Shown here: in pieces, positions 1-42,351 of the stretch
Position numbering within the stretch: position 1 is the stretch's first letter
How the letters are laid out: each line of letters begins with the position of its first letter
Virus record (IMG/VR): IMGVR_UViG_3300020020_000010
Location: 1 to 42,351 of that record
Origin: a virus
Length of the DNA stretch: 42,351 nt
Reading direction: 5' to 3' (one strand)
Program-made: the position numbers and the translations under genes
The notes under the pieces: model-generated
Told to the model about the DNA's origin: nothing
The model's input: only the letters and a program-made list of their open reading frames with translations
Database searches by the model: none

Positions 1-127
1 GAAGAGATCCGCGGAGCGGTCGCGCGCGGCTGGTGCGCTGACAAGAACCGCAACAAGGAAATGGACAGCGACCTCGCTGAGGCGATCGCGCAGGAGATCT
101 TGCGCATGCTGCGCGCCGGGGTGCCGA
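1..127. repeat. 127-bp terminal direct repeat, left copy
   Basis: Bases 1-127 are identical to bases 42225-42351. The copies fall inside one ORF that reads through the joined ends, so the repeat most simply marks the overlap of a circular assembly. The length of 127 matches a common assembler k-mer size. It is not evidence for a physical terminal repeat. Confidence 0.95.
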
Positions 128-183
128 CGCTCGCCAAGGCGATCGCCGATGAGATCCGGCGCGAGAGGGAGGCTGAGCGATGA
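1..183 (+). CDS. Small hypothetical protein just upstream of TerL (C-terminal part; gene spans the contig ends)
   Basis: The reading frame is open from base 1 to the TGA at 181-183. When the ends are joined it begins at the ATG at 42204, giving 67 residues in all. The visible part is helical and charged, ending in REREAER, and has two Cys-free amphipathic stretches. Its stop overlaps the TerL start (ATGA at 180-183), so the two are translationally coupled. Position suggests a packaging accessory or small-terminase role, but no family was recognised and the 41521-41757 gene is a better small-terminase candidate. Confidence 0.8.
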   Translation, partial: EEIRGAVARGWCADKNRNKEMDSDLAEAIAQEILRMLRAGVPTLAKAIADEIRREREAER

Positions 184-1544
184 TCGACATCACGCTGCCG
201 CACAACGGCTGGCGACCGCGTCCGCATCAGGTGCGGCTGTGGGAACACCTACAGGCCGGCGGCAAGCGCGCGATCGCGATCTGGCATCGTCGTGCCGGCA
301 AGGATGAGATCTGTCTGCACCACGCCGCTTGTGCAGCGATGAAACGCCCAGGCAACTACTGGCACTGCCTGCCCGAGTACAATCAGGGTCGCAAGGCGAT
401 CTGGACTGCGATCAACGCACACACCGGCAAGAGGCGCATCGATGAAGCGTTCCCTCACGAGCTACGCTCCAACACCAGCGACAACGAAATGTTTATCCGT
501 TTCAAGAACGGCAGCACATGGCAGGTCGTTGGCAGTGACACCTACAACAGCACCGTCGGCGCCGGTGTCGCCGGCGTCGTCTATTCCGAGTACGCCCTCG
601 CGAACCCGTCAGCCTGGGCCTACCACCGCCCGATGGTCGAAGAGAACAACGGCTGGGCGGCGTTCATCTCTACTCCCCGAGGACGCAATCATGCGCTTGC
701 CCTGTTCGAGCATGCTCGGCAATCGCCCGACTGGTTCGCCGAACTCCTCACCGTCAAGGATACTGGTGCCCTATCAGACGCGGCTCTTGCCGAAACGCTG
801 AAGGAGATGACCGCGATCTACGGCGAAGACGTCGGTCGCGCGCAGTATCGCCAGGAGTACTTTTGTGACTGGCAGGCGAGCATCCTGGGCGCGTTCTATG
901 CTCACGAGATGCAGCAGGTGCGCGACGAGCAGCGCATCCAGGTGGTCGAGCCGCTGCCCGGCGAGCCGGTGCATCGCGCCTGGGATCTTGGTGTCACTGA
1001 CGACACTTCGATCTGGTGGTACAGTGTCCGCGGTGGCCAGCTCTACATCTACGACTGCTACTCGTCGTCCGGTGTCGGCGTCGAGCACTATCGCGATCAG
1101 ATCGACAAGCGGCAGCAGGAGTATGGGTGGGCGCATGGCATCGATTACGTCCCGACCGACGCCAAGGTCAAAGAGTGGGGCTCCGGCCGCACTCGCGTCG
1201 AGACTATGCAGAGCATGGGCCTCAATCCGCTCCTGGTGCCGTGGGCTACCAAGGATGACGGCATCAACGCGGCCCGACGCACGCTCCCGCTCTGCGTCTT
1301 TCATCCGCGCTGCGAAGCGAGCGGGATCGCAGCCCTCGAACAGTACCGGCGTGAGTGGGACGACGAAAAGAAAGCGTTCCGCGCCAGTGAGGTTCACGAC
1401 TGGACATCGCATCCAGCTGATGCGTTTCGATACTTGTCGCTGAGCTGGCGCCCGCAACCGCCACGTCGACCGGCAGAGCCGGCGCGCCGCGGAATGGTGA
1501 TACCGCCGCCGCCGGAGATGCGGCGTGGAGGGATCAGGCTATGA
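180..1544 (+). CDS. terL: Terminase large subunit (TerL)
   Basis: This is the DNA-packaging motor ATPase and nuclease that docks on the portal and cuts concatemers. The ATPase domain has the Walker A-type motif WHRRAGKD at residues 35-42, a Walker B-like strand VVYSEY at 133-138, and the coupling motif STPRG at 164-168. The C-terminal RNase H-like nuclease domain shows AWDLG (Asp269, with Asp275 close by), Asp327 in PTDAKV and Asp414 in HPADAFRYL, which are plausible metal ligands. Its 454 residues are in the normal range for a podovirus-type TerL. The start overlaps the upstream stop and the 3' end overlaps the next gene by ATGA at 1541-1544. Confidence 0.95.
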   Translation: MIDITLPHNGWRPRPHQVRLWEHLQAGGKRAIAIWHRRAGKDEICLHHAACAAMKRPGNYWHCLPEYNQGRKAIWTAINAHTGKRRIDEAFPHELRSNTSDNEMFIRFKNGSTWQVVGSDTYNSTVGAGVAGVVYSEYALANPSAWAYHRPMVEENNGWAAFISTPRGRNHALALFEHARQSPDWFAELLTVKDTGALSDAALAETLKEMTAIYGEDVGRAQYRQEYFCDWQASILGAFYAHEMQQVRDEQRIQVVEPLPGEPVHRAWDLGVTDDTSIWWYSVRGGQLYIYDCYSSSGVGVEHYRDQIDKRQQEYGWAHGIDYVPTDAKVKEWGSGRTRVETMQSMGLNPLLVPWATKDDGINAARRTLPLCVFHPRCEASGIAALEQYRREWDDEKKAFRASEVHDWTSHPADAFRYLSLSWRPQPPRRPAEPARRGMVIPPPPEMRRGGIRL

Positions 1545-1663
1545 GCGCGGTCGAGATCGGCATCATCGTCATCATCGCGATACAAGGTGTGCAAATCTCC
1601 TATCTGTCATCGATCTGGAACCGGATGCTCGACTACGATCGCTCGCGGGGGCGCTATGATTAG
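1541..1663 (+). CDS. 40-aa single-span membrane protein
   Basis: A 40-codon ORF starts inside the TerL stop (ATGA) and ends 8 bases past the next start. Residues 4-21 form a hydrophobic segment (VEIGIIVIIAIQGVQI), followed by a short charged tail ending RSRGRYD, so an N-out single-pass inner-membrane peptide is likely. It overlaps a predicted lipoprotein gene, the arrangement of two-component spanin genes. It is however far shorter than known inner-membrane spanins and has no coiled coil. Function unassigned. Confidence 0.6.
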   Translation: MSAVEIGIIVIIAIQGVQISYLSSIWNRMLDYDRSRGRYD

Positions 1664-1835
1664 GTGCGCCGCGATCAGCGCACTGATCGGGTCGCTGGTT
1701 GCAGGTTGCGTGGTGATGCCTGATGCGAAGGATGAGTGCCTTGGTGGTAAGATCGTCCAGGAGAAGCGAACAACTGATGTGGTGCTGGGGCGCACGCGGA
1801 ATACGGTGATGCGAACCAACACATGCCTGGAGTAG
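1656..1835 (+). CDS. Small putative lipoprotein (possible outer-membrane spanin)
   Basis: This 59-residue protein has a short signal peptide and a lipobox LVAGC at residues 14-18, predicting lipidation of Cys18. The mature part is only about 42 residues with two more cysteines (Cys28 and Cys57), which could pair. A longer in-frame start at 1587 exists, but the ATG at 1656 puts the signal peptide at the N-terminus and follows a GGGGGCGCT stretch. Overlap with a one-span membrane gene and phage context make an Rz1-like role in disrupting the outer membrane possible. It lacks the usual proline richness, so this is tentative. Confidence 0.6.
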   Translation: MIRCAAISALIGSLVAGCVVMPDAKDECLGGKIVQEKRTTDVVLGRTRNTVMRTNTCLE

Positions 1836-1842
1836 GGGCGCT

Positions 1843-2517
1843 ATGATCAGGGGCAACCAGCCAATGACGCCGACCGAGCTGGAGCTGTGGCGCCGGCTGC
1901 TCAACATGGATCAGTATCTGGACGAGCTGGCGGCTCGGCGTCAGCGTCAGGCCGCCGATCGGCGCCGCCGCATCGAGGTGGCGATGCGAGACACCAACCA
2001 GCGGGCGCGGGTCGAGCAACTGGCCGAGCAGAACGCCCGGTGGGTCGAGGACCTGAAGCAGAACCACCAGGAGCTGTTCTACTACAACGAGGCGCTGTCG
2101 CGGGCCGCAGCAGCAGCCGCAGAGCGGCGCAGGAACAAGACGCCGGAGGCAGAGCACCGCGAGCGCCGCAGTCGCATCGCGTGGGACAACGTGATCGACA
2201 ACTCGATGGTCGTGGTTAGTCAGGTCGCCTGGGAGCGCGGCGAGACGGTGCTGGCGATGCGTGAAGCCGGCTTCACGCTGCGGGCGATCGGCCAGCGGTT
2301 CGATCTCAGTGGCGCGCGCATCAAGCAGATCGCCGACAAGGCGTTGCTGCAGCGCCTGCGCGATCGTCGGGCCCCGGTCGTGGTCAGTGTGGACAGAGCT
2401 GCGGCCGCGGTCGCAGCTGAGCTGAAGGACCGGCGGCGCATCGTGCGGTTCATGCAGTCGCTCAGCGCGCTCCGCCTGTCGCCCAAGCGCGACTGGCTCA
2501 ACGTCGGGAGCCCATGA
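1843..2517 (+). CDS. Coiled-coil protein with sigma-region-4-like helix-turn-helix
   Basis: The protein has 224 residues. The N-terminal half is a long Arg/Glu/Ala-rich helix (residues 20-110), probably a coiled coil. Residues 136-168 (from VLAMREAGFTLRAIGQ to QIADKAL) follow the pattern of sigma-70 region 4: a short helix, a turn at DLSGAR, then a recognition helix IKQIADKAL, much like VRQIEAKAL in sigma factors. There is no region 2, so it is not a complete sigma factor. It may be a DNA-binding protein for packaging or late transcription. The sequence TAGGGGCG precedes the ATG. Lying between TerL and portal, it could equally be a small-terminase analogue. Confidence 0.75.
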   Translation: MIRGNQPMTPTELELWRRLLNMDQYLDELAARRQRQAADRRRRIEVAMRDTNQRARVEQLAEQNARWVEDLKQNHQELFYYNEALSRAAAAAAERRRNKTPEAEHRERRSRIAWDNVIDNSMVVVSQVAWERGETVLAMREAGFTLRAIGQRFDLSGARIKQIADKALLQRLRDRRAPVVVSVDRAAAAVAAELKDRRRIVRFMQSLSALRLSPKRDWLNVGSP

Positions 2518-2684
2518 TGCGCAAGCGCACCTCAAAGCGACGCTGGCTGCGGCGCTGTGAGCGCGGCGACATGATCCCGGCGCAGGCGATCATCGAGTAT
2601 CGCCTCGACTATCTGTTCCGGTTCATGCCGGTCGAAGACGTCAACAGCGACCACTATCACGCGATCGAGGACAGGCGCCGATGA
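2514..2684 (+). CDS. Small basic hypothetical protein
   Basis: A 56-residue ORF begins at an ATGATG that overlaps the upstream stop and ends in an ATGA overlap with the next gene, so it sits in a tightly coupled series. The N-terminus is strongly basic (MMRKRTSKRRWLRR) and could contact DNA. The rest is helical with aromatic residues (YRLDYLFRFM). No family was recognised. Confidence 0.6.
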   Translation: MMRKRTSKRRWLRRCERGDMIPAQAIIEYRLDYLFRFMPVEDVNSDHYHAIEDRRR

Positions 2685-2923
2685 GCTTCAGACAGGCAGA
2701 CCGCAAGACCTCGCTGACGTTCCAGGAGCAGGTCACCGCGGCGTTCATGCACTACGTCCGCGGCATCTCGCAGCAGGACATCGCCATGATGATGGGTGGC
2801 GTTAACATGGCGCGCGTGAATGACGCCTGTCAGGCGATCCGGCGTGCGTGCGAGCCCGGTACAATGGCCGACATCGACAAGATGATCCGCGATGCCAGGG
2901 AGATCTCTGATGGCGATCGATAA
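2681..2923 (+). CDS. Small helix-turn-helix-like hypothetical protein
   Basis: This 80-residue protein has a predicted helical pattern YVRGISQQDIAMMMGGVNMARVNDA at about residues 25-49, cut here only for description (key residues Gly28, Gln31, Asp33, Met38, Arg45). This resembles the helix-turn-helix in which a gene product tests each new site, and similar small proteins precede portal genes in other phages. It overlaps its upstream neighbour by ATGA, and its 3' end overlaps the portal start by 14 bases. A small-terminase-like DNA-binding role is possible but unproven. Confidence 0.65.
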   Translation: MSFRQADRKTSLTFQEQVTAAFMHYVRGISQQDIAMMMGGVNMARVNDACQAIRRACEPGTMADIDKMIRDAREISDGDR

Positions 2924-5234
2924 ACCCGGCAAGCCGGTCGAGGAAGATCTGCGGCACGAGGACGAGGACTACAATCCCGCTATCGAACCGCGCAAGTCGA
3001 AGGCGTGGCTCAACCTTCTGGAGGAGAGCGAGGGCGCGTTCGAGGGCTGGAACGGGCACTGTGACAACATCGATCGGCAGTACGCCAGTCTGGCGCGGCT
3101 CTCCGGCAAGCGCATCGACAAAGAGTTTCAGATGTTCTGGTCGAACTGTGAGGTGATCAAGCCGAGCATCTACGCCAAGGCGCCGGTGCCGGTGGTGGTG
3201 CCCAAGTTCAAGGACCGCCGGCCGGTCTATCAGGCAGCCAGCGAGGTGATGGAGCGCTGCGCCGTCGTCGCGTTCGACTTGGCCAAGATTGACGACCTGA
3301 TGAAGCTGATCCGCGACGACCTCGCGTTGATCGGCCGCGGCGTGCCGTGGGTGCGCTACGCGAGCAAGAACGGCCGCGGTCAGTACGATCACGAGAAAGT
3401 CTGCTTCGACTTCAAGGACCGGCGCGACTTCCTGCACAGCATCTCACGCAACTGGGCCGAGGTGACCTGGGTCGCGGCCGCGAGCTATCTGACACGCGCC
3501 GAGGCGCGCAAGCGGTTCTTCAAGCACAGTGGCAAGGCGTACCAGGACGCCGAGTATCGGGTGAACCGCGACGCCAACGAGGTCGGCGGCGCCGACAACC
3601 GCGAGCGCGCCAAGTTCTGGGAGATCTGGCACAAGACCGAGAAGCGCGTGCTGTGGGTATCGCCGGGCGTCGACAAGATCCTCGACGAAGACGACCCGCA
3701 CCTCGACCTGCAGGGCTTCTTCCCGTGCCCGCGACCGGCCTACGGCACGCTGCAGCGTGGCTCGCTGGTGCCAGTGCCCGACGTCATGCAGTACAAGGAC
3801 CAGCTGGAAGAGGTCGACCTGCTGACGCGCCGGATCCACGCACTGAGCGAGGCGCTGGAGGTCAAGGGCTTCTACCCGTCGGGCGGCGCTGAGCTGGCGG
3901 ATGCGATCCAGACCGCGGTGGCGACCAAGACGCCCGGCCGCATGCTGATCCCGATCGCCAACTGGGCGGCGTTCGGCGGCACCAAAGAGGTGATCATCTG
4001 GCTGCCGATCGAGGCGATCGCGCAGACCATCACCGCGCTGGTGACGCTGCGCAAGCAGGTGATCGACGACATCTACCAGATCATGGGACTGAGCGACATC
4101 ATGCGCGGCGCGACCGACGCGCGCGAGACGCTTGGCGCCCAGCAGCTCAAGAGCCAGTTCGGTTCGACCAGGATCCGCGACAAGCAGGCCGAGATGGTCA
4201 GGGTCGCGCGTGACCTCGTCGAGATCGCCTGCGAGATCATCACCGAGAAGTTCGGGCCGGTCACAATCATCGAGATGAGCCAGACGCAGCTGCCGACGCA
4301 GGCGATGCAGAAGCAGCAGGTCCAGCAGATCCAGCAGCAGATGAACAATCAGATGCTCGCGCAGCAGAAGCTGCGGGAGCTGCCGCAGGCGCAGCAGATC
4401 GCGCAGCAGAAGCCCGAGCAGGCGATGCAGCTCATGCAGCAGGGCGAGCAGCTGCTGCAGCACGGCCAGGACGCCATCAAGAAGGTCATGGCGCGGCCGA
4501 CGATCGAGCAGGTGCTGCACTTCTTCAAGAACCAGCGCGCCAAGTCATTCGTGCTCGACATCGCGACTGACTCAACGATCATGGTCGACGAGAACGCCGA
4601 GAAGCAGCGCCGCGGTGAGTTCGTCGGCGCGCTCGGTTCGCTGCTGCCACAGCTCGCGCAGATGATCGCGGCCGAGCCCAAGACCGCGGAGTTCTGCGGC
4701 GAGCTGCTCAAGTTCGCAGTGGCGCCGTTCCGTGCCGGCCGCTCGCTCGATGGCGCGATCGACGACCTGATCGAGCAAATGAAGATGAAAGGCGAGGCGC
4801 CGCCGAAAGACGATCCGACGACCGCGACGGCCAAGGTTGCCAAGGAGATCGAGCAGATGAAGATCGATCGTCAGAAGGAGCGCGACAAGGCCGACACCGC
4901 GCTCAAGGCGGCCGAGATCAAGCAGCGCGACGACGAGGGCAAGGCCAAGATCCAGAGCCAGGAGCGTATCGAGATGGCGCGCCTGTTCGCCAAGAAACAG
5001 GACGAGGAGGCCAAGGGCCAGCAGCTCAATCAGAAGGCCATGCACGATCGTGAGGCGCACCAGGGCGACATGATCAAGAAGGACGCCGAGGTGCAGGCGG
5101 TGCGCGCCAAGGCCGAGGCCGCCGAGCGCATGGCGGCGGCGAAGGCCAACGAGCAGGCGGCGAAAGCCGCTGACGCGCGCGCCATGGCGCAGATCAAGCT
5201 GACGCAGAAGCCCACGCAGGGGTACTTCTCATGA
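2910..5234 (+). CDS. Portal protein
   Basis: This is the dodecameric ring at the DNA-entry vertex. The 774-residue length and sequence pattern fit podovirus portals: FEGWNGHCDNIDRQYASL near residue 45, the WSNCEVIKPSIYAK stretch (about 80-93), the clip/stem region near YKDQLEEVDLLTRRIH, and the conserved IYQIMGLSDIMRG (about 388-400). The C-terminal third is Gln-rich (QKQQVQQIQQQM) and then a long Lys/Ala/Glu coiled coil, as expected for an extended barrel inside the capsid. The ATG at 2910 has AGGGAG seven bases upstream and is preferred to an in-frame start at 2892. It ends in an ATGA overlap with the next gene. Confidence 0.9.
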   Translation: MAIDKPGKPVEEDLRHEDEDYNPAIEPRKSKAWLNLLEESEGAFEGWNGHCDNIDRQYASLARLSGKRIDKEFQMFWSNCEVIKPSIYAKAPVPVVVPKFKDRRPVYQAASEVMERCAVVAFDLAKIDDLMKLIRDDLALIGRGVPWVRYASKNGRGQYDHEKVCFDFKDRRDFLHSISRNWAEVTWVAAASYLTRAEARKRFFKHSGKAYQDAEYRVNRDANEVGGADNRERAKFWEIWHKTEKRVLWVSPGVDKILDEDDPHLDLQGFFPCPRPAYGTLQRGSLVPVPDVMQYKDQLEEVDLLTRRIHALSEALEVKGFYPSGGAELADAIQTAVATKTPGRMLIPIANWAAFGGTKEVIIWLPIEAIAQTITALVTLRKQVIDDIYQIMGLSDIMRGATDARETLGAQQLKSQFGSTRIRDKQAEMVRVARDLVEIACEIITEKFGPVTIIEMSQTQLPTQAMQKQQVQQIQQQMNNQMLAQQKLRELPQAQQIAQQKPEQAMQLMQQGEQLLQHGQDAIKKVMARPTIEQVLHFFKNQRAKSFVLDIATDSTIMVDENAEKQRRGEFVGALGSLLPQLAQMIAAEPKTAEFCGELLKFAVAPFRAGRSLDGAIDDLIEQMKMKGEAPPKDDPTTATAKVAKEIEQMKIDRQKERDKADTALKAAEIKQRDDEGKAKIQSQERIEMARLFAKKQDEEAKGQQLNQKAMHDREAHQGDMIKKDAEVQAVRAKAEAAERMAAAKANEQAAKAADARAMAQIKLTQKPTQGYFS

Positions 5235-7156
5235 GCGACTGGTGGGGCGGCATGGGCAGCGTAGCGCGACAGGACGACTATGTGATGCCGGAGGGCGGCA
5301 TCCCTAAAATCGTTGTCCGGCCACCGTGGGTCGACCTGCCCGACTTTGGCGGCGGCAACGACCTCTCGCGCGAGGACGCCGAGCTGATCGCCTACCTGAA
5401 CGCGACCGCGCCGACGCCCAAGCGGTCGGAGCCTGAGCCGATCCGGCCGAGCGTGTACGACACCAAGTCGTACATCAGCGATGCCAGTGAGGCCGCGGCG
5501 CAGCGGCTGTCACGGCCCTACCAGCGCGCCAACCGTGAGAGCCAGAGCAACCTGCCAGCGGTGGTCGATTTCCTGAAGCCAGAGACGCCGCTCGACTACG
5601 CAATGATGGTCGGGACCGGTGGTGCAGGATTGGTGGGCAGGGCGGTATCGCAGCTGCCGCGCGCATTCCGCATTGGCGCAGTCGCGGCCGGCGCGGCGAC
5701 GACCGCCGACGAGGCGCAGGCGGGCGTCAGCAGAGCAGCCAGGAAGGCGCCGGGCGCCCTGCAGCGCGCGATTGAGGGCGCGACGACACCGGGCGAGCGC
5801 AATGTCGGCTTCGCGCCGGGCTCGACGTTCGCCTCACCGGAGACGATCAACGCTGCTGCGGCGGAGAGCGCCAAGGGCATCACGCAGCCGGAGCTGCGCG
5901 TGCTCTACGAGAGCCTGGGCCTCACCGGCCGCGAGCCGTCGTCGCTGGTGCGAACCTCGATCGACGCCGAGCATCCGGCGAGCACCATCAAAGCGGCGAC
6001 CGAGCTGAAGCTTGCCGATCGCGCGTTGCTCGACACGCTGACCGCCGAGCAGCGCAAGACCTATCAGGTCAAGAACAAGCTGCCGACCGGCATGATCCTG
6101 CCGTCACAGGAGGTCGCAGCGCCTGGGCTGGCAGCGTTCAAGCCGATCAAGAAAGAGATCACCCGCGCCGAGCAGGCGTTCGACGAAGCGACCGAGGCTG
6201 GGCGCGCGCCAGGATCGCTGTTCGATGTGTCACCGCAAACGCTGAAGCAGACGCCTGACGTGCCGCAGTTCTATCTGCCGCGCGTGCCGCCCAAGCAGAC
6301 CGAGCGGCTCGAGCCGGTGATGCGCGGCGGCATCCAGCGGCTGGAGCGCGCCGCGAGCGCGGCGCCGGAGTCGAATTGGGGCTGGTACAATTTGATGCAG
6401 GCGCGCGACCTGATGATCTCGATCCATGGGCCGCGGAAGGGACCGCAGGTGTTCGAGGCGTGGCTCGACAGTCTCGCCGGCACGTCAATGCTCAATCCGA
6501 TCGACAACAACATCCGCTCGTCGACTTGGTACCTGCAGCAGGTCTTGCAGGGCAAGCCGCTGCCGAAGGTGATCGGTATCCCCGACCCGCAGACCGGCAA
6601 GACAGTGCAGACCATGGCGGGCGGCCCACCGGCCGGCTACGGCGCCAAGAGCCAGATCCAGCACGCCGATCGCGTGCAGGAATACATGACCCACAGCTAC
6701 GATCCGGTCGCCAACCCCAAGCCGATTTCGTACCGCACCAACCTGTCGGGCAACTGGCTGCCGCGCACGGTCGACACCCACGATATTCGCAACATGGTCG
6801 GCATGCCGTACGCCAAGACCGCGTTTGGCGAGAACTCCAGCCTGCTGCCGGGCGAATACTCGTTTCTCGAAAGTGTTGGGCACCGAGCTGCTGATCGCGC
6901 TAAGACTTCACAGGCGCCGCAACAAGCCGCGACCTGGGTCGGCGGTGGCGAATACACCGGGCTGAAGTCTTATCCGGCGCCGTTGCTGGAGGCGCTGAAC
7001 CGTCGCGCGCAGGTCACCGCGCAGGTATATGGCATCACCCCGGAGCAGGCATTGCGTGATGCCTTTACCGGTCGACGTGCGTTGTTGGGCATTGGCGGAG
7101 CTGCCGCTGTCGCGCCCGGCGTAATGGGTGAACTTGCTGCGAGCGATCGATACTGA
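5231..7156 (+). CDS. Large virion-associated protein with a C-terminal DUF7178-like domain
   Basis: This 641-residue protein follows the portal with an ATGA overlap. Residues 121-175 contain small hydrophobic Gly/Ala-rich helices (MMVGTGGAGLVG, IGAVAAGAA) like membrane-active ejection proteins. Residues 382-530 form a distinct domain: NWGWYN, LDSLAGTSMLNP, YGAKSQIQHADR, NPKPISYRTNLSGN, and then TVDTHDIRNMVGMP. From memory, this order of motifs (YG.K, NPKxxSxxxNL, VDTH) resembles a phage family annotated DUF7178, whose arrangement recalls helix-hairpin-helix proteins. The VDTH motif (residues 514-517) would be the candidate active or binding site. The function is not established. Confidence 0.75.
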   Translation: MSDWWGGMGSVARQDDYVMPEGGIPKIVVRPPWVDLPDFGGGNDLSREDAELIAYLNATAPTPKRSEPEPIRPSVYDTKSYISDASEAAAQRLSRPYQRANRESQSNLPAVVDFLKPETPLDYAMMVGTGGAGLVGRAVSQLPRAFRIGAVAAGAATTADEAQAGVSRAARKAPGALQRAIEGATTPGERNVGFAPGSTFASPETINAAAAESAKGITQPELRVLYESLGLTGREPSSLVRTSIDAEHPASTIKAATELKLADRALLDTLTAEQRKTYQVKNKLPTGMILPSQEVAAPGLAAFKPIKKEITRAEQAFDEATEAGRAPGSLFDVSPQTLKQTPDVPQFYLPRVPPKQTERLEPVMRGGIQRLERAASAAPESNWGWYNLMQARDLMISIHGPRKGPQVFEAWLDSLAGTSMLNPIDNNIRSSTWYLQQVLQGKPLPKVIGIPDPQTGKTVQTMAGGPPAGYGAKSQIQHADRVQEYMTHSYDPVANPKPISYRTNLSGNWLPRTVDTHDIRNMVGMPYAKTAFGENSSLLPGEYSFLESVGHRAADRAKTSQAPQQAATWVGGGEYTGLKSYPAPLLEALNRRAQVTAQVYGITPEQALRDAFTGRRALLGIGGAAAVAPGVMGELAASDRY

Positions 7157-7177
7157 ACCCCCTGGAGGAGAGCCCCA

Positions 7178-7906
7178 ATGGCCCAGAACGCATTCACCGT
7201 GACCCCGCCGAACCCGACGCCGCCTACGAACATGGTGTGTGTAGGCGCGACGCCGCCGAACCCGCCCAACTATACCAAGAACACCTACAACGACCCCAAG
7301 AACTGGGGCAGCAATCCGACCTCGCCGCCGCCGTACTACGATGACGGCGCTGCGGGCCCGCTGACCTTGTTCGCGGCCAACAAGGCAGCGCTGGCATCAG
7401 GTGCAGGCGCGACCGCGGGCGGCACCGAGGGCACTTATCCCGGCGCCGGCGGTGTGACACCGCCGAACCCGCACCTGGGCGGCGCGGTGCCGGCCTCGAC
7501 CAGCGTGCCGCACGAGGCCGCTGGCACCGAGGTGGTGGTGACTGCGCCAGGATCCCGGCCGGAGGCGCCGACGGTGGCTGTCTCTGTGCTCGGCGCCTAC
7601 ACCAACAACCCGAACCGCGACCACGCATCGAGCCTGTCGCCGGCGACCAACGCGGCGCTGACCTCGATCACGCCCGGGTCGAGCGCATCCGGCGCCGGCA
7701 CCACGACGCTGAGCGTCACCGGCACCAACTTCACCAAGCAATCCGTCATTCACGTCAACGGTGAGCCGCAGAAGACCACGTTCAACTCGGCGACCTCGCT
7801 GACCGCGCCGACCGTCACCAAGAAGACCACGGCCGGCCCGTGGCCTGTCACCGTCATCACCGGCGGTGTCGTGACCACCGCGCCACAAACCTGGACCTTC
7901 ACCTAA
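7178..7906 (+). CDS. Capsid-associated protein with C-terminal IPT/TIG-type Ig domain
   Basis: This 242-residue protein has a strong GGAGGAG ribosome-binding site before its ATG. Residues 1-150 are rich in Pro, Asn, Gly and Thr and look unstructured or decorative. The last 85 residues have the IPT/TIG pattern: ITPGSSASG, then LSVTGTNFTKQSVIHVNG, then a strand ending in WTFT. Ig-like domains on phage heads or tails usually mediate weak carbohydrate binding or decoration. A second IPT/TIG protein follows directly, so the pair probably arose by duplication or is co-displayed. Confidence 0.75.
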   Translation: MAQNAFTVTPPNPTPPTNMVCVGATPPNPPNYTKNTYNDPKNWGSNPTSPPPYYDDGAAGPLTLFAANKAALASGAGATAGGTEGTYPGAGGVTPPNPHLGGAVPASTSVPHEAAGTEVVVTAPGSRPEAPTVAVSVLGAYTNNPNRDHASSLSPATNAALTSITPGSSASGAGTTTLSVTGTNFTKQSVIHVNGEPQKTTFNSATSLTAPTVTKKTTAGPWPVTVITGGVVTTAPQTWTFT

Positions 7907-7931
7907 TCGTTCGAACCCGAGGACAACGACC

Positions 7932-8744
7932 ATGGCCACGAGGCACGACAGGCAAGACAATCCACCGCAACCGCCGCCGGCGCGCGGCATCGAGCGCGGC
8001 TCGCGCGGTGGCGACATCGCGCAGCGTAACCAGCGCAGCACGCACGACATGCGTGACGAAGCCAGCGACGACGAGCGTCGTGACCTGCTGGTCAACCGGC
8101 CGCACGACTTCATCGAGCGGACCCGGCCGGAGGATCGGCTGCCGCTGGAAACAGCGCGCGGCCAGATCACCCGCGACAACATCAACCCGAACATCCCGAG
8201 CGCACCGCCATCGACCGGGCCGATCGTCGACCCCAACACGCTCGGCATGGAGCAGGGCGGCGTCGAAGGCGACCCGGTGCCGACCGAGAACGTGCTCGAC
8301 GCACCGCACGGCACTGGCTCGGTTGCCAGCATCAACGAGCCGGAGGGCTCGACGATCGGCTCGCTCAATCCTGGCGGCCCTGGTGGCCCGCCGGCCGAGG
8401 GTGGCAGCGAGGCGGAGCCGCCGGATCTGCTCGACATCGACCCCGATGCCGCCACGATTGGCGACCCGGATGTGACGCTGACCTGCACCGGCGAGAACTT
8501 CACGCCGGAGAGCGTGATCGTGTTCAACGGCGGCGATGAGCCGACCACGTTCGTGAACGACACCACCCTGACTACGATCGTCAAGCCGTCGACCGCCGGA
8601 GTGGCCGGGACGTTCCCGGTGCTGGTGCGCAGCGCCGCCGGCGAGAGCGAGCCGCTCGACTTCGAATTTGTCGAGCCGGCGCAACGAGAAGCAGTGAAAT
8701 CGCGGGCCAAGAAGCCTAAGAAGGCCCCGCGCAAGAAGAAGTAA
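7932..8744 (+). CDS. Second IPT/TIG-domain protein with a lysine-rich tail
   Basis: This 270-residue protein follows the previous gene after 25 bases. The N-terminal 170 residues are charged and Pro/Gly-rich. Residues about 172-253 carry an IPT/TIG-like Ig domain (LDIDPDAATIGD, LTCTGENFTPESVIVFNGG, FPVLVRSAAGESE). The C-terminus is very basic (RAKKPKKAPRKKK) and could bind packaged DNA or the acidic inner surface of the head. The domain matches the preceding protein in order of strands and in the TGxNFTxxSVIxxNG core. A head-decoration or hinge role is an inference from its place between portal and scaffold. Confidence 0.75.
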   Translation: MATRHDRQDNPPQPPPARGIERGSRGGDIAQRNQRSTHDMRDEASDDERRDLLVNRPHDFIERTRPEDRLPLETARGQITRDNINPNIPSAPPSTGPIVDPNTLGMEQGGVEGDPVPTENVLDAPHGTGSVASINEPEGSTIGSLNPGGPGGPPAEGGSEAEPPDLLDIDPDAATIGDPDVTLTCTGENFTPESVIVFNGGDEPTTFVNDTTLTTIVKPSTAGVAGTFPVLVRSAAGESEPLDFEFVEPAQREAVKSRAKKPKKAPRKKK

Positions 8745-8750
8745 GACCTG

Positions 8751-8784
8751 ACGCATATGCGAAACGCATATGCGAAACGCATAT
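8751..8784. repeat. 2.6 tandem copies of a 13-bp unit containing CGCATATGCG
   Basis: The unit ACGCATATGCGAA occurs at 8751-8763 and 8764-8776, followed by a partial copy ACGCATAT at 8777-8784. Each full unit holds the 10-bp palindrome CGCATATGCG. It lies in the short gap between the IPT/TIG gene and the next start. Being AT-rich palindromes in a GC-rich genome, it may be a protein-binding site or a transcript-processing signal. Confidence 0.85.
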
Positions 8785-8829
8785 CTGTGCGGAACCGCAG
8801 GGGGAGCTGCGCTGTCCGAGAGGACGCGC

Positions 8830-9135
8830 GTGCCAGTCTATCAAGTCGGGCCTAACCGCTGGTCGACCCGTAATCCACATGAGCGCCCGCCGGCGCGCTC
8901 ACGGCTGCCGATGCCGCACGTCATCTCCGATGAGATGCCGCCGACCGAGCAGGTCGACGGCCGGCATTACACCAGCAAAGCCGCGTTCCGCGCGACCGGG
9001 CGCGCGCTCGGGCTGACCGAGGTCGGCACCGAGAAGCCCAAACCCAGGACCAGCCGGGCGAGCGACGCGCGCGCCATCAAGGCCGCGCGCCGCCAAGCGA
9101 TCAAGGCATCGATCGAGCAATTCCGGTCACGCTGA
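8830..9135 (+). CDS. Small conserved phage head-region protein
   Basis: An in-frame ATG at 8770 lies inside the tandem repeat with no ribosome-binding site. The GTG at 8830 has GAGAGGA six bases upstream, so it is preferred (101 residues starting MPVYQVGPN). The core HVISDEMPPTEQVDGRHYTSKAAFRATG resembles a small protein family found before scaffold/capsid genes in many phages (key residues Asp-Glu-Met-Pro, Gly-Arg, Ser-Lys, Phe-Arg). The C-terminus is basic and helical. Its role is unknown, probably virion assembly. Confidence 0.75.
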   Translation: MPVYQVGPNRWSTRNPHERPPARSRLPMPHVISDEMPPTEQVDGRHYTSKAAFRATGRALGLTEVGTEKPKPRTSRASDARAIKAARRQAIKASIEQFRSR

Positions 9136-9158
9136 CCGGAAACACATAGGGGAATACC

Positions 9159-10433
9159 ATGTCCGACGTCGGCAACGCGCCGCCTCCTGCACCCACGCCC
9201 GCTCCGGCAGCTCCGGCCGCAAACGAGGCCGTGATCAACCAGAACCCGGTCGCGTCGCCGGCGCCGGTCGGCTCGCAGGCGCCGCCCAAGCCGCCGGAAG
9301 CCCCGGTTTCGCGCCGGGACGCCATCCAGCGGGCGTTCAATCGCTCTCGGGATCCCAACGAGCCCAAGCCCGGCCCAGCAAAGCCGGCGATCGGCCATAA
9401 CCAGCCGCCCGAGGATACCAAGGTTGAGCGGGCTAAACCTAAGGATAGGGGCGGCGAGCAGGGCGAAGCCGGCCTCGACCTGCGCCGGCCGCCGAGCGAT
9501 CAGCCGCGCGACCGCGGCAAGTTCGCGCCGCGCCAGCAGCAGGATCCGGCGCGGGCGCCTGGGCAGCAGGCTCAGCCAGGGCAGCCTGGGCAGCAGGCCC
9601 GCGGCCCGGCGCCGCAGCTCCCCGAGGGCGCGCCTTACCGGGATCCGCCGCAGCGGATGAAGGACCACGCCAAGGCGGAGTGGGCGCACGCGCCGGAGAG
9701 CGTGCGCGGCGAGGTGCACCGCATGCACCAGGAGTTCTCCAACGCCTACGCCCGCTACAAGGGCGACCACGACGTCATGAACACCATCCGGCCGTTCCAC
9801 GAGATGGCGACGTCGCACGGCACCACGCTCGACAAGGCGCTCAACAACTACGTCAGCATGGAGCAGATGCTGCGTACCGATGTGGTCCGCGGGCTCGACG
9901 TCATCGTCAACAACCTCAATCTGCGCGCGCCCGACGGCAGCAAGCTGGGGCTGCGCGACATCTCCTATCATGTGCTGTCGCAGACCCCGGACCAGCACAA
10001 GGCGCTGCAGACCCAGAACCAGACCTCAGCGATCGCCCAGCAGCTCGGCCAGCTCCATCAGCAGCAACAGGCTGTTGCGCAGGAGCTGCAACAGCTGCAA
10101 TATGAAAGGCAGTTCTCGTACACCCGCAGCGAGGTTGACCGGTTCGCCGACAGCCACCCGCGGTTCGACGAGATCTCGCATCTGATCAAGCAGGAGCTGG
10201 ACTTCGGCTTTGATCTGGAAACGGCCTACCGGCGCGCCGAAATGCTCGCACCGGACCCAGCGCCTCAGACGCGCACCCCAACGGCTCAGACCCGACCCAC
10301 TGATCGAAGCATCTCCGGCGCGCCAGACGCAACAGGCCCCTCAAACGGGACGTCTAGCAAGAAGCCGGCGAAGCAGGTCAGCCGCCGCGACGCCATTGAA
10401 AACGCGATGAAGCGCGTCAACGGCTCGCTCTGA
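9159..10433 (+). CDS. Scaffold / head-assembly protein
   Basis: A 424-residue protein lies directly before the major capsid gene, where scaffold genes normally lie. The N-terminus is Pro/Ala-rich and disordered. Residues 155-310 are helical and Gln-rich (QLHQQQQAVAQELQQLQYER), and residues 320-370 contain FADSHPRFDEISHLIKQEL. The motif VSRRDAI occurs twice: at 50-56 near the N-terminus and again at 407-413, next to the C-terminal helix where scaffolds usually bind the coat protein. No protease is recognisable, so it is probably released intact or remains inside. Confidence 0.85.
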   Translation: MSDVGNAPPPAPTPAPAAPAANEAVINQNPVASPAPVGSQAPPKPPEAPVSRRDAIQRAFNRSRDPNEPKPGPAKPAIGHNQPPEDTKVERAKPKDRGGEQGEAGLDLRRPPSDQPRDRGKFAPRQQQDPARAPGQQAQPGQPGQQARGPAPQLPEGAPYRDPPQRMKDHAKAEWAHAPESVRGEVHRMHQEFSNAYARYKGDHDVMNTIRPFHEMATSHGTTLDKALNNYVSMEQMLRTDVVRGLDVIVNNLNLRAPDGSKLGLRDISYHVLSQTPDQHKALQTQNQTSAIAQQLGQLHQQQQAVAQELQQLQYERQFSYTRSEVDRFADSHPRFDEISHLIKQELDFGFDLETAYRRAEMLAPDPAPQTRTPTAQTRPTDRSISGAPDATGPSNGTSSKKPAKQVSRRDAIENAMKRVNGSL

Positions 10434-10458
10434 AACCGTTCAACGTGGGGACACCCCG

Positions 10459-11481
10459 ATGCCAAATCTCACCTCCGCTAGCGCCTATCAGCAGGTGCTG
10501 TCGATGGCGCTGGAAGAGCGCTCAGCGAGCTACCAGGATCTCGTTTCGAACAACAACGCACTGCTCGCCGTTCTGCGCCGCAAGGGCATGTGGAAGAGCT
10601 ATTCCGGCCCGCGGATCCGCGAGACGCTCCAGGTCGGCAAGCAAGTCGCGCAGTGGTACTCCGGCTTCGACGAGCTGCTCAACCCGGCGATCGATCTGTT
10701 CAACGACGCCTACTACGACCCCAAGATGGTGGTCGTGCCGGTCATCCTCAGCATGCAGGAGATCCTCAACAACGAGGGCGACAACCAGCTGATGGACGTC
10801 TACGACAGCTACATCGATGCTGCCGAGCGCTCACTGGAAGACACCATGGATGCCGCGCTGTATGGCGACGGCACCGCCAACGGTGGCAAGCAGCTCACCG
10901 GGCTCGCGACCGCCGTGCCGATCGTGGCCAACACCGGCGTCTACGGCGGCATCGATCGCGCCACCGCAGTGATCTGGCAGACCAAGACCTACGACGCGCA
11001 GACGGTCAATCCGGCGATCGGCACCCAGGTCAACAAGGACACCATCCGCCCGCTGATCAGCTCGATCATGACCAAGCAATCGCGCGGTCGTGACTACGCC
11101 GACCTGATCATCATGTCGCCGGAGCACTACGCGGCGTACGACGCGGCGACGATCGCGATCCAGCGCCAGACCAACGAGACGTCGCTCGGCAAGCTGGGCT
11201 TCTCGGCGCTGGAATATATCGGCGGCGGCAAGCGGGCCGAGATCGTGCTCGACGGCGGCATTGGCTCCAACATGCCGGCCAACACCTCGTTCGGCCTCAA
11301 CACCGACAGCTTCCGCCTGCGTTACCACCCGCAGCGTAACTTCGACAAAGTGTTCGACGGCGACGGCCAGATGCCGATCGACAAGGACGCGATCGCTCAA
11401 TTCATTGGCTGGATGGGCGAGCTGACCATGACCAATCCGATGTTCAACTGGCGGCTCTACGACTCAAATCCGGCAGCCTGA
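10459..11481 (+). CDS. Major capsid protein
   Basis: This 340-residue protein follows the scaffold gene. Its sequence fits an HK97-fold coat protein of the P22-like/podovirus type: an N-terminal helix, an E-loop-like stretch from SYSGPRIRETLQVGKQ, and the spine-helix region QLMDVYDSYIDAAERSLED. These are followed by ALYGDGTANGGKQLTGLATAVP and LIIMSPEHYAAYDA, typical of the A-domain. No N-terminal propeptide is evident. It forms the shell into which TerL packages DNA. A strong hairpin follows, consistent with differential expression of this abundant protein. Confidence 0.9.
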   Translation: MPNLTSASAYQQVLSMALEERSASYQDLVSNNNALLAVLRRKGMWKSYSGPRIRETLQVGKQVAQWYSGFDELLNPAIDLFNDAYYDPKMVVVPVILSMQEILNNEGDNQLMDVYDSYIDAAERSLEDTMDAALYGDGTANGGKQLTGLATAVPIVANTGVYGGIDRATAVIWQTKTYDAQTVNPAIGTQVNKDTIRPLISSIMTKQSRGRDYADLIIMSPEHYAAYDAATIAIQRQTNETSLGKLGFSALEYIGGGKRAEIVLDGGIGSNMPANTSFGLNTDSFRLRYHPQRNFDKVFDGDGQMPIDKDAIAQFIGWMGELTMTNPMFNWRLYDSNPAA

Positions 11482-11530
11482 GCTACGGCCCTAGGGGTGT
11501 TGCCGCAAGCCTCCCTCCCTGGGACCAGGG

Positions 11531-11562
11531 GCCGTCACCGCACCTCCCCGTGCAGTGACGGC
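11531..11562 (+). terminator. Two-step hairpin after the capsid gene
   Basis: GCCGTCAC (11531-11538) pairs with GTGACGGC (11555-11562), and inside it GCAC (11540-11543) pairs with GTGC (11550-11553) around a CTCCCC loop. There is no U-run, so it may be a Rho-dependent or partial terminator, or a 3' stabiliser of capsid mRNA. The whole 11482-11601 gap holds no gene. Confidence 0.7.
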
Positions 11563-11601
11563 CTCACCCCCTAAACCCCGCTCCCTCAGACGGAGAACTT
11601 T

Positions 11602-12330
11602 ATGGCTATCGATCCACGAGATCCCGATGCGTCCCTGGTCGCGCTGTTCAAGGACCACGCGCTGCCGAACGTCGCCAAGTCGGCGATCGCCGGCCGGCCG
11701 ATTTACGATGACGTCGAGATCGTCGAGATCCGGTTTCCCGGCTCGCGCTCGGTGAGCGTGTTCCCGGCGTCAGCGTTCTCGCACTGGGCAGTCAATCCGC
11801 ACACCGGTGAGCAGGTCAAGGTGTCCTACGCCGAGCGCTTCCCCCGGCAGTATCAACAGTTCAAGGCGCACTCCGCGCAGACCAAGAGCGGCACGCCGCT
11901 GACGTTTGCGCAGTTCCTGACCGAGGGGCGCCGCGCCGAGCTGCGCGCGCTCAACATCTACACAGTCGAGGCGCTCGCCGGCGTCGACGGCCAGGAGCTG
12001 AAGAACCTGGGCCACGGCGGCCGCGAGATGAAGAACGCCGCGATGGAATACATCAAGGCCGGCGAGGCGCACGCGCCGAGCACGCAGCTGCAGGCCGAGC
12101 TGGAGGCGCTGCGCGCCGTCAATCAGACGCTGATCGACGACAACGAGGCGCTCAAGCAGCGCACGCTCGCGATCGCTTCCGGCGAGAGCCAGTTCGACGA
12201 CATGACAACCGATCAGATCCGCGAGTACGTCACCACGCACACCGGTCATGCGCCGCAGGGCAACCTGAACCGCAAGACGCTGCTGCGCATGGCGATGGAC
12301 GCTCGACCGGAGAAAACCAAGGCAGCCTGA
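11602..12330 (+). CDS. Head-associated protein with a HhH-like segment and HeH/LEM-like C-terminus
   Basis: This 242-residue protein lies between capsid and adaptor. Conserved-looking motifs are GRPIYDDVEIVEIRFPGS (about 31-48), YAERFPRQYQQFK (about 76-88), RRAELRALNIYTVEALAG (about 112-129) and then GQELKNLGHGGREMK. The TVEALAGVDGQELKNLG segment looks like a helix-hairpin-helix. A coiled coil follows at 155-190. The C-terminal DQIREYVTTHTGHAPQGN then LNRKTLL resembles HeH/LEM-type domains that end other phage head proteins. Its stop overlaps the next start by one base (TGATG). The exact function is unknown. Confidence 0.75.
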   Translation: MAIDPRDPDASLVALFKDHALPNVAKSAIAGRPIYDDVEIVEIRFPGSRSVSVFPASAFSHWAVNPHTGEQVKVSYAERFPRQYQQFKAHSAQTKSGTPLTFAQFLTEGRRAELRALNIYTVEALAGVDGQELKNLGHGGREMKNAAMEYIKAGEAHAPSTQLQAELEALRAVNQTLIDDNEALKQRTLAIASGESQFDDMTTDQIREYVTTHTGHAPQGNLNRKTLLRMAMDARPEKTKAA

Positions 12331-13040
12331 TGTCGCTGTTGACGGTGGTGCGAGATGTCTGCGCGGTCGTCGGTGTCGAATTGCCGACCAGCATCTTCAC
12401 GAGCATCAGCGCCAACCGCACCATGCAGGAGATGGTCGCGCTCGCCAACGAGATGGCGCAGCGCGTCGCCTACGATACCCGCGAGTGGTCGCGCCTGAAG
12501 AAGACCCACACCTTCGTCGGCAACGGCGTCATGGGCGTTGATGGCTTCGCGACCGGCACCGGCGCGTTCGACCTGCCGGCCGACTATCAGCGCATGCTGC
12601 TGTCGTCCAACGTCTGGCACTCGTCCTACACCCAGAGCCCGATGCGGTTCGTCCCTGACGCCGATCAGTGGGTCAAGCGCCGCATCAACAACGAGGTCGA
12701 AGGCCGCGGCGAGTGGACGCTGCTCAACGGCCAGATGCTGATCCGGCCGATCTTGATGGTCGGCCAGGAGGCGATGTTCGCCTACCTGCACCGCAACTGC
12801 ATCAAGCTGGCAGCCGGCGGCTTCGGTGATGCGTTCCTGGCCGACGGTGACAGCTATGTGCTCAGCGAGCGCGTGCTCAAGCTGGGCATGATCTGGCAGT
12901 GGAAGGCCCAGAAGGGCTCGGCCTATGCCGAGGACATGGGCAGCTATGGTGATGCCCTGAACGTCGCTTCCGGCGCTGACAGCCCCGCCCCCATCCTGGT
13001 CGACCGACCGGTGTTTGGAGGGGCCAATGCCCTTTACTAA
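12330..13040 (+). CDS. Head-tail adaptor / tail tubular protein A-like
   Basis: This 236-residue protein has the pattern of podovirus adaptor proteins (T7 gp11-like): a helical N-terminus [37 protein letters not shown] (about 32-50), then [15 protein letters not shown] (about 82-96), and a C-terminal segment [21 protein letters not shown]. It would form a ring beneath the portal. It overlaps the next gene's start region by 14 bases. Confidence 0.8.
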
Positions 13041-14334
13041 CGACGGCCGCGCCGCGCCGGGTCAGGCAGCCTTCAGCGTTGCATTGGAAGGCCCAATGGG
13101 CCCGCCCGGTCCGCCGGGCTCTGCCGGATTACCGGGGCCTCCTGGCCCGAATGGCGCGCCAGGGCCCGCAGGGCCCGCCGGGGCGCCTGGGCCGCCTGGG
13201 GTCAGCAATGTGCCCGGACCCGCCGGGCCCGCAGGGCCGGCTGGCCCTGCCGGGCCGCAGGGCGCTCCAGGCGTCAGCAACGTGCCGGGTCCAGCTGGCC
13301 CGGCCGGCCCGCAGGGTGATCCTGGCCCGGCGGGCGCCGACAGCACCGTGCCGGGACCGGCAGGCCCCGCCGGCGCCGACGGCGCAGTTGGGCCCGCAGG
13401 CGCACCCGGCGCGCAGGGGCCCAAGGGTGACACCGGCAGCCAGGGACCGCAGGGCAACCAGGGCCCGCAGGGCGATCCTGGCCCGGCCGGTGCGCCGCAG
13501 ATCCCGAGCGACACCGCGCCGGCGATGGATGGCGTCGCGGCGGCAGGCGCGCTGACCACCTACGCGCGCGGCGACCACCGCCACCCGAGCGACACGACGA
13601 AGTTCGACAAGGCTGGCGGCATCATCTCCGGCAGCGTGACCGTGAATGGCGTGGTGCGCTCCGGCGGTGCGGCAGCGGCTGGCACCTACTACTTCGGCTC
13701 CGGCGACAACTATCTCACCTACAACGGCAGCGCCTACACGCTGTACGGCGGCCCGCTGAACCTGGGCGCGGTCTATGCGTCTGGTGTCGTCGACGTCAGC
13801 AACGACCTGTGGATCAAGCGCACCCAACTTGGTCAGCCGACGCAGGGGCTCGCACAGTTCGGCAACACCGGTCTGAGCTACATCTTCTTCGACGGCGCAC
13901 AGTTCCTCATCACTCATCAGCTCTATCTGGGGGGCGCCGCGCCATCGCTCGACGTTCACGCCACCAACAAGGGCTACGTTGATGCGCTGGTGGGCGGCAA
14001 GCTGGCGGCCGCTGTCGAAGATCAGAGCATCACCGGCGGCGCGCGCATCACGCCGAAAGACCTTGGCAACCTGTCGGGTGTCACGATCACGCCGGACCCC
14101 GGCGACCGCCCGATCCAGAAGATCACCAACAACGGCGCGGGCAACATCCAAGCGAGCGCCCTCTACGGTCAGTTTACGTTGATCGTCGTGAACGCCGCTG
14201 GCGCGGTGATCCCGACCATGGTGGGCTGGACTAAGGTCGACGGCGTGTTCGATGCGGTCGTCGGGTCCAAGTTTCTGTGCTCGTGTATCATCACCGCAGA
14301 CTTCTCATGTTTGACAGTCCTGAAGGTGGTCTGA
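13027..14334 (+). CDS. Collagen-like tail fibre / receptor-binding protein
   Basis: The ATG at 13027 follows GGAGGGG at 13017-13023. A TTG at 13015 would merely include the ribosome-binding site. Residues 22 to about 157 are collagen-like Gly-X-Y triplets, rich in GPA, GPP, GPQ and GAP, which should form a trimeric rod. This is followed by a beta-rich region with ARGDHRHP, and by [15 protein letters not shown], a linker typical of tail fibres. The last 100 residues (about 335-435, from ITGG to the C-terminus) recur at about half identity in the 24122-25504 fibre and are probably the adhesive tip. It overlaps the following gene by TGATG. Confidence 0.85.
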
Positions 14335-15002
14335 TGCTGCTGGTCCCGCCGCCACTGTTTCGCTCTGTCGTGCCGCTGCAGACGCTGACCTATATCGGCA
14401 GAGCGACTGATGCTGGCTTCAACATCAGTACGACCACGAAGAGCTTCGATTTTGGCGCGCCGTCGCCCAATCGGCACATCTTGGTTATGGCCAGCTTCTA
14501 CGTACCGACACTCTCATCCTGCACTGTTCTTGGTGTTGCTGCCCCACTCATCAAAAGCAACTACGTTGGTGCTGGCTCCAAAGCAGCCGCATGTCTGGCG
14601 ACAGTCCCGAACGGCACCGTTGGCAATGTTGTGGTAACGCTATCGTCCGGCTCGACTAGTGGCATTTCCATCGATTGTTGGCGGATCGATAAGGCGACAC
14701 CCCCGACGCTGGTTGACAGCGAGGCGGTGTCAGTCAACACGCAGAACTACAGCAACAGCGGCATCGTCGTTCCGGCGGATGGCGGCATGGTCATGGCACT
14801 GCGCTCTGGATACATGGGCGGTGCACGAACCTTCACATGGACTGGGCTGACGGAGAACAGCGATGCAGCCGTGGCCGCCAATGCTAATGCATCAGCTGCG
14901 TCAGCGAAGTTCACCAGTGGACAAAACCCGCTGAACATTGGCGTGAACTGTTCAGGGTCAATATCCGAGGCCGTTGCCTTCACTGCGGTGTGCCTGCAAT
15001 GA
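14334..15002 (+). CDS. Beta-rich tail-associated protein, possible fibre accessory
   Basis: This 222-residue protein starts at the ATG overlapping the fibre stop, preceded by GAAGGTGG. A longer in-frame start at 14277 would lie in the fibre gene. The sequence is Ser/Thr/Ala/Val-rich with alternating hydrophobic strands (GNVVVTLSSGSTSGISIDCWRI) and few charged residues, typical of an exported or surface beta-sandwich. The base composition looks a little lower in GC than the neighbours. Position between the collagen-like fibre and the tail hub suggests a fibre-tip or adhesion accessory protein. No family was recognised. Confidence 0.7.
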   Translation: MLLVPPPLFRSVVPLQTLTYIGRATDAGFNISTTTKSFDFGAPSPNRHILVMASFYVPTLSSCTVLGVAAPLIKSNYVGAGSKAAACLATVPNGTVGNVVVTLSSGSTSGISIDCWRIDKATPPTLVDSEAVSVNTQNYSNSGIVVPADGGMVMALRSGYMGGARTFTWTGLTENSDAAVAANANASAASAKFTSGQNPLNIGVNCSGSISEAVAFTAVCLQ

Positions 15003-16669
15003 GCATTTATCAGTACGGCCGACGCGCTCCAGTCCCGCAGCAGGCGATGCAACGGCTGCAGCCGACATTGTTGCCGGCGCCGACCCGCGGCATCTGTCTG
15101 CACGAGAACGAGGCGTTCATGCAGCCGGGCGGCGCCATCGTCCAGGACAACTGGGCGCCGACCATGCGCGGCGTGAAGCTGCGCGGCGGCTACATCAGGC
15201 ACTGCGACCTGCACGCGCTCGACGCTGTGGTACCGCCGGTGCCGAGCCCGCTGCGGCTGCCGGTGATCTCGGCGTTCGACTACGTCAGCGGCAACAACCA
15301 TCACATGTTCGCCGCACAGCAGACCAAGCTGTTCGACGTCACGTTCGGCGGGCCGATCCTGGTCAAGGACGGCCAGACGTCGGGCAACTACGCGGCTTCA
15401 CAGCTCGCCAATGCCAGCGGCGACTATCTGATCGCGGTCAACGACGCCGGCGACAAGCCGCTGCGGTTCGACGGCGCGACTTGGGAGACGCTCGACGCCG
15501 GGCAGATCAGTGGCCCGGTCGACACCACGGTCGTCGCCGGCGGCAACCTCACCTACGTCTGGAAGTATCGCAACCGCCTGTTCTTTATTGAGGGCGGCTC
15601 AATGAATGTCTGGTACCTGCCACTCAATTCAGTGCAGGGCGCGCTGTCGCTGGTCCCGCTGTCGGGCGCCGCGACCAAAGGCGGGCGGCTGCTGTTCGGC
15701 ACCACATGGTCCTTGGACGCAGGAGACGGCGTCGACGACAAGATGGTCGTGGCGACCGACACCGGAGAGCTGCTCATCTTCACTGGCAGCAACCCCGCGG
15801 ATCCGGCGACATGGCGCCAGGAAGGCCGGTTCGAGATCTCGCCACCGCTCGGTATGAACGCGCATCATCCGGTCGGCGGCGATCTGATGGTCGCGACGGT
15901 CGACGGCCTCGTGCCGGTGTCGGCGGCAATCACCAAGGACAAGATCCAGCTCGAGCTGGCCGCGATCTCACGCCCGATCAAACCGATGTGGCGCGCCGAG
16001 ATGATCGAGAAGCGCGAGTATCCCTGGACGATGGAGAAGTGGGACGAGTACGGCGGCATGTTCATCACTTGGCCGTACGGCGTCGCCGGAAAACAGCTGT
16101 GCGCGGTAATCAATCTCGCAACCGGCGCCTGGGCACGCTTCGTCGGATGGGACGCAACGTGCTGGATCAAGCTGCGCGGTGAGCTGTACTTCGGCACCCA
16201 GGCCGGCATCGTGATGGCGGCCGACCGCACCGGCTACGACGACGGCAACCATGCTAAGATCCCGTACGTCGCGACCTTGGTCGGGGGGTGGGGCGCGCTG
16301 CGGTCGCAGCCAGCGACGACAACATGGCTGCAGGCGCGCGCCTCATTTACCGCGACCGGCCGCGAGCCGTTCAAGCCGCAACTGTCCGCTGCGACCGACT
16401 TCGTTCTCAAGGTGCCGCCTCCGCCGCCGGCGGGCAACGATCCCGGCCTGCAGGAGGTCTGGGACCAGGGGCTGTGGGATAACGCGCGATGGGATCAGCC
16501 GACCGCCGTCGCTGCGCCGGCGGTGCGCAGCACCGGCTGGGTGTCGATCGGCAAGACCGGGTTCGTGCATGCGCCGATCGTGCAGGTGACGGTGGCGCAG
16601 CAGGTGAAGCCAAGTGTGGAGTTGATCGCGATCGCCGCCACGTTCGAACCGGGCGGCATCAACGTATAG
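14999..16669 (+). CDS. Large tail hub / tail tubular protein B-like
   Basis: The 556-residue product starts at the ATG overlapping the previous stop (ATGA). A GTG nine bases earlier is in frame. The N-terminal region RGICLHENEAFMQPGGAIVQDN, then WAPTMRGVKLRGGYI, matches the start of large nozzle proteins in alphaproteobacterial podoviruses. Repeating strand pairs such as GDYLIAVNDAGDKPLRFDGATW suggest a beta-propeller-like fold (about residues 85-420). By order of genes after the adaptor it should be the T7 gp12 or P22 gp10 counterpart closing the tail. This is inferred from pattern and position. Confidence 0.75.
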   Translation: MSIYQYGRRAPVPQQAMQRLQPTLLPAPTRGICLHENEAFMQPGGAIVQDNWAPTMRGVKLRGGYIRHCDLHALDAVVPPVPSPLRLPVISAFDYVSGNNHHMFAAQQTKLFDVTFGGPILVKDGQTSGNYAASQLANASGDYLIAVNDAGDKPLRFDGATWETLDAGQISGPVDTTVVAGGNLTYVWKYRNRLFFIEGGSMNVWYLPLNSVQGALSLVPLSGAATKGGRLLFGTTWSLDAGDGVDDKMVVATDTGELLIFTGSNPADPATWRQEGRFEISPPLGMNAHHPVGGDLMVATVDGLVPVSAAITKDKIQLELAAISRPIKPMWRAEMIEKREYPWTMEKWDEYGGMFITWPYGVAGKQLCAVINLATGAWARFVGWDATCWIKLRGELYFGTQAGIVMAADRTGYDDGNHAKIPYVATLVGGWGALRSQPATTTWLQARASFTATGREPFKPQLSAATDFVLKVPPPPPAGNDPGLQEVWDQGLWDNARWDQPTAVAAPAVRSTGWVSIGKTGFVHAPIVQVTVAQQVKPSVELIAIAATFEPGGINV

Positions 16670-16679
16670 GAGCGAGGCT

Positions 16680-17159
16680 ATGCCATTGCCAATCGCAGCG
16701 CCGCCGGCAGCCGCCGCAGCGGCAGCCGCTGCCGCCCCGGCCGATGCGCCGATGGGCGACATGTTTGCCAACTATAACCCAGAGGGCTCGCTCAACGGCT
16801 TGTTCGCGCCGGCCTACATCAAGGGCTTCGCACCGAGCGAGCAGGCGGTGTCGGCGTGGCACGCGCAGAACAATCCGATCAGCTACAGCGACGTCGATGC
16901 ACTGCGGATGCCGAACGAGTGGATGCCGCCGCAGAAGACCAGCCGGTTCGGCACCGACGTCTATGGCGCCGGCCGGATCCCCGACAAGCTGCGTTACGGC
17001 GACGATCGCGGGCAGGTCGACCCGCTGGCGCTGATCTCGCTCAGCCAGGGCGGGCCGTACGACGTCGACGCCCGGCGCAACGCGATCGCGCAGCGCCTCA
17101 CAGCGAACAAAGCCGCGGAGGCGGCGTATGTCGCGCCCAAGAATTGGTGGGAACGCTGA
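16680..17159 (+). CDS. Hypothetical tail-region protein
   Basis: A 159-residue protein follows the tail hub after a GGAGCGAGGCT leader. The N-terminus is an Ala-rich low-complexity tract (residues 6-21). The rest has GFAPSEQAVSAWHAQNNPISYSD and RFGTDVYGAGRIPDKLRYGD, which look conserved but were not assigned. Its stop overlaps the start of the GNAT-like gene (TGATG). Probably a minor virion or assembly component. Confidence 0.65.
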   Translation: MPLPIAAPPAAAAAAAAAAPADAPMGDMFANYNPEGSLNGLFAPAYIKGFAPSEQAVSAWHAQNNPISYSDVDALRMPNEWMPPQKTSRFGTDVYGAGRIPDKLRYGDDRGQVDPLALISLSQGGPYDVDARRNAIAQRLTANKAAEAAYVAPKNWWER

Positions 17160-17653
17160 TGCTGCGTTACGTCTACGGCTACGACGCCCTGATCTCGCAG
17201 TTCGTCGCGAGCATGATCCCGCATTGCCGGCGCGGCTTCGGGGAGTGCAAGACGATCGGCGTGATCGACGAGCAGGACCGCCTGATCGCTGGCTTGGTCT
17301 ATCACAACTACGACCCTGAGGCTGAGCTGATCGAGATGAGCGGCGCCGCGACGACGCCGCACTGGCTGCAGCGCGGCATGGTCGGGCGCATGCATCGGTA
17401 CCCGTTCCACCAGTGCGGCTGCCAGATGGTGGCGATGCGGATCCCAGCCGACAACGAGCGGCTGCTGCGCCAGCTCGCGGTCTATGGCTACAACTTCGTG
17501 CTGTTTCCCAGGCTGTTCGGCCGCGAGCGTGATGGTGTTATCGCCACGCTAACCGTCGAGGATTGGGCAGCGAACAGGTTCAACAAGCGGCTCAGGCATC
17601 ACATCGATGACCGGCTGATCGATGCCGCTGAATACAACGAGGAGGCCGCGTGA
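17159..17653 (+). CDS. GNAT-like acetyltransferase-fold protein
   Basis: The true start is the ATG at 17159 inside the upstream stop; the open frame further upstream is antigenic noise from the neighbouring gene's codons. The 164-residue protein has a GNAT-like order: a strand KTIGVIDEQDRLIAGLVYHNYD (about 31-52), a beta-hairpin ELIEMSGAATT, helix HWLQRGMVGRMHRYPF, and a CoA-side strand MVAMRIPADNERLLRQLAVYGY (about 93-114). Phages of several podovirus groups carry such a fold next to tail genes, where it may be structural or an enzyme acting early in infection. No classic Q/RxxGxG/A loop is obvious, so catalysis is uncertain. Confidence 0.75.
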   Translation: MLRYVYGYDALISQFVASMIPHCRRGFGECKTIGVIDEQDRLIAGLVYHNYDPEAELIEMSGAATTPHWLQRGMVGRMHRYPFHQCGCQMVAMRIPADNERLLRQLAVYGYNFVLFPRLFGRERDGVIATLTVEDWAANRFNKRLRHHIDDRLIDAAEYNEEAA

Positions 17654-18039
17654 TGGATCTGCAAAGTCTGGCCCAGCAATACCTGCCGCAAGCGACCAAC
17701 GATCAGCGCAACGCGATCACGCAAGCGCTGATGAACATCCAGAACCCGCCGCCGCGCTCGGCGATGCCGCCGCAGACGCCGAGCATCCCGGCGCCGGGCG
17801 GCATGCAGCCTCCTGGCGTGCAGCAGCCAGGAGCAGCTCCTGGCATGGCGCCGCAGACACCGGGCGCCGGCATCGCGCCGACGCCGGGGCTGATGCCGCA
17901 GTCGCTGGCGCAGCCGATGCAGCCGGGCGGCATGATGCCGGGCGGGCCGAACTTCGCGCAGCCGCCGATCCTGGGTCAGGGGCCGCAGCCACAGACGCCG
18001 AACATGGTGCAGCCTCCCGCGCTCGGGCCGAACTACTGA
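17653..18039 (+). CDS. Pro/Gln/Met-rich low-complexity protein
   Basis: This 128-residue protein is preceded by GAGGAGG at 17639-17645, which favours the ATG at 17653 over the adjacent GTG at 17650. After a short helical start (LQSLAQQYLPQATNDQRNAI) it is almost all Pro, Gln, Gly, Met and Ala, with repeats such as PGGM, PQTP and QPG. It is likely an intrinsically disordered linker or virion-interior protein. It lies in the ejection-protein block. Confidence 0.65.
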   Translation: MDLQSLAQQYLPQATNDQRNAITQALMNIQNPPPRSAMPPQTPSIPAPGGMQPPGVQQPGAAPGMAPQTPGAGIAPTPGLMPQSLAQPMQPGGMMPGGPNFAQPPILGQGPQPQTPNMVQPPALGPNY

Positions 18040-18048
18040 AGGTGAAGC

Positions 18049-19536
18049 ATGGGTAAGCCGTCTCCGCCGTCACCGCCCAGTCCGGTCGAAACCGCGCGCG
18101 CCTCGACGTCGACCAATGTCGGCACGTCGATCGCCAACTCGTTCCTGGGCAACGTCAACCAGATCACGCCCGACGGGTCGCTGCGCTATGACACGACCGG
18201 CAGCTACACCTGGAACGATCCCTACACCGGGCTCGCGGTCAACATCCCGACGTTCACCGCCACCCAGACGCTGAGCGAGCAGCAGCAGGCACTCAAGGCC
18301 CAGACCGACGCCGCCAAGTACAACATGGCCGGCATGGCGAACACCCAGAGTGAACGCCTGTCGAACCTGCTGTCGAACGAGATCAATCTCTCTGACGCGC
18401 CGGGCGCCGGCGACAGCAACTGGATCGGCAACATCCTGGCGCCGGCGACCACGTTCGGCGATGCCGGCCAGCAGAAGCTGGCGCTCGGCGACTACGGCAA
18501 GCAACTGACCGAGTTCGGCGACGCCGGCGCGATCACCAAGAGCTACGGGCAGAACGACTTCAGCAAGGACCGCGACGACGTCGAAGCCGCGCTCATGGGG
18601 CGGCTCAATCCGCAGCTCCAGCGCGAGCGTGGCAACATCGAGCAGCGGCTCGCCGACCAGGGCATCCGCTATGGCAGCGCCGCCTATACCGCGGCGATGG
18701 ACGACTACAATCGCCAAGCCAACGACCTGCGCCTGGGTGTGACCGCTGCCGGCGGTCAAGAGCAGCAGCGCATGATGGACATGGCGGCGCAGCGCGCCGG
18801 GTTCGAAAACGCCGCGCAGCAGCAGGAGTACACCCAGAAGTTCGGCCGGGGTCAGTTCGCCAACGAGGCGCAGAAGCAGCAATTCCAAGAGGATCTGCAG
18901 GCTGGTCAGTTCACCAACCAAGCGCAGCGCGATCAATTCATGCAGGAGGCGGCGCGCGGCGAGTTCGCCAACGCCGGGCTGGCGCAGCAGGTCGCGCAGG
19001 CGCAGTCGCGGTTCAACGCGCAGAACATGGCGCGCAACCAGTACATGTCCGAGCAATACGCACTGCGCAACCAGCCGATCAACGAGATCTCGGCGCTGCT
19101 GTCGGGCTCGCAGATCAACAACCCGAACTTCGTCAACACGCCAAACAACCAGATCCCGACCACGGACGTCGCCGGCCTGATCAACACGCGCTTCTCGCAG
19201 GACATGGACATCTACAAGCAGGAGAGCGCGAACTACAACGCGATGATGGGCGGGATCCTTGGAATGGCCGGCGGCATGATGAAGATGTCGGACGAGCGCA
19301 TGAAGGACGACATCGATCGCGTCGGCACTGTGTTTGCGACCGACCCCGACACCGGCAGCAAGAAGAAGCTGCCGATCTACGAGTACAGCTACAAGGACGA
19401 TCCTGCGGACGAGCGCCACGTCGGCCCGATGGCGCAGGACGTCGAGAAGATCGATCGCGGCGCCGTCAAGACGCGCGGTGGCATCAAGTACATCGACGAA
19501 GATCGAGTGATGGGCTCCATCCTGAGGGCGGCATGA
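18049..19536 (+). CDS. Virion protein with C-terminal S74 intramolecular chaperone domain
   Basis: This 495-residue protein starts MGKPSPPSPPSPVETA and has NSFLGNVNQITPDGSLRYDTTG near residues 29-50. Residues 230-330 are Gln-rich helical repeats based on QFxNxAQ (FANEAQKQQF, FTNQAQRDQF, FANAGLAQQ). The last 85 residues are a Peptidase S74-like chaperone of endosialidase type: SDERMKDDI, YEYSYKDDP, HVGPMAQDVE, then YIDEDRVMGSI. Ser414 and Lys419 are spaced like the Ser-Lys dyad of that family, so self-cleavage near residue 414 is predicted. The chaperone normally trimerises beta-helical fibres. The Gln-rich body here is not a typical fibre. Confidence 0.8.
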   Translation: MGKPSPPSPPSPVETARASTSTNVGTSIANSFLGNVNQITPDGSLRYDTTGSYTWNDPYTGLAVNIPTFTATQTLSEQQQALKAQTDAAKYNMAGMANTQSERLSNLLSNEINLSDAPGAGDSNWIGNILAPATTFGDAGQQKLALGDYGKQLTEFGDAGAITKSYGQNDFSKDRDDVEAALMGRLNPQLQRERGNIEQRLADQGIRYGSAAYTAAMDDYNRQANDLRLGVTAAGGQEQQRMMDMAAQRAGFENAAQQQEYTQKFGRGQFANEAQKQQFQEDLQAGQFTNQAQRDQFMQEAARGEFANAGLAQQVAQAQSRFNAQNMARNQYMSEQYALRNQPINEISALLSGSQINNPNFVNTPNNQIPTTDVAGLINTRFSQDMDIYKQESANYNAMMGGILGMAGGMMKMSDERMKDDIDRVGTVFATDPDTGSKKKLPIYEYSYKDDPADERHVGPMAQDVEKIDRGAVKTRGGIKYIDEDRVMGSILRAA

Positions 19537-19537
19537 C

Positions 19538-22513
19538 ATGGCGACAAAAGCAGACGGCGTCGACGAAGGTGCAGGCCTTGCCCCGCTGAGCTTCATCTTC
19601 GGCGGCAACACCAACCTGACCTACGAGGAGCTGAAGAAGCGACGCGCGATCGCCGCAGCGCTCGCTGCGCGCCAGAAGGGTTTCCCCAAGACGCTGGGCG
19701 AAGGCCTGACCTATCTCGGCGAGAGCATTGGCGAGGCCGGCCTCAACTGGCGGCTCGCACAGGCTGAGAAGGCGCAACAGCTGCGCGACCAGGGCGTGGT
19801 CGCCGGGCAGCCGGGCAGCCCCGGCTATGTCAGGCCGCAGCTCGGCGGCGACAGCCAGCCCCGGCAGGCGGCGCCAGCCGCCGCGCAGCCCCGACAGACC
19901 AGCGTGGTGCCGGTCGAGCCGCAGCCAGCCGCTCGGCCCGCGGTGGCAGCGAACGAGCCGGAGGTCATCCCTGGGGACCGCCCGGCACCGTTTGTCGAGG
20001 GGCAGCCCAACAACATCGTGACCCGCGGCGACCCGAGCCTGTTCGTGCCGCACCTGGGGCCGATCCCGCCGGAGCACGCGCCCGCGGCCTATGTGCCGGA
20101 GGTGGTCGGCATCCCGCAGCGGGCCGAGGGTGAGCCGCTGCAAAGGGGCGATCGCCTGCCGATGATGCCGCCGCCCATGCAGGGCGATGGTGGTGTCCCG
20201 TACTTCGGTGAGGGACGGAGGCAGCAGATTGAACAGAACGCGCTGCCGGCAGAGCCCGCGGAGCCGCCGCCCGACCGCGTGTCAGTGGCACCGCAGTCGG
20301 CCCAGCCGGAGGTTCTCGCCTACGCTGAGCCGGATACCGAGCCAGCCGCAGCTCCGGCGGCGGCGCCGGCGGCGGCGCCGCAGCTCCCCCCTGGTGTCAG
20401 GGCGGTGCCGCGCTATTCGGAAGACCCCGCCACCGGCGAGCGCACCCAGGTCGGCGTCCGCCTTGTCAGCGACGGGGCGAACCCGAGCTGGCGCACCCAG
20501 GTGTCGCCGGAGGCGCGCGAGTGGCAGCGGCAACAGATCACCGCCTCTGTCGCGCAGCAGCAAGGAACGGCCCCAACTGGGGCCCAAGCCCCAGTTGGTG
20601 AGCCCCCAGTCGCCGACCCGGCCGCCTACAACGCGATCGACGCCGCCGGCGAGGCTCAGACCCAGCTGCGCGACCAGCGCCGTGCCGCGATCCACGGGAT
20701 CGAGAGCGGTGGTGCGCGCGATCCCTACTCCCTGGTCGGTGCCGTTACGCGCGGCGATCGCCCCTACGGGAAGTATCAAGTGATGGGGCGCAACGTGCCG
20801 CAGTGGACCGAGGAGGCCCTGGGGCGACGGATGACGCCGCAGGAGTTCCTGGCAGACCGCGAAGCGCAAGACCGCGTGTTCGATCACCGGTTCGGCGGCT
20901 ACGCCGACCGCTACGGCGAGGAGGGCGCTGCGCGGGCGTGGTTCGGTGGTGAGCGGGGTATGCGGAATGTCAACGCGACTGACGTCCATGGCCGCCTGAC
21001 GGTCGGCAGCTACGGCCGGGACTATCTCAATCGCCTCGCTGCGCCTGGGCCAGCTCAGGCCCCAGCTCAGGTCGCCGCGGCGCCGCCGCCTCAACAGGTG
21101 GTGCAGGAGCCGCGGCCGGCAGCGGTGGTCGGCGGCGCCCCCGGCACCGGTCGCGACGCGATCGCGGCGGCGCTGGTCGCGCAGGGCGCTGAGCCGCGCG
21201 AAGCCAGCGCGGCCTATACGGATCCGACCGGCCAGGAGGTGCCGCAGGCAAACCCTACGCAGGCGGGGGAGACACCCCCGCAGATTACCTCTGGGGCTCG
21301 CCCTCAAGCGGCGTCCTCGAACTCGATGTTGGTAGCTTCTGGTGAGGAGCCGTCACCGTTCGATCGGCTGCTCAATCAGCGGCAGGCACCGGCAATGGTT
21401 GCCGGCGATCAGCCGCTCGGCCCGGCAGTGCCGGCGCCGAACGCTACGATCCAGCCGATGCCCGGCGCGATGCCGTCGAACGAAGCGATCCCACCGGCAA
21501 GCCAGCAGGTGCGCGTACCGCCAGGACCGGCGCCCAAGCGCCCCGACATCCTGCTGCCGAACGCGGAGATGCGCTATTGGCAGGGTGTCATGATGAACCC
21601 TGGCGTGAGCGACCGGGTGCGGGAGTATGCCAAGAGCAAGCTCGACGAGCAGGAGGCGTACCGCAAGCAGCATCAGGCGGCGGCCGACAATGACTTCATC
21701 GACGCGCGCACACAGCACAATGCGGAGGTGAAGGATTACGAGAAGTGGCTGCGCGAGGCGCCCGACCGCGACATCAAGCAGCTCGCCGATCGACTGGCGA
21801 TCCAGAAGGCCCAGGCCGACGCCAACAGGCAGCCGGCCGAGGCGCTGAAGCTGCAGCTTGAGATCGACAAGCTTGCTAAGGAGCTGATGGCGCCGCATCG
21901 CGTCACGGTCGGCGGCACACAGTTCGAGCAGCCCCACACCGGCCCAGGACAGCCACAGCAGCCCTATCGCGTGTCGCCGGGGCTGCCGCCGGCGGAGGAG
22001 AAGCAGCTCACCGAGGGTCAGGCTAAGGATCTGCGGCTGTACGAGCGATCGGTGGTTTCTCACTCCCAGCTGACGCCCGAGCGGCTGAAGACGCTCGCGA
22101 ACGTCGCCGACGTCAGGGCGGCCAACATCCCGTTGGTCGGGAATTACTTGGTGTCTCCAGAGTTTCGTGCTGCCAAAGCCGCCGCCGATGCGTGGCTCTT
22201 GTCCAACATCCGCCTGGAGAGCGGCGCGGTGATCGGCAAGGACGAGATCCCGCAGCACTACCCGACCTACTTCGCCATGCCGGGCGACGACCCGCACACG
22301 ATTGCTCAGAAGGAGGCGCGCCGAGCTGCGGTCATGAAGAGCAACTACGATGCGCTCGGCAGTATTGGCCGCAGGTCAGCCGACGCCTTTGTCGAGCAGC
22401 GCGAGGCGCGTCGGACAGACGAGGGCGAGGGCACTGTCCGCACCAATCGCAGGACCGGAAAGCAGCAACGGGTGATCGACGGCTATTGGGAGGACACCAC
22501 CAGTGGCAGATAA
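19538..22513 (+). CDS. Internal virion / ejection protein with lytic transglycosylase domain
   Basis: The 991-residue product is the largest in the genome. Residues 90-380 and 505-690 are Pro/Ala/Gln-rich and disordered. Between them, residues about 380-500 form an SLT-type transglycosylase domain: AIHGIESGGARDPYSLVGA with Glu389 as the expected catalytic acid, YGKYQVMGRNVPQWTEEALG, and AARAWFGGERG. The C-terminal third is helical, with a coiled coil at about 690-760. Such proteins are ejected with the DNA and cut peptidoglycan locally so the genome can cross the envelope. It is the only clear peptidoglycan-cleaving domain in the window. Confidence 0.85.
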   Translation: MATKADGVDEGAGLAPLSFIFGGNTNLTYEELKKRRAIAAALAARQKGFPKTLGEGLTYLGESIGEAGLNWRLAQAEKAQQLRDQGVVAGQPGSPGYVRPQLGGDSQPRQAAPAAAQPRQTSVVPVEPQPAARPAVAANEPEVIPGDRPAPFVEGQPNNIVTRGDPSLFVPHLGPIPPEHAPAAYVPEVVGIPQRAEGEPLQRGDRLPMMPPPMQGDGGVPYFGEGRRQQIEQNALPAEPAEPPPDRVSVAPQSAQPEVLAYAEPDTEPAAAPAAAPAAAPQLPPGVRAVPRYSEDPATGERTQVGVRLVSDGANPSWRTQVSPEAREWQRQQITASVAQQQGTAPTGAQAPVGEPPVADPAAYNAIDAAGEAQTQLRDQRRAAIHGIESGGARDPYSLVGAVTRGDRPYGKYQVMGRNVPQWTEEALGRRMTPQEFLADREAQDRVFDHRFGGYADRYGEEGAARAWFGGERGMRNVNATDVHGRLTVGSYGRDYLNRLAAPGPAQAPAQVAAAPPPQQVVQEPRPAAVVGGAPGTGRDAIAAALVAQGAEPREASAAYTDPTGQEVPQANPTQAGETPPQITSGARPQAASSNSMLVASGEEPSPFDRLLNQRQAPAMVAGDQPLGPAVPAPNATIQPMPGAMPSNEAIPPASQQVRVPPGPAPKRPDILLPNAEMRYWQGVMMNPGVSDRVREYAKSKLDEQEAYRKQHQAAADNDFIDARTQHNAEVKDYEKWLREAPDRDIKQLADRLAIQKAQADANRQPAEALKLQLEIDKLAKELMAPHRVTVGGTQFEQPHTGPGQPQQPYRVSPGLPPAEEKQLTEGQAKDLRLYERSVVSHSQLTPERLKTLANVADVRAANIPLVGNYLVSPEFRAAKAAADAWLLSNIRLESGAVIGKDEIPQHYPTYFAMPGDDPHTIAQKEARRAAVMKSNYDALGSIGRRSADAFVEQREARRTDEGEGTVRTNRRTGKQQRVIDGYWEDTTSGR

Positions 22514-24116
22514 GGACGACGACGAGTGGATTGTGCATCGCCCTGGCGCGCCGCCTGCGCTGCCGCCCGGCGTCGTTCCGCTGCCGAATGACGGCTACGA
22601 CTACACGCGGTCGCCGACGGCGCGCATCACCGTGCGTCCGCCCGGCAAGTGGGGGCCCGACGAGGAACGGACATGGCAGGGCGTTCGCACCGTCGAGGAT
22701 CTCCCGCAGATCGCCGACGACACGGTGCGAGCAGCCGCTAACACCATCACCTTCGGCGGCGCCGACCGGCTCGCCGCCGGCGCTGACGCAGCATTCGGGA
22801 CCGGCACCTACGAAGAGAACCTTAAGGCCGAGCTGCTCAAGTCAGCGCAGGCGCGATCGCGCAGCCCGGTCGCCTCCGTGGCCGGCGATGCCGCTGGCAC
22901 GCTCGCGCTGCCGTCCCGCCTGGGGCCGGCACTCGCTACACGCTTCGGTTCTGGCGCGGGCGCGCGAGCTGCTGGCTACGGCGCCGAGGGCGCGCTGATC
23001 GGCGCAGCTCAAGGTGCTGGCAACACCTACACCGGCAACCCGGCTGACTATGCCAAGAACGCAACTATGGGCGGCGTGCTCGGCGGAGTGACCGGCGGGG
23101 TGGGCGGCGCAGCGTTCGGCCCACGCGCGCCGGTGTCGAGCGCGCGCCGGCCGACACTGCCTGAGCAGGCCCGCGGCACTGACGTGGCTTACAACACCCT
23201 GCGCGCCAACCCGGCCGCCTATGGCGCAGATCATTTCGGGCGAGCTGCTGACGCCCTGGAGCAGCGGTTGCTCAACGAGGGCTACATCCGCAACTACAGC
23301 CCCGGCTCGTTCACGGCGGTCGATCGCATGCGTACCGCGCAAGGCAACCCGAATGCGGTGGTGACGCCTGCCAACGTCGATCTGGTTCGTCGGGGCATCA
23401 ACCGCATTCCGCGCGGCGAGCTGTCGGCGACCGATCGCAGCAGCGGCCGGATCGTCAAGCAGGCAATCGACGACTTCCTGATCAACCCGCCGCCCGGATC
23501 AATTCGACCCGGTTCTGGCCCTGCCGCGGCAACAGCTGCGCATCAGGCCCAGACTGCGCGCGATATGGCGGCGACTCAGTACCGCATGCAGAAGATGGCC
23601 GACATGCGTCAGGCCGCCGAGAACCAAGCCGCCGCCTCGTGGTCGGGGCTCAACGTCGAGAACAGCATCCGCGGGCAGGTCAAGAACTTCATCAACCCCA
23701 ACACTGGCGGCCGGCAGCGGCTGGAGGGCTACACCGCGGCCGAGCAAGCAGCGCTGCGCGATATTGTCCACCGCGGCGGCGTTGCGAACGTCGGGCGCTG
23801 GGCCGGCAACATCGCAGCAGGTGGTGGCGGCTTGGCGGTGCCAGTGGTGGCAATGGCCGGCGGCGAGGCTCTCAAGCTTGACCCGACCACGGCGGCGGCT
23901 ATCCCGCTGGCCGGCTTGGCGTTGCGCGGCATCTCTAACCGCTCGGCGCGAAACACGATCGCCCGCGCCGAGGATCTGATTGCGCAGCGCAGTCCGCTCT
24001 ATGTGCAGCGCGCCGCGACTGCGCCGATGACGCAGAGAGGCCTGTCGTCGGGCCAGACACAGACATTGCGCGACGCGATCGCGCTTCAAATGATCGACCG
24101 CGAATACCGGGAGTAG
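22503..24116 (+). CDS. Putative internal virion (ejection) protein, Gly/Ala-rich
   Basis: The start is a GTG at 22503 with GGGAGG nine bases upstream, overlapping the preceding gene by 11 bases. The 537-residue protein has a Gly/Ala-rich hydrophobic centre (GYGAEGALIGAAQGAGN and ATMGGVLGGVTGGVGGAAFG, about residues 155-200) and another near 430-475 (NIAAGGGGLAVPVVAMAGG). These look like membrane-inserting segments of ejection proteins. The N-terminus is acidic (ADKDDDEW). It sits between the transglycosylase protein and the tail fibre. A pore-forming role during DNA ejection is inferred, not shown. Confidence 0.7.
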   Translation: MADKDDDEWIVHRPGAPPALPPGVVPLPNDGYDYTRSPTARITVRPPGKWGPDEERTWQGVRTVEDLPQIADDTVRAAANTITFGGADRLAAGADAAFGTGTYEENLKAELLKSAQARSRSPVASVAGDAAGTLALPSRLGPALATRFGSGAGARAAGYGAEGALIGAAQGAGNTYTGNPADYAKNATMGGVLGGVTGGVGGAAFGPRAPVSSARRPTLPEQARGTDVAYNTLRANPAAYGADHFGRAADALEQRLLNEGYIRNYSPGSFTAVDRMRTAQGNPNAVVTPANVDLVRRGINRIPRGELSATDRSSGRIVKQAIDDFLINPPPGSIRPGSGPAAATAAHQAQTARDMAATQYRMQKMADMRQAAENQAAASWSGLNVENSIRGQVKNFINPNTGGRQRLEGYTAAEQAALRDIVHRGGVANVGRWAGNIAAGGGGLAVPVVAMAGGEALKLDPTTAAAIPLAGLALRGISNRSARNTIARAEDLIAQRSPLYVQRAATAPMTQRGLSSGQTQTLRDAIALQMIDREYRE

Positions 24117-24121
24117 CCGCC

Positions 24122-25504
24122 ATGCCGCGCGACGGTTCAAACATCTACACCCGGCCGCCGGGCACTGATGGCGTCCCCGACACCACGATCGAGAGCGCGA
24201 AGTACAACGCCCTGGTCGCTGACATCGAGGCCGACCTCAACATCCCGCGACCGATCATCGCCGGCGGCACCGCGTCGAGCACGCCGCGCGACGCGATGAT
24301 CGCGCTCAAGGGCGAGGTGACTGGGCAAGTCGTCGACAACTACGACACCTTCCCGTTTGTGTCGGGCACGTTCCATTCGGCGATCACCGCGACCGCGCCG
24401 CCGGTCGCAGCTCACGGCTTCGTCGGGATCTGCTACGCGGCCGATAACCTCAACATGGTGGTCGAGGCGCGCGACGAAACCGACGCCGCGGTACCGGGGC
24501 TGTTGTACGTCCGCGAGAAGAAGTCTGGCACCTGGGGCCCGTGGACCAGCCAGAGCGCCGCGCTCGACGCTGCAAAGGTCAATCGCGCCGGCGACACCAT
24601 GACCGGCCCGTTGAAACTGTCCGGTGAGCCGACCGATCCCGTGCATGCCGTGACCAAGACCTACGTCGACGCCGGCGACGCGCTGCGGCTGCCCAAGACC
24701 GGCGGCATCATGACCGGCCCGATCGGCATGGACGCCGAGCAGCCGGTGGTGTTCGGCGCCGAGGGGCACCTGATCCGCAGGGCCGCCGACGGCCGGTTGC
24801 TGATCGGTGGCGCCCCTGGCGAGGTCGAGATCGTGACCAGCCTGCTCAAGCTGGCCGGGCCGCCGACTACGGATCTGCATGCCGCGACCAAGAAGTATGC
24901 CGACGACAAGGTCACCGCCGGCAGCGCCGACAAGCTGCCGCTCACCGGCGGCACCATGACCGGGCCGCTGACCACGGCGCCGTCGCCGGGCGCGCTCACC
25001 CAGGTCACGCCCTCGCCGGCGATCGTGGTCAAAGGCAGCGGCAACACCGCCGGCCAGGACGCCTTCATGTCGTTCATGCGCGGCGCGGTCGGCGTCAACT
25101 TTGGCCTGGGCGCCGACAACCGGCTCAAGGTCGGCGGCTTCTCGATGGGCGAGATCAGCTACGAGCTGAGCTACGTCGACCAGGAGGATCAGGTCATCAC
25201 CGGCGGTGCCAGCGTGGTGCCCAAGGCGCTTAGCGCGCTGTCGGGCGCCACGATCGTGATCGACCCCGGCGACCGCCCGATGATGACGATCAGCAACAAT
25301 GGCCTGGGCACGATCCAGCCCGGCGCGATCGGCGGGCAATGCACGCTGCTGGTCACCAACATGAGCGGCGCCGCGATCCCGCTGACGTCGGCCTGGACCA
25401 AGGTCGACGGCACCTTCGACGACATCCCCGGCTCCAAGTTCCTGTGCTCGTGCGCGATCTTCCCAGGAGCTGCGAGCGTGCTGTCGGTTGTGAAGATCCT
25501 GTGA
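24122..25504 (+). CDS. Tail fibre protein with MTGPL repeats and shared C-terminal tip domain
   Basis: This 460-residue protein has an N-terminal attachment region (residues 1-150, with GFVGICYAADNLNMVVEARD). It is followed by three tail-fibre linker units built on GDTMTGPL, GGIMTGPI and GGTMTGPL with HAVTKTYVDAG and HAATKKYADDK, as in many fibres with trimeric beta structure. The last 100 residues (about 359-460) match the end of the collagen-like fibre at 13027-14334 at roughly half identity, including DPGDRP, WTKVDG, and GSKFLCSC. The shared tip suggests that both bind the same receptor or attach the same way. A GGGAG precedes the ATG. Confidence 0.85.
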   Translation: MPRDGSNIYTRPPGTDGVPDTTIESAKYNALVADIEADLNIPRPIIAGGTASSTPRDAMIALKGEVTGQVVDNYDTFPFVSGTFHSAITATAPPVAAHGFVGICYAADNLNMVVEARDETDAAVPGLLYVREKKSGTWGPWTSQSAALDAAKVNRAGDTMTGPLKLSGEPTDPVHAVTKTYVDAGDALRLPKTGGIMTGPIGMDAEQPVVFGAEGHLIRRAADGRLLIGGAPGEVEIVTSLLKLAGPPTTDLHAATKKYADDKVTAGSADKLPLTGGTMTGPLTTAPSPGALTQVTPSPAIVVKGSGNTAGQDAFMSFMRGAVGVNFGLGADNRLKVGGFSMGEISYELSYVDQEDQVITGGASVVPKALSALSGATIVIDPGDRPMMTISNNGLGTIQPGAIGGQCTLLVTNMSGAAIPLTSAWTKVDGTFDDIPGSKFLCSCAIFPGAASVLSVVKIL

Positions 25505-25537
25505 AGATCCCTGTGGGGATCCTGTGGGGTTCCTGTG
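25493..25537. repeat. Four degenerate 11-12-bp tandem units ending in a start codon
   Basis: The units AAGATCCTGTG (25493-25503), AAGATCCCTGTG (25504-25515), GGGATCCTGTG (25516-25526) and GGGTTCCTGTG (25527-25537) follow one another. They span the fibre stop, and the last unit supplies the GTG start of the holin-like gene. Slippage here would change the spacing between the two genes. Confidence 0.75.
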
Positions 25538-25702
25538 ACCAAGATCGTCAAGCAGGTGATCGACAGCCTGGGCGGGTCACCGTTCGTGCTTGCATTGCTT
25601 GCGGTGAACGTCGTCTCGCTCGCCGGCTTCGGCTATGTGCTGCACGAGGTGTCGGCGGCGATGGCGCGGCGCGAGACGATCCTGGCGCGCTGTCTCGATT
25701 GA
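25535..25702 (+). CDS. Small membrane protein, holin candidate
   Basis: A 55-residue protein starts at a GTG in the last tandem repeat unit. Residues 14-36 (GSPFVLALLAVNVVSLAGFGYVL) form one transmembrane helix, followed by an amphipathic charged tail (EVSAAMARRETILARCLD). One-span proteins of this type with a short N-terminal helix (TKIVKQVIDSLGG) recur at the end of late operons in Rhizobiales phages and may act as holins. It is the last gene of the late operon, just before a strong terminator. No adjacent endolysin was found. Confidence 0.65.
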   Translation: MTKIVKQVIDSLGGSPFVLALLAVNVVSLAGFGYVLHEVSAAMARRETILARCLD

Positions 25703-25756
25703 CGCAGAAGGAGCGCCGCGATAGCTTCGCGACGCTCCGTTAGTGTTGTGTCGAAG

Positions 25757-25792
25757 AACGCCCGGCGAGGTCCAGCCCCATCGCCGGGCGTT
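25757..25792. terminator. Strong Rho-independent terminator between convergent operons
   Basis: AACGCCCGGCGA (25757-25768) pairs perfectly with TCGCCGGGCGTT (25781-25792) around a 12-base loop, and CGAA/TTCG can extend the stem. TTCGTTGTTGTT follows on the plus strand. It closes the rightward late operon and may also stop the convergent PEP-CTERM transcript, although the opposite side is less T-rich. Confidence 0.9.
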
Positions 25793-25802
25793 TTCGTTGT
25801 TG

Positions 25803-26525
25803 TTAGGCCGCGCCCAGCTCGCGACGCTTCCGACGCCTACGATTGAGAACGATCAGCCCCAGCACCCCTGAACCAAACAAGACCGCACTTGCCGGGAGAG
25901 GGACCGGGTTCAACGGGACCGCTTGGAGGTTGATGTCGCCGACGTTGAAGCCAACGCCCGATGCACCTTGGAAGCCGTACGGGCTACCATCGATGCTCTG
26001 GAAGCGGAGGAACGCCGCATCCAGCGAGATCAACGAGAACACTTGATCGAACGTCAGCGTGAACTCACCGCTGGCCGACTGACCAGACGTCAAGCCCGTG
26101 CCGCCGCTGCAGCTGCCGCTGGCCGACGAGAAGCACACCTCGATCGCGTTCGCCCCGTTCACGTTCGGGAACGACGGATTGAGGATCGTGTAGCCGAACA
26201 GACCAGTAGAGGCCGCACCGACAATGTTCGGTGTGGTGGTCAGACCAAACGAAGTGATCCTCGATGCCGTGACACTCCCGGATTGGGTGTTGGTCACGGT
26301 GTAGTCGAAGTTCCAGGTCAAGCCACCGTTGGTGACGCCATCGTATTCGAGAAACAGCGAACCGGTGAGGCCAGGAACCGAAACGGCATTGCCGTTCACA
26401 TCAACGTAGCCTTGCAGGGCCGTCGTGCCAGACGCACCAACATCGCCGACGTTGATGGTTACGGCCTTGGAGGGAGTGGACATTGCCAAGGCCGTGAGCA
26501 ATGCCGCCGTGAGATACTTCAACAT
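25803..26525 (-). CDS. PEP-CTERM sorting-signal protein (exported surface protein)
   Basis: This 240-residue protein has an N-terminal signal peptide (MLKYLTAALLTALAM, likely cleaved after SKA at residue 21) and a beta-rich, Ser/Thr/Gly-rich body with a Cys131/Cys139 pair. It ends in a canonical PEP-CTERM tail: VPLP at 208-211, a transmembrane helix ASAVLFGSGVLGLIVL, and a basic cluster RRRRKRR at 229-235. In bacteria such tails are recognised by an exosortase (EpsH/Xrt) and linked to exopolysaccharide-associated surfaces. The GC content is visibly lower than that of the neighbours, suggesting recent transfer from a host. AAGGAAG precedes the ATG. It is distal in the leftward operon, a typical place for a moron. 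Confidence 0.88.
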   Translation of the reverse strand: MLKYLTAALLTALAMSTPSKAVTINVGDVGASGTTALQGYVDVNGNAVSVPGLTGSLFLEYDGVTNGGLTWNFDYTVTNTQSGSVTASRITSFGLTTTPNIVGAASTGLFGYTILNPSFPNVNGANAIEVCFSSASGSCSGGTGLTSGQSASGEFTLTFDQVFSLISLDAAFLRFQSIDGSPYGFQGASGVGFNVGDINLQAVPLNPVPLPASAVLFGSGVLGLIVLNRRRRKRRELGAA

Positions 26526-26764
26526 GGGTTAGCTTCCTTCTGATGCCTCTGGATAGAGTGTCCGCGGGTCGAGGCGTATCCCGTGGCCATCTTCTTCCGG
26601 CGCCGAGCGGCGCGCAGGATCCTCTTCTTCCGACCGGAGCCTGGGCGGCCGGCAGCCACCCAGGCTCTGAACTTCTGTTCCGCGATCACCTCGCGCGCCG
26701 TCATCATGCGCTCAGTGGGATCACGCTTCGGGGGCGGCCCGAGCTTGCCGACGATCTCAGCCAC
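26519..26764 (-). CDS. Small basic hypothetical protein
   Basis: The GTG start at 26764 overlaps the stop of the upstream gene in GTGGCTGA. The 81-residue product has an Ala/Arg/Lys-rich middle (FRAWVAAGRPGSGRKKRILRAARRRKK, quoted here in overlapping parts: FRAWVAAGRP, GRKKRIL, RAARRRKK), suggesting nucleic-acid binding. The last 20 residues overlap the leader and start of the PEP-CTERM gene. No family was recognised. Translational coupling supports that it is expressed. Confidence 0.5.
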   Translation of the reverse strand: MAEIVGKLGPPPKRDPTERMMTAREVIAEQKFRAWVAAGRPGSGRKKRILRAARRRKKMATGYASTRGHSIQRHQKEANPC

Positions 26765-27212
26765 GGTCGAGCCTCCAGTAGCCGTAGACGCAGCGCCGGC
26801 CGCCACGATCAGGATTGTGAGTGTCGAAGCCGACGCGGTCGATCACCGCGGTGAAGTGCTTGCTGACTGATACCACGAGCCGGCCCATGGGCAGCTCGTC
26901 GGCGAGCAGATGCACGGTGCAGCCGGTGCCGATGCCCATGGTCGGCACCCACACGAAGCCCAGCTCGCGCATGTAGTCCTTGAACCATTTGCGCCCGGTG
27001 TTGATGCCGTGGCTGGCCGAGGAGATGCGGTGCCCGGTGTACTTGCCGCGGCGCTGCGAGCCAGTCTCCTTGGCGAGGCGATCGTAGATCTCCTGGTAGG
27101 GGCGCTCGGTGATGATGGCGAGCGAGCGGGCGACACAGTCGCCGGCGCGGCCCTTGAAGCCGGCAGCGGCACGGCCGCCGTCGGTAAAGACGAACTTCAG
27201 TCTCTTAGGCAT
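26757..27212 (-). CDS. Papain-like cysteine-peptidase-fold phage protein
   Basis: This 151-residue protein has AGDCVARSLAIITERPYQEI (about 23-42), with Cys26 at the start of a helix as in papain-like enzymes. His119 follows in VSVSKHFTAVID, with Asp130 or Asn133 in DTHNPD completing a possible Cys-His-Asp/Asn triad. This order (GDC then SKHFxA then DxxxP) recurs in a conserved phage family of unknown function. The substrate is unknown. It has its own promoter at 27246-27283 and a CAACGGAGCA box before the ATG, so it is the first gene of a unit with 26519-26764 and the PEP-CTERM gene. Confidence 0.75.
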   Translation of the reverse strand: MPKRLKFVFTDGGRAAAGFKGRAGDCVARSLAIITERPYQEIYDRLAKETGSQRRGKYTGHRISSASHGINTGRKWFKDYMRELGFVWVPTMGIGTGCTVHLLADELPMGRLVVSVSKHFTAVIDRVGFDTHNPDRGGRRCVYGYWRLDRG

Positions 27213-27245
27213 ATCAGTGCTCCGTTGCGTGCGATCAACAAAGCC

Positions 27246-27283
27246 ACGTTAGGACATCATGACCGCCCGGTCAAGTCGTCCTG
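27246..27283 (-). promoter_or_regulatory. Shared promoter/operator, site A
   Basis: On the minus strand TTGACC (27274-27269) is followed by 17 bases and TAACGT (27251-27246). The -35 lies in the palindrome TGACCG-GG-CGGTCA, with TAGGAC and GTCCTG at the outer ends of a 34-bp element (27250-27283). It reads into the cysteine-peptidase-like gene with a leader of about 27 bases. Confidence 0.75.
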
Positions 27284-27451
27284 TTCGTGCGCTCGGCGCT
27301 GCTCCCCAGCGATCCGCAGGTAGTGCGCCATGCAGATCAGTAGCCCCTTGTCGTTGGTCGACAGATCGTTCCAGGGCCGTGCCCTGGGATTGATCTCGCG
27401 ATAGAGCGCATAGGTACGCTTCGCGAGATCCTCGCTGTCATCGTCGTTCAT
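27257..27451 (-). CDS. Small acidic hypothetical protein
   Basis: A 64-residue protein starts at the ATG overlapping the upstream stop (TGATG). The open frame extends upstream, but the overlapping start fits the operon style. It is charged (NDDDSEDLAKRTYALYREIN) with a conserved-looking WNDLSTNDKGLLICMAHYL. Its 3' end lies within operator site A. Function unknown. Confidence 0.6.
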   Translation of the reverse strand: MNDDDSEDLAKRTYALYREINPRARPWNDLSTNDKGLLICMAHYLRIAGEQRRAHEQDDLTGRS

Positions 27452-27738
27452 CAGCTGGGTTCCGATCGTTCGTGCTCCGGCGCGTCGGAGGTTTCCCACT
27501 CAGTCGGCGGGTGACCGGTGATGTCTTCGACACACGTCGTGAGCACCTGCTTCATGAGCTGGAGAAAGCCGTCCTTGATCTCCGCGTGTTCCTTGACAGG
27601 CCCCATCGCGATCGAGCCGATGATAAAGGCGCCATCCATGGTGCCCTCGTTCGCAATGTATGCCGTCCAGAACTTGCCCTCCTTGCGCAGGGCCAAGCGG
27701 ATGCCGATCGTCTTCATCTTTGGTTTGCGTTTCGTCAT
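27451..27738 (-). CDS. Hypothetical protein
   Basis: The 95-residue product begins MTKRKPKMKTIGIRLALRKE, with a likely beta-hairpin at GKFWTAYIANEGTMDGAFIIGSIAM and a helix DGFLQLMKQVLTTCVEDIT (parts at residues 20-45 and 56-75). The acidic tail ends HERSEPS. It overlaps the next gene by TGATG. It belongs to the leftward early operon and no family was recognised. Confidence 0.65.
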   Translation of the reverse strand: MTKRKPKMKTIGIRLALRKEGKFWTAYIANEGTMDGAFIIGSIAMGPVKEHAEIKDGFLQLMKQVLTTCVEDITGHPPTEWETSDAPEHERSEPS

Positions 27739-27740
27739 TG

Positions 27741-27932
27741 CTAACTCCCCAGAAGCAGAATGATCGCCGTGAGCACCGCCACTGCGACGGCGATCAGCAG
27801 CGTTGCCCAGTGCGGGTGTCGATCGACCCAGCCGAGCGGCTCCGGCTCACGCCAGGGCTCCGGCGGCCGGCGCCGCGTCGTCGGGTATATGTCGTAGGGC
27901 GGCGGTGGCGCCGACGGCTGTGGCTTACCCAT
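27741..27932 (-). CDS. Small C-terminally anchored membrane protein
   Basis: The ATG at 27932 overlaps the upstream stop (ATGGGTAA). The 63-residue protein has a Pro-rich cytoplasmic or periplasmic segment (QPSAPPPPYDIYP, RRRPPEPWREPEP) and one C-terminal transmembrane helix at 42-62 (WATLLIAVAVAVLTAIILLL). It was found by reading within a longer frame whose upstream part is the shadow of the zinc-ribbon gene. Role unknown; tail-anchored phage peptides can modify host membrane functions. Confidence 0.6.
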   Translation of the reverse strand: MGKPQPSAPPPPYDIYPTTRRRPPEPWREPEPLGWVDRHPHWATLLIAVAVAVLTAIILLLGS

Positions 27933-28239
27933 CGAACACCAGCAGATCCAACGCGGCAGCCAGCGACCGGTGAGCGGCCATACGATAGCTGTCGGCATCC
28001 TTCGGCGGCCACGGCTTGCCCTTGGTGAGATGACTGTGGATCTCACGCGCCATCGTCTCGACGACGTTGCCCATGGGCGCGTCGACGGTCCTCTCCGGTA
28101 TGGCTGGTCCGCCGCCGCAGGCAGAGCAGACCACCCTGAAGCCGTGGGACTTGGTTTCGTCTTTGATGCGATGCATCTTTGTCGGCATCTTGTGGCCGTC
28201 GTTGCAGGCCGGGCACCTGGGACGCTTCTCACCGTTCAT
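27925..28239 (-). CDS. Small zinc-ribbon protein
   Basis: The 104-residue product starts at the ATG at 28239, with GAGGAG seven bases upstream. A TTG at 28242 is in frame. Cys9/Cys12 (CPAC) and Cys38/Cys41 (CSAC) form a likely four-Cys zinc ribbon. The C-terminal half is helical with HRSLAAALDLLVFDG. The gene overlaps both neighbours by a few bases. DNA, RNA or protein binding cannot be distinguished from sequence. Confidence 0.7.
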   Translation of the reverse strand: MNGEKRPRCPACNDGHKMPTKMHRIKDETKSHGFRVVCSACGGGPAIPERTVDAPMGNVVETMAREIHSHLTKGKPWPPKDADSYRMAAHRSLAAALDLLVFDG

Positions 28240-28420
28240 CAATCGGCTCCTCAGTGGTGTAGTTCGGATCGGTCAGCACCTCTGGCCGATAAACTGACAG
28301 CTTGCGGTCGCGGCACTTGTTGCAGACCCGGCACAGCGCAATGCCGCGGGCGTCGAACGCCCAGCCGCTGCGCAGGCCGGAGCCGCACGGACAGAGATCA
28401 GGGCGCGGGCGCCGGCTCAC
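28229..28420 (-). CDS. Small zinc-ribbon protein (CPCGSG type)
   Basis: This 63-residue protein starts with a GTG that overlaps the upstream stop (GTGA). It has CPCGSG (Cys10, Cys12) and CRVCNKC (Cys30, Cys33, Cys36), giving a compact metal-binding site. The tail KLSVYRPEVLTDPNYTTEEP resembles a conserved small protein family seen in other alphaproteobacterial phages. Function unknown. Confidence 0.7.
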   Translation of the reverse strand: MSRRPRPDLCPCGSGLRSGWAFDARGIALCRVCNKCRDRKLSVYRPEVLTDPNYTTEEPIDER

Positions 28421-28587
28421 TTCACCTTCTCCAGCTTGGCGATAGCGCTATAGATCGCATCGTACTCGCGCTTGTACTTGCGCTCGGCCGCGGCGGTGTC
28501 GTCCTCCTCCCAAGGCCATTCGCCGGCCATCACGAATTGCCCGGCGCGGATCAGCATCTCCCGCTCCAGCTTGGTCAGGCGGCTCAT
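28417..28587 (-). CDS. Small helical hypothetical protein
   Basis: A 56-residue protein starts at the ATG overlapping the upstream TGA. The frame is open further upstream but antisense-like there. It is helical with MSRLTKLEREMLIRAGQFVM and a charged second half, RKYKREYDAIYSAIAKLEKV. No family was recognised. Confidence 0.6.
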   Translation of the reverse strand: MSRLTKLEREMLIRAGQFVMAGEWPWEEDDTAAAERKYKREYDAIYSAIAKLEKVK

Positions 28588-28799
28588 CCTGGCTGCCCTC
28601 TGGCGGCGCGCCGGATCTGCGAAAGGATGTTGAGCTGGCTGCGGCCTGGGCTGTTCTGGCCACGGGCCTGCGACCCCTTGGGCAGGATCGCGCAGAACTT
28701 GTTGTTGACGATGATCTTGAGATGCCGCTTGCCGTTGATGATCGACCAGGGCGCGCCGCAGCTGTCCAATAGCTGCTGAACGTCGTGAGATAGTCGCAT
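28584..28799 (-). CDS. HicA/dsRBD-like small protein
   Basis: The 71-residue protein begins MRLSHDVQQLLDSCGAPW, followed by IINGKRHLKIIVNNKFCAILPKGS and a C-terminal NILSQIRRAARG. The order helix, GxKHxK-like hairpin, strand ending in PxGS, and NxxxxIRRAxR matches the HicA-type double-stranded-RNA-binding fold. The catalytic His of HicA toxins would correspond to His26. There is no HicB partner next door, so it is probably a stand-alone RNA-binding or degraded family member. GGGGAG precedes the ATG. Confidence 0.65.
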   Translation of the reverse strand: MRLSHDVQQLLDSCGAPWSIINGKRHLKIIVNNKFCAILPKGSQARGQNSPGRSQLNILSQIRRAARGQPG

Positions 28800-28819
28800 G
28801 CTCTTCTCCCCGTTGAAGT

Positions 28820-28843
28820 GGGCGGCGCATTGGCGCGCCGCCC
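28820..28843 (-). terminator. Hairpin between leftward genes
   Basis: GGGCGGCGC (28820-28828) pairs perfectly with GCGCCGCCC (28835-28843) around ATTGGC. It lies just past the stop of the 28851-29759 gene on the minus strand. No U-run follows, so it may be a partial terminator or an RNA stabiliser. Confidence 0.6.
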
Positions 28844-28850
28844 GGTTAAA

Positions 28851-29759
28851 TCACCAGCCGAACTTCTCCGCGCAGGTCGGGCCGATGCCGCGCGCGATGC
28901 TTTCGTCGTTGGTCAGCAGCAGCCCGCAGATGGCGCAGGTCGACCACGCCTTGCCGAACGCGACCGCCGCGATCTCCGGGTTCTCGGCGCAGTCCAGCAC
29001 CGCCACCTGCTCGACCGGCGAGCACTCGAACCGGGCGGTGAACTTGCCACCCTTGATGTGGCCAAGCTTCTTGCCCTCCGGGGTCTTGGCGAACAGCATG
29101 CCTTCCCACTGGCTGCCGGCCGAGCCGGGCGTGAACAGGACGTCGACGGCGTTGGTGGCGCGAAGCTTCAGCGGCTTCTTGAACACGCCCTTCTGGCCCT
29201 TGCGCTGCGCCCGCTCGATCGCGTGGGCAAACGCCGCCTCGATCTTGGAGGCGTCGACCGCCGGAGCGTTCTCGACGCGAGCGGTGTTGCGCTCGGCACG
29301 AGCTGCGTCGCGCAGCATGCCGTTGCGCACGACCGCCATCTGCTTGTCGGTCAGCGAGCCGAACTTCGTGATGCCCTGCATGAACGACAGCGCGACGTCC
29401 CAGCGGCCGGCAGTGCGCTTCAGCCATTCCCACTCCGCCGGATGCTCGGCCTCGAACGCGGTCGCGTTCTCAACCCGCTTGCTGTCCTGGCGGGCCTCGC
29501 GCTGCGCCTTCGCCTTGACGCGATCGCCGCGTGAGGTCTTGAACGTCAGCTTGCCGGTGCCGTTGCAGGTGAAGCACGCGCCGTGATCACGGCCGCTGTG
29601 GGTGACGAACCGGCCGCTGCCGGCACACTTCCGGCAGCTCTCGGTGTGCAGGCGCTCCAGGATCGGAGTGAAGCCCTCCGGCACGATTGGCCGCGGGCGC
29701 GGCGCCGGGGCGCCGCCTAAGAGGTCCGAGAGATCGTCGTCGTGAAACTCGTTGGTCAT
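28851..29759 (-). CDS. DnaJ-type zinc finger and DUF6011-like protein
   Basis: The ATG at 29759 carries the shared CAACGGAGCA leader box; an earlier in-frame start at 29813 lies in the operator. The 302-residue protein has two CxxCxGxG units at about 42-67 (CRKCAGSG and CFTCNGTG), as in DnaJ cysteine-rich domains. It also has a central SLTDKQMAVVRNG motif and a C-terminal CAICGLLLTNDESIARGIGP then CAEK, the pattern of the DUF6011 zinc domain. It is likely a nucleic-acid-associated early protein. It is the first gene after operator site B. Confidence 0.8.
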   Translation of the reverse strand: MTNEFHDDDLSDLLGGAPAPRPRPIVPEGFTPILERLHTESCRKCAGSGRFVTHSGRDHGACFTCNGTGKLTFKTSRGDRVKAKAQREARQDSKRVENATAFEAEHPAEWEWLKRTAGRWDVALSFMQGITKFGSLTDKQMAVVRNGMLRDAARAERNTARVENAPAVDASKIEAAFAHAIERAQRKGQKGVFKKPLKLRATNAVDVLFTPGSAGSQWEGMLFAKTPEGKKLGHIKGGKFTARFECSPVEQVAVLDCAENPEIAAVAFGKAWSTCAICGLLLTNDESIARGIGPTCAEKFGW

Positions 29760-29784
29760 CTGCTTGCTCCGTTGCTGATGTCCC

Positions 29785-29822
29785 CTTGTAGGACGCTCTG
29801 ACAGCCCTGTCAAGCGGTCCTA
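29785..29822 (-). promoter_or_regulatory. Shared promoter/operator, site B
   Basis: On the minus strand TTGACA (29813-29808), 17 bases, then TACAAG (29790-29785). The palindrome TGACAG-GG-CTGTCA overlaps the -35, and TAGGAC/GTCCTA flank it in a 34-bp element (29789-29822). The far end covers the stop codon of the 29820-30164 gene. It drives the 28851-29759 gene. Confidence 0.8.
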
Positions 29823-30164
29823 ATGCAGCTTATCCGGGGGGTCACCGCCAGCTGTCGTGATGTCGGGCATCGTTAGATCGCTGGTCCGCATGTACTCTTT
29901 GATCTCACGATCGATCGTCCTGATCAGCGCCAGGACGGTCTTCTTGTCGGAGCCGTCCCTCTGCAGTTTCTCGATTATGTCGAGCATCCACTCGACGCCG
30001 CAGAAGAACGAGGCGCGGCTGGCATAGACCTCAGCCGGCGTGGCCCCGCCCGGTGCACTGGAGGCGACCCGCGCCAGCCAGCCGGCGGCAACGAGCTGGT
30101 GCTTCCTGATCAGCTCGCGCGATAGCCGGCGCAGCTCCTTCTCGTCGAACATCTTGTCGTCCAT
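29820..30164 (-). CDS. Hypothetical helical protein
   Basis: The 114-residue product starts at the ATG that overlaps the upstream stop (TGATG). It is mostly helical: FDEKELRRLSRELIRKHQLV, ASFFCGVEWMLDIIEKL, and VLALIRTIDREIKEYM. The acidic or polar tail ends GGDPPDKLH. It is the last gene before operator site B. No family was recognised. Confidence 0.6.
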   Translation of the reverse strand: MDDKMFDEKELRRLSRELIRKHQLVAAGWLARVASSAPGGATPAEVYASRASFFCGVEWMLDIIEKLQRDGSDKKTVLALIRTIDREIKEYMRTSDLTMPDITTAGGDPPDKLH

Positions 30165-30448
30165 CACCTGAACTCCGATGTCGGGATCGGTTCGAAATAC
30201 TTGCAGGCCGGCCACTCTGGTCTGACGACATGGCCGACCGAACCGGTGAGCTGCTTGTAGATCGCGCAGGCCTTAGTCTTGCGCAGCGTCAGCACGTTGC
30301 CGTGGCGGTCGTAGATCTTGGTCTGGTAGCCGCGATGCAGACACTTGCCGCACGTTGCGCCCCACGGGCCGGTGCCGCTGAAATACGCCATGCCAGGATG
30401 GACGCTGTCGCGGTCTGGCACGCCCTCTAGCTTGGTCATGTGCGACAT
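30164..30448 (-). CDS. Cysteine-rich conserved phage protein
   Basis: This 94-residue protein has GMAYFSGTGPWGATCGKCLH (about 19-38), then Cys61 in KACAIY and Cys81 in PEWPACKYFEP. The four spaced cysteines and the GTGPxGxTCGxC signature define a small zinc-binding family that I recall from many phages of Proteobacteria, function unknown. A GGAG precedes the ATG. The gene is coupled to its downstream neighbour. Confidence 0.75.
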   Translation of the reverse strand: MSHMTKLEGVPDRDSVHPGMAYFSGTGPWGATCGKCLHRGYQTKIYDRHGNVLTLRKTKACAIYKQLTGSVGHVVRPEWPACKYFEPIPTSEFR

Positions 30449-30451
30449 GGG

Positions 30452-30694
30452 TCATTCTCCGCTTGTTACCCGCCCCAGATCGTCACCAATCTCGCGCAAG
30501 CGCCCCATCGCCTTCACCGCCCACGGGTCGCCCCCGACGCGGAAGTTCTCGGCGCGGCTGGCCCGATCAAGGGCGGCGCCGCGATCGGCAAGACCAACCT
30601 TCACTTCGGCGGCGATGCTCTCGATCGCATCGACCTCGACGCAAAAGTCGATTGCAGGATCCGGGTGATGTCCAAAGCGTCCTAGAGTAGTCAT
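30452..30694 (-). CDS. Small conserved phage protein (FGHHPDPAIDF family)
   Basis: The 80-residue protein begins MTTLGRFGHHPDPAIDFCVE, a signature found in small early phage proteins, followed by a helical DAIESIAAEVKVGLADRGAAL. The stop TGA lies three bases before the next start. No biochemical function is known for this family. Confidence 0.7.
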   Translation of the reverse strand: MTTLGRFGHHPDPAIDFCVEVDAIESIAAEVKVGLADRGAALDRASRAENFRVGGDPWAVKAMGRLREIGDDLGRVTSGE

Positions 30695-31437
30695 GGTTGC
30701 CTCCTTGGCTCGGCTAACGTCGGTTGATCCGTGTCGCGGCGTCGGCTTTCGAGTATTTTGACGGCCTGCGTAAGGTCGCGTTCCATCTGCGCTGTGACCT
30801 CAACCGAATAGACAGCATCGGCCGGCGCGTCGAAGTTCTGATCGACCTTCTCGTCGTAAGTCTGCTCGTCCAGGCTCCCATGCAGCGGGTTCAGCAAGTC
30901 GAGCAGCGTTTGGATCGTCTCGCGATCTAGCGCAGGCGGTAACGCCCTGTTCGTCGGCTGATCCGTGTCTTTCAGGAGGGCGAGAACGGCGCTGGCTTTG
31001 CGCCCCCAGACGTGCCGCGCTTCGGGGCATTGGCCTGCTGGGATTAGGCAAGAGTGCGTAAGACAGATGGCCGCGCATTGCTTTGTCCCGTCTGCCTTGC
31101 AAATCGCCTGCGCGATCGCCGCCTCGCTCGGTAACGCCCTGTTCGTCGGCTGATCCGTGCCTTGCGGTGAGAGGAGGGCGTGAACGGCCTTTGCTGCCGG
31201 CAACCAAGTTTGCCAGGGGCCTTGGCCGCGAGTGCTCGCAATAGCCTCCGCGATCTTGATCACATCGGGTGGCGGCGTTAACGCCCTGACTGGGATGGCG
31301 CGGAGGTGGGCGACAACTCTCGTGACTAAATGCGCAGCCGATTTCTCCCCGCGCTGCTCCAGGCCGATGCCAAGCCCTTCAAGCATATCTATGTCTTGGG
31401 CCGCCAGCGCAGTGGCGTCGTTAACGTGCTGTGTCAT
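30691..31437 (-). CDS. Repeat-module protein with TDQPTNRALP linkers
   Basis: The ATG at 31437 overlaps the upstream stop (ATGA); the open frame before it is antisense noise. The 248-residue protein contains at least two related modules. Each runs IAxAI... W/HVWGRKA...AVxALL and ends in a TDQPT linker (GTDQPTNRALP, DTDQPTNRALP, and a last DTDQPTLAEP). One module holds a Cys-rich patch (KQCAAICLTHSC...QCPEA) that may bind metal. The linkers are nearly identical at DNA level. Function unknown; the repeat structure suggests internal duplication. Confidence 0.65.
   Translation of the reverse strand: MTQHVNDATALAAQDIDMLEGLGIGLEQRGEKSAAHLVTRVVAHLRAIPVRALTPPPDVIKIAEAIASTRGQGPWQTWLPAAKAVHALLSPQGTDQPTNRALPSEAAIAQAICKADGTKQCAAICLTHSCLIPAGQCPEARHVWGRKASAVLALLKDTDQPTNRALPPALDRETIQTLLDLLNPLHGSLDEQTYDEKVDQNFDAPADAVYSVEVTAQMERDLTQAVKILESRRRDTDQPTLAEPRRQP
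30937..31159. repeat. Pair of exact 31-bp direct repeats (plus a partial third copy)
   Basis: Bases 30937-30967 and 31129-31159 are identical; both begin CGGTAACGCCC and end GCTGATCCGTG. A shorter related copy lies at 30711-30735. The copies are 192 bases apart, in one reading frame, and encode the TDQPTNRALP linkers. They are best explained as protein repeats, though recombination between them could delete a module. Confidence 0.85.
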
Positions 31438-31838
31438 GGGGCGGATGCCGCTCTCTGCTTGTCGATCGGCCCGATAAGATGCGCAGGCGGGACTGGGATC
31501 TCGTGCGCGATCGACTTCCACAGGTGAAGGCAGAACGGGTGATAGTTGACGTACACCGACTTCGGCGGATGAAACTGGACCACGCACTCGTCTTCGCCCC
31601 AGAACAGATCCTTGACGTAGGACATCTCGGCCCAGTTCGGCGTGCGGTGCTTGATCGAGACGCTGACATGCTCCCACGCATGATCCTCTGGCGTGGGCCC
31701 CGTCGAGATGATCGCCAGCTGCGCGCCGCTCGGGCCCATGATGAGAAACGCCCCCATCAACTTGTCAGCCGGCGTGCTGCCCCATAGCCCCGAGCGCAGG
31801 CGCCCGTTCTCTAATTTCTCTGCGACAGTTATCCTCAT
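31434..31838 (-). CDS. DUF7694-like conserved phage protein
   Basis: This 134-residue protein is the first leftward gene of the divergent control region. The signature HAWEHVSVSIKHRTPNWAEM, VKDLFWGEDECVVQFHPP and YVNYHPFCLHLW recurs in a widespread phage family now annotated DUF7694, with several His/Cys that could bind metal. The predicted promoter places the transcription start at or beside the ATG, so translation may be leaderless. Function unknown. Confidence 0.75.
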   Translation of the reverse strand: MRITVAEKLENGRLRSGLWGSTPADKLMGAFLIMGPSGAQLAIISTGPTPEDHAWEHVSVSIKHRTPNWAEMSYVKDLFWGEDECVVQFHPPKSVYVNYHPFCLHLWKSIAHEIPVPPAHLIGPIDKQRAASAP

Positions 31839-31844
31839 GGCAAA

Positions 31845-31884
31845 AGCGTATCCCCTTGCGATGTGAATCGCAACCCACTAATCT
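31845..31884. promoter_or_regulatory. Divergent promoters sharing one palindromic operator
   Basis: The sequence TTGCGAT-GTGA-ATCGCAA (31856-31873) is a perfect inverted repeat. Rightward: TTGCGA (31856-31861), 17 bases, TAATCT (31879-31884), predicted start about 31891-31893, where the HTH gene ATG lies. Leftward: TTGCGA (31873-31868), 17 bases, TACGCT (31850-31845), predicted start about 31838, the ATG of the leftward gene. Both mRNAs would be leaderless, and one bound dimer would cover both -35 boxes. Confidence 0.75.
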
Positions 31885-31892
31885 GCGCGACC

Positions 31893-32114
31893 ATGAAACC
31901 ACACCCCACCGTTAAGGCCCTGCTTGTGGAGATCGATGAGTTCTGCCGCAAGTCGGGCACCTCCCGCACCGGGTTCGGTCGCCGCGTCGCCGGCGACAGC
32001 CATCTGGTGTCGCGCCTGCGCGGCGGCTCGATGCCGACGCTGATGACGATCGAGCGCATCCAGCGCTACATCCGCACGGTCACGAAGGAGCAGCAGCGGA
32101 TCTGGCGGGACTGA
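31893..32114 (+). CDS. Small helix-turn-helix regulator
   Basis: The ATG at 31893 has no ribosome-binding site but coincides with the predicted transcription start. A GTG 30 bases upstream is in frame but lies in the operator. The 73-residue protein has LLVEIDEFCRKSGTSRTGFG, then RRVAGDSHLVSRLRGGSMPT, the helix-turn-helix pattern of a small family common in alphaproteobacteria and their phages. It is the natural candidate to bind the adjacent TTGCGAT palindrome and control both divergent transcripts. It is coupled to the GcrA gene by TGATG. Confidence 0.8.
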   Translation: MKPHPTVKALLVEIDEFCRKSGTSRTGFGRRVAGDSHLVSRLRGGSMPTLMTIERIQRYIRTVTKEQQRIWRD

Positions 32115-32614
32115 TGTCGGATCCCAGAGCGGTATGGCCCAACGAGCGGATCGAGTACCTGCGTGCGGCACTAAAGACCAATGCCTCGTTACACAGGATT
32201 GCCGACGACATGTCGAAACGGTTCGGCGTGCCGATCTCGCGCAGCGCCATAATCGGCAAGGCGCACCGCCTGGGGGAAGACTTGATGACGCGCGTTACTG
32301 AGCCGCCGCCCGCCAGGAAGAAGCCGGATGGGTCGGCTAGGTCGGCTAGGTCGGCTAGGTCGGCTACACGGCCGAGCAAGCGCAGGCCGGTCGAGCCGCC
32401 ACCGGTCGAGCAGATCCACGAGCCGCCCCTGCCCCCGCCGCCTTTGCTGTTCACCCTGACCGGGCAGCTGACCTTCAACGAGCTGCAGCCCAACAGCTGC
32501 CGCTACCCGTTCGGCGCCCGGCCGCCCTTCATGTTCTGTGGCGTGGTGACGAAGGAGCCGCCGTACTGCGCCGTGCATGCTGAGTTGTGCTTCCCGCGGC
32601 AGCGCCCGCGATGA
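32114..32614 (+). CDS. gcrA: GcrA family cell-cycle regulator homologue
   Basis: The 166-residue protein has an N-terminal HTH with VWPNERIEYLRAALKTNASL and ISRSAIIGKAHRLG (residues 7-54). A Pro/Arg/Ser linker follows, then the C-terminal GcrA signature: FNELQPNSCRYPFG (121-134), FCG (141-143) and YCAVHAELCF (151-160). In Caulobacter GcrA binds RNA polymerase with sigma-70 and activates promoters carrying methylated GANTC sites. A phage copy could redirect that programme or read CcrM methylation on its own promoters. The linker contains a 9-bp tandem repeat encoding Ser-Ala-Arg. Confidence 0.88.
   Translation: MSDPRAVWPNERIEYLRAALKTNASLHRIADDMSKRFGVPISRSAIIGKAHRLGEDLMTRVTEPPPARKKPDGSARSARSARSATRPSKRRPVEPPPVEQIHEPPLPPPPLLFTLTGQLTFNELQPNSCRYPFGARPPFMFCGVVTKEPPYCAVHAELCFPRQRPR
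32332..32367. repeat. Four tandem copies of a 9-bp unit in the GcrA linker
   Basis: GTCGGCTAG occurs at 32332-32340, 32341-32349 and 32350-32358, with GTCGGCTAC at 32359-32367. The unit is in frame and encodes Ser-Ala-Arg (Ser-Ala-Thr in the last), so copy-number changes would alter linker length without a frameshift. Confidence 0.9.
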
Positions 32615-32985
32615 GCATCTCAGTCGCCGAGTATCGCAACCTTGCCAGCGAGCACAGCATGCAGTCGGCGCTGATCGAGCGACTGCATCAGCGCGCCCGC
32701 GTGCCGCTCCTGGCGTTCGCGATCCCGAACGCTGCCAAGCGATCGCCGCGCACCGCCGCCCAGCTCAAGCGCGAGGGCATGCTCGCCGGCGTCGCCGATC
32801 TCTGCATCATGCTGGAGGGCGGCTTAGTGATCTGGATGGAGCTAAAGACCCGCAAGGGTCGGGTGCGGGCGGGGCAGAAGGCGTTCCGGGCGAGCTGCGA
32901 CATGCTCGGCCACCCGTACCTGATGCCGCGGACACTCGACGACGCAATCTGCATGCTGACCAACAGAGGGATCCTATTGCCATGA
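32611..32985 (+). CDS. VRR-NUC domain nuclease
   Basis: The ATG at 32611 overlaps the GcrA stop (ATGA); an in-frame start at 32587 lies within that gene. The 124-residue protein is almost entirely a VRR-NUC fold: AFAIPNAAKR (about 35-44), GVADLCIM with Asp63, WMELKTRKGRVRAGQKAF with Glu77, Lys79 and Gln89. These are the expected metal-binding residues of this PD-(D/E)XK-like nuclease group, which cuts branched or flap DNA. It lies in the replication/recombination operon and may resolve junctions during replication or packaging. Confidence 0.88.
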   Translation: MSISVAEYRNLASEHSMQSALIERLHQRARVPLLAFAIPNAAKRSPRTAAQLKREGMLAGVADLCIMLEGGLVIWMELKTRKGRVRAGQKAFRASCDMLGHPYLMPRTLDDAICMLTNRGILLP

Positions 32986-33230
32986 GCCGACGCAACGAAG
33001 CTGATATGGCGCGCGAGTTTGTCGAGACGCAGAAGGTGACTGCTCGACTGTCGAAGTTTCTGGAGGGCGAGAAGCACATCAGCGTGATCGTGGCGTGCGC
33101 GAGCTGCATGGCGTATTCGCTGTCGCGGATCCCGCCGGCGAACCGCGATGCGGTCATGAAGCTGGTGATGAGCCTGCTGACGGTCGAAGACGAGGCCGAC
33201 ACCAACAAGGGCAAGCCCAATGCCAGTTGA
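32982..33230 (+). CDS. Small helical hypothetical protein
   Basis: The 82-residue protein starts at the ATG overlapping the VRR-NUC stop. It is helical: ADMAREFVETQKVTARLSKF, then SVIVACASCMAYSLSRIPP and NRDAVMKLVMSLL. Three Cys or Met-rich positions lie in the middle helix. It overlaps the next gene by 11 bases. No family was recognised. Confidence 0.65.
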   Translation: MSRRNEADMAREFVETQKVTARLSKFLEGEKHISVIVACASCMAYSLSRIPPANRDAVMKLVMSLLTVEDEADTNKGKPNAS

Positions 33231-33954
33231 GTACGTCCACCACTCACCATCGAGCTGCAACCTGTTCGCCGCCGAGCCGGCGATGTGGGTGCTCGAAAAG
33301 GTGCTGAAGCTGAAGCAGCCGGTGGGGGTGCCAGCGCACCGCGGCGTCGCGGTCGAGGACGGCGTCACCCACGGCCTCAAAGACGTGATGGCGCCGCTGC
33401 GGGTCTGTGTCGAGATCGCAGTGGCAAAGTACGACACGCTCAGTGCGCTCGGCGGCGATCCCCGGCGCGAGCGCTACCGCGAGACGATCGGCGACATGGT
33501 CGAGAAGGCAGTGCGCGAGCTGCGCAAGTACGGCATCCCGTCACGCACCCAGGGCTTCGTCGAGTGGCGGCCGCCGCAATTGGGGTATCCGATAATCGGC
33601 TACTTCGACTACGAGTGGGAGCAGCACGGCATCATCGCCGACCTCAAGACCACCGAGCGGATGCCGTCGGAGATCAAGACCGGCCACGCCCGGCAGGTCG
33701 CGCTGTACTCGCAGAGCGACAACATCGATGCCCGGTTGATCTACGTCACACCCAAGAAGCTGGAGCCGTACAAGCTGGAGAACATTGCCGAGCACCGCAA
33801 CGCGCTGCTGCAGATCGCGCTGCGGATCGAGAACTTCCTGGCGCTGAGCGATGACCCCGAGTTCTTCCTGAGCATCACCTGCCCGGACCTCGATAGCTTC
33901 TACTGGAACAACCCGATCTGCCGGCAGCTCGCGTTCGAGCACTGGAAGATCTAG
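33220..33954 (+). CDS. PD-(D/E)XK exonuclease (RecB/Cas4-like)
   Basis: The 244-residue protein has the RecB-family nuclease core: HHSPSSCNLF near the N-terminus, a long helical insert, GYFDYEW with Asp130, then IIADLKTTERM with Asp141 and Lys143, and Gln159 in HARQVALYS. These residues match the Asp...(D/E)xK...Q motif of single-strand or double-strand exonucleases used in phage recombination. The adjacent ssDNA-binding candidate and primase-helicase support a replication/recombination role. No iron-sulfur cysteine cluster of Cas4 type is evident. Confidence 0.85.
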   Translation: MPVEYVHHSPSSCNLFAAEPAMWVLEKVLKLKQPVGVPAHRGVAVEDGVTHGLKDVMAPLRVCVEIAVAKYDTLSALGGDPRRERYRETIGDMVEKAVRELRKYGIPSRTQGFVEWRPPQLGYPIIGYFDYEWEQHGIIADLKTTERMPSEIKTGHARQVALYSQSDNIDARLIYVTPKKLEPYKLENIAEHRNALLQIALRIENFLALSDDPEFFLSITCPDLDSFYWNNPICRQLAFEHWKI

Positions 33955-33971
33955 TCTCGCCTTACTGACAT

Positions 33972-34019
33972 TCCCGGCAGCAACCGGGATTGGCACCGCC
34001 CGCAGGCCTGATTGCGGGC
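33972..34019 (+). promoter_or_regulatory. Two consecutive stem-loops in the 80-base gap before the ssDNA-binding gene
   Basis: TCCCGG (33972-33977) pairs with CCGGGA (33984-33989), and GCCCGCA (33998-34004) pairs with TGCGGGC (34013-34019). There is no U-run, so attenuation, mRNA processing or translational control is possible. The gap 33955-34034 holds no gene. Confidence 0.55.
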
Positions 34020-34034
34020 ACACTGGAGTGAGCA

Positions 34035-34751
34035 ATGACCAACGTGTTTGGCTTTTCAACTGAGCCCAAAACCGGCGGCGACTTTCTTCCCATCATCAAA
34101 TACGACGCGCGTGCTGGTCGGATGTTTCGCATCGACCGGATCGACACCGGCAACGGGTTCGAGAGCAATCAGGTCGACATCACCGACAAGTTCTCGGCCC
34201 AGGTCGACTTTGAGTTCTTGGAGACGGGCTGGATCGAGTTCACGCCGGGCTCACCGCCGGCGTTCGTGCTGGTGAAGTGGGGCGATCCGCTGCCCGGCAA
34301 GCCACCGACCGGCAAGTTCAAGCACGGCGTGCGCTTCATGGTGAAGCTGGCGTCGAGCTGCGCCGACGACAAGCCGCGGATCCGCGAGATGGCGGGCACT
34401 TCCAACGCGATGCTCAACGGCATTGCCGCGGTGGCCGAGCAGTATCAGCGGGAGAGGAACGCCAACCCCGGCAAGCTGCCGGTGATCCGGCTGGTCAATA
34501 CCTTCCCGGTCAAGACTGGCTCGGGCTCGCAGGCGTCGACCAACTATCATCCGAGGTTCGAGATCGTCGGGTGGGCGCCGCGTGGTGATCTGGTGCCGCA
34601 GCCCAAGTCTGCCAACGGTACCGCGGTGAGCACCACCAACGGTGCGACGCCGCCGTCGACCGGCTCGACTCATGCCCCGGCTCCTGGTCAGGTGCAGCAG
34701 CCGCAGCAGGCCCAGCAGCGTCCTGCGAGCGTGGCTGACGACTTCGGCTGA
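34035..34751 (+). CDS. Putative single-stranded DNA-binding protein
   Basis: The 238-residue protein has a beta-rich N-terminal half (FRIDRIDTGNGFESNQVDIT, FEFLETGWIEFTPGSPP, AFVLVKWGDPL) suited to an OB fold. A long Pro/Gln/Thr-rich tail follows, ending in an acidic tip SVADDFG like the acidic tips of SSB proteins. It lies between a recombination nuclease and the primase-helicase, where phages place SSB genes. GGAG precedes the ATG. The family assignment is inferred from architecture and position rather than a clear motif. Confidence 0.65.
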   Translation: MTNVFGFSTEPKTGGDFLPIIKYDARAGRMFRIDRIDTGNGFESNQVDITDKFSAQVDFEFLETGWIEFTPGSPPAFVLVKWGDPLPGKPPTGKFKHGVRFMVKLASSCADDKPRIREMAGTSNAMLNGIAAVAEQYQRERNANPGKLPVIRLVNTFPVKTGSGSQASTNYHPRFEIVGWAPRGDLVPQPKSANGTAVSTTNGATPPSTGSTHAPAPGQVQQPQQAQQRPASVADDFG

Positions 34752-34778
34752 GTAAGCGTAACGCTAGCGTAACGGAAA

Positions 34779-34804
34779 GGGGCCGGCTTCGCACAGCCGG
34801 CCCC
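34779..34804 (+). terminator. Strong hairpin after the ssDNA-binding gene
   Basis: GGGGCCGGCT (34779-34788) pairs perfectly with AGCCGGCCCC (34795-34804) around TCGCAC. No U-run follows. Upstream lies AGCGTAACG twice (34755-34763 and 34766-34774), 11 bases apart, spanning the palindrome ACGCTAGCGT. Likely a partial terminator setting the level of downstream genes. Confidence 0.65.
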
Positions 34805-34846
34805 CGCTCGCGCGTTCCTTCACTTGGGAAATGGCAGGACCGCCCC

Positions 34847-35437
34847 ATGGATATAGGCGACAAGACCCGGCTTGAGAAGCTGGTCGGCATCCTTGGCTCA
34901 GACCAGATGGGCGAGCGCGCCAGCGCCGCAGCGTTCATTGCGCGGATGGCGCGCGAACATAAGCTGACGATCGTCGAGCTGCTGAAGCAGGCATTCGGTA
35001 GCACCGTGCAGGCGCCGCCGCCCAGGCCGCAGCACAAGCCGCAGAGCAACCCCTACACCAACCCGTTCTCGCAGGATCTGCACGAGGCGATGCGCCGGCA
35101 GCAGGCCTATGCGGAGGCGGAGCGGGTGCGCCGGCACGCTGCCGAGATGCAGGAGCAGGCCCGGCAGAAGGCCGCCAGGGCGCGCGCCAGGGCGCAAAAC
35201 GCCGCCGACGAGGCGGCCCGGCAGAGCCAGCAGCAGGGCCCTGGGTTTGGGCCCGGTCACGAGCTGCTCGACCAGCTCAAGGCGGTCAGCCTGTCGGGCG
35301 TGCTGAACACCTGGGAATGCCAATTCGCCAACGACGTCTGTGAGCGCTATCGGTACGACAGCCAGCTCAGCGACAAGCAGCTGGCAATCATTCGCAAGAT
35401 CCTCGCCAAGACCACGTTCGCCCGCGGGAGGGGCTGA
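34847..35437 (+). CDS. DUF2786-like N-terminal domain protein
   Basis: The 196-residue protein begins DKTRLEKLVGILGSDQMGER then ASAAAFIARMAREHKLTIVEL, the compact helical signature found in DUF2786-type phage proteins. A Pro/Gln-rich linker and a coiled coil (residues 85-130, Arg/Ala/Glu-rich) follow. The C-terminus has CERYRYDSQLSDKQLAIIRKI, with the SDKQ motif also seen as TDKQ in the 28851-29759 protein. It lies just before the primase-helicase and is probably a replication accessory. Confidence 0.7.
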   Translation: MDIGDKTRLEKLVGILGSDQMGERASAAAFIARMAREHKLTIVELLKQAFGSTVQAPPPRPQHKPQSNPYTNPFSQDLHEAMRRQQAYAEAERVRRHAAEMQEQARQKAARARARAQNAADEAARQSQQQGPGFGPGHELLDQLKAVSLSGVLNTWECQFANDVCERYRYDSQLSDKQLAIIRKILAKTTFARGRG

Positions 35438-35441
35438 GCTG

Positions 35442-37733
35442 ATGTCCGTAATGCCGGACTTCAATCCTGACTTCGCGATCGCCTCTGGCTGGGCCGCGAT
35501 GTATCGCGAGGCCGGCCTGCAGGTCATTCCCTGCTACGACCCGAGCGAGGCGCCACAGGCCTGGAAGCGCCCCAAGCTGTCGAGCTGGGTGCCGCTGCAG
35601 AACGATCTGGCGCCGCAATTCACCTGGGACCGCTGGTACGGCCCGGCCGGTGAGCACGCCAACCGCAACAACATGGGGATCATCACCGGGGCCTGCTCCG
35701 GCAACGTCTGGGTGCTCGACCTCGACACCCAGAAGACCCCCCAGGCGGCGGCGTGGTGGGACGCGCTGTTGGCAGTCGAAAACTCGCGGCTCGAGCCGGA
35801 GACGGTGCAGCAGGTCACCGGTGGCGGCGGCCGGCAACTTTTGTTCCGGGCCCCGCCCGGCGTGGTGATGCCAACCAACAAGACCCTGATCGGGGTCGAC
35901 GTCCGCGGGCAGGCCGGCTTCGCGGTGATGCCGCCGAGCCGGCACGAGAGCGGCCGCAACTATGCCTGGGCCCCAGGCGCGGCGCCGTGGGAGATCGAGA
36001 TCGCGATGGCGCCGCCGTGGCTGATCGAGGCGGTCATGGCGCTGGTCGAGGACCACGGCGGCGCCGGCGGTACCCCAGGCGCGCGCACCGCCGACCCAGA
36101 GGCGGCGGTCAATGCGTTCGGCCAGACCGTCGACGGCCGCGAGACGCTGATGCGCAATGTGGTCTGGCGCGACGTGCTGGAGCTGTACCGGGCGGCGCCG
36201 ATCCAGCCGCCGGAGAGCGCCTGGGACCGCCTGTGCGAGGAGAGCTACCTGCGCTACGAGGCCCACGCCGGCGGGCGCGGGTCGATCACCGACCGGGCGG
36301 CCGCCCTGGAGGCTGACGGCCGCGGCCGCACCGAGCACCGCCGGAAGTGGCGGGCGGCGATGCGGCGCTGGGGCCTGAAGCGGATGCAGGACGACGCCGC
36401 CAAGCCACCGCCGGGCGGGGGTGCAGAAACCTCTCAGGGGTCGACAGCGACCTCTCAGGGGTCGGCGGAAACCTCTCAGGGGTCGAGCGACAAGGCCCAG
36501 GCCGACGGGGCGTCCACGGGCGCCAATTCCGCGGGATTTAAAACCACCCCTCCCAACCAGATCCCGCTGCGCAGTGCCTTCCCGATCGACGAGCGCAAGA
36601 TCCCGGTGCGCGACTGGATCGTGCCCGGCCTGTTGCTGCGGCGGACGGTGTCGCTGCTGGTCGCACCGCCAGGATCCGGCAAGTCGCTGTTCACCCTGCA
36701 GGCGGCAATCATGGTCGCGGCGCAGGTGCAGTGGGGCGGCTACTACCCACGGATCTCCGAGAAGGTTCTGGTGATCAATTCGGAGGACGACGCCGACGAG
36801 ATGGCACGGCGGCTGGTCCTGGCGGCCCGTGAGATGGGGGTCGAGCAGACCGCACTGACCGGCCGGCTGCTGGTGGTGGACGCGCCGGAGAGCATCATCA
36901 TCGCCAAGGTCGACGGCCGCAGCAAGGTGGTGGTGCGGACGCCGCTGATCGAGGAGCTGGTCGAGACGATCAAGGTCAACAGGATCGGAGTGATCGTGGT
37001 CGATCCGTTCGCCGAGACATTCGTCGGCGACGAGAACAGCAACAGCGAGGTCAAGTGGGCGCTGGTGCTGTGGCGCGAGATCGCGAGGCGCACCGGGGCC
37101 TCACTGCTGCTGGTGCATCACGCCAAGAAGTACGCGGGCGGGATGGCGGGCGACGCCGACGCATCACGCGGCGGCGGCTCGATAATCGGCATCGTCCGCA
37201 TCCTCATGACGCTGTTCAGCATGACCGAGGACGAGGCGGCCGGCATGGACGTGCCGGAGGGCGAACGCAGCAATTACGTCAGGCTCGATGACGGTAAGGC
37301 GAACTATTCCAAGAAGGGCGACCCGCGCTGGTTCGAGAAGCGGAGCTACACCCTCAACAACAGCACCGGCATCATTCCTGGCGACGAGGTCGCGGTGCTG
37401 GTGCCCTGGGCGCCTCCTGGCGCATTCGACGGCTTCACCGTTCATGACCTGAACCGCGCGCTCGACGTGATCGATGCGGGGCTGCTCGGCACCGACGGCA
37501 GGCCGAGCGGGCAGTTCTTCACGGCGTCGGCGGCCGGCGCGAATGCCGAGCGGTGGGCGGGTCGGGTGCTCACCAGGGAGCTGGAGTGCTCCGAGCAGCA
37601 GGCCAAGAACATTATCCGGGTCTGGCTCAAGAACGACGTCCTGGAGGTATTCGACTATACGGACCCGCTCGTTCGCAAGACCCGAAAAGGCACCCGATCG
37701 GTGCTCAAAAACAGGCCAGGAAAGGCGGTTTAG
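35442..37733 (+). CDS. Primase-polymerase / RepA-type helicase fusion
   Basis: The ATG at 35442 has GGGAGGGG upstream. The 763-residue protein starts with a bifunctional primase-polymerase (AEP) domain: AGLQVIPCYDP, NMGIITGACSGNVWVLDLD with catalytic Asp93 and Asp95, and VTGGGGRQLLF. A disordered linker at 325-370 carries three TSQGS repeats. The C-terminal half is a RecA/RepA-like helicase: APPGSGKS (Walker A, 408-415), GVIVVDPF (Walker B, about 516-523), and LLLVHHAKK (His559/His560). It should prime and unwind phage DNA. No separate DNA polymerase was found, so host polymerase is probably recruited. Confidence 0.9.
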   Translation: MSVMPDFNPDFAIASGWAAMYREAGLQVIPCYDPSEAPQAWKRPKLSSWVPLQNDLAPQFTWDRWYGPAGEHANRNNMGIITGACSGNVWVLDLDTQKTPQAAAWWDALLAVENSRLEPETVQQVTGGGGRQLLFRAPPGVVMPTNKTLIGVDVRGQAGFAVMPPSRHESGRNYAWAPGAAPWEIEIAMAPPWLIEAVMALVEDHGGAGGTPGARTADPEAAVNAFGQTVDGRETLMRNVVWRDVLELYRAAPIQPPESAWDRLCEESYLRYEAHAGGRGSITDRAAALEADGRGRTEHRRKWRAAMRRWGLKRMQDDAAKPPPGGGAETSQGSTATSQGSAETSQGSSDKAQADGASTGANSAGFKTTPPNQIPLRSAFPIDERKIPVRDWIVPGLLLRRTVSLLVAPPGSGKSLFTLQAAIMVAAQVQWGGYYPRISEKVLVINSEDDADEMARRLVLAAREMGVEQTALTGRLLVVDAPESIIIAKVDGRSKVVVRTPLIEELVETIKVNRIGVIVVDPFAETFVGDENSNSEVKWALVLWREIARRTGASLLLVHHAKKYAGGMAGDADASRGGGSIIGIVRILMTLFSMTEDEAAGMDVPEGERSNYVRLDDGKANYSKKGDPRWFEKRSYTLNNSTGIIPGDEVAVLVPWAPPGAFDGFTVHDLNRALDVIDAGLLGTDGRPSGQFFTASAAGANAERWAGRVLTRELECSEQQAKNIIRVWLKNDVLEVFDYTDPLVRKTRKGTRSVLKNRPGKAV
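36429..36485. repeat. 21-bp in-frame triplicate in the primase-helicase linker
   Basis: ACCTCTCAGGGGTCG occurs at 36429-36443, 36450-36464 and 36471-36485, a 21-base period encoding ETSQGST, ATSQGSA and ETSQGSS. Copy-number change would vary the distance between the primase and helicase domains without breaking the frame. Confidence 0.9.
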
Positions 37734-37738
37734 GTGGG

Positions 37739-37984
37739 ATGACAGGCTGGCTGGAAAAGGCTGCGCCATTCGATTTTGGGGTTGGCGCACGAATGGCGCA
37801 AAACGCCCCTGGTGGGCTGCGCCATTATCAAAACCGCACTAACCCAAAATGGAATGGCGCAAAGCGCGCCAATCGCTTTGCGCCAATGGCGCAGCGATCG
37901 AGTTCCATTTTGGGTTCAGCAGTGCGGTTCGCGCAACGGCGCACGAGACTAGGGAAGTTCACAACCGAGGGAGCAAAAGCATGA
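37739..37984 (+). CDS. Doubtful 81-aa ORF across the repeat-rich element
   Basis: An open frame starts at the ATG at 37739, six bases past the helicase stop, and ends with an ATGA overlap to the next gene. The product (MTGWLEKAAPFDFGVGARMA then polar Arg/Asn-rich sequence) has no recognised motif. It lies exactly over the iterated TGGCGCA sites and large inverted repeat, so the open frame may be incidental. The next gene has its own GAGGGAG site. Confidence 0.3.
   Translation: MTGWLEKAAPFDFGVGARMAQNAPGGLRHYQNRTNPKWNGAKRANRFAPMAQRSSSILGSAVRFAQRRTRLGKFTTEGAKA
37762..37943. repeat. Iteron cluster with nested inverted repeats, candidate replication origin
   Basis: TGGCGCA occurs at 37783, 37794, 37855 and 37887 and its complement TGCGCCA at 37762, 37818 and 37879, with a CGGCGCA variant at 37937. 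Within this, TGGCGCAAAGCG (37855-37866) pairs with CGCTTTGCGCCA (37874-37885). Outer arms AACCGCACT and AACCCAAAATGGAA (37832-37854) pair with TTCCATTTTGGGTT and AGTGCGGTT (37903-37929) except for a 4-base bulge. It lies directly after the primase-helicase. Confidence 0.75.
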
Positions 37985-38163
37985 GCGGGCAAGACTTCGG
38001 ACGGCGCAAGAGCCGGGTGATGGTTTTGCGGAGCGAGGCACGCGAGGAGGTCGAGTACCTGGAGCGAAGACTGGTCCGCGCCAGAGCCAATCTGGCGATG
38101 TTCGATCGCATGTGGGCTGAGGTGTTGGCCGAGCAGCAGGAGATGTTCAATGCGGATCGTTAG
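37981..38163 (+). CDS. Small coiled-coil protein
   Basis: The 60-residue protein starts at the ATG at 37981 with GAGGGAG upstream. After MSGQDFGRRKSR it is a single charged helix (EAREEVEYLERRLVRARANL and onwards), probably a coiled coil. It overlaps the next gene by 14 bases. Function unknown. Confidence 0.6.
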   Translation: MSGQDFGRRKSRVMVLRSEAREEVEYLERRLVRARANLAMFDRMWAEVLAEQQEMFNADR

Positions 38164-38767
38164 GCACCTCACGATGTCACCCAACCCAAACCGGTGGGAC
38201 CGTAGTCATGGCACCTACCTCGCCGGGCAGGCCCATATCGCCGGCGCTGATGAGACGGCGACCCGGATGGAGCGCTGGTGGGGCTGTGGGCGGCTCCGCC
38301 TGCTGGTGGGCCCTGAGCTGCGCGAGCGGTTCGATCGGCAGCGCTACCTGTACGCCCAGGCGATCCAGAACGGCGACCTGGAGGCGGTGATGCGCGAGAG
38401 CCGCCGCATGACCGCGGCGTGGGAGGCGCTCGACCGGGCGGCCAAGGAGGCCAAGGCGCCGACGCTCGCGCCCCAGGTCTGGGAGGTGACGCTCGACAAC
38501 GGCACGGTGGCGGCAATTGTCCCCGACATCCACCACGCCCGCGCAGTCACCGCCCAGGGCCGCGCCGTGGCGGTGTACACCCTCGACGAGGTCGGGCGGT
38601 TGCTGTCGAGCTTCCCCGCCCTGGTCAAGGCCAAGCAGGTCTGGCCGGGCGCCGAGGTCGAGCGGGTGACGCGCCCGGTGATCGAGCCGCTGGACGCGAT
38701 CGACCAGCCGACCGGGCTCGATGACCTGTTCCGGGAGGGCGACGGCGATGTTCTCGATGCTGGCTAA
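38150..38767 (+). CDS. Conserved Rhizobiales-phage-type hypothetical protein
   Basis: The 205-residue protein contains MERWWGCGRLRLLVGPELRE, RFDRQRYLYAQAIQNGDLEA and RRMTAAWEALDRAA, a helical signature I recall from alphaproteobacterial phages and prophages. The C-terminal half has mixed strands and helices (QVWEVTLDNGTVAAIVPDIH). A start at 38174 (MSPNPNRWDR) is also possible. It follows the origin candidate in the replication operon. No function is known. Confidence 0.7.
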   Translation: MRIVRHLTMSPNPNRWDRSHGTYLAGQAHIAGADETATRMERWWGCGRLRLLVGPELRERFDRQRYLYAQAIQNGDLEAVMRESRRMTAAWEALDRAAKEAKAPTLAPQVWEVTLDNGTVAAIVPDIHHARAVTAQGRAVAVYTLDEVGRLLSSFPALVKAKQVWPGAEVERVTRPVIEPLDAIDQPTGLDDLFREGDGDVLDAG

Positions 38768-39131
38768 GGTCACGATCGTGGCCGGGCCCGCCCTGGTGGT
38801 GATGGCGCTCGGGCGGCTGCTGCAGCCCGAACCGCCGGCGCCGGTACCGTTGCCGCAGCCCAGGCCGTTCCTGGCCTATGCGTCGGCGCCATTGCCTCCG
38901 TCGGTACCGGGCGGGCTGGTATTCGGGCAGCGCTGGGCGCCGGTGACGGCAGAGCCGGAGGGGCGCACGGTCGTCCCAGATCTGGCAATGCCGATGGGCG
39001 GCGTCCCTGGCGGCGCTGATGAGGCAAGACCGCGGACAAGGCGGAAGACGGGGGGTGCCGATCTCTGCGCACGGCACGGCCTCCGAAAGGTCACGACGCA
39101 GAACGGACGGAGCTGGAGATGCAAGCGATGA
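38748..39131 (+). CDS. N-terminally anchored protein with Cys/His C-terminal motif
   Basis: The ATG at 38748 has GGGAGGG upstream and overlaps the preceding gene's end. The 127-residue protein has a hydrophobic N-terminal helix (MLAKVTIVAGPALVVMALG, about 4-22), which is a signal anchor or uncleaved membrane segment. A Pro-rich stretch and a basic tail, DLCARHGLRKVTTQNGRSWR followed by CKR, complete it. The CxxHGxRKV...WRC motif looks like a small metal-binding knuckle that recurs in phage proteins of this group. Function unknown. Confidence 0.65.
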   Translation: MFSMLAKVTIVAGPALVVMALGRLLQPEPPAPVPLPQPRPFLAYASAPLPPSVPGGLVFGQRWAPVTAEPEGRTVVPDLAMPMGGVPGGADEARPRTRRKTGGADLCARHGLRKVTTQNGRSWRCKR

Positions 39132-39604
39132 ATGGTAACGGTGAACAGGCGGCGATGGGCGACGACGAGCGGGCACGGCAGATGGTCGAGGAGGGGCTCA
39201 ACGCAGTGGCCAGGATCCAGCAGGAGCGTGACAACTGCGCCAAGCAGCTGCAGGTGACGGGGTCGCAGCTGCGCGGTGCCGAGACGGAGCTGGCGGCGCT
39301 GAACCTTGCGTATCAGCGGCTGCTCGGCGAGATCGAAACCTACCGCCGGGAGCGGGATCTCGCGGTGGCGCGCCGCGCCGAGGTCGAGGCGGTGTTCAAT
39401 GCGGCACTGCAGATCCTGATGAAGTACCGCACGCCGACGGTCGCGGAGGAGAACACGCTGCAAAAGGAAACGCCCACCGAGGTGGTGGGCGATCCAGAAG
39501 AGCCGTTGATGTTCTCGCTACCCGGTAAGCAGCGCCGCCCAGATCAGCACAGTCGCGATGAACAGGGCGATCGCGACCGCCTCGACGAGCGTGGCCATAG
39601 CTAA
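39119..39604 (+). CDS. Coiled-coil protein at the end of the rightward early operon
   Basis: The 161-residue protein starts at 39119, or at the ATG at 39128 that overlaps the upstream stop. Residues 30-105 are a long coiled coil (EEGLNAVARIQQERDNCAKQ, GAETELAALNLAYQRLLGEI). The last 35 residues are Arg/Asp/Gln-rich and lie antisense to a tiny membrane ORF and across a terminator-like hairpin for the leftward operon. The C-terminal tail may therefore be accidental read-through of non-coding sequence. Function unknown. Confidence 0.65.
   Translation: MQAMNGNGEQAAMGDDERARQMVEEGLNAVARIQQERDNCAKQLQVTGSQLRGAETELAALNLAYQRLLGEIETYRRERDLAVARRAEVEAVFNAALQILMKYRTPTVAEENTLQKETPTEVVGDPEEPLMFSLPGKQRRPDQHSRDEQGDRDRLDERGHS
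39471..39491 (-). terminator. Terminator for the short leftward operon
   Basis: CGCCCACC (39471-39478) pairs with GGTGGGCG (39484-39491) around a 5-base loop. On the minus strand the stem is followed by TTTCCTTTT, a proper Rho-independent signal. It lies inside the convergent coiled-coil gene and ends the 40759-to-39518 transcript. Confidence 0.8.
39518..39598 (-). CDS. 26-aa membrane peptide
   Basis: A 26-codon ORF starts two bases after the stop of the 39601-39810 gene and ends shortly before the leftward terminator. Nearly the whole peptide is one hydrophobic helix (VEAVAIALFIATVLIWAALL). It has no strong ribosome-binding site, but the tight spacing allows reinitiation. It may be a real small membrane protein. 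Confidence 0.45.
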   Translation of the reverse strand: MATLVEAVAIALFIATVLIWAALLTG

Positions 39605-39810
39605 ACCACCACGCAGTCGTTGAGGATGACGCGCACGGTCTTGCCCGACTTGTCGAGCAAGACCGTCGCGATCTCGATGTCGACAGTGCGCGCGCCGGTC
39701 AGCAGGCGCGCGCGGGTGCCGACCTTGCCATAGCGCGAGGTCTTGACGACCTCGCCATAGCGGTCACCCATCATCCAGCGGTCGGTGTAGGCGGGGATCT
39801 GTACGCGCAT
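39601..39810 (-). CDS. Small beta-rich conserved phage protein
   Basis: The 69-residue protein begins MRVQIPAYTDRWMMGDRYGE, followed by strands (RTVDIEIATVLLDKSGKTVR and VILNDC). The start IPxxTDRWMxGDRYGE is a signature I recall from small early phage proteins. GAGGAG lies just upstream, from the end of the previous gene. The fold is probably a small SH3-like barrel. Function unknown. Confidence 0.7.
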   Translation of the reverse strand: MRVQIPAYTDRWMMGDRYGEVVKTSRYGKVGTRARLLTGARTVDIEIATVLLDKSGKTVRVILNDCVVV

Positions 39811-39811
39811 G

Positions 39812-39988
39812 TCACTCCTCCGTCACGGTGATGATGTCGCCCTCAGACATCGACATGCACGAGCTGATCAGGTCGATGACAGCCTGCGCGATGCGTTCGT
39901 CGGTGGCGTCGTTGTAGGGGATCTTGACGCGATCCAGCACGCCGCCCTTGCCGCTCCAGGTGACGATGGTCTTGGTGGGTTCGCTCAT
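39812..39988 (-). CDS. Small hypothetical protein
   Basis: A 58-residue ORF runs from the ATG at 39988 to the TGA at 39814-39812, with the shared CAACGGAGCA box just upstream. The sequence starts MSEPTKTIVTWSGKGGVLDR and ends SEGDIITVTEE, with a helix around RIAQAVIDLISSCM. It is too short for many gene finders, but the conserved leader box supports expression. No family was recognised. Confidence 0.7.
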   Translation of the reverse strand: MSEPTKTIVTWSGKGGVLDRVKIPYNDATDERIAQAVIDLISSCMSMSEGDIITVTEE

Positions 39989-40015
39989 GGTGTTGCTCCG
40001 TTGGTTTGAGGAATA

Positions 40016-40038
40016 CTCGCAGCCGATCAGGCTGCGAG
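40016..40038 (-). terminator. Hairpin overlapping the stop of the leftward 40027-40320 gene
   Basis: CTCGCAGCC (40016-40024) pairs perfectly with GGCTGCGAG (40030-40038) around GATCA. On the minus strand TATTCC follows, so it is a weak intrinsic terminator or an mRNA stabiliser between two leftward genes. Confidence 0.6.
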
Positions 40039-40320
40039 GTGCTTGCCGCTGCGCGCCACGACGCGCAGCGTGCGGACAGGCGTCACGTTGGTGTGCGCCT
40101 GGATGAACTGGCGCGACAGGTGCTCGCGCACTGCGGCCATGTCGAGCGTCTCGCGCTCGCTCTCGGCGATCGAGAGGCGGAACTGCTCGCCCTCGTAGGA
40201 TCCTGCGGACAGATCCGCGAGCGCTTCCTTGAGTGCCTTCTCACGCAGGTTCAGCTCGGCCAGCTCGGCCTTGAGCAGGCCGTAGGCGTCGATCAGCTGC
40301 TTCAGGTTGGATTTGGTCAT
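40027..40320 (-). CDS. Conserved phage protein with N-terminal coiled coil
   Basis: The ATG at 40320 carries the CAACGGAGCA box. The 97-residue protein has a coiled coil (LIDAYGLLKAELAELNLREK) followed by GEQFRLSIAESERETLDMAA and VREHLSRQFIQAHTNVTPVR. The pattern YEGxxFRxxxxExxRxTLD...AHT is a widespread small phage family of unknown function. It is the first gene after operator site C. The stop lies within a hairpin. Confidence 0.75.
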   Translation of the reverse strand: MTKSNLKQLIDAYGLLKAELAELNLREKALKEALADLSAGSYEGEQFRLSIAESERETLDMAAVREHLSRQFIQAHTNVTPVRTLRVVARSGKHLAA

Positions 40321-40339
40321 GTCGTTTGCTCCGTTGGGA

Positions 40340-40361
40340 CCGTTAATTGCCGGGTAATTAG
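40340..40361 (-). promoter_or_regulatory. Leader element shared with the 40759 gene
   Basis: On the minus strand CTAATTACC, four bases, then AATTAACGG. The same element occurs at 40796-40817 with two differences. Here TAATT/AATTA can form a short stem. It lies in the leader between promoter C and the CAACGGAGCA box. Confidence 0.6.
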
Positions 40362-40375
40362 TGTCCGGTTTGCGA

Positions 40376-40413
40376 GGTATAGGACCGCCTGACAGGGCTG
40401 TCAAGCGGTCCTA
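40376..40413 (-). promoter_or_regulatory. Shared promoter/operator, site C (near-perfect 34-bp palindrome)
   Basis: On the minus strand TTGACA (40404-40399), 17 bases, TATACC (40381-40376). The 34-bp element at 40380-40413 is palindromic throughout: TAGGACCGC/GCGGTCCTA outside and TGACAG/CTGTCA inside, with one mismatched position pair. It drives the 40027-40320 gene. A weaker promoter could also fire rightward, given the symmetry. Confidence 0.85.
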
Positions 40414-40420
40414 TTAGGCG

Positions 40421-40759
40421 TCACTTCACGAACTTCTTGGCGTCGCGCTTGAGTGCCCGTGTCATGCGGCGCTCGACGAAGGCGGTCGCCTCTTCTGCGG
40501 TCTTGACCCGGCCAGGGCGGGTCGAGGCGCCGTAGTGACGGCCGTCGCGGGTGGGATAGCTGTAGACCTCGATGTGACGCAGCGGCTCGCCACCGTAGAT
40601 CCAGCCGCCGGTGGTGCCCTCTGGCAGCAGCTCGACTGTGACGTTCGAGATCTTCCAGCCGTAGCCGACCTCGCGGCCCTGCTTGTCCTTGAAGCCGTAG
40701 TTCTGGTGGCCGCGGGTGGCTTCGCCGTAGCGCTTCTTCATGTAGCGGTGGTCGTTCAT
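40421..40759 (-). CDS. Hypothetical basic protein
   Basis: The 112-residue protein starts at the ATG at 40759 with the CAACGGAGCA box. It has an Arg/Lys/Gly-rich N-terminus (NDHRYMKKRYGEATRGHQNY), a beta-rich middle (YGWKISNVTVELLPEGTTGG, IEVYSYPTRDG), and a basic helix at the end (FVERRMTRALKRDAKKFVK). It is the first gene of the short leftward operon. Nucleic-acid binding is likely from charge, but no family was recognised. Confidence 0.7.
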   Translation of the reverse strand: MNDHRYMKKRYGEATRGHQNYGFKDKQGREVGYGWKISNVTVELLPEGTTGGWIYGGEPLRHIEVYSYPTRDGRHYGASTRPGRVKTAEEATAFVERRMTRALKRDAKKFVK

Positions 40760-40790
40760 TTGTCGTGCTCCGTTGTTGTCAAGCTGTCTG

Positions 40791-40825
40791 ATGGCCCGTT
40801 AATTACCCGGTAATTAGCGGGCCAT
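40791..40825 (-). promoter_or_regulatory. Leader stem-loop with shared TAATTACC element
   Basis: ATGGCCCG (40791-40798) pairs with CGGGCCAT (40818-40825), and TAATTAC (40800-40806) pairs with GTAATTA (40810-40816). The core 40796-40817 matches 40340-40361 at 20 of 22 bases. It lies between the leftward promoter D and the 40759 start codon. Confidence 0.7.
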
Positions 40826-40830
40826 TCCGT

Positions 40831-40895
40831 CTGATAGGACATCCTGACCGCCCTTGTCAAGCCTGATTGACAGCCCAGTCACGCTGTCCTAATAA
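40831..40895. promoter_or_regulatory. Shared divergent promoters/operators, site D
   Basis: Leftward: TTGACA (40860-40855), 18 bases, TATCAG (40836-40831). Rightward: TTGACA (40867-40872), 17 bases, TAATAA (40890-40895). Each contains TGAC-N6/7-GTCA over the -35 and GTCCTA running into the -10, as in sites A-C. The rightward unit serves the HTH gene at 40928 and the leftward unit the 40759 gene. Confidence 0.85.
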
Positions 40896-40927
40896 GGGGT
40901 CATAACCCACGAATGACGGAGGTTTTG

Positions 40928-41173
40928 ATGACTAAGGACACGACCTGGATGGCCAAGCGCTCGATGTCGCCACGCGAGGTCGAGCGTACGGTCAAGGCAC
41001 TGGGACTGACGCAAGCCGCGGTGGCGCGCTTTATCGGGCGCTCCGAGCGCACGCTGCGACGCTACATCCTGGGCGATGCCGAGATGCGGCCAGCTGAGGT
41101 GCTGCTGCTGCGCGCCTGCCTGGAAGAGGGCTGGGAGCCTGTCATCCCGCCGTGGACGCCGGGGAGCAACTGA
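40928..41173 (+). CDS. Helix-turn-helix regulator beside operator D
   Basis: The ATG at 40928 has GGAGG six bases upstream and is preferred to 40913. The 81-residue protein has an HTH at about 27-50: LTQAAVARFIGRSERTLRRY, with the recognition helix SERTLRRYI, followed by a PAEVLLLRACL helix. The fold is XRE/Cro-like. It lies directly downstream of the rightward promoter in site D, so it is a strong candidate for the protein that binds the TGAC-N6-GTCA palindromes and represses itself. It is coupled to a tiny membrane ORF. Confidence 0.8.
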   Translation: MTKDTTWMAKRSMSPREVERTVKALGLTQAAVARFIGRSERTLRRYILGDAEMRPAEVLLLRACLEEGWEPVIPPWTPGSN

Positions 41174-41238
41174 TGCTGGTCGATCGCGCCTGCACCGTGC
41201 TGGCTATTGTCGGCATCCTCATCGTGCTGTTCCGATAA
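41173..41238 (+). CDS. 21-aa membrane peptide
   Basis: The ATG at 41173 overlaps the HTH gene's stop (TGATG) with GGGGAG upstream. The 21 residues (MLVDRACTVLAIVGILIVLF and Arg) form one transmembrane helix with a charged tip. Tiny coupled membrane peptides are seen in phage immunity and lysis-control regions, but no function can be assigned. Confidence 0.55.
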   Translation: MLVDRACTVLAIVGILIVLFR

Positions 41239-41347
41239 CGCCCGCTTGACGCCACCACGTCGGGGCGCGCATGTTCCGGTGCTAAAGCACGGGCGCAGCG
41301 CGCCCCTTTGGCGTTTCAACACAGTGGCCTACGGTAAGATCGCGGGA
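41239..41347 (+). promoter_or_regulatory. Non-coding gap with terminator hairpin and candidate promoters
   Basis: GGGCGC (41291-41296) pairs with GCGCCC (41300-41305), followed by CTTTGGCGTTTC, a terminator-like hairpin for the HTH operon. TTGACG (41246-41251) with CATGTT 18 bases on, and TAAGAT (41335-41340) eight bases before the next ATG, are weak promoter candidates for the late operon. No other gene is visible. Confidence 0.45.
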
Positions 41348-41524
41348 ATGCTCGACGCTCAGCTCAGCAAGACTGAGGCCGAGCTGAGCCAGGAGATCGC
41401 GCAGCTGCGCCGTGACGTCGAGCGCCTGCGCCGTGACATGGACAAGCTGCTGTCGTTCCTGCTCAACGCGACGCCAGGATCTCGCGGGGCTGAAGGAGGG
41501 GAACATGACCCCAGGACCAAATGA
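41348..41524 (+). CDS. Small coiled-coil protein
   Basis: A 58-residue protein starts at the ATG at 41348 and ends in an ATGA overlap with the next gene. It is one long charged helix with heptads (AQLSKTEAELSQEIAQLRRD, VERLRRDMDKLLSFLL), so it is probably a trimeric or dimeric coiled coil. The start lies eight bases after a TAAGAT -10-like box, so the mRNA may be leaderless. An in-frame start at 41207 would include the hairpin region. Function unknown. Confidence 0.6.
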   Translation: MLDAQLSKTEAELSQEIAQLRRDVERLRRDMDKLLSFLLNATPGSRGAEGGEHDPRTK

Positions 41525-41757
41525 CTAAGATGGCAGCCGATTTGCGGTCTTTGTGCCGCTCGTACACCGAGACGACGGTTCGCACCGTTGCCGGCATTGC
41601 GCAGAAGGGGCCAAAGGACAGCGACAAGCTGACCGCGATCGCGATGCTGTGGGAGCGCGGCTGGGGCAAGCCGGTGCAACCGCATGCCGGCGCCGACGGC
41701 GAGGGCGACATTCGCGTGACGATCCGAAACATCATCAACGGCGAGGACAAGACATGA
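41521..41757 (+). CDS. Terminase small subunit candidate
   Basis: The 78-residue protein has DLRSLCRSYTETTVRTVAGI (about 7-26), then KLTAIAMLWERGWGKPVQPH (about 36-55). The signature A/YTExxxxTLxxI...LLxRGWGKP belongs to small helical proteins found upstream of TerL in many alphaproteobacterial phages and prophages and is often called terminase small subunit. The tail IRVTIRNIINGED matches the same family. It would recognise phage DNA and load TerL. Because two other small ORFs lie closer to TerL, the assignment is tentative. Confidence 0.65.
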   Translation: MTKMAADLRSLCRSYTETTVRTVAGIAQKGPKDSDKLTAIAMLWERGWGKPVQPHAGADGEGDIRVTIRNIINGEDKT

Positions 41758-42011
41758 GCGCGACCGAATACACAGGCACGAGGGTCGATGGCGGATCACT
41801 TGGCGCGCACCGCGTGCGCGAGAGTTTCAACCCGTCCGAGGACAACGTCGTTGATCAAATCAAGCGGGCGACTGCGGATCTGATCGATCTCGTCGAGACG
41901 CTGCATCGCTCCGACGGCGACGGCGAGCAGCGGCGCCTCATTGCGCTGGCGCAGACGCACTACGAGAACGCCGCGATGTGGGCGGTGAAGGCGGCGACCA
42001 CGCCGAAATAG
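41754..42011 (+). CDS. Acb2/Tad1-type cyclic-nucleotide sponge (anti-CBASS)
   Basis: The true start is the ATG at 41754; the open frame upstream is the shadow of the previous gene. The 85-residue protein has VRESFNPSEDNVVDQIKRAT then ADLIDLVETLHRS, and ends IALAQTHYENAAMWAVKAAT. This FNPS...VDxIKRxxADLID...AMWAVKAATK helical hairpin is the Acb2/Tad1 hairpin family (as in T4 Vs.4 and Pseudomonas phage Acb2). Those proteins bind cyclic oligonucleotides and so block CBASS, and some also block Thoeris. The short length, about that of Acb2, suggests a stand-alone sponge that assembles into a hexamer. It is expressed with packaging genes. Confidence 0.85.
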   Translation: MSATEYTGTRVDGGSLGAHRVRESFNPSEDNVVDQIKRATADLIDLVETLHRSDGDGEQRRLIALAQTHYENAAMWAVKAATTPK

Positions 42012-42034
42012 CCGGCCCAACCAGGGAGGCGACC

Positions 42035-42211
42035 ATGTCGCTCGGATTGGTCTTCTGGATCTTGATGCTGATCTGGCTGCTGTTCGCGTTGGCGTGGAAT
42101 TGGAATTGGGCCGGCATCGCAGCGCATGGCCCGCTCGGCAACTCGCTGCTGCTGTTCCTGCTGTTCCTGCTGTTGGGCTGGCGCGTGTTCGGCGCGCCTG
42201 TTCATGGCTGA
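42035..42211 (+). CDS. Two-helix small membrane protein
   Basis: The ATG at 42035 has AGGGAGG upstream. The 58-residue protein has two hydrophobic helices, LGLVFWILMLIWLLFALAW (about 3-21) and NSLLLFLLFLLLGWRVFG (about 35-52), joined by a Trp/Asn/Gly loop. It resembles small membrane proteins before TerL in other Rhizobiales phages; a holin role is possible. Its stop overlaps the next gene, which crosses the contig ends. Confidence 0.65.
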   Translation: MSLGLVFWILMLIWLLFALAWNWNWAGIAAHGPLGNSLLLFLLFLLLGWRVFGAPVHG

Positions 42212-42351
42212 TCCCTACAGCATTGAAGAGATCCGCGGAGCGGTCGCGCGCGGCTGGTGCGCTGACAAGAACCGCAACAAGGAAATGGACAGCGACCTCG
42301 CTGAGGCGATCGCGCAGGAGATCTTGCGCATGCTGCGCGCCGGGGTGCCGA
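42204..42351 (+). CDS. Small hypothetical protein upstream of TerL (N-terminal part; continues at base 1)
   Basis: The ATG at 42204 starts MADPYSIEEIRGAVARGWCA, and the frame runs off the right end in the duplicated 127 bases. Joined at the circle it continues at base 1 and stops at 181-183, giving 67 residues. See the left-end entry for its relation to TerL. Confidence 0.8.
   Translation, partial: MADPYSIEEIRGAVARGWCADKNRNKEMDSDLAEAIAQEILRMLRAGVP
42225..42351. repeat. 127-bp terminal direct repeat, right copy
   Basis: This copy is identical to bases 1-127 and shows that the contig closes into a circle of about 42,224 bases. Confidence 0.95.

What the first reader, a model, noticed from the sequence alone, without database searches (positions are those of the whole stretch)
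27246..40895. A phage-wide regulon: five promoters with one palindromic operator
Sites at 27246-27283, 29785-29822, 40376-40413 and the divergent pair at 40831-40895 all carry TTGAC(A/C), a TGAC-N6 (once N7)-GTCA palindrome overlapping the -35, 17-18 bp spacing, and GTCCTA entering the -10. Site C is symmetric over 34 bp. The match goes beyond sigma-70 consensus, so one dimeric or tetrameric phage regulator probably controls all five. The HTH gene at 40928, next to site D, is the best candidate. Established: overlapping-operator repression in phage switches. Inferred: which protein binds.
Basis: partly seen in the sequence, partly recalled or inferred. Interest (0 to 1): 0.85.

Follow-up and report, generated by a model that had tools for sequence, protein, structure and literature searches.

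The report
Phage regulon of self-repressed operator promoters
A soil phage that probably infects rhizobia-like bacteria has five promoters that are themselves binding sites for one small phage repressor, and the same pairing of repressor and promoter recurs, with changing DNA letters, in many related phages.

Summary
Five promoters (four sites, one of them divergent) carry the same operator. The 34-mer TAGGAC-N4-TGAC-N6-GTCA-N4-GTCCTA occurs four times with 3 or fewer mismatches, and nothing else in the window is nearer than 7. The promoters fit the alphaproteobacterial pattern CTTGAC-N17/18-CTAnnn.

Orthologues in five other phage lineages have the same unit in their own promoter region. Loci fetched by HTH homology alone also have a 34-bp operator of this layout upstream, often with other half-sites (TAGGNC or TACGC), including an isolate, Bradyrhizobium phage ppBeUSDA76-2. 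A control of 0.96 Mb had no TACGC-type match.

The operator is better read as four GNC boxes forming two abutting 17-bp dyads: upstream arm, -35, spacer, and start of the -10. This resembles R-M controller-protein operators. The protein is closest in fold to Aca10, an anti-CRISPR-operon repressor.

Most likely mechanism: dimers bind side by side, cover the core promoter and repress all five units, including the regulator's own. Binding and repression are inferred, not shown. The 31893 HTH protein has its own, different palindrome (31856-31873).

The parts
27250..27283 (-). Site A: 34-bp four-box operator and promoter (CTTGAC 27270-27275, CTAACG 27247-27252) for gene 26757-27212
   Evidence: conserved upstream of the orthologue in G001 and of an operon with the homologue in G013
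29789..29822 (-). Site B: 34-bp four-box operator and promoter (CTTGAC 29809-29814, CTACAA 29786-29791) for gene 28851-29759
   Evidence: conserved in G001 and G005 upstream of the orthologue
40380..40413 (-). Site C: 34-bp four-box operator and promoter (CTTGAC 40400-40405, CTATAC 40377-40382) for gene 40027-40320
   Evidence: G013 unit at 5100 precedes the homologue of the same gene
40832..40861 (-). Site D-: promoter (CTTGAC 40856-40861, N18, CTATCA 40832-40837) with boxes 2-4 and no box 1; drives 40421-40759
   Evidence: conserved in G001, and divergent counterparts next to the HTH gene in G008, G012, G013
40858..40894 (+). Site D+: operator 40858-40891 and promoter (ATTGAC 40866-40871, N17, CTAATA 40889-40894) of the HTH gene (autoregulatory site)
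40928..41173 (+). 81-aa Xre-type HTH protein, proposed repressor of the regulon
   Evidence: Pfam PF20432 above cut-off; AlphaFold2 pLDDT 89.6; best fold match Aca10 7xi5; orthologues linked to the operator
26757..27212 (-). regulon gene A, unknown function (phrog_3754)
28851..29759 (-). regulon gene B, DUF6011 / phrog_4046, unknown function
40027..40320 (-). regulon gene C, 97 aa, unknown function
40421..40759 (-). regulon gene D-, 112 aa, unknown function

Best explanation
The five sites are promoter-operators of one phage regulon. Each is an alphaproteobacterial sigma-70-type promoter used by host RNA polymerase. Its sequence is also a 34-bp operator of four GNC boxes forming two abutting 17-bp dyads: box 1 upstream, box 2 = the -35, box 3 in the spacer, box 4 at the start of the -10. 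The Aca10/MqsA-like HTH protein at 40928 binds as a dimer to one dyad, or as two dimers side by side. By covering the core promoter it shuts off the leftward units A, B, C and D- and its own unit D+, so early transcription is strong at first and damped once the protein accumulates. The sites, promoters and linkage of protein to operator are shown by sequence. Binding by this protein, the two-dimer stoichiometry and repression rather than activation are inferred.
For: Non-chance sites with a clean gap to background. Promoter hexamers and spacing, and an ATG 29-65 nt downstream in the units where one was called in the regulon phages G001, G007/G008, G012 and G013. Boxes 1, 3 and 4 conserved beyond promoter needs in 27 units. 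Compensatory change in the inner hexamer of the central dyad (11 of 16 distinct hexamers, shuffle p = 0.008 for one of three pairs). Orthologous genes keep orthologous sites between G000, G001 and G013. The HTH gene has the unit in its own promoter region in the lineages G000/G001, G007/G008, G012, G013 and G003. Independent test: loci found by HTH homology alone carry tandem 17+17 operators upstream with other half-sites (L164-L166, L169, L171 and the TACGC class), with 0 matches at 4 or fewer mismatches to the TACGC pattern in 0.96 Mb of control phage DNA. Isolate phage ppBeUSDA76-2 also fits: best match 2 mismatches, next best 7. Fold match to repressors Aca10, MqsA, C.Kpn2I, Aca1 and 434. 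Known Aca proteins repress through inverted repeats inside the core promoter (PMC9410906; Aca10).
Against: No binding or expression data. The inner half-sites of the window's phage (TGACA/TGACC) differ from the outer ones (TAGGAC), so the two-dyad reading is clearest in G003 and weaker here. Several HTH-homologue loci have 32-33 bp variants, and no operator was recognised upstream in L167 and L168. G006 and G009 have a site but no close HTH homologue seen; G009 is a fragment. The first and third pairs of the inner hexamer do not covary significantly.
Confidence: 0.78

Rival explanations
1. The 40928 protein works as a concentration-dependent switch like R-M controller proteins: the first dimer at one half-operator helps polymerase, the second represses.
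For: Operator length and box type resemble C.Esp1396I (35-bp OL+OR, contacts to GAC/GTC). The fold search lists C.Kpn2I.
Against: In C systems the upstream dimer recruits sigma. Here the upstream dyad already includes the -35 box, so either dimer would occlude polymerase, and the promoters look strong without help.
Confidence: 0.1
2. The second small HTH protein (31893) or the GcrA-like protein (32114-32614) is the regulator.
Against: 31893 homologues are found only in G000, G001 and G005, while the operator is also in G003, G007/G008, G012 and G013. 31893 has its own covarying palindrome in its promoter: TTGCGATGTGAATCGCAA here, TTGCGGTGTGAACCGCAA in G001/G005. GcrA homologues also occur in G002, which lacks sites.
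Confidence: 0.05
3. A strong early-promoter family with no operator: the repeats are just promoter consensus copied around the genome.
For: The -35, -10 and spacing account for part of the similarity; G003 copies look recently duplicated.
Against: GTCA in the spacer, GNC before the -10 and box 1 upstream are conserved without a sigma-70 reason. Whole half-site classes change together while the layout stays.
Confidence: 0.05
4. The symmetric sites A-C are bidirectional promoters, the palindrome giving a -35 and -10 on each strand. This could hold alongside repression.
For: C+ reads CCTGAC-N17-CTATTA; B+ reads TCTGAC-N17-CTAATG.
Against: Box 1 in several relatives is TTGAC or GGCC, with no reverse -10, yet box spacing is kept. 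Rightward transcripts from A, B or C would be antisense.
Confidence: 0.12

Closest known systems
Anti-CRISPR-associated repressors (Aca10 of Pseudomonas citronellolis, PDB 7XI5; Aca1; Aca2)
   Same: Small HTH protein, dimer in the known cases; inverted repeat lying over the -35 to -10 region of its own operon; best sequence (E 0.0012) and fold match (TM to target 0.80).
   Different: Known Acas are described as controlling one acr-aca operon; here five units. Operator sequence differs. No anti-CRISPR gene is known next to it.
R-M controller proteins (C.Esp1396I, C.Kpn2I)
   Same: Two dimers on a 35-bp operator of GAC/GTC boxes; autoregulation; Xre-type fold.
   Different: No R-M genes recognised nearby; the operator covers the whole core promoter, not its upstream flank; many target promoters.
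Phage 434 / lambda-type repressor-operator systems
   Same: 14-bp TGAC-N6-GTCA core has the size of a 434-type operator (recalled, not tested); back-to-back promoters at site D; fold match to 434 repressor.
   Different: No CI/Cro pair at this site, no integrase recognised, sites dispersed over 13 kb.
Cluster A mycobacteriophage repressor and stoperators
   Same: One phage repressor with many sites across the genome.
   Different: Stoperators are asymmetric and block elongation; these sites are symmetric and lie on promoters.
TgrL of Caulobacter phage phiCbK
   Same: XRE-family regulator of an alphaproteobacterial phage, expressed early, mostly a repressor (PMC10688885).
   Different: TgrL was shown acting on host genes; homology to 40928 was not tested.

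Membership tests
Xre-like HTH superfamily | HTH domain above curated cut-off | tested here: met
   PF20432 27.5 bits against cut-off 25.8
Aca repressors | small HTH protein with inverted repeat inside its own core promoter | tested here: met
Aca repressors | sequence or fold similarity to a solved Aca | tested here: inconclusive
   Aca10 phmmer E 0.0012; Foldseek E 0.0048, TM to target 0.80; HigA2 and MqsA score nearly as well
Aca repressors | operon with an anti-CRISPR gene | not tested
   no anti-CRISPR search was run; neighbours have no assigned function
Aca repressors | represses its own promoter | not testable with these tools
   needs reporter assay
R-M controller proteins | about 35-bp operator of four GAC/GTC boxes | tested here: met
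   GNC-N5-GNC-N6-GNC-N5-GNC over 34 bp in sites A, B and C
R-M controller proteins | linked restriction or methyltransferase gene | tested here: not met
   none recognised among the window proteins scanned
Lysogeny repressor (CI type) | integrase and lysogeny module in the phage | tested here: not met
   genome complete by 127-bp terminal repeat; no integrase in the PHROG scans of nearly all larger proteins
Cluster A stoperator system | asymmetric sites in transcribed regions | tested here: not met
   sites are dyad-symmetric and on promoters

The most novel reading that the evidence does not exclude
A widespread family of small phage repressors in rhizobial-type phages uses one fixed operator layout: two abutting 17-bp dyads that are also the whole core promoter. 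Half-site letters (TGAC/GNCA, TAGGNC, TACGC) switch together with the recognition helix (RR[YW] versus Q[GN]Y). In most homologues found the operator occurs once or twice, but in the lineage of this window and in G003 it has spread to 5-8 promoters, turning a self-limiting operon into a phage-wide early regulon whose members may be host-takeover or anti-defence genes.
Probability: 0.45. Interest if true: 0.65.

Novelty: new variant of a known kind. Interest (0 to 1): 0.55.

Why it matters
It ties a tiny uncharacterised phage HTH family to its DNA code by comparison alone, gives several naturally paired protein and operator specificities for testing recognition rules, and offers a DNA signature that flags co-regulated, functionally unknown early genes in phages of soil alphaproteobacteria. 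A similar regulatory-sequence approach found anti-defence genes in archaeal viruses (PMC11065993).

Tried and rejected
A generic tandem-dyad score (17+17 pair counting) could not separate sites from background in GC-rich DNA, so class-specific patterns with control DNA were used instead. A scan of 84,980 bacterial and archaeal species genomes for the exact 34-mer found nothing, so a host regulon was rejected. Megablast of the region against isolate phages gave no match. One search gave many single exact hits to the 24-mer; most were not followed and are probably chance. 31893 or GcrA as the regulator was rejected on co-occurrence. Rfam and tRNA scans were empty. The first control count for the TACGC pattern covered only 40 kb because of a naming slip; one search replaces it.

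Full report
What was checked. TGAC-N6-GTCA occurs five times in the window against 0.59 expected; one of the five, at 8081, is in coding DNA and lacks the arms. With the arms, the 34-mer TAGGAC-N4-TGAC-N6-GTCA-N4-GTCCTA has four places with 3 or fewer mismatches and none with 4 to 6; shuffles give none.

Promoter anatomy. Each site reads as an alphaproteobacterial sigma-70 promoter, CTTGAC-N17-CTAnnn (N18 in D-; the D+ -35 is ATTGAC). In relatives the downstream letters converge on CTATAT. The consensus itself is from general knowledge of rhizobial promoters. Leaders end in a CAACGGAG ribosome-binding site (GACGGAG at D+) before the start codon of genes 26757-27212, 28851-29759, 40027-40320, 40421-40759 and 40928-41173.

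The phage. The record is complete: the first and last 127 bases are identical. It is a phage with terminase, portal, major head and tail genes, a Prim-Pol/AAA replicase and a GcrA-like protein. The nearest named phage by capsid protein is Rhizobium phage RHph_I3_18 at 62%. That phage has an integrase and a C repressor; no integrase was recognised here, so a lysogeny repressor is not the obvious role.

Relatives. A scan of IMG/VR for the exact 34-mer found sites in G001 (42 kb, close relative), G003, G004 and G005. A shorter pattern added G006-G009, G012, G013 and G014. In these phages the unit sits upstream of open reading frames. Across 27 units with the 25-base spacing, G11 and C13 (box 3) and C21 (box 4) are invariant, G19 is in 26, and G-6 and C-4 (box 1, upstream of the -35) are in 24 and 25. 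Several units were found with the pattern itself, so boxes 2-4 are partly selected; box 1 was required only in the 34-mer scan. The central spacing varies (6 or 7) but box 3 to box 4 does not. In G003 each half is itself a dyad, TAGGACATCTTGACCTA next to TAGGTCATTCTGTCCTA, and there are eight units in 8 kb, near phosphohydrolase and primase-like genes. I therefore read the operator as two abutting 17-bp dyads. In the inner hexamer of the central dyad one of three symmetric pairs covaries (p = 0.008), a modest support for dyad recognition there.

The regulator. The HTH gene 40928 has the unit in its own promoter region in G000/G001, G007/G008, G012, G013 and G003. Orthologous genes keep their sites: A in G000/G001 and, as second gene of the operon, G013; B in G000/G001/G005; C in G000 and G013. 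The strongest evidence is a test in the other direction. Loci fetched only by HTH homology were searched for operators. L164-L166 and L171 have the unit about 0.5 kb upstream of the HTH gene, and L169 a one-mismatch TAGGNC tandem. A sister group with a different recognition helix (GRRTSQGY) has TACGC-N7-GCGTA twice in a row, 34 bp, again placed as -35 to -10, 200-610 bp upstream of the HTH gene in eleven loci at 1 or fewer mismatches, with shortened variants in others. Control phage DNA of 0.96 Mb has none at 4 or fewer mismatches. Over whole records this class has one operator, two in G021, and none in G017 and G025. The isolate ppBeUSDA76-2 has a homologue (52% to the sister group) with TAGGGCCACTTGCCCTA-TAGGGCCAATGAGACTA upstream of its two-gene unit: 2 mismatches, next best 7.

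Fold. The AlphaFold2 model (pLDDT 89.6) is closest to Aca10, HigA2, MqsA and C.Kpn2I, then Aca1 with DNA and 434 repressor; Foldseek E-values are weak (best 0.0048), as expected for a small domain. Aca10 is a dimer that binds an inverted repeat over -35 and -10 (PMC9410881). Every bacterial Aca family tested has an inverted repeat inside the core promoter (PMC9410906). C.Esp1396I binds a 35-bp operator as two dimers, with contacts to GAC/GTC (PMC3758141, PMC4041747).

Mechanism. Shown: sites, promoter fit, gene order, conservation, linkage of protein family and operator. Inferred: 40928 binds; two dimers fill the symmetric sites and one may suffice at D-, which lacks box 1; binding blocks polymerase. 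D+ may also feed the late genes: the order HTH, small genes, terminase is kept in G000, G001, G007/G008 and G012 and no plus-strand terminator-like site was found in between. That step is a guess.

Verdict. The kind of system is known (autoregulating phage HTH repressor on promoter-overlapping inverted repeats). The variant is the fixed two-dyad operator that is the whole promoter, and its spread to five or more units.

Noticed in passing
window 31856-31873: Second palindrome TTGCGATGTGAATCGCAA between the leftward gene at 31838 and the HTH gene at 31893; in G001/G005 it is TTGCGGTGTGAACCGCAA, a compensatory change. Probably a separate operator of the 31893 protein.
   Followed up: partly
window 40785-40825 (minus strand): Long leader hairpin between promoter D- and its gene (-23.1 kcal/mol, z -3.9); the related sequence TTAATTGCCGGGTAATTA lies in the leader of site C but folds poorly.
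   Followed up: partly
window 1-127 and 42225-42351: 127-bp direct terminal repeat, so the record is a complete genome.
   Followed up: yes
window 32114-32614: GcrA-like cell-cycle regulator encoded by the phage (PF07750, E 8.7e-19); homologues in G001, G002, G009, G013.
   Followed up: no
L170, L172, L175, L177, L180, L182-L185, L189, L191: Sister HTH class with 34-bp TACGC-N7-GCGTA tandem operators 200-610 bp upstream.
   Followed up: partly
L200 1337-1370: Bradyrhizobium phage ppBeUSDA76-2 (isolate record) has an HTH homologue and a matching tandem operator; a cultured test bed.
   Followed up: yes
L059 1673-1706, 2294-2327, 3706-3739: Three GACATTGTGAC...GTCACGTTGTC-type four-box sites in a 6-kb contig with no detected homology to the window proteins.
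   Followed up: no
window 36423-36486: Three tandem 21-bp repeats (GCAGAAACCTCTCAGGGGTCGA) inside the primase/helicase gene.
   Followed up: no
window 13015-14334 and 24122-25504: Two tail-fibre-like genes that share related segments with each other's relatives.
   Followed up: no
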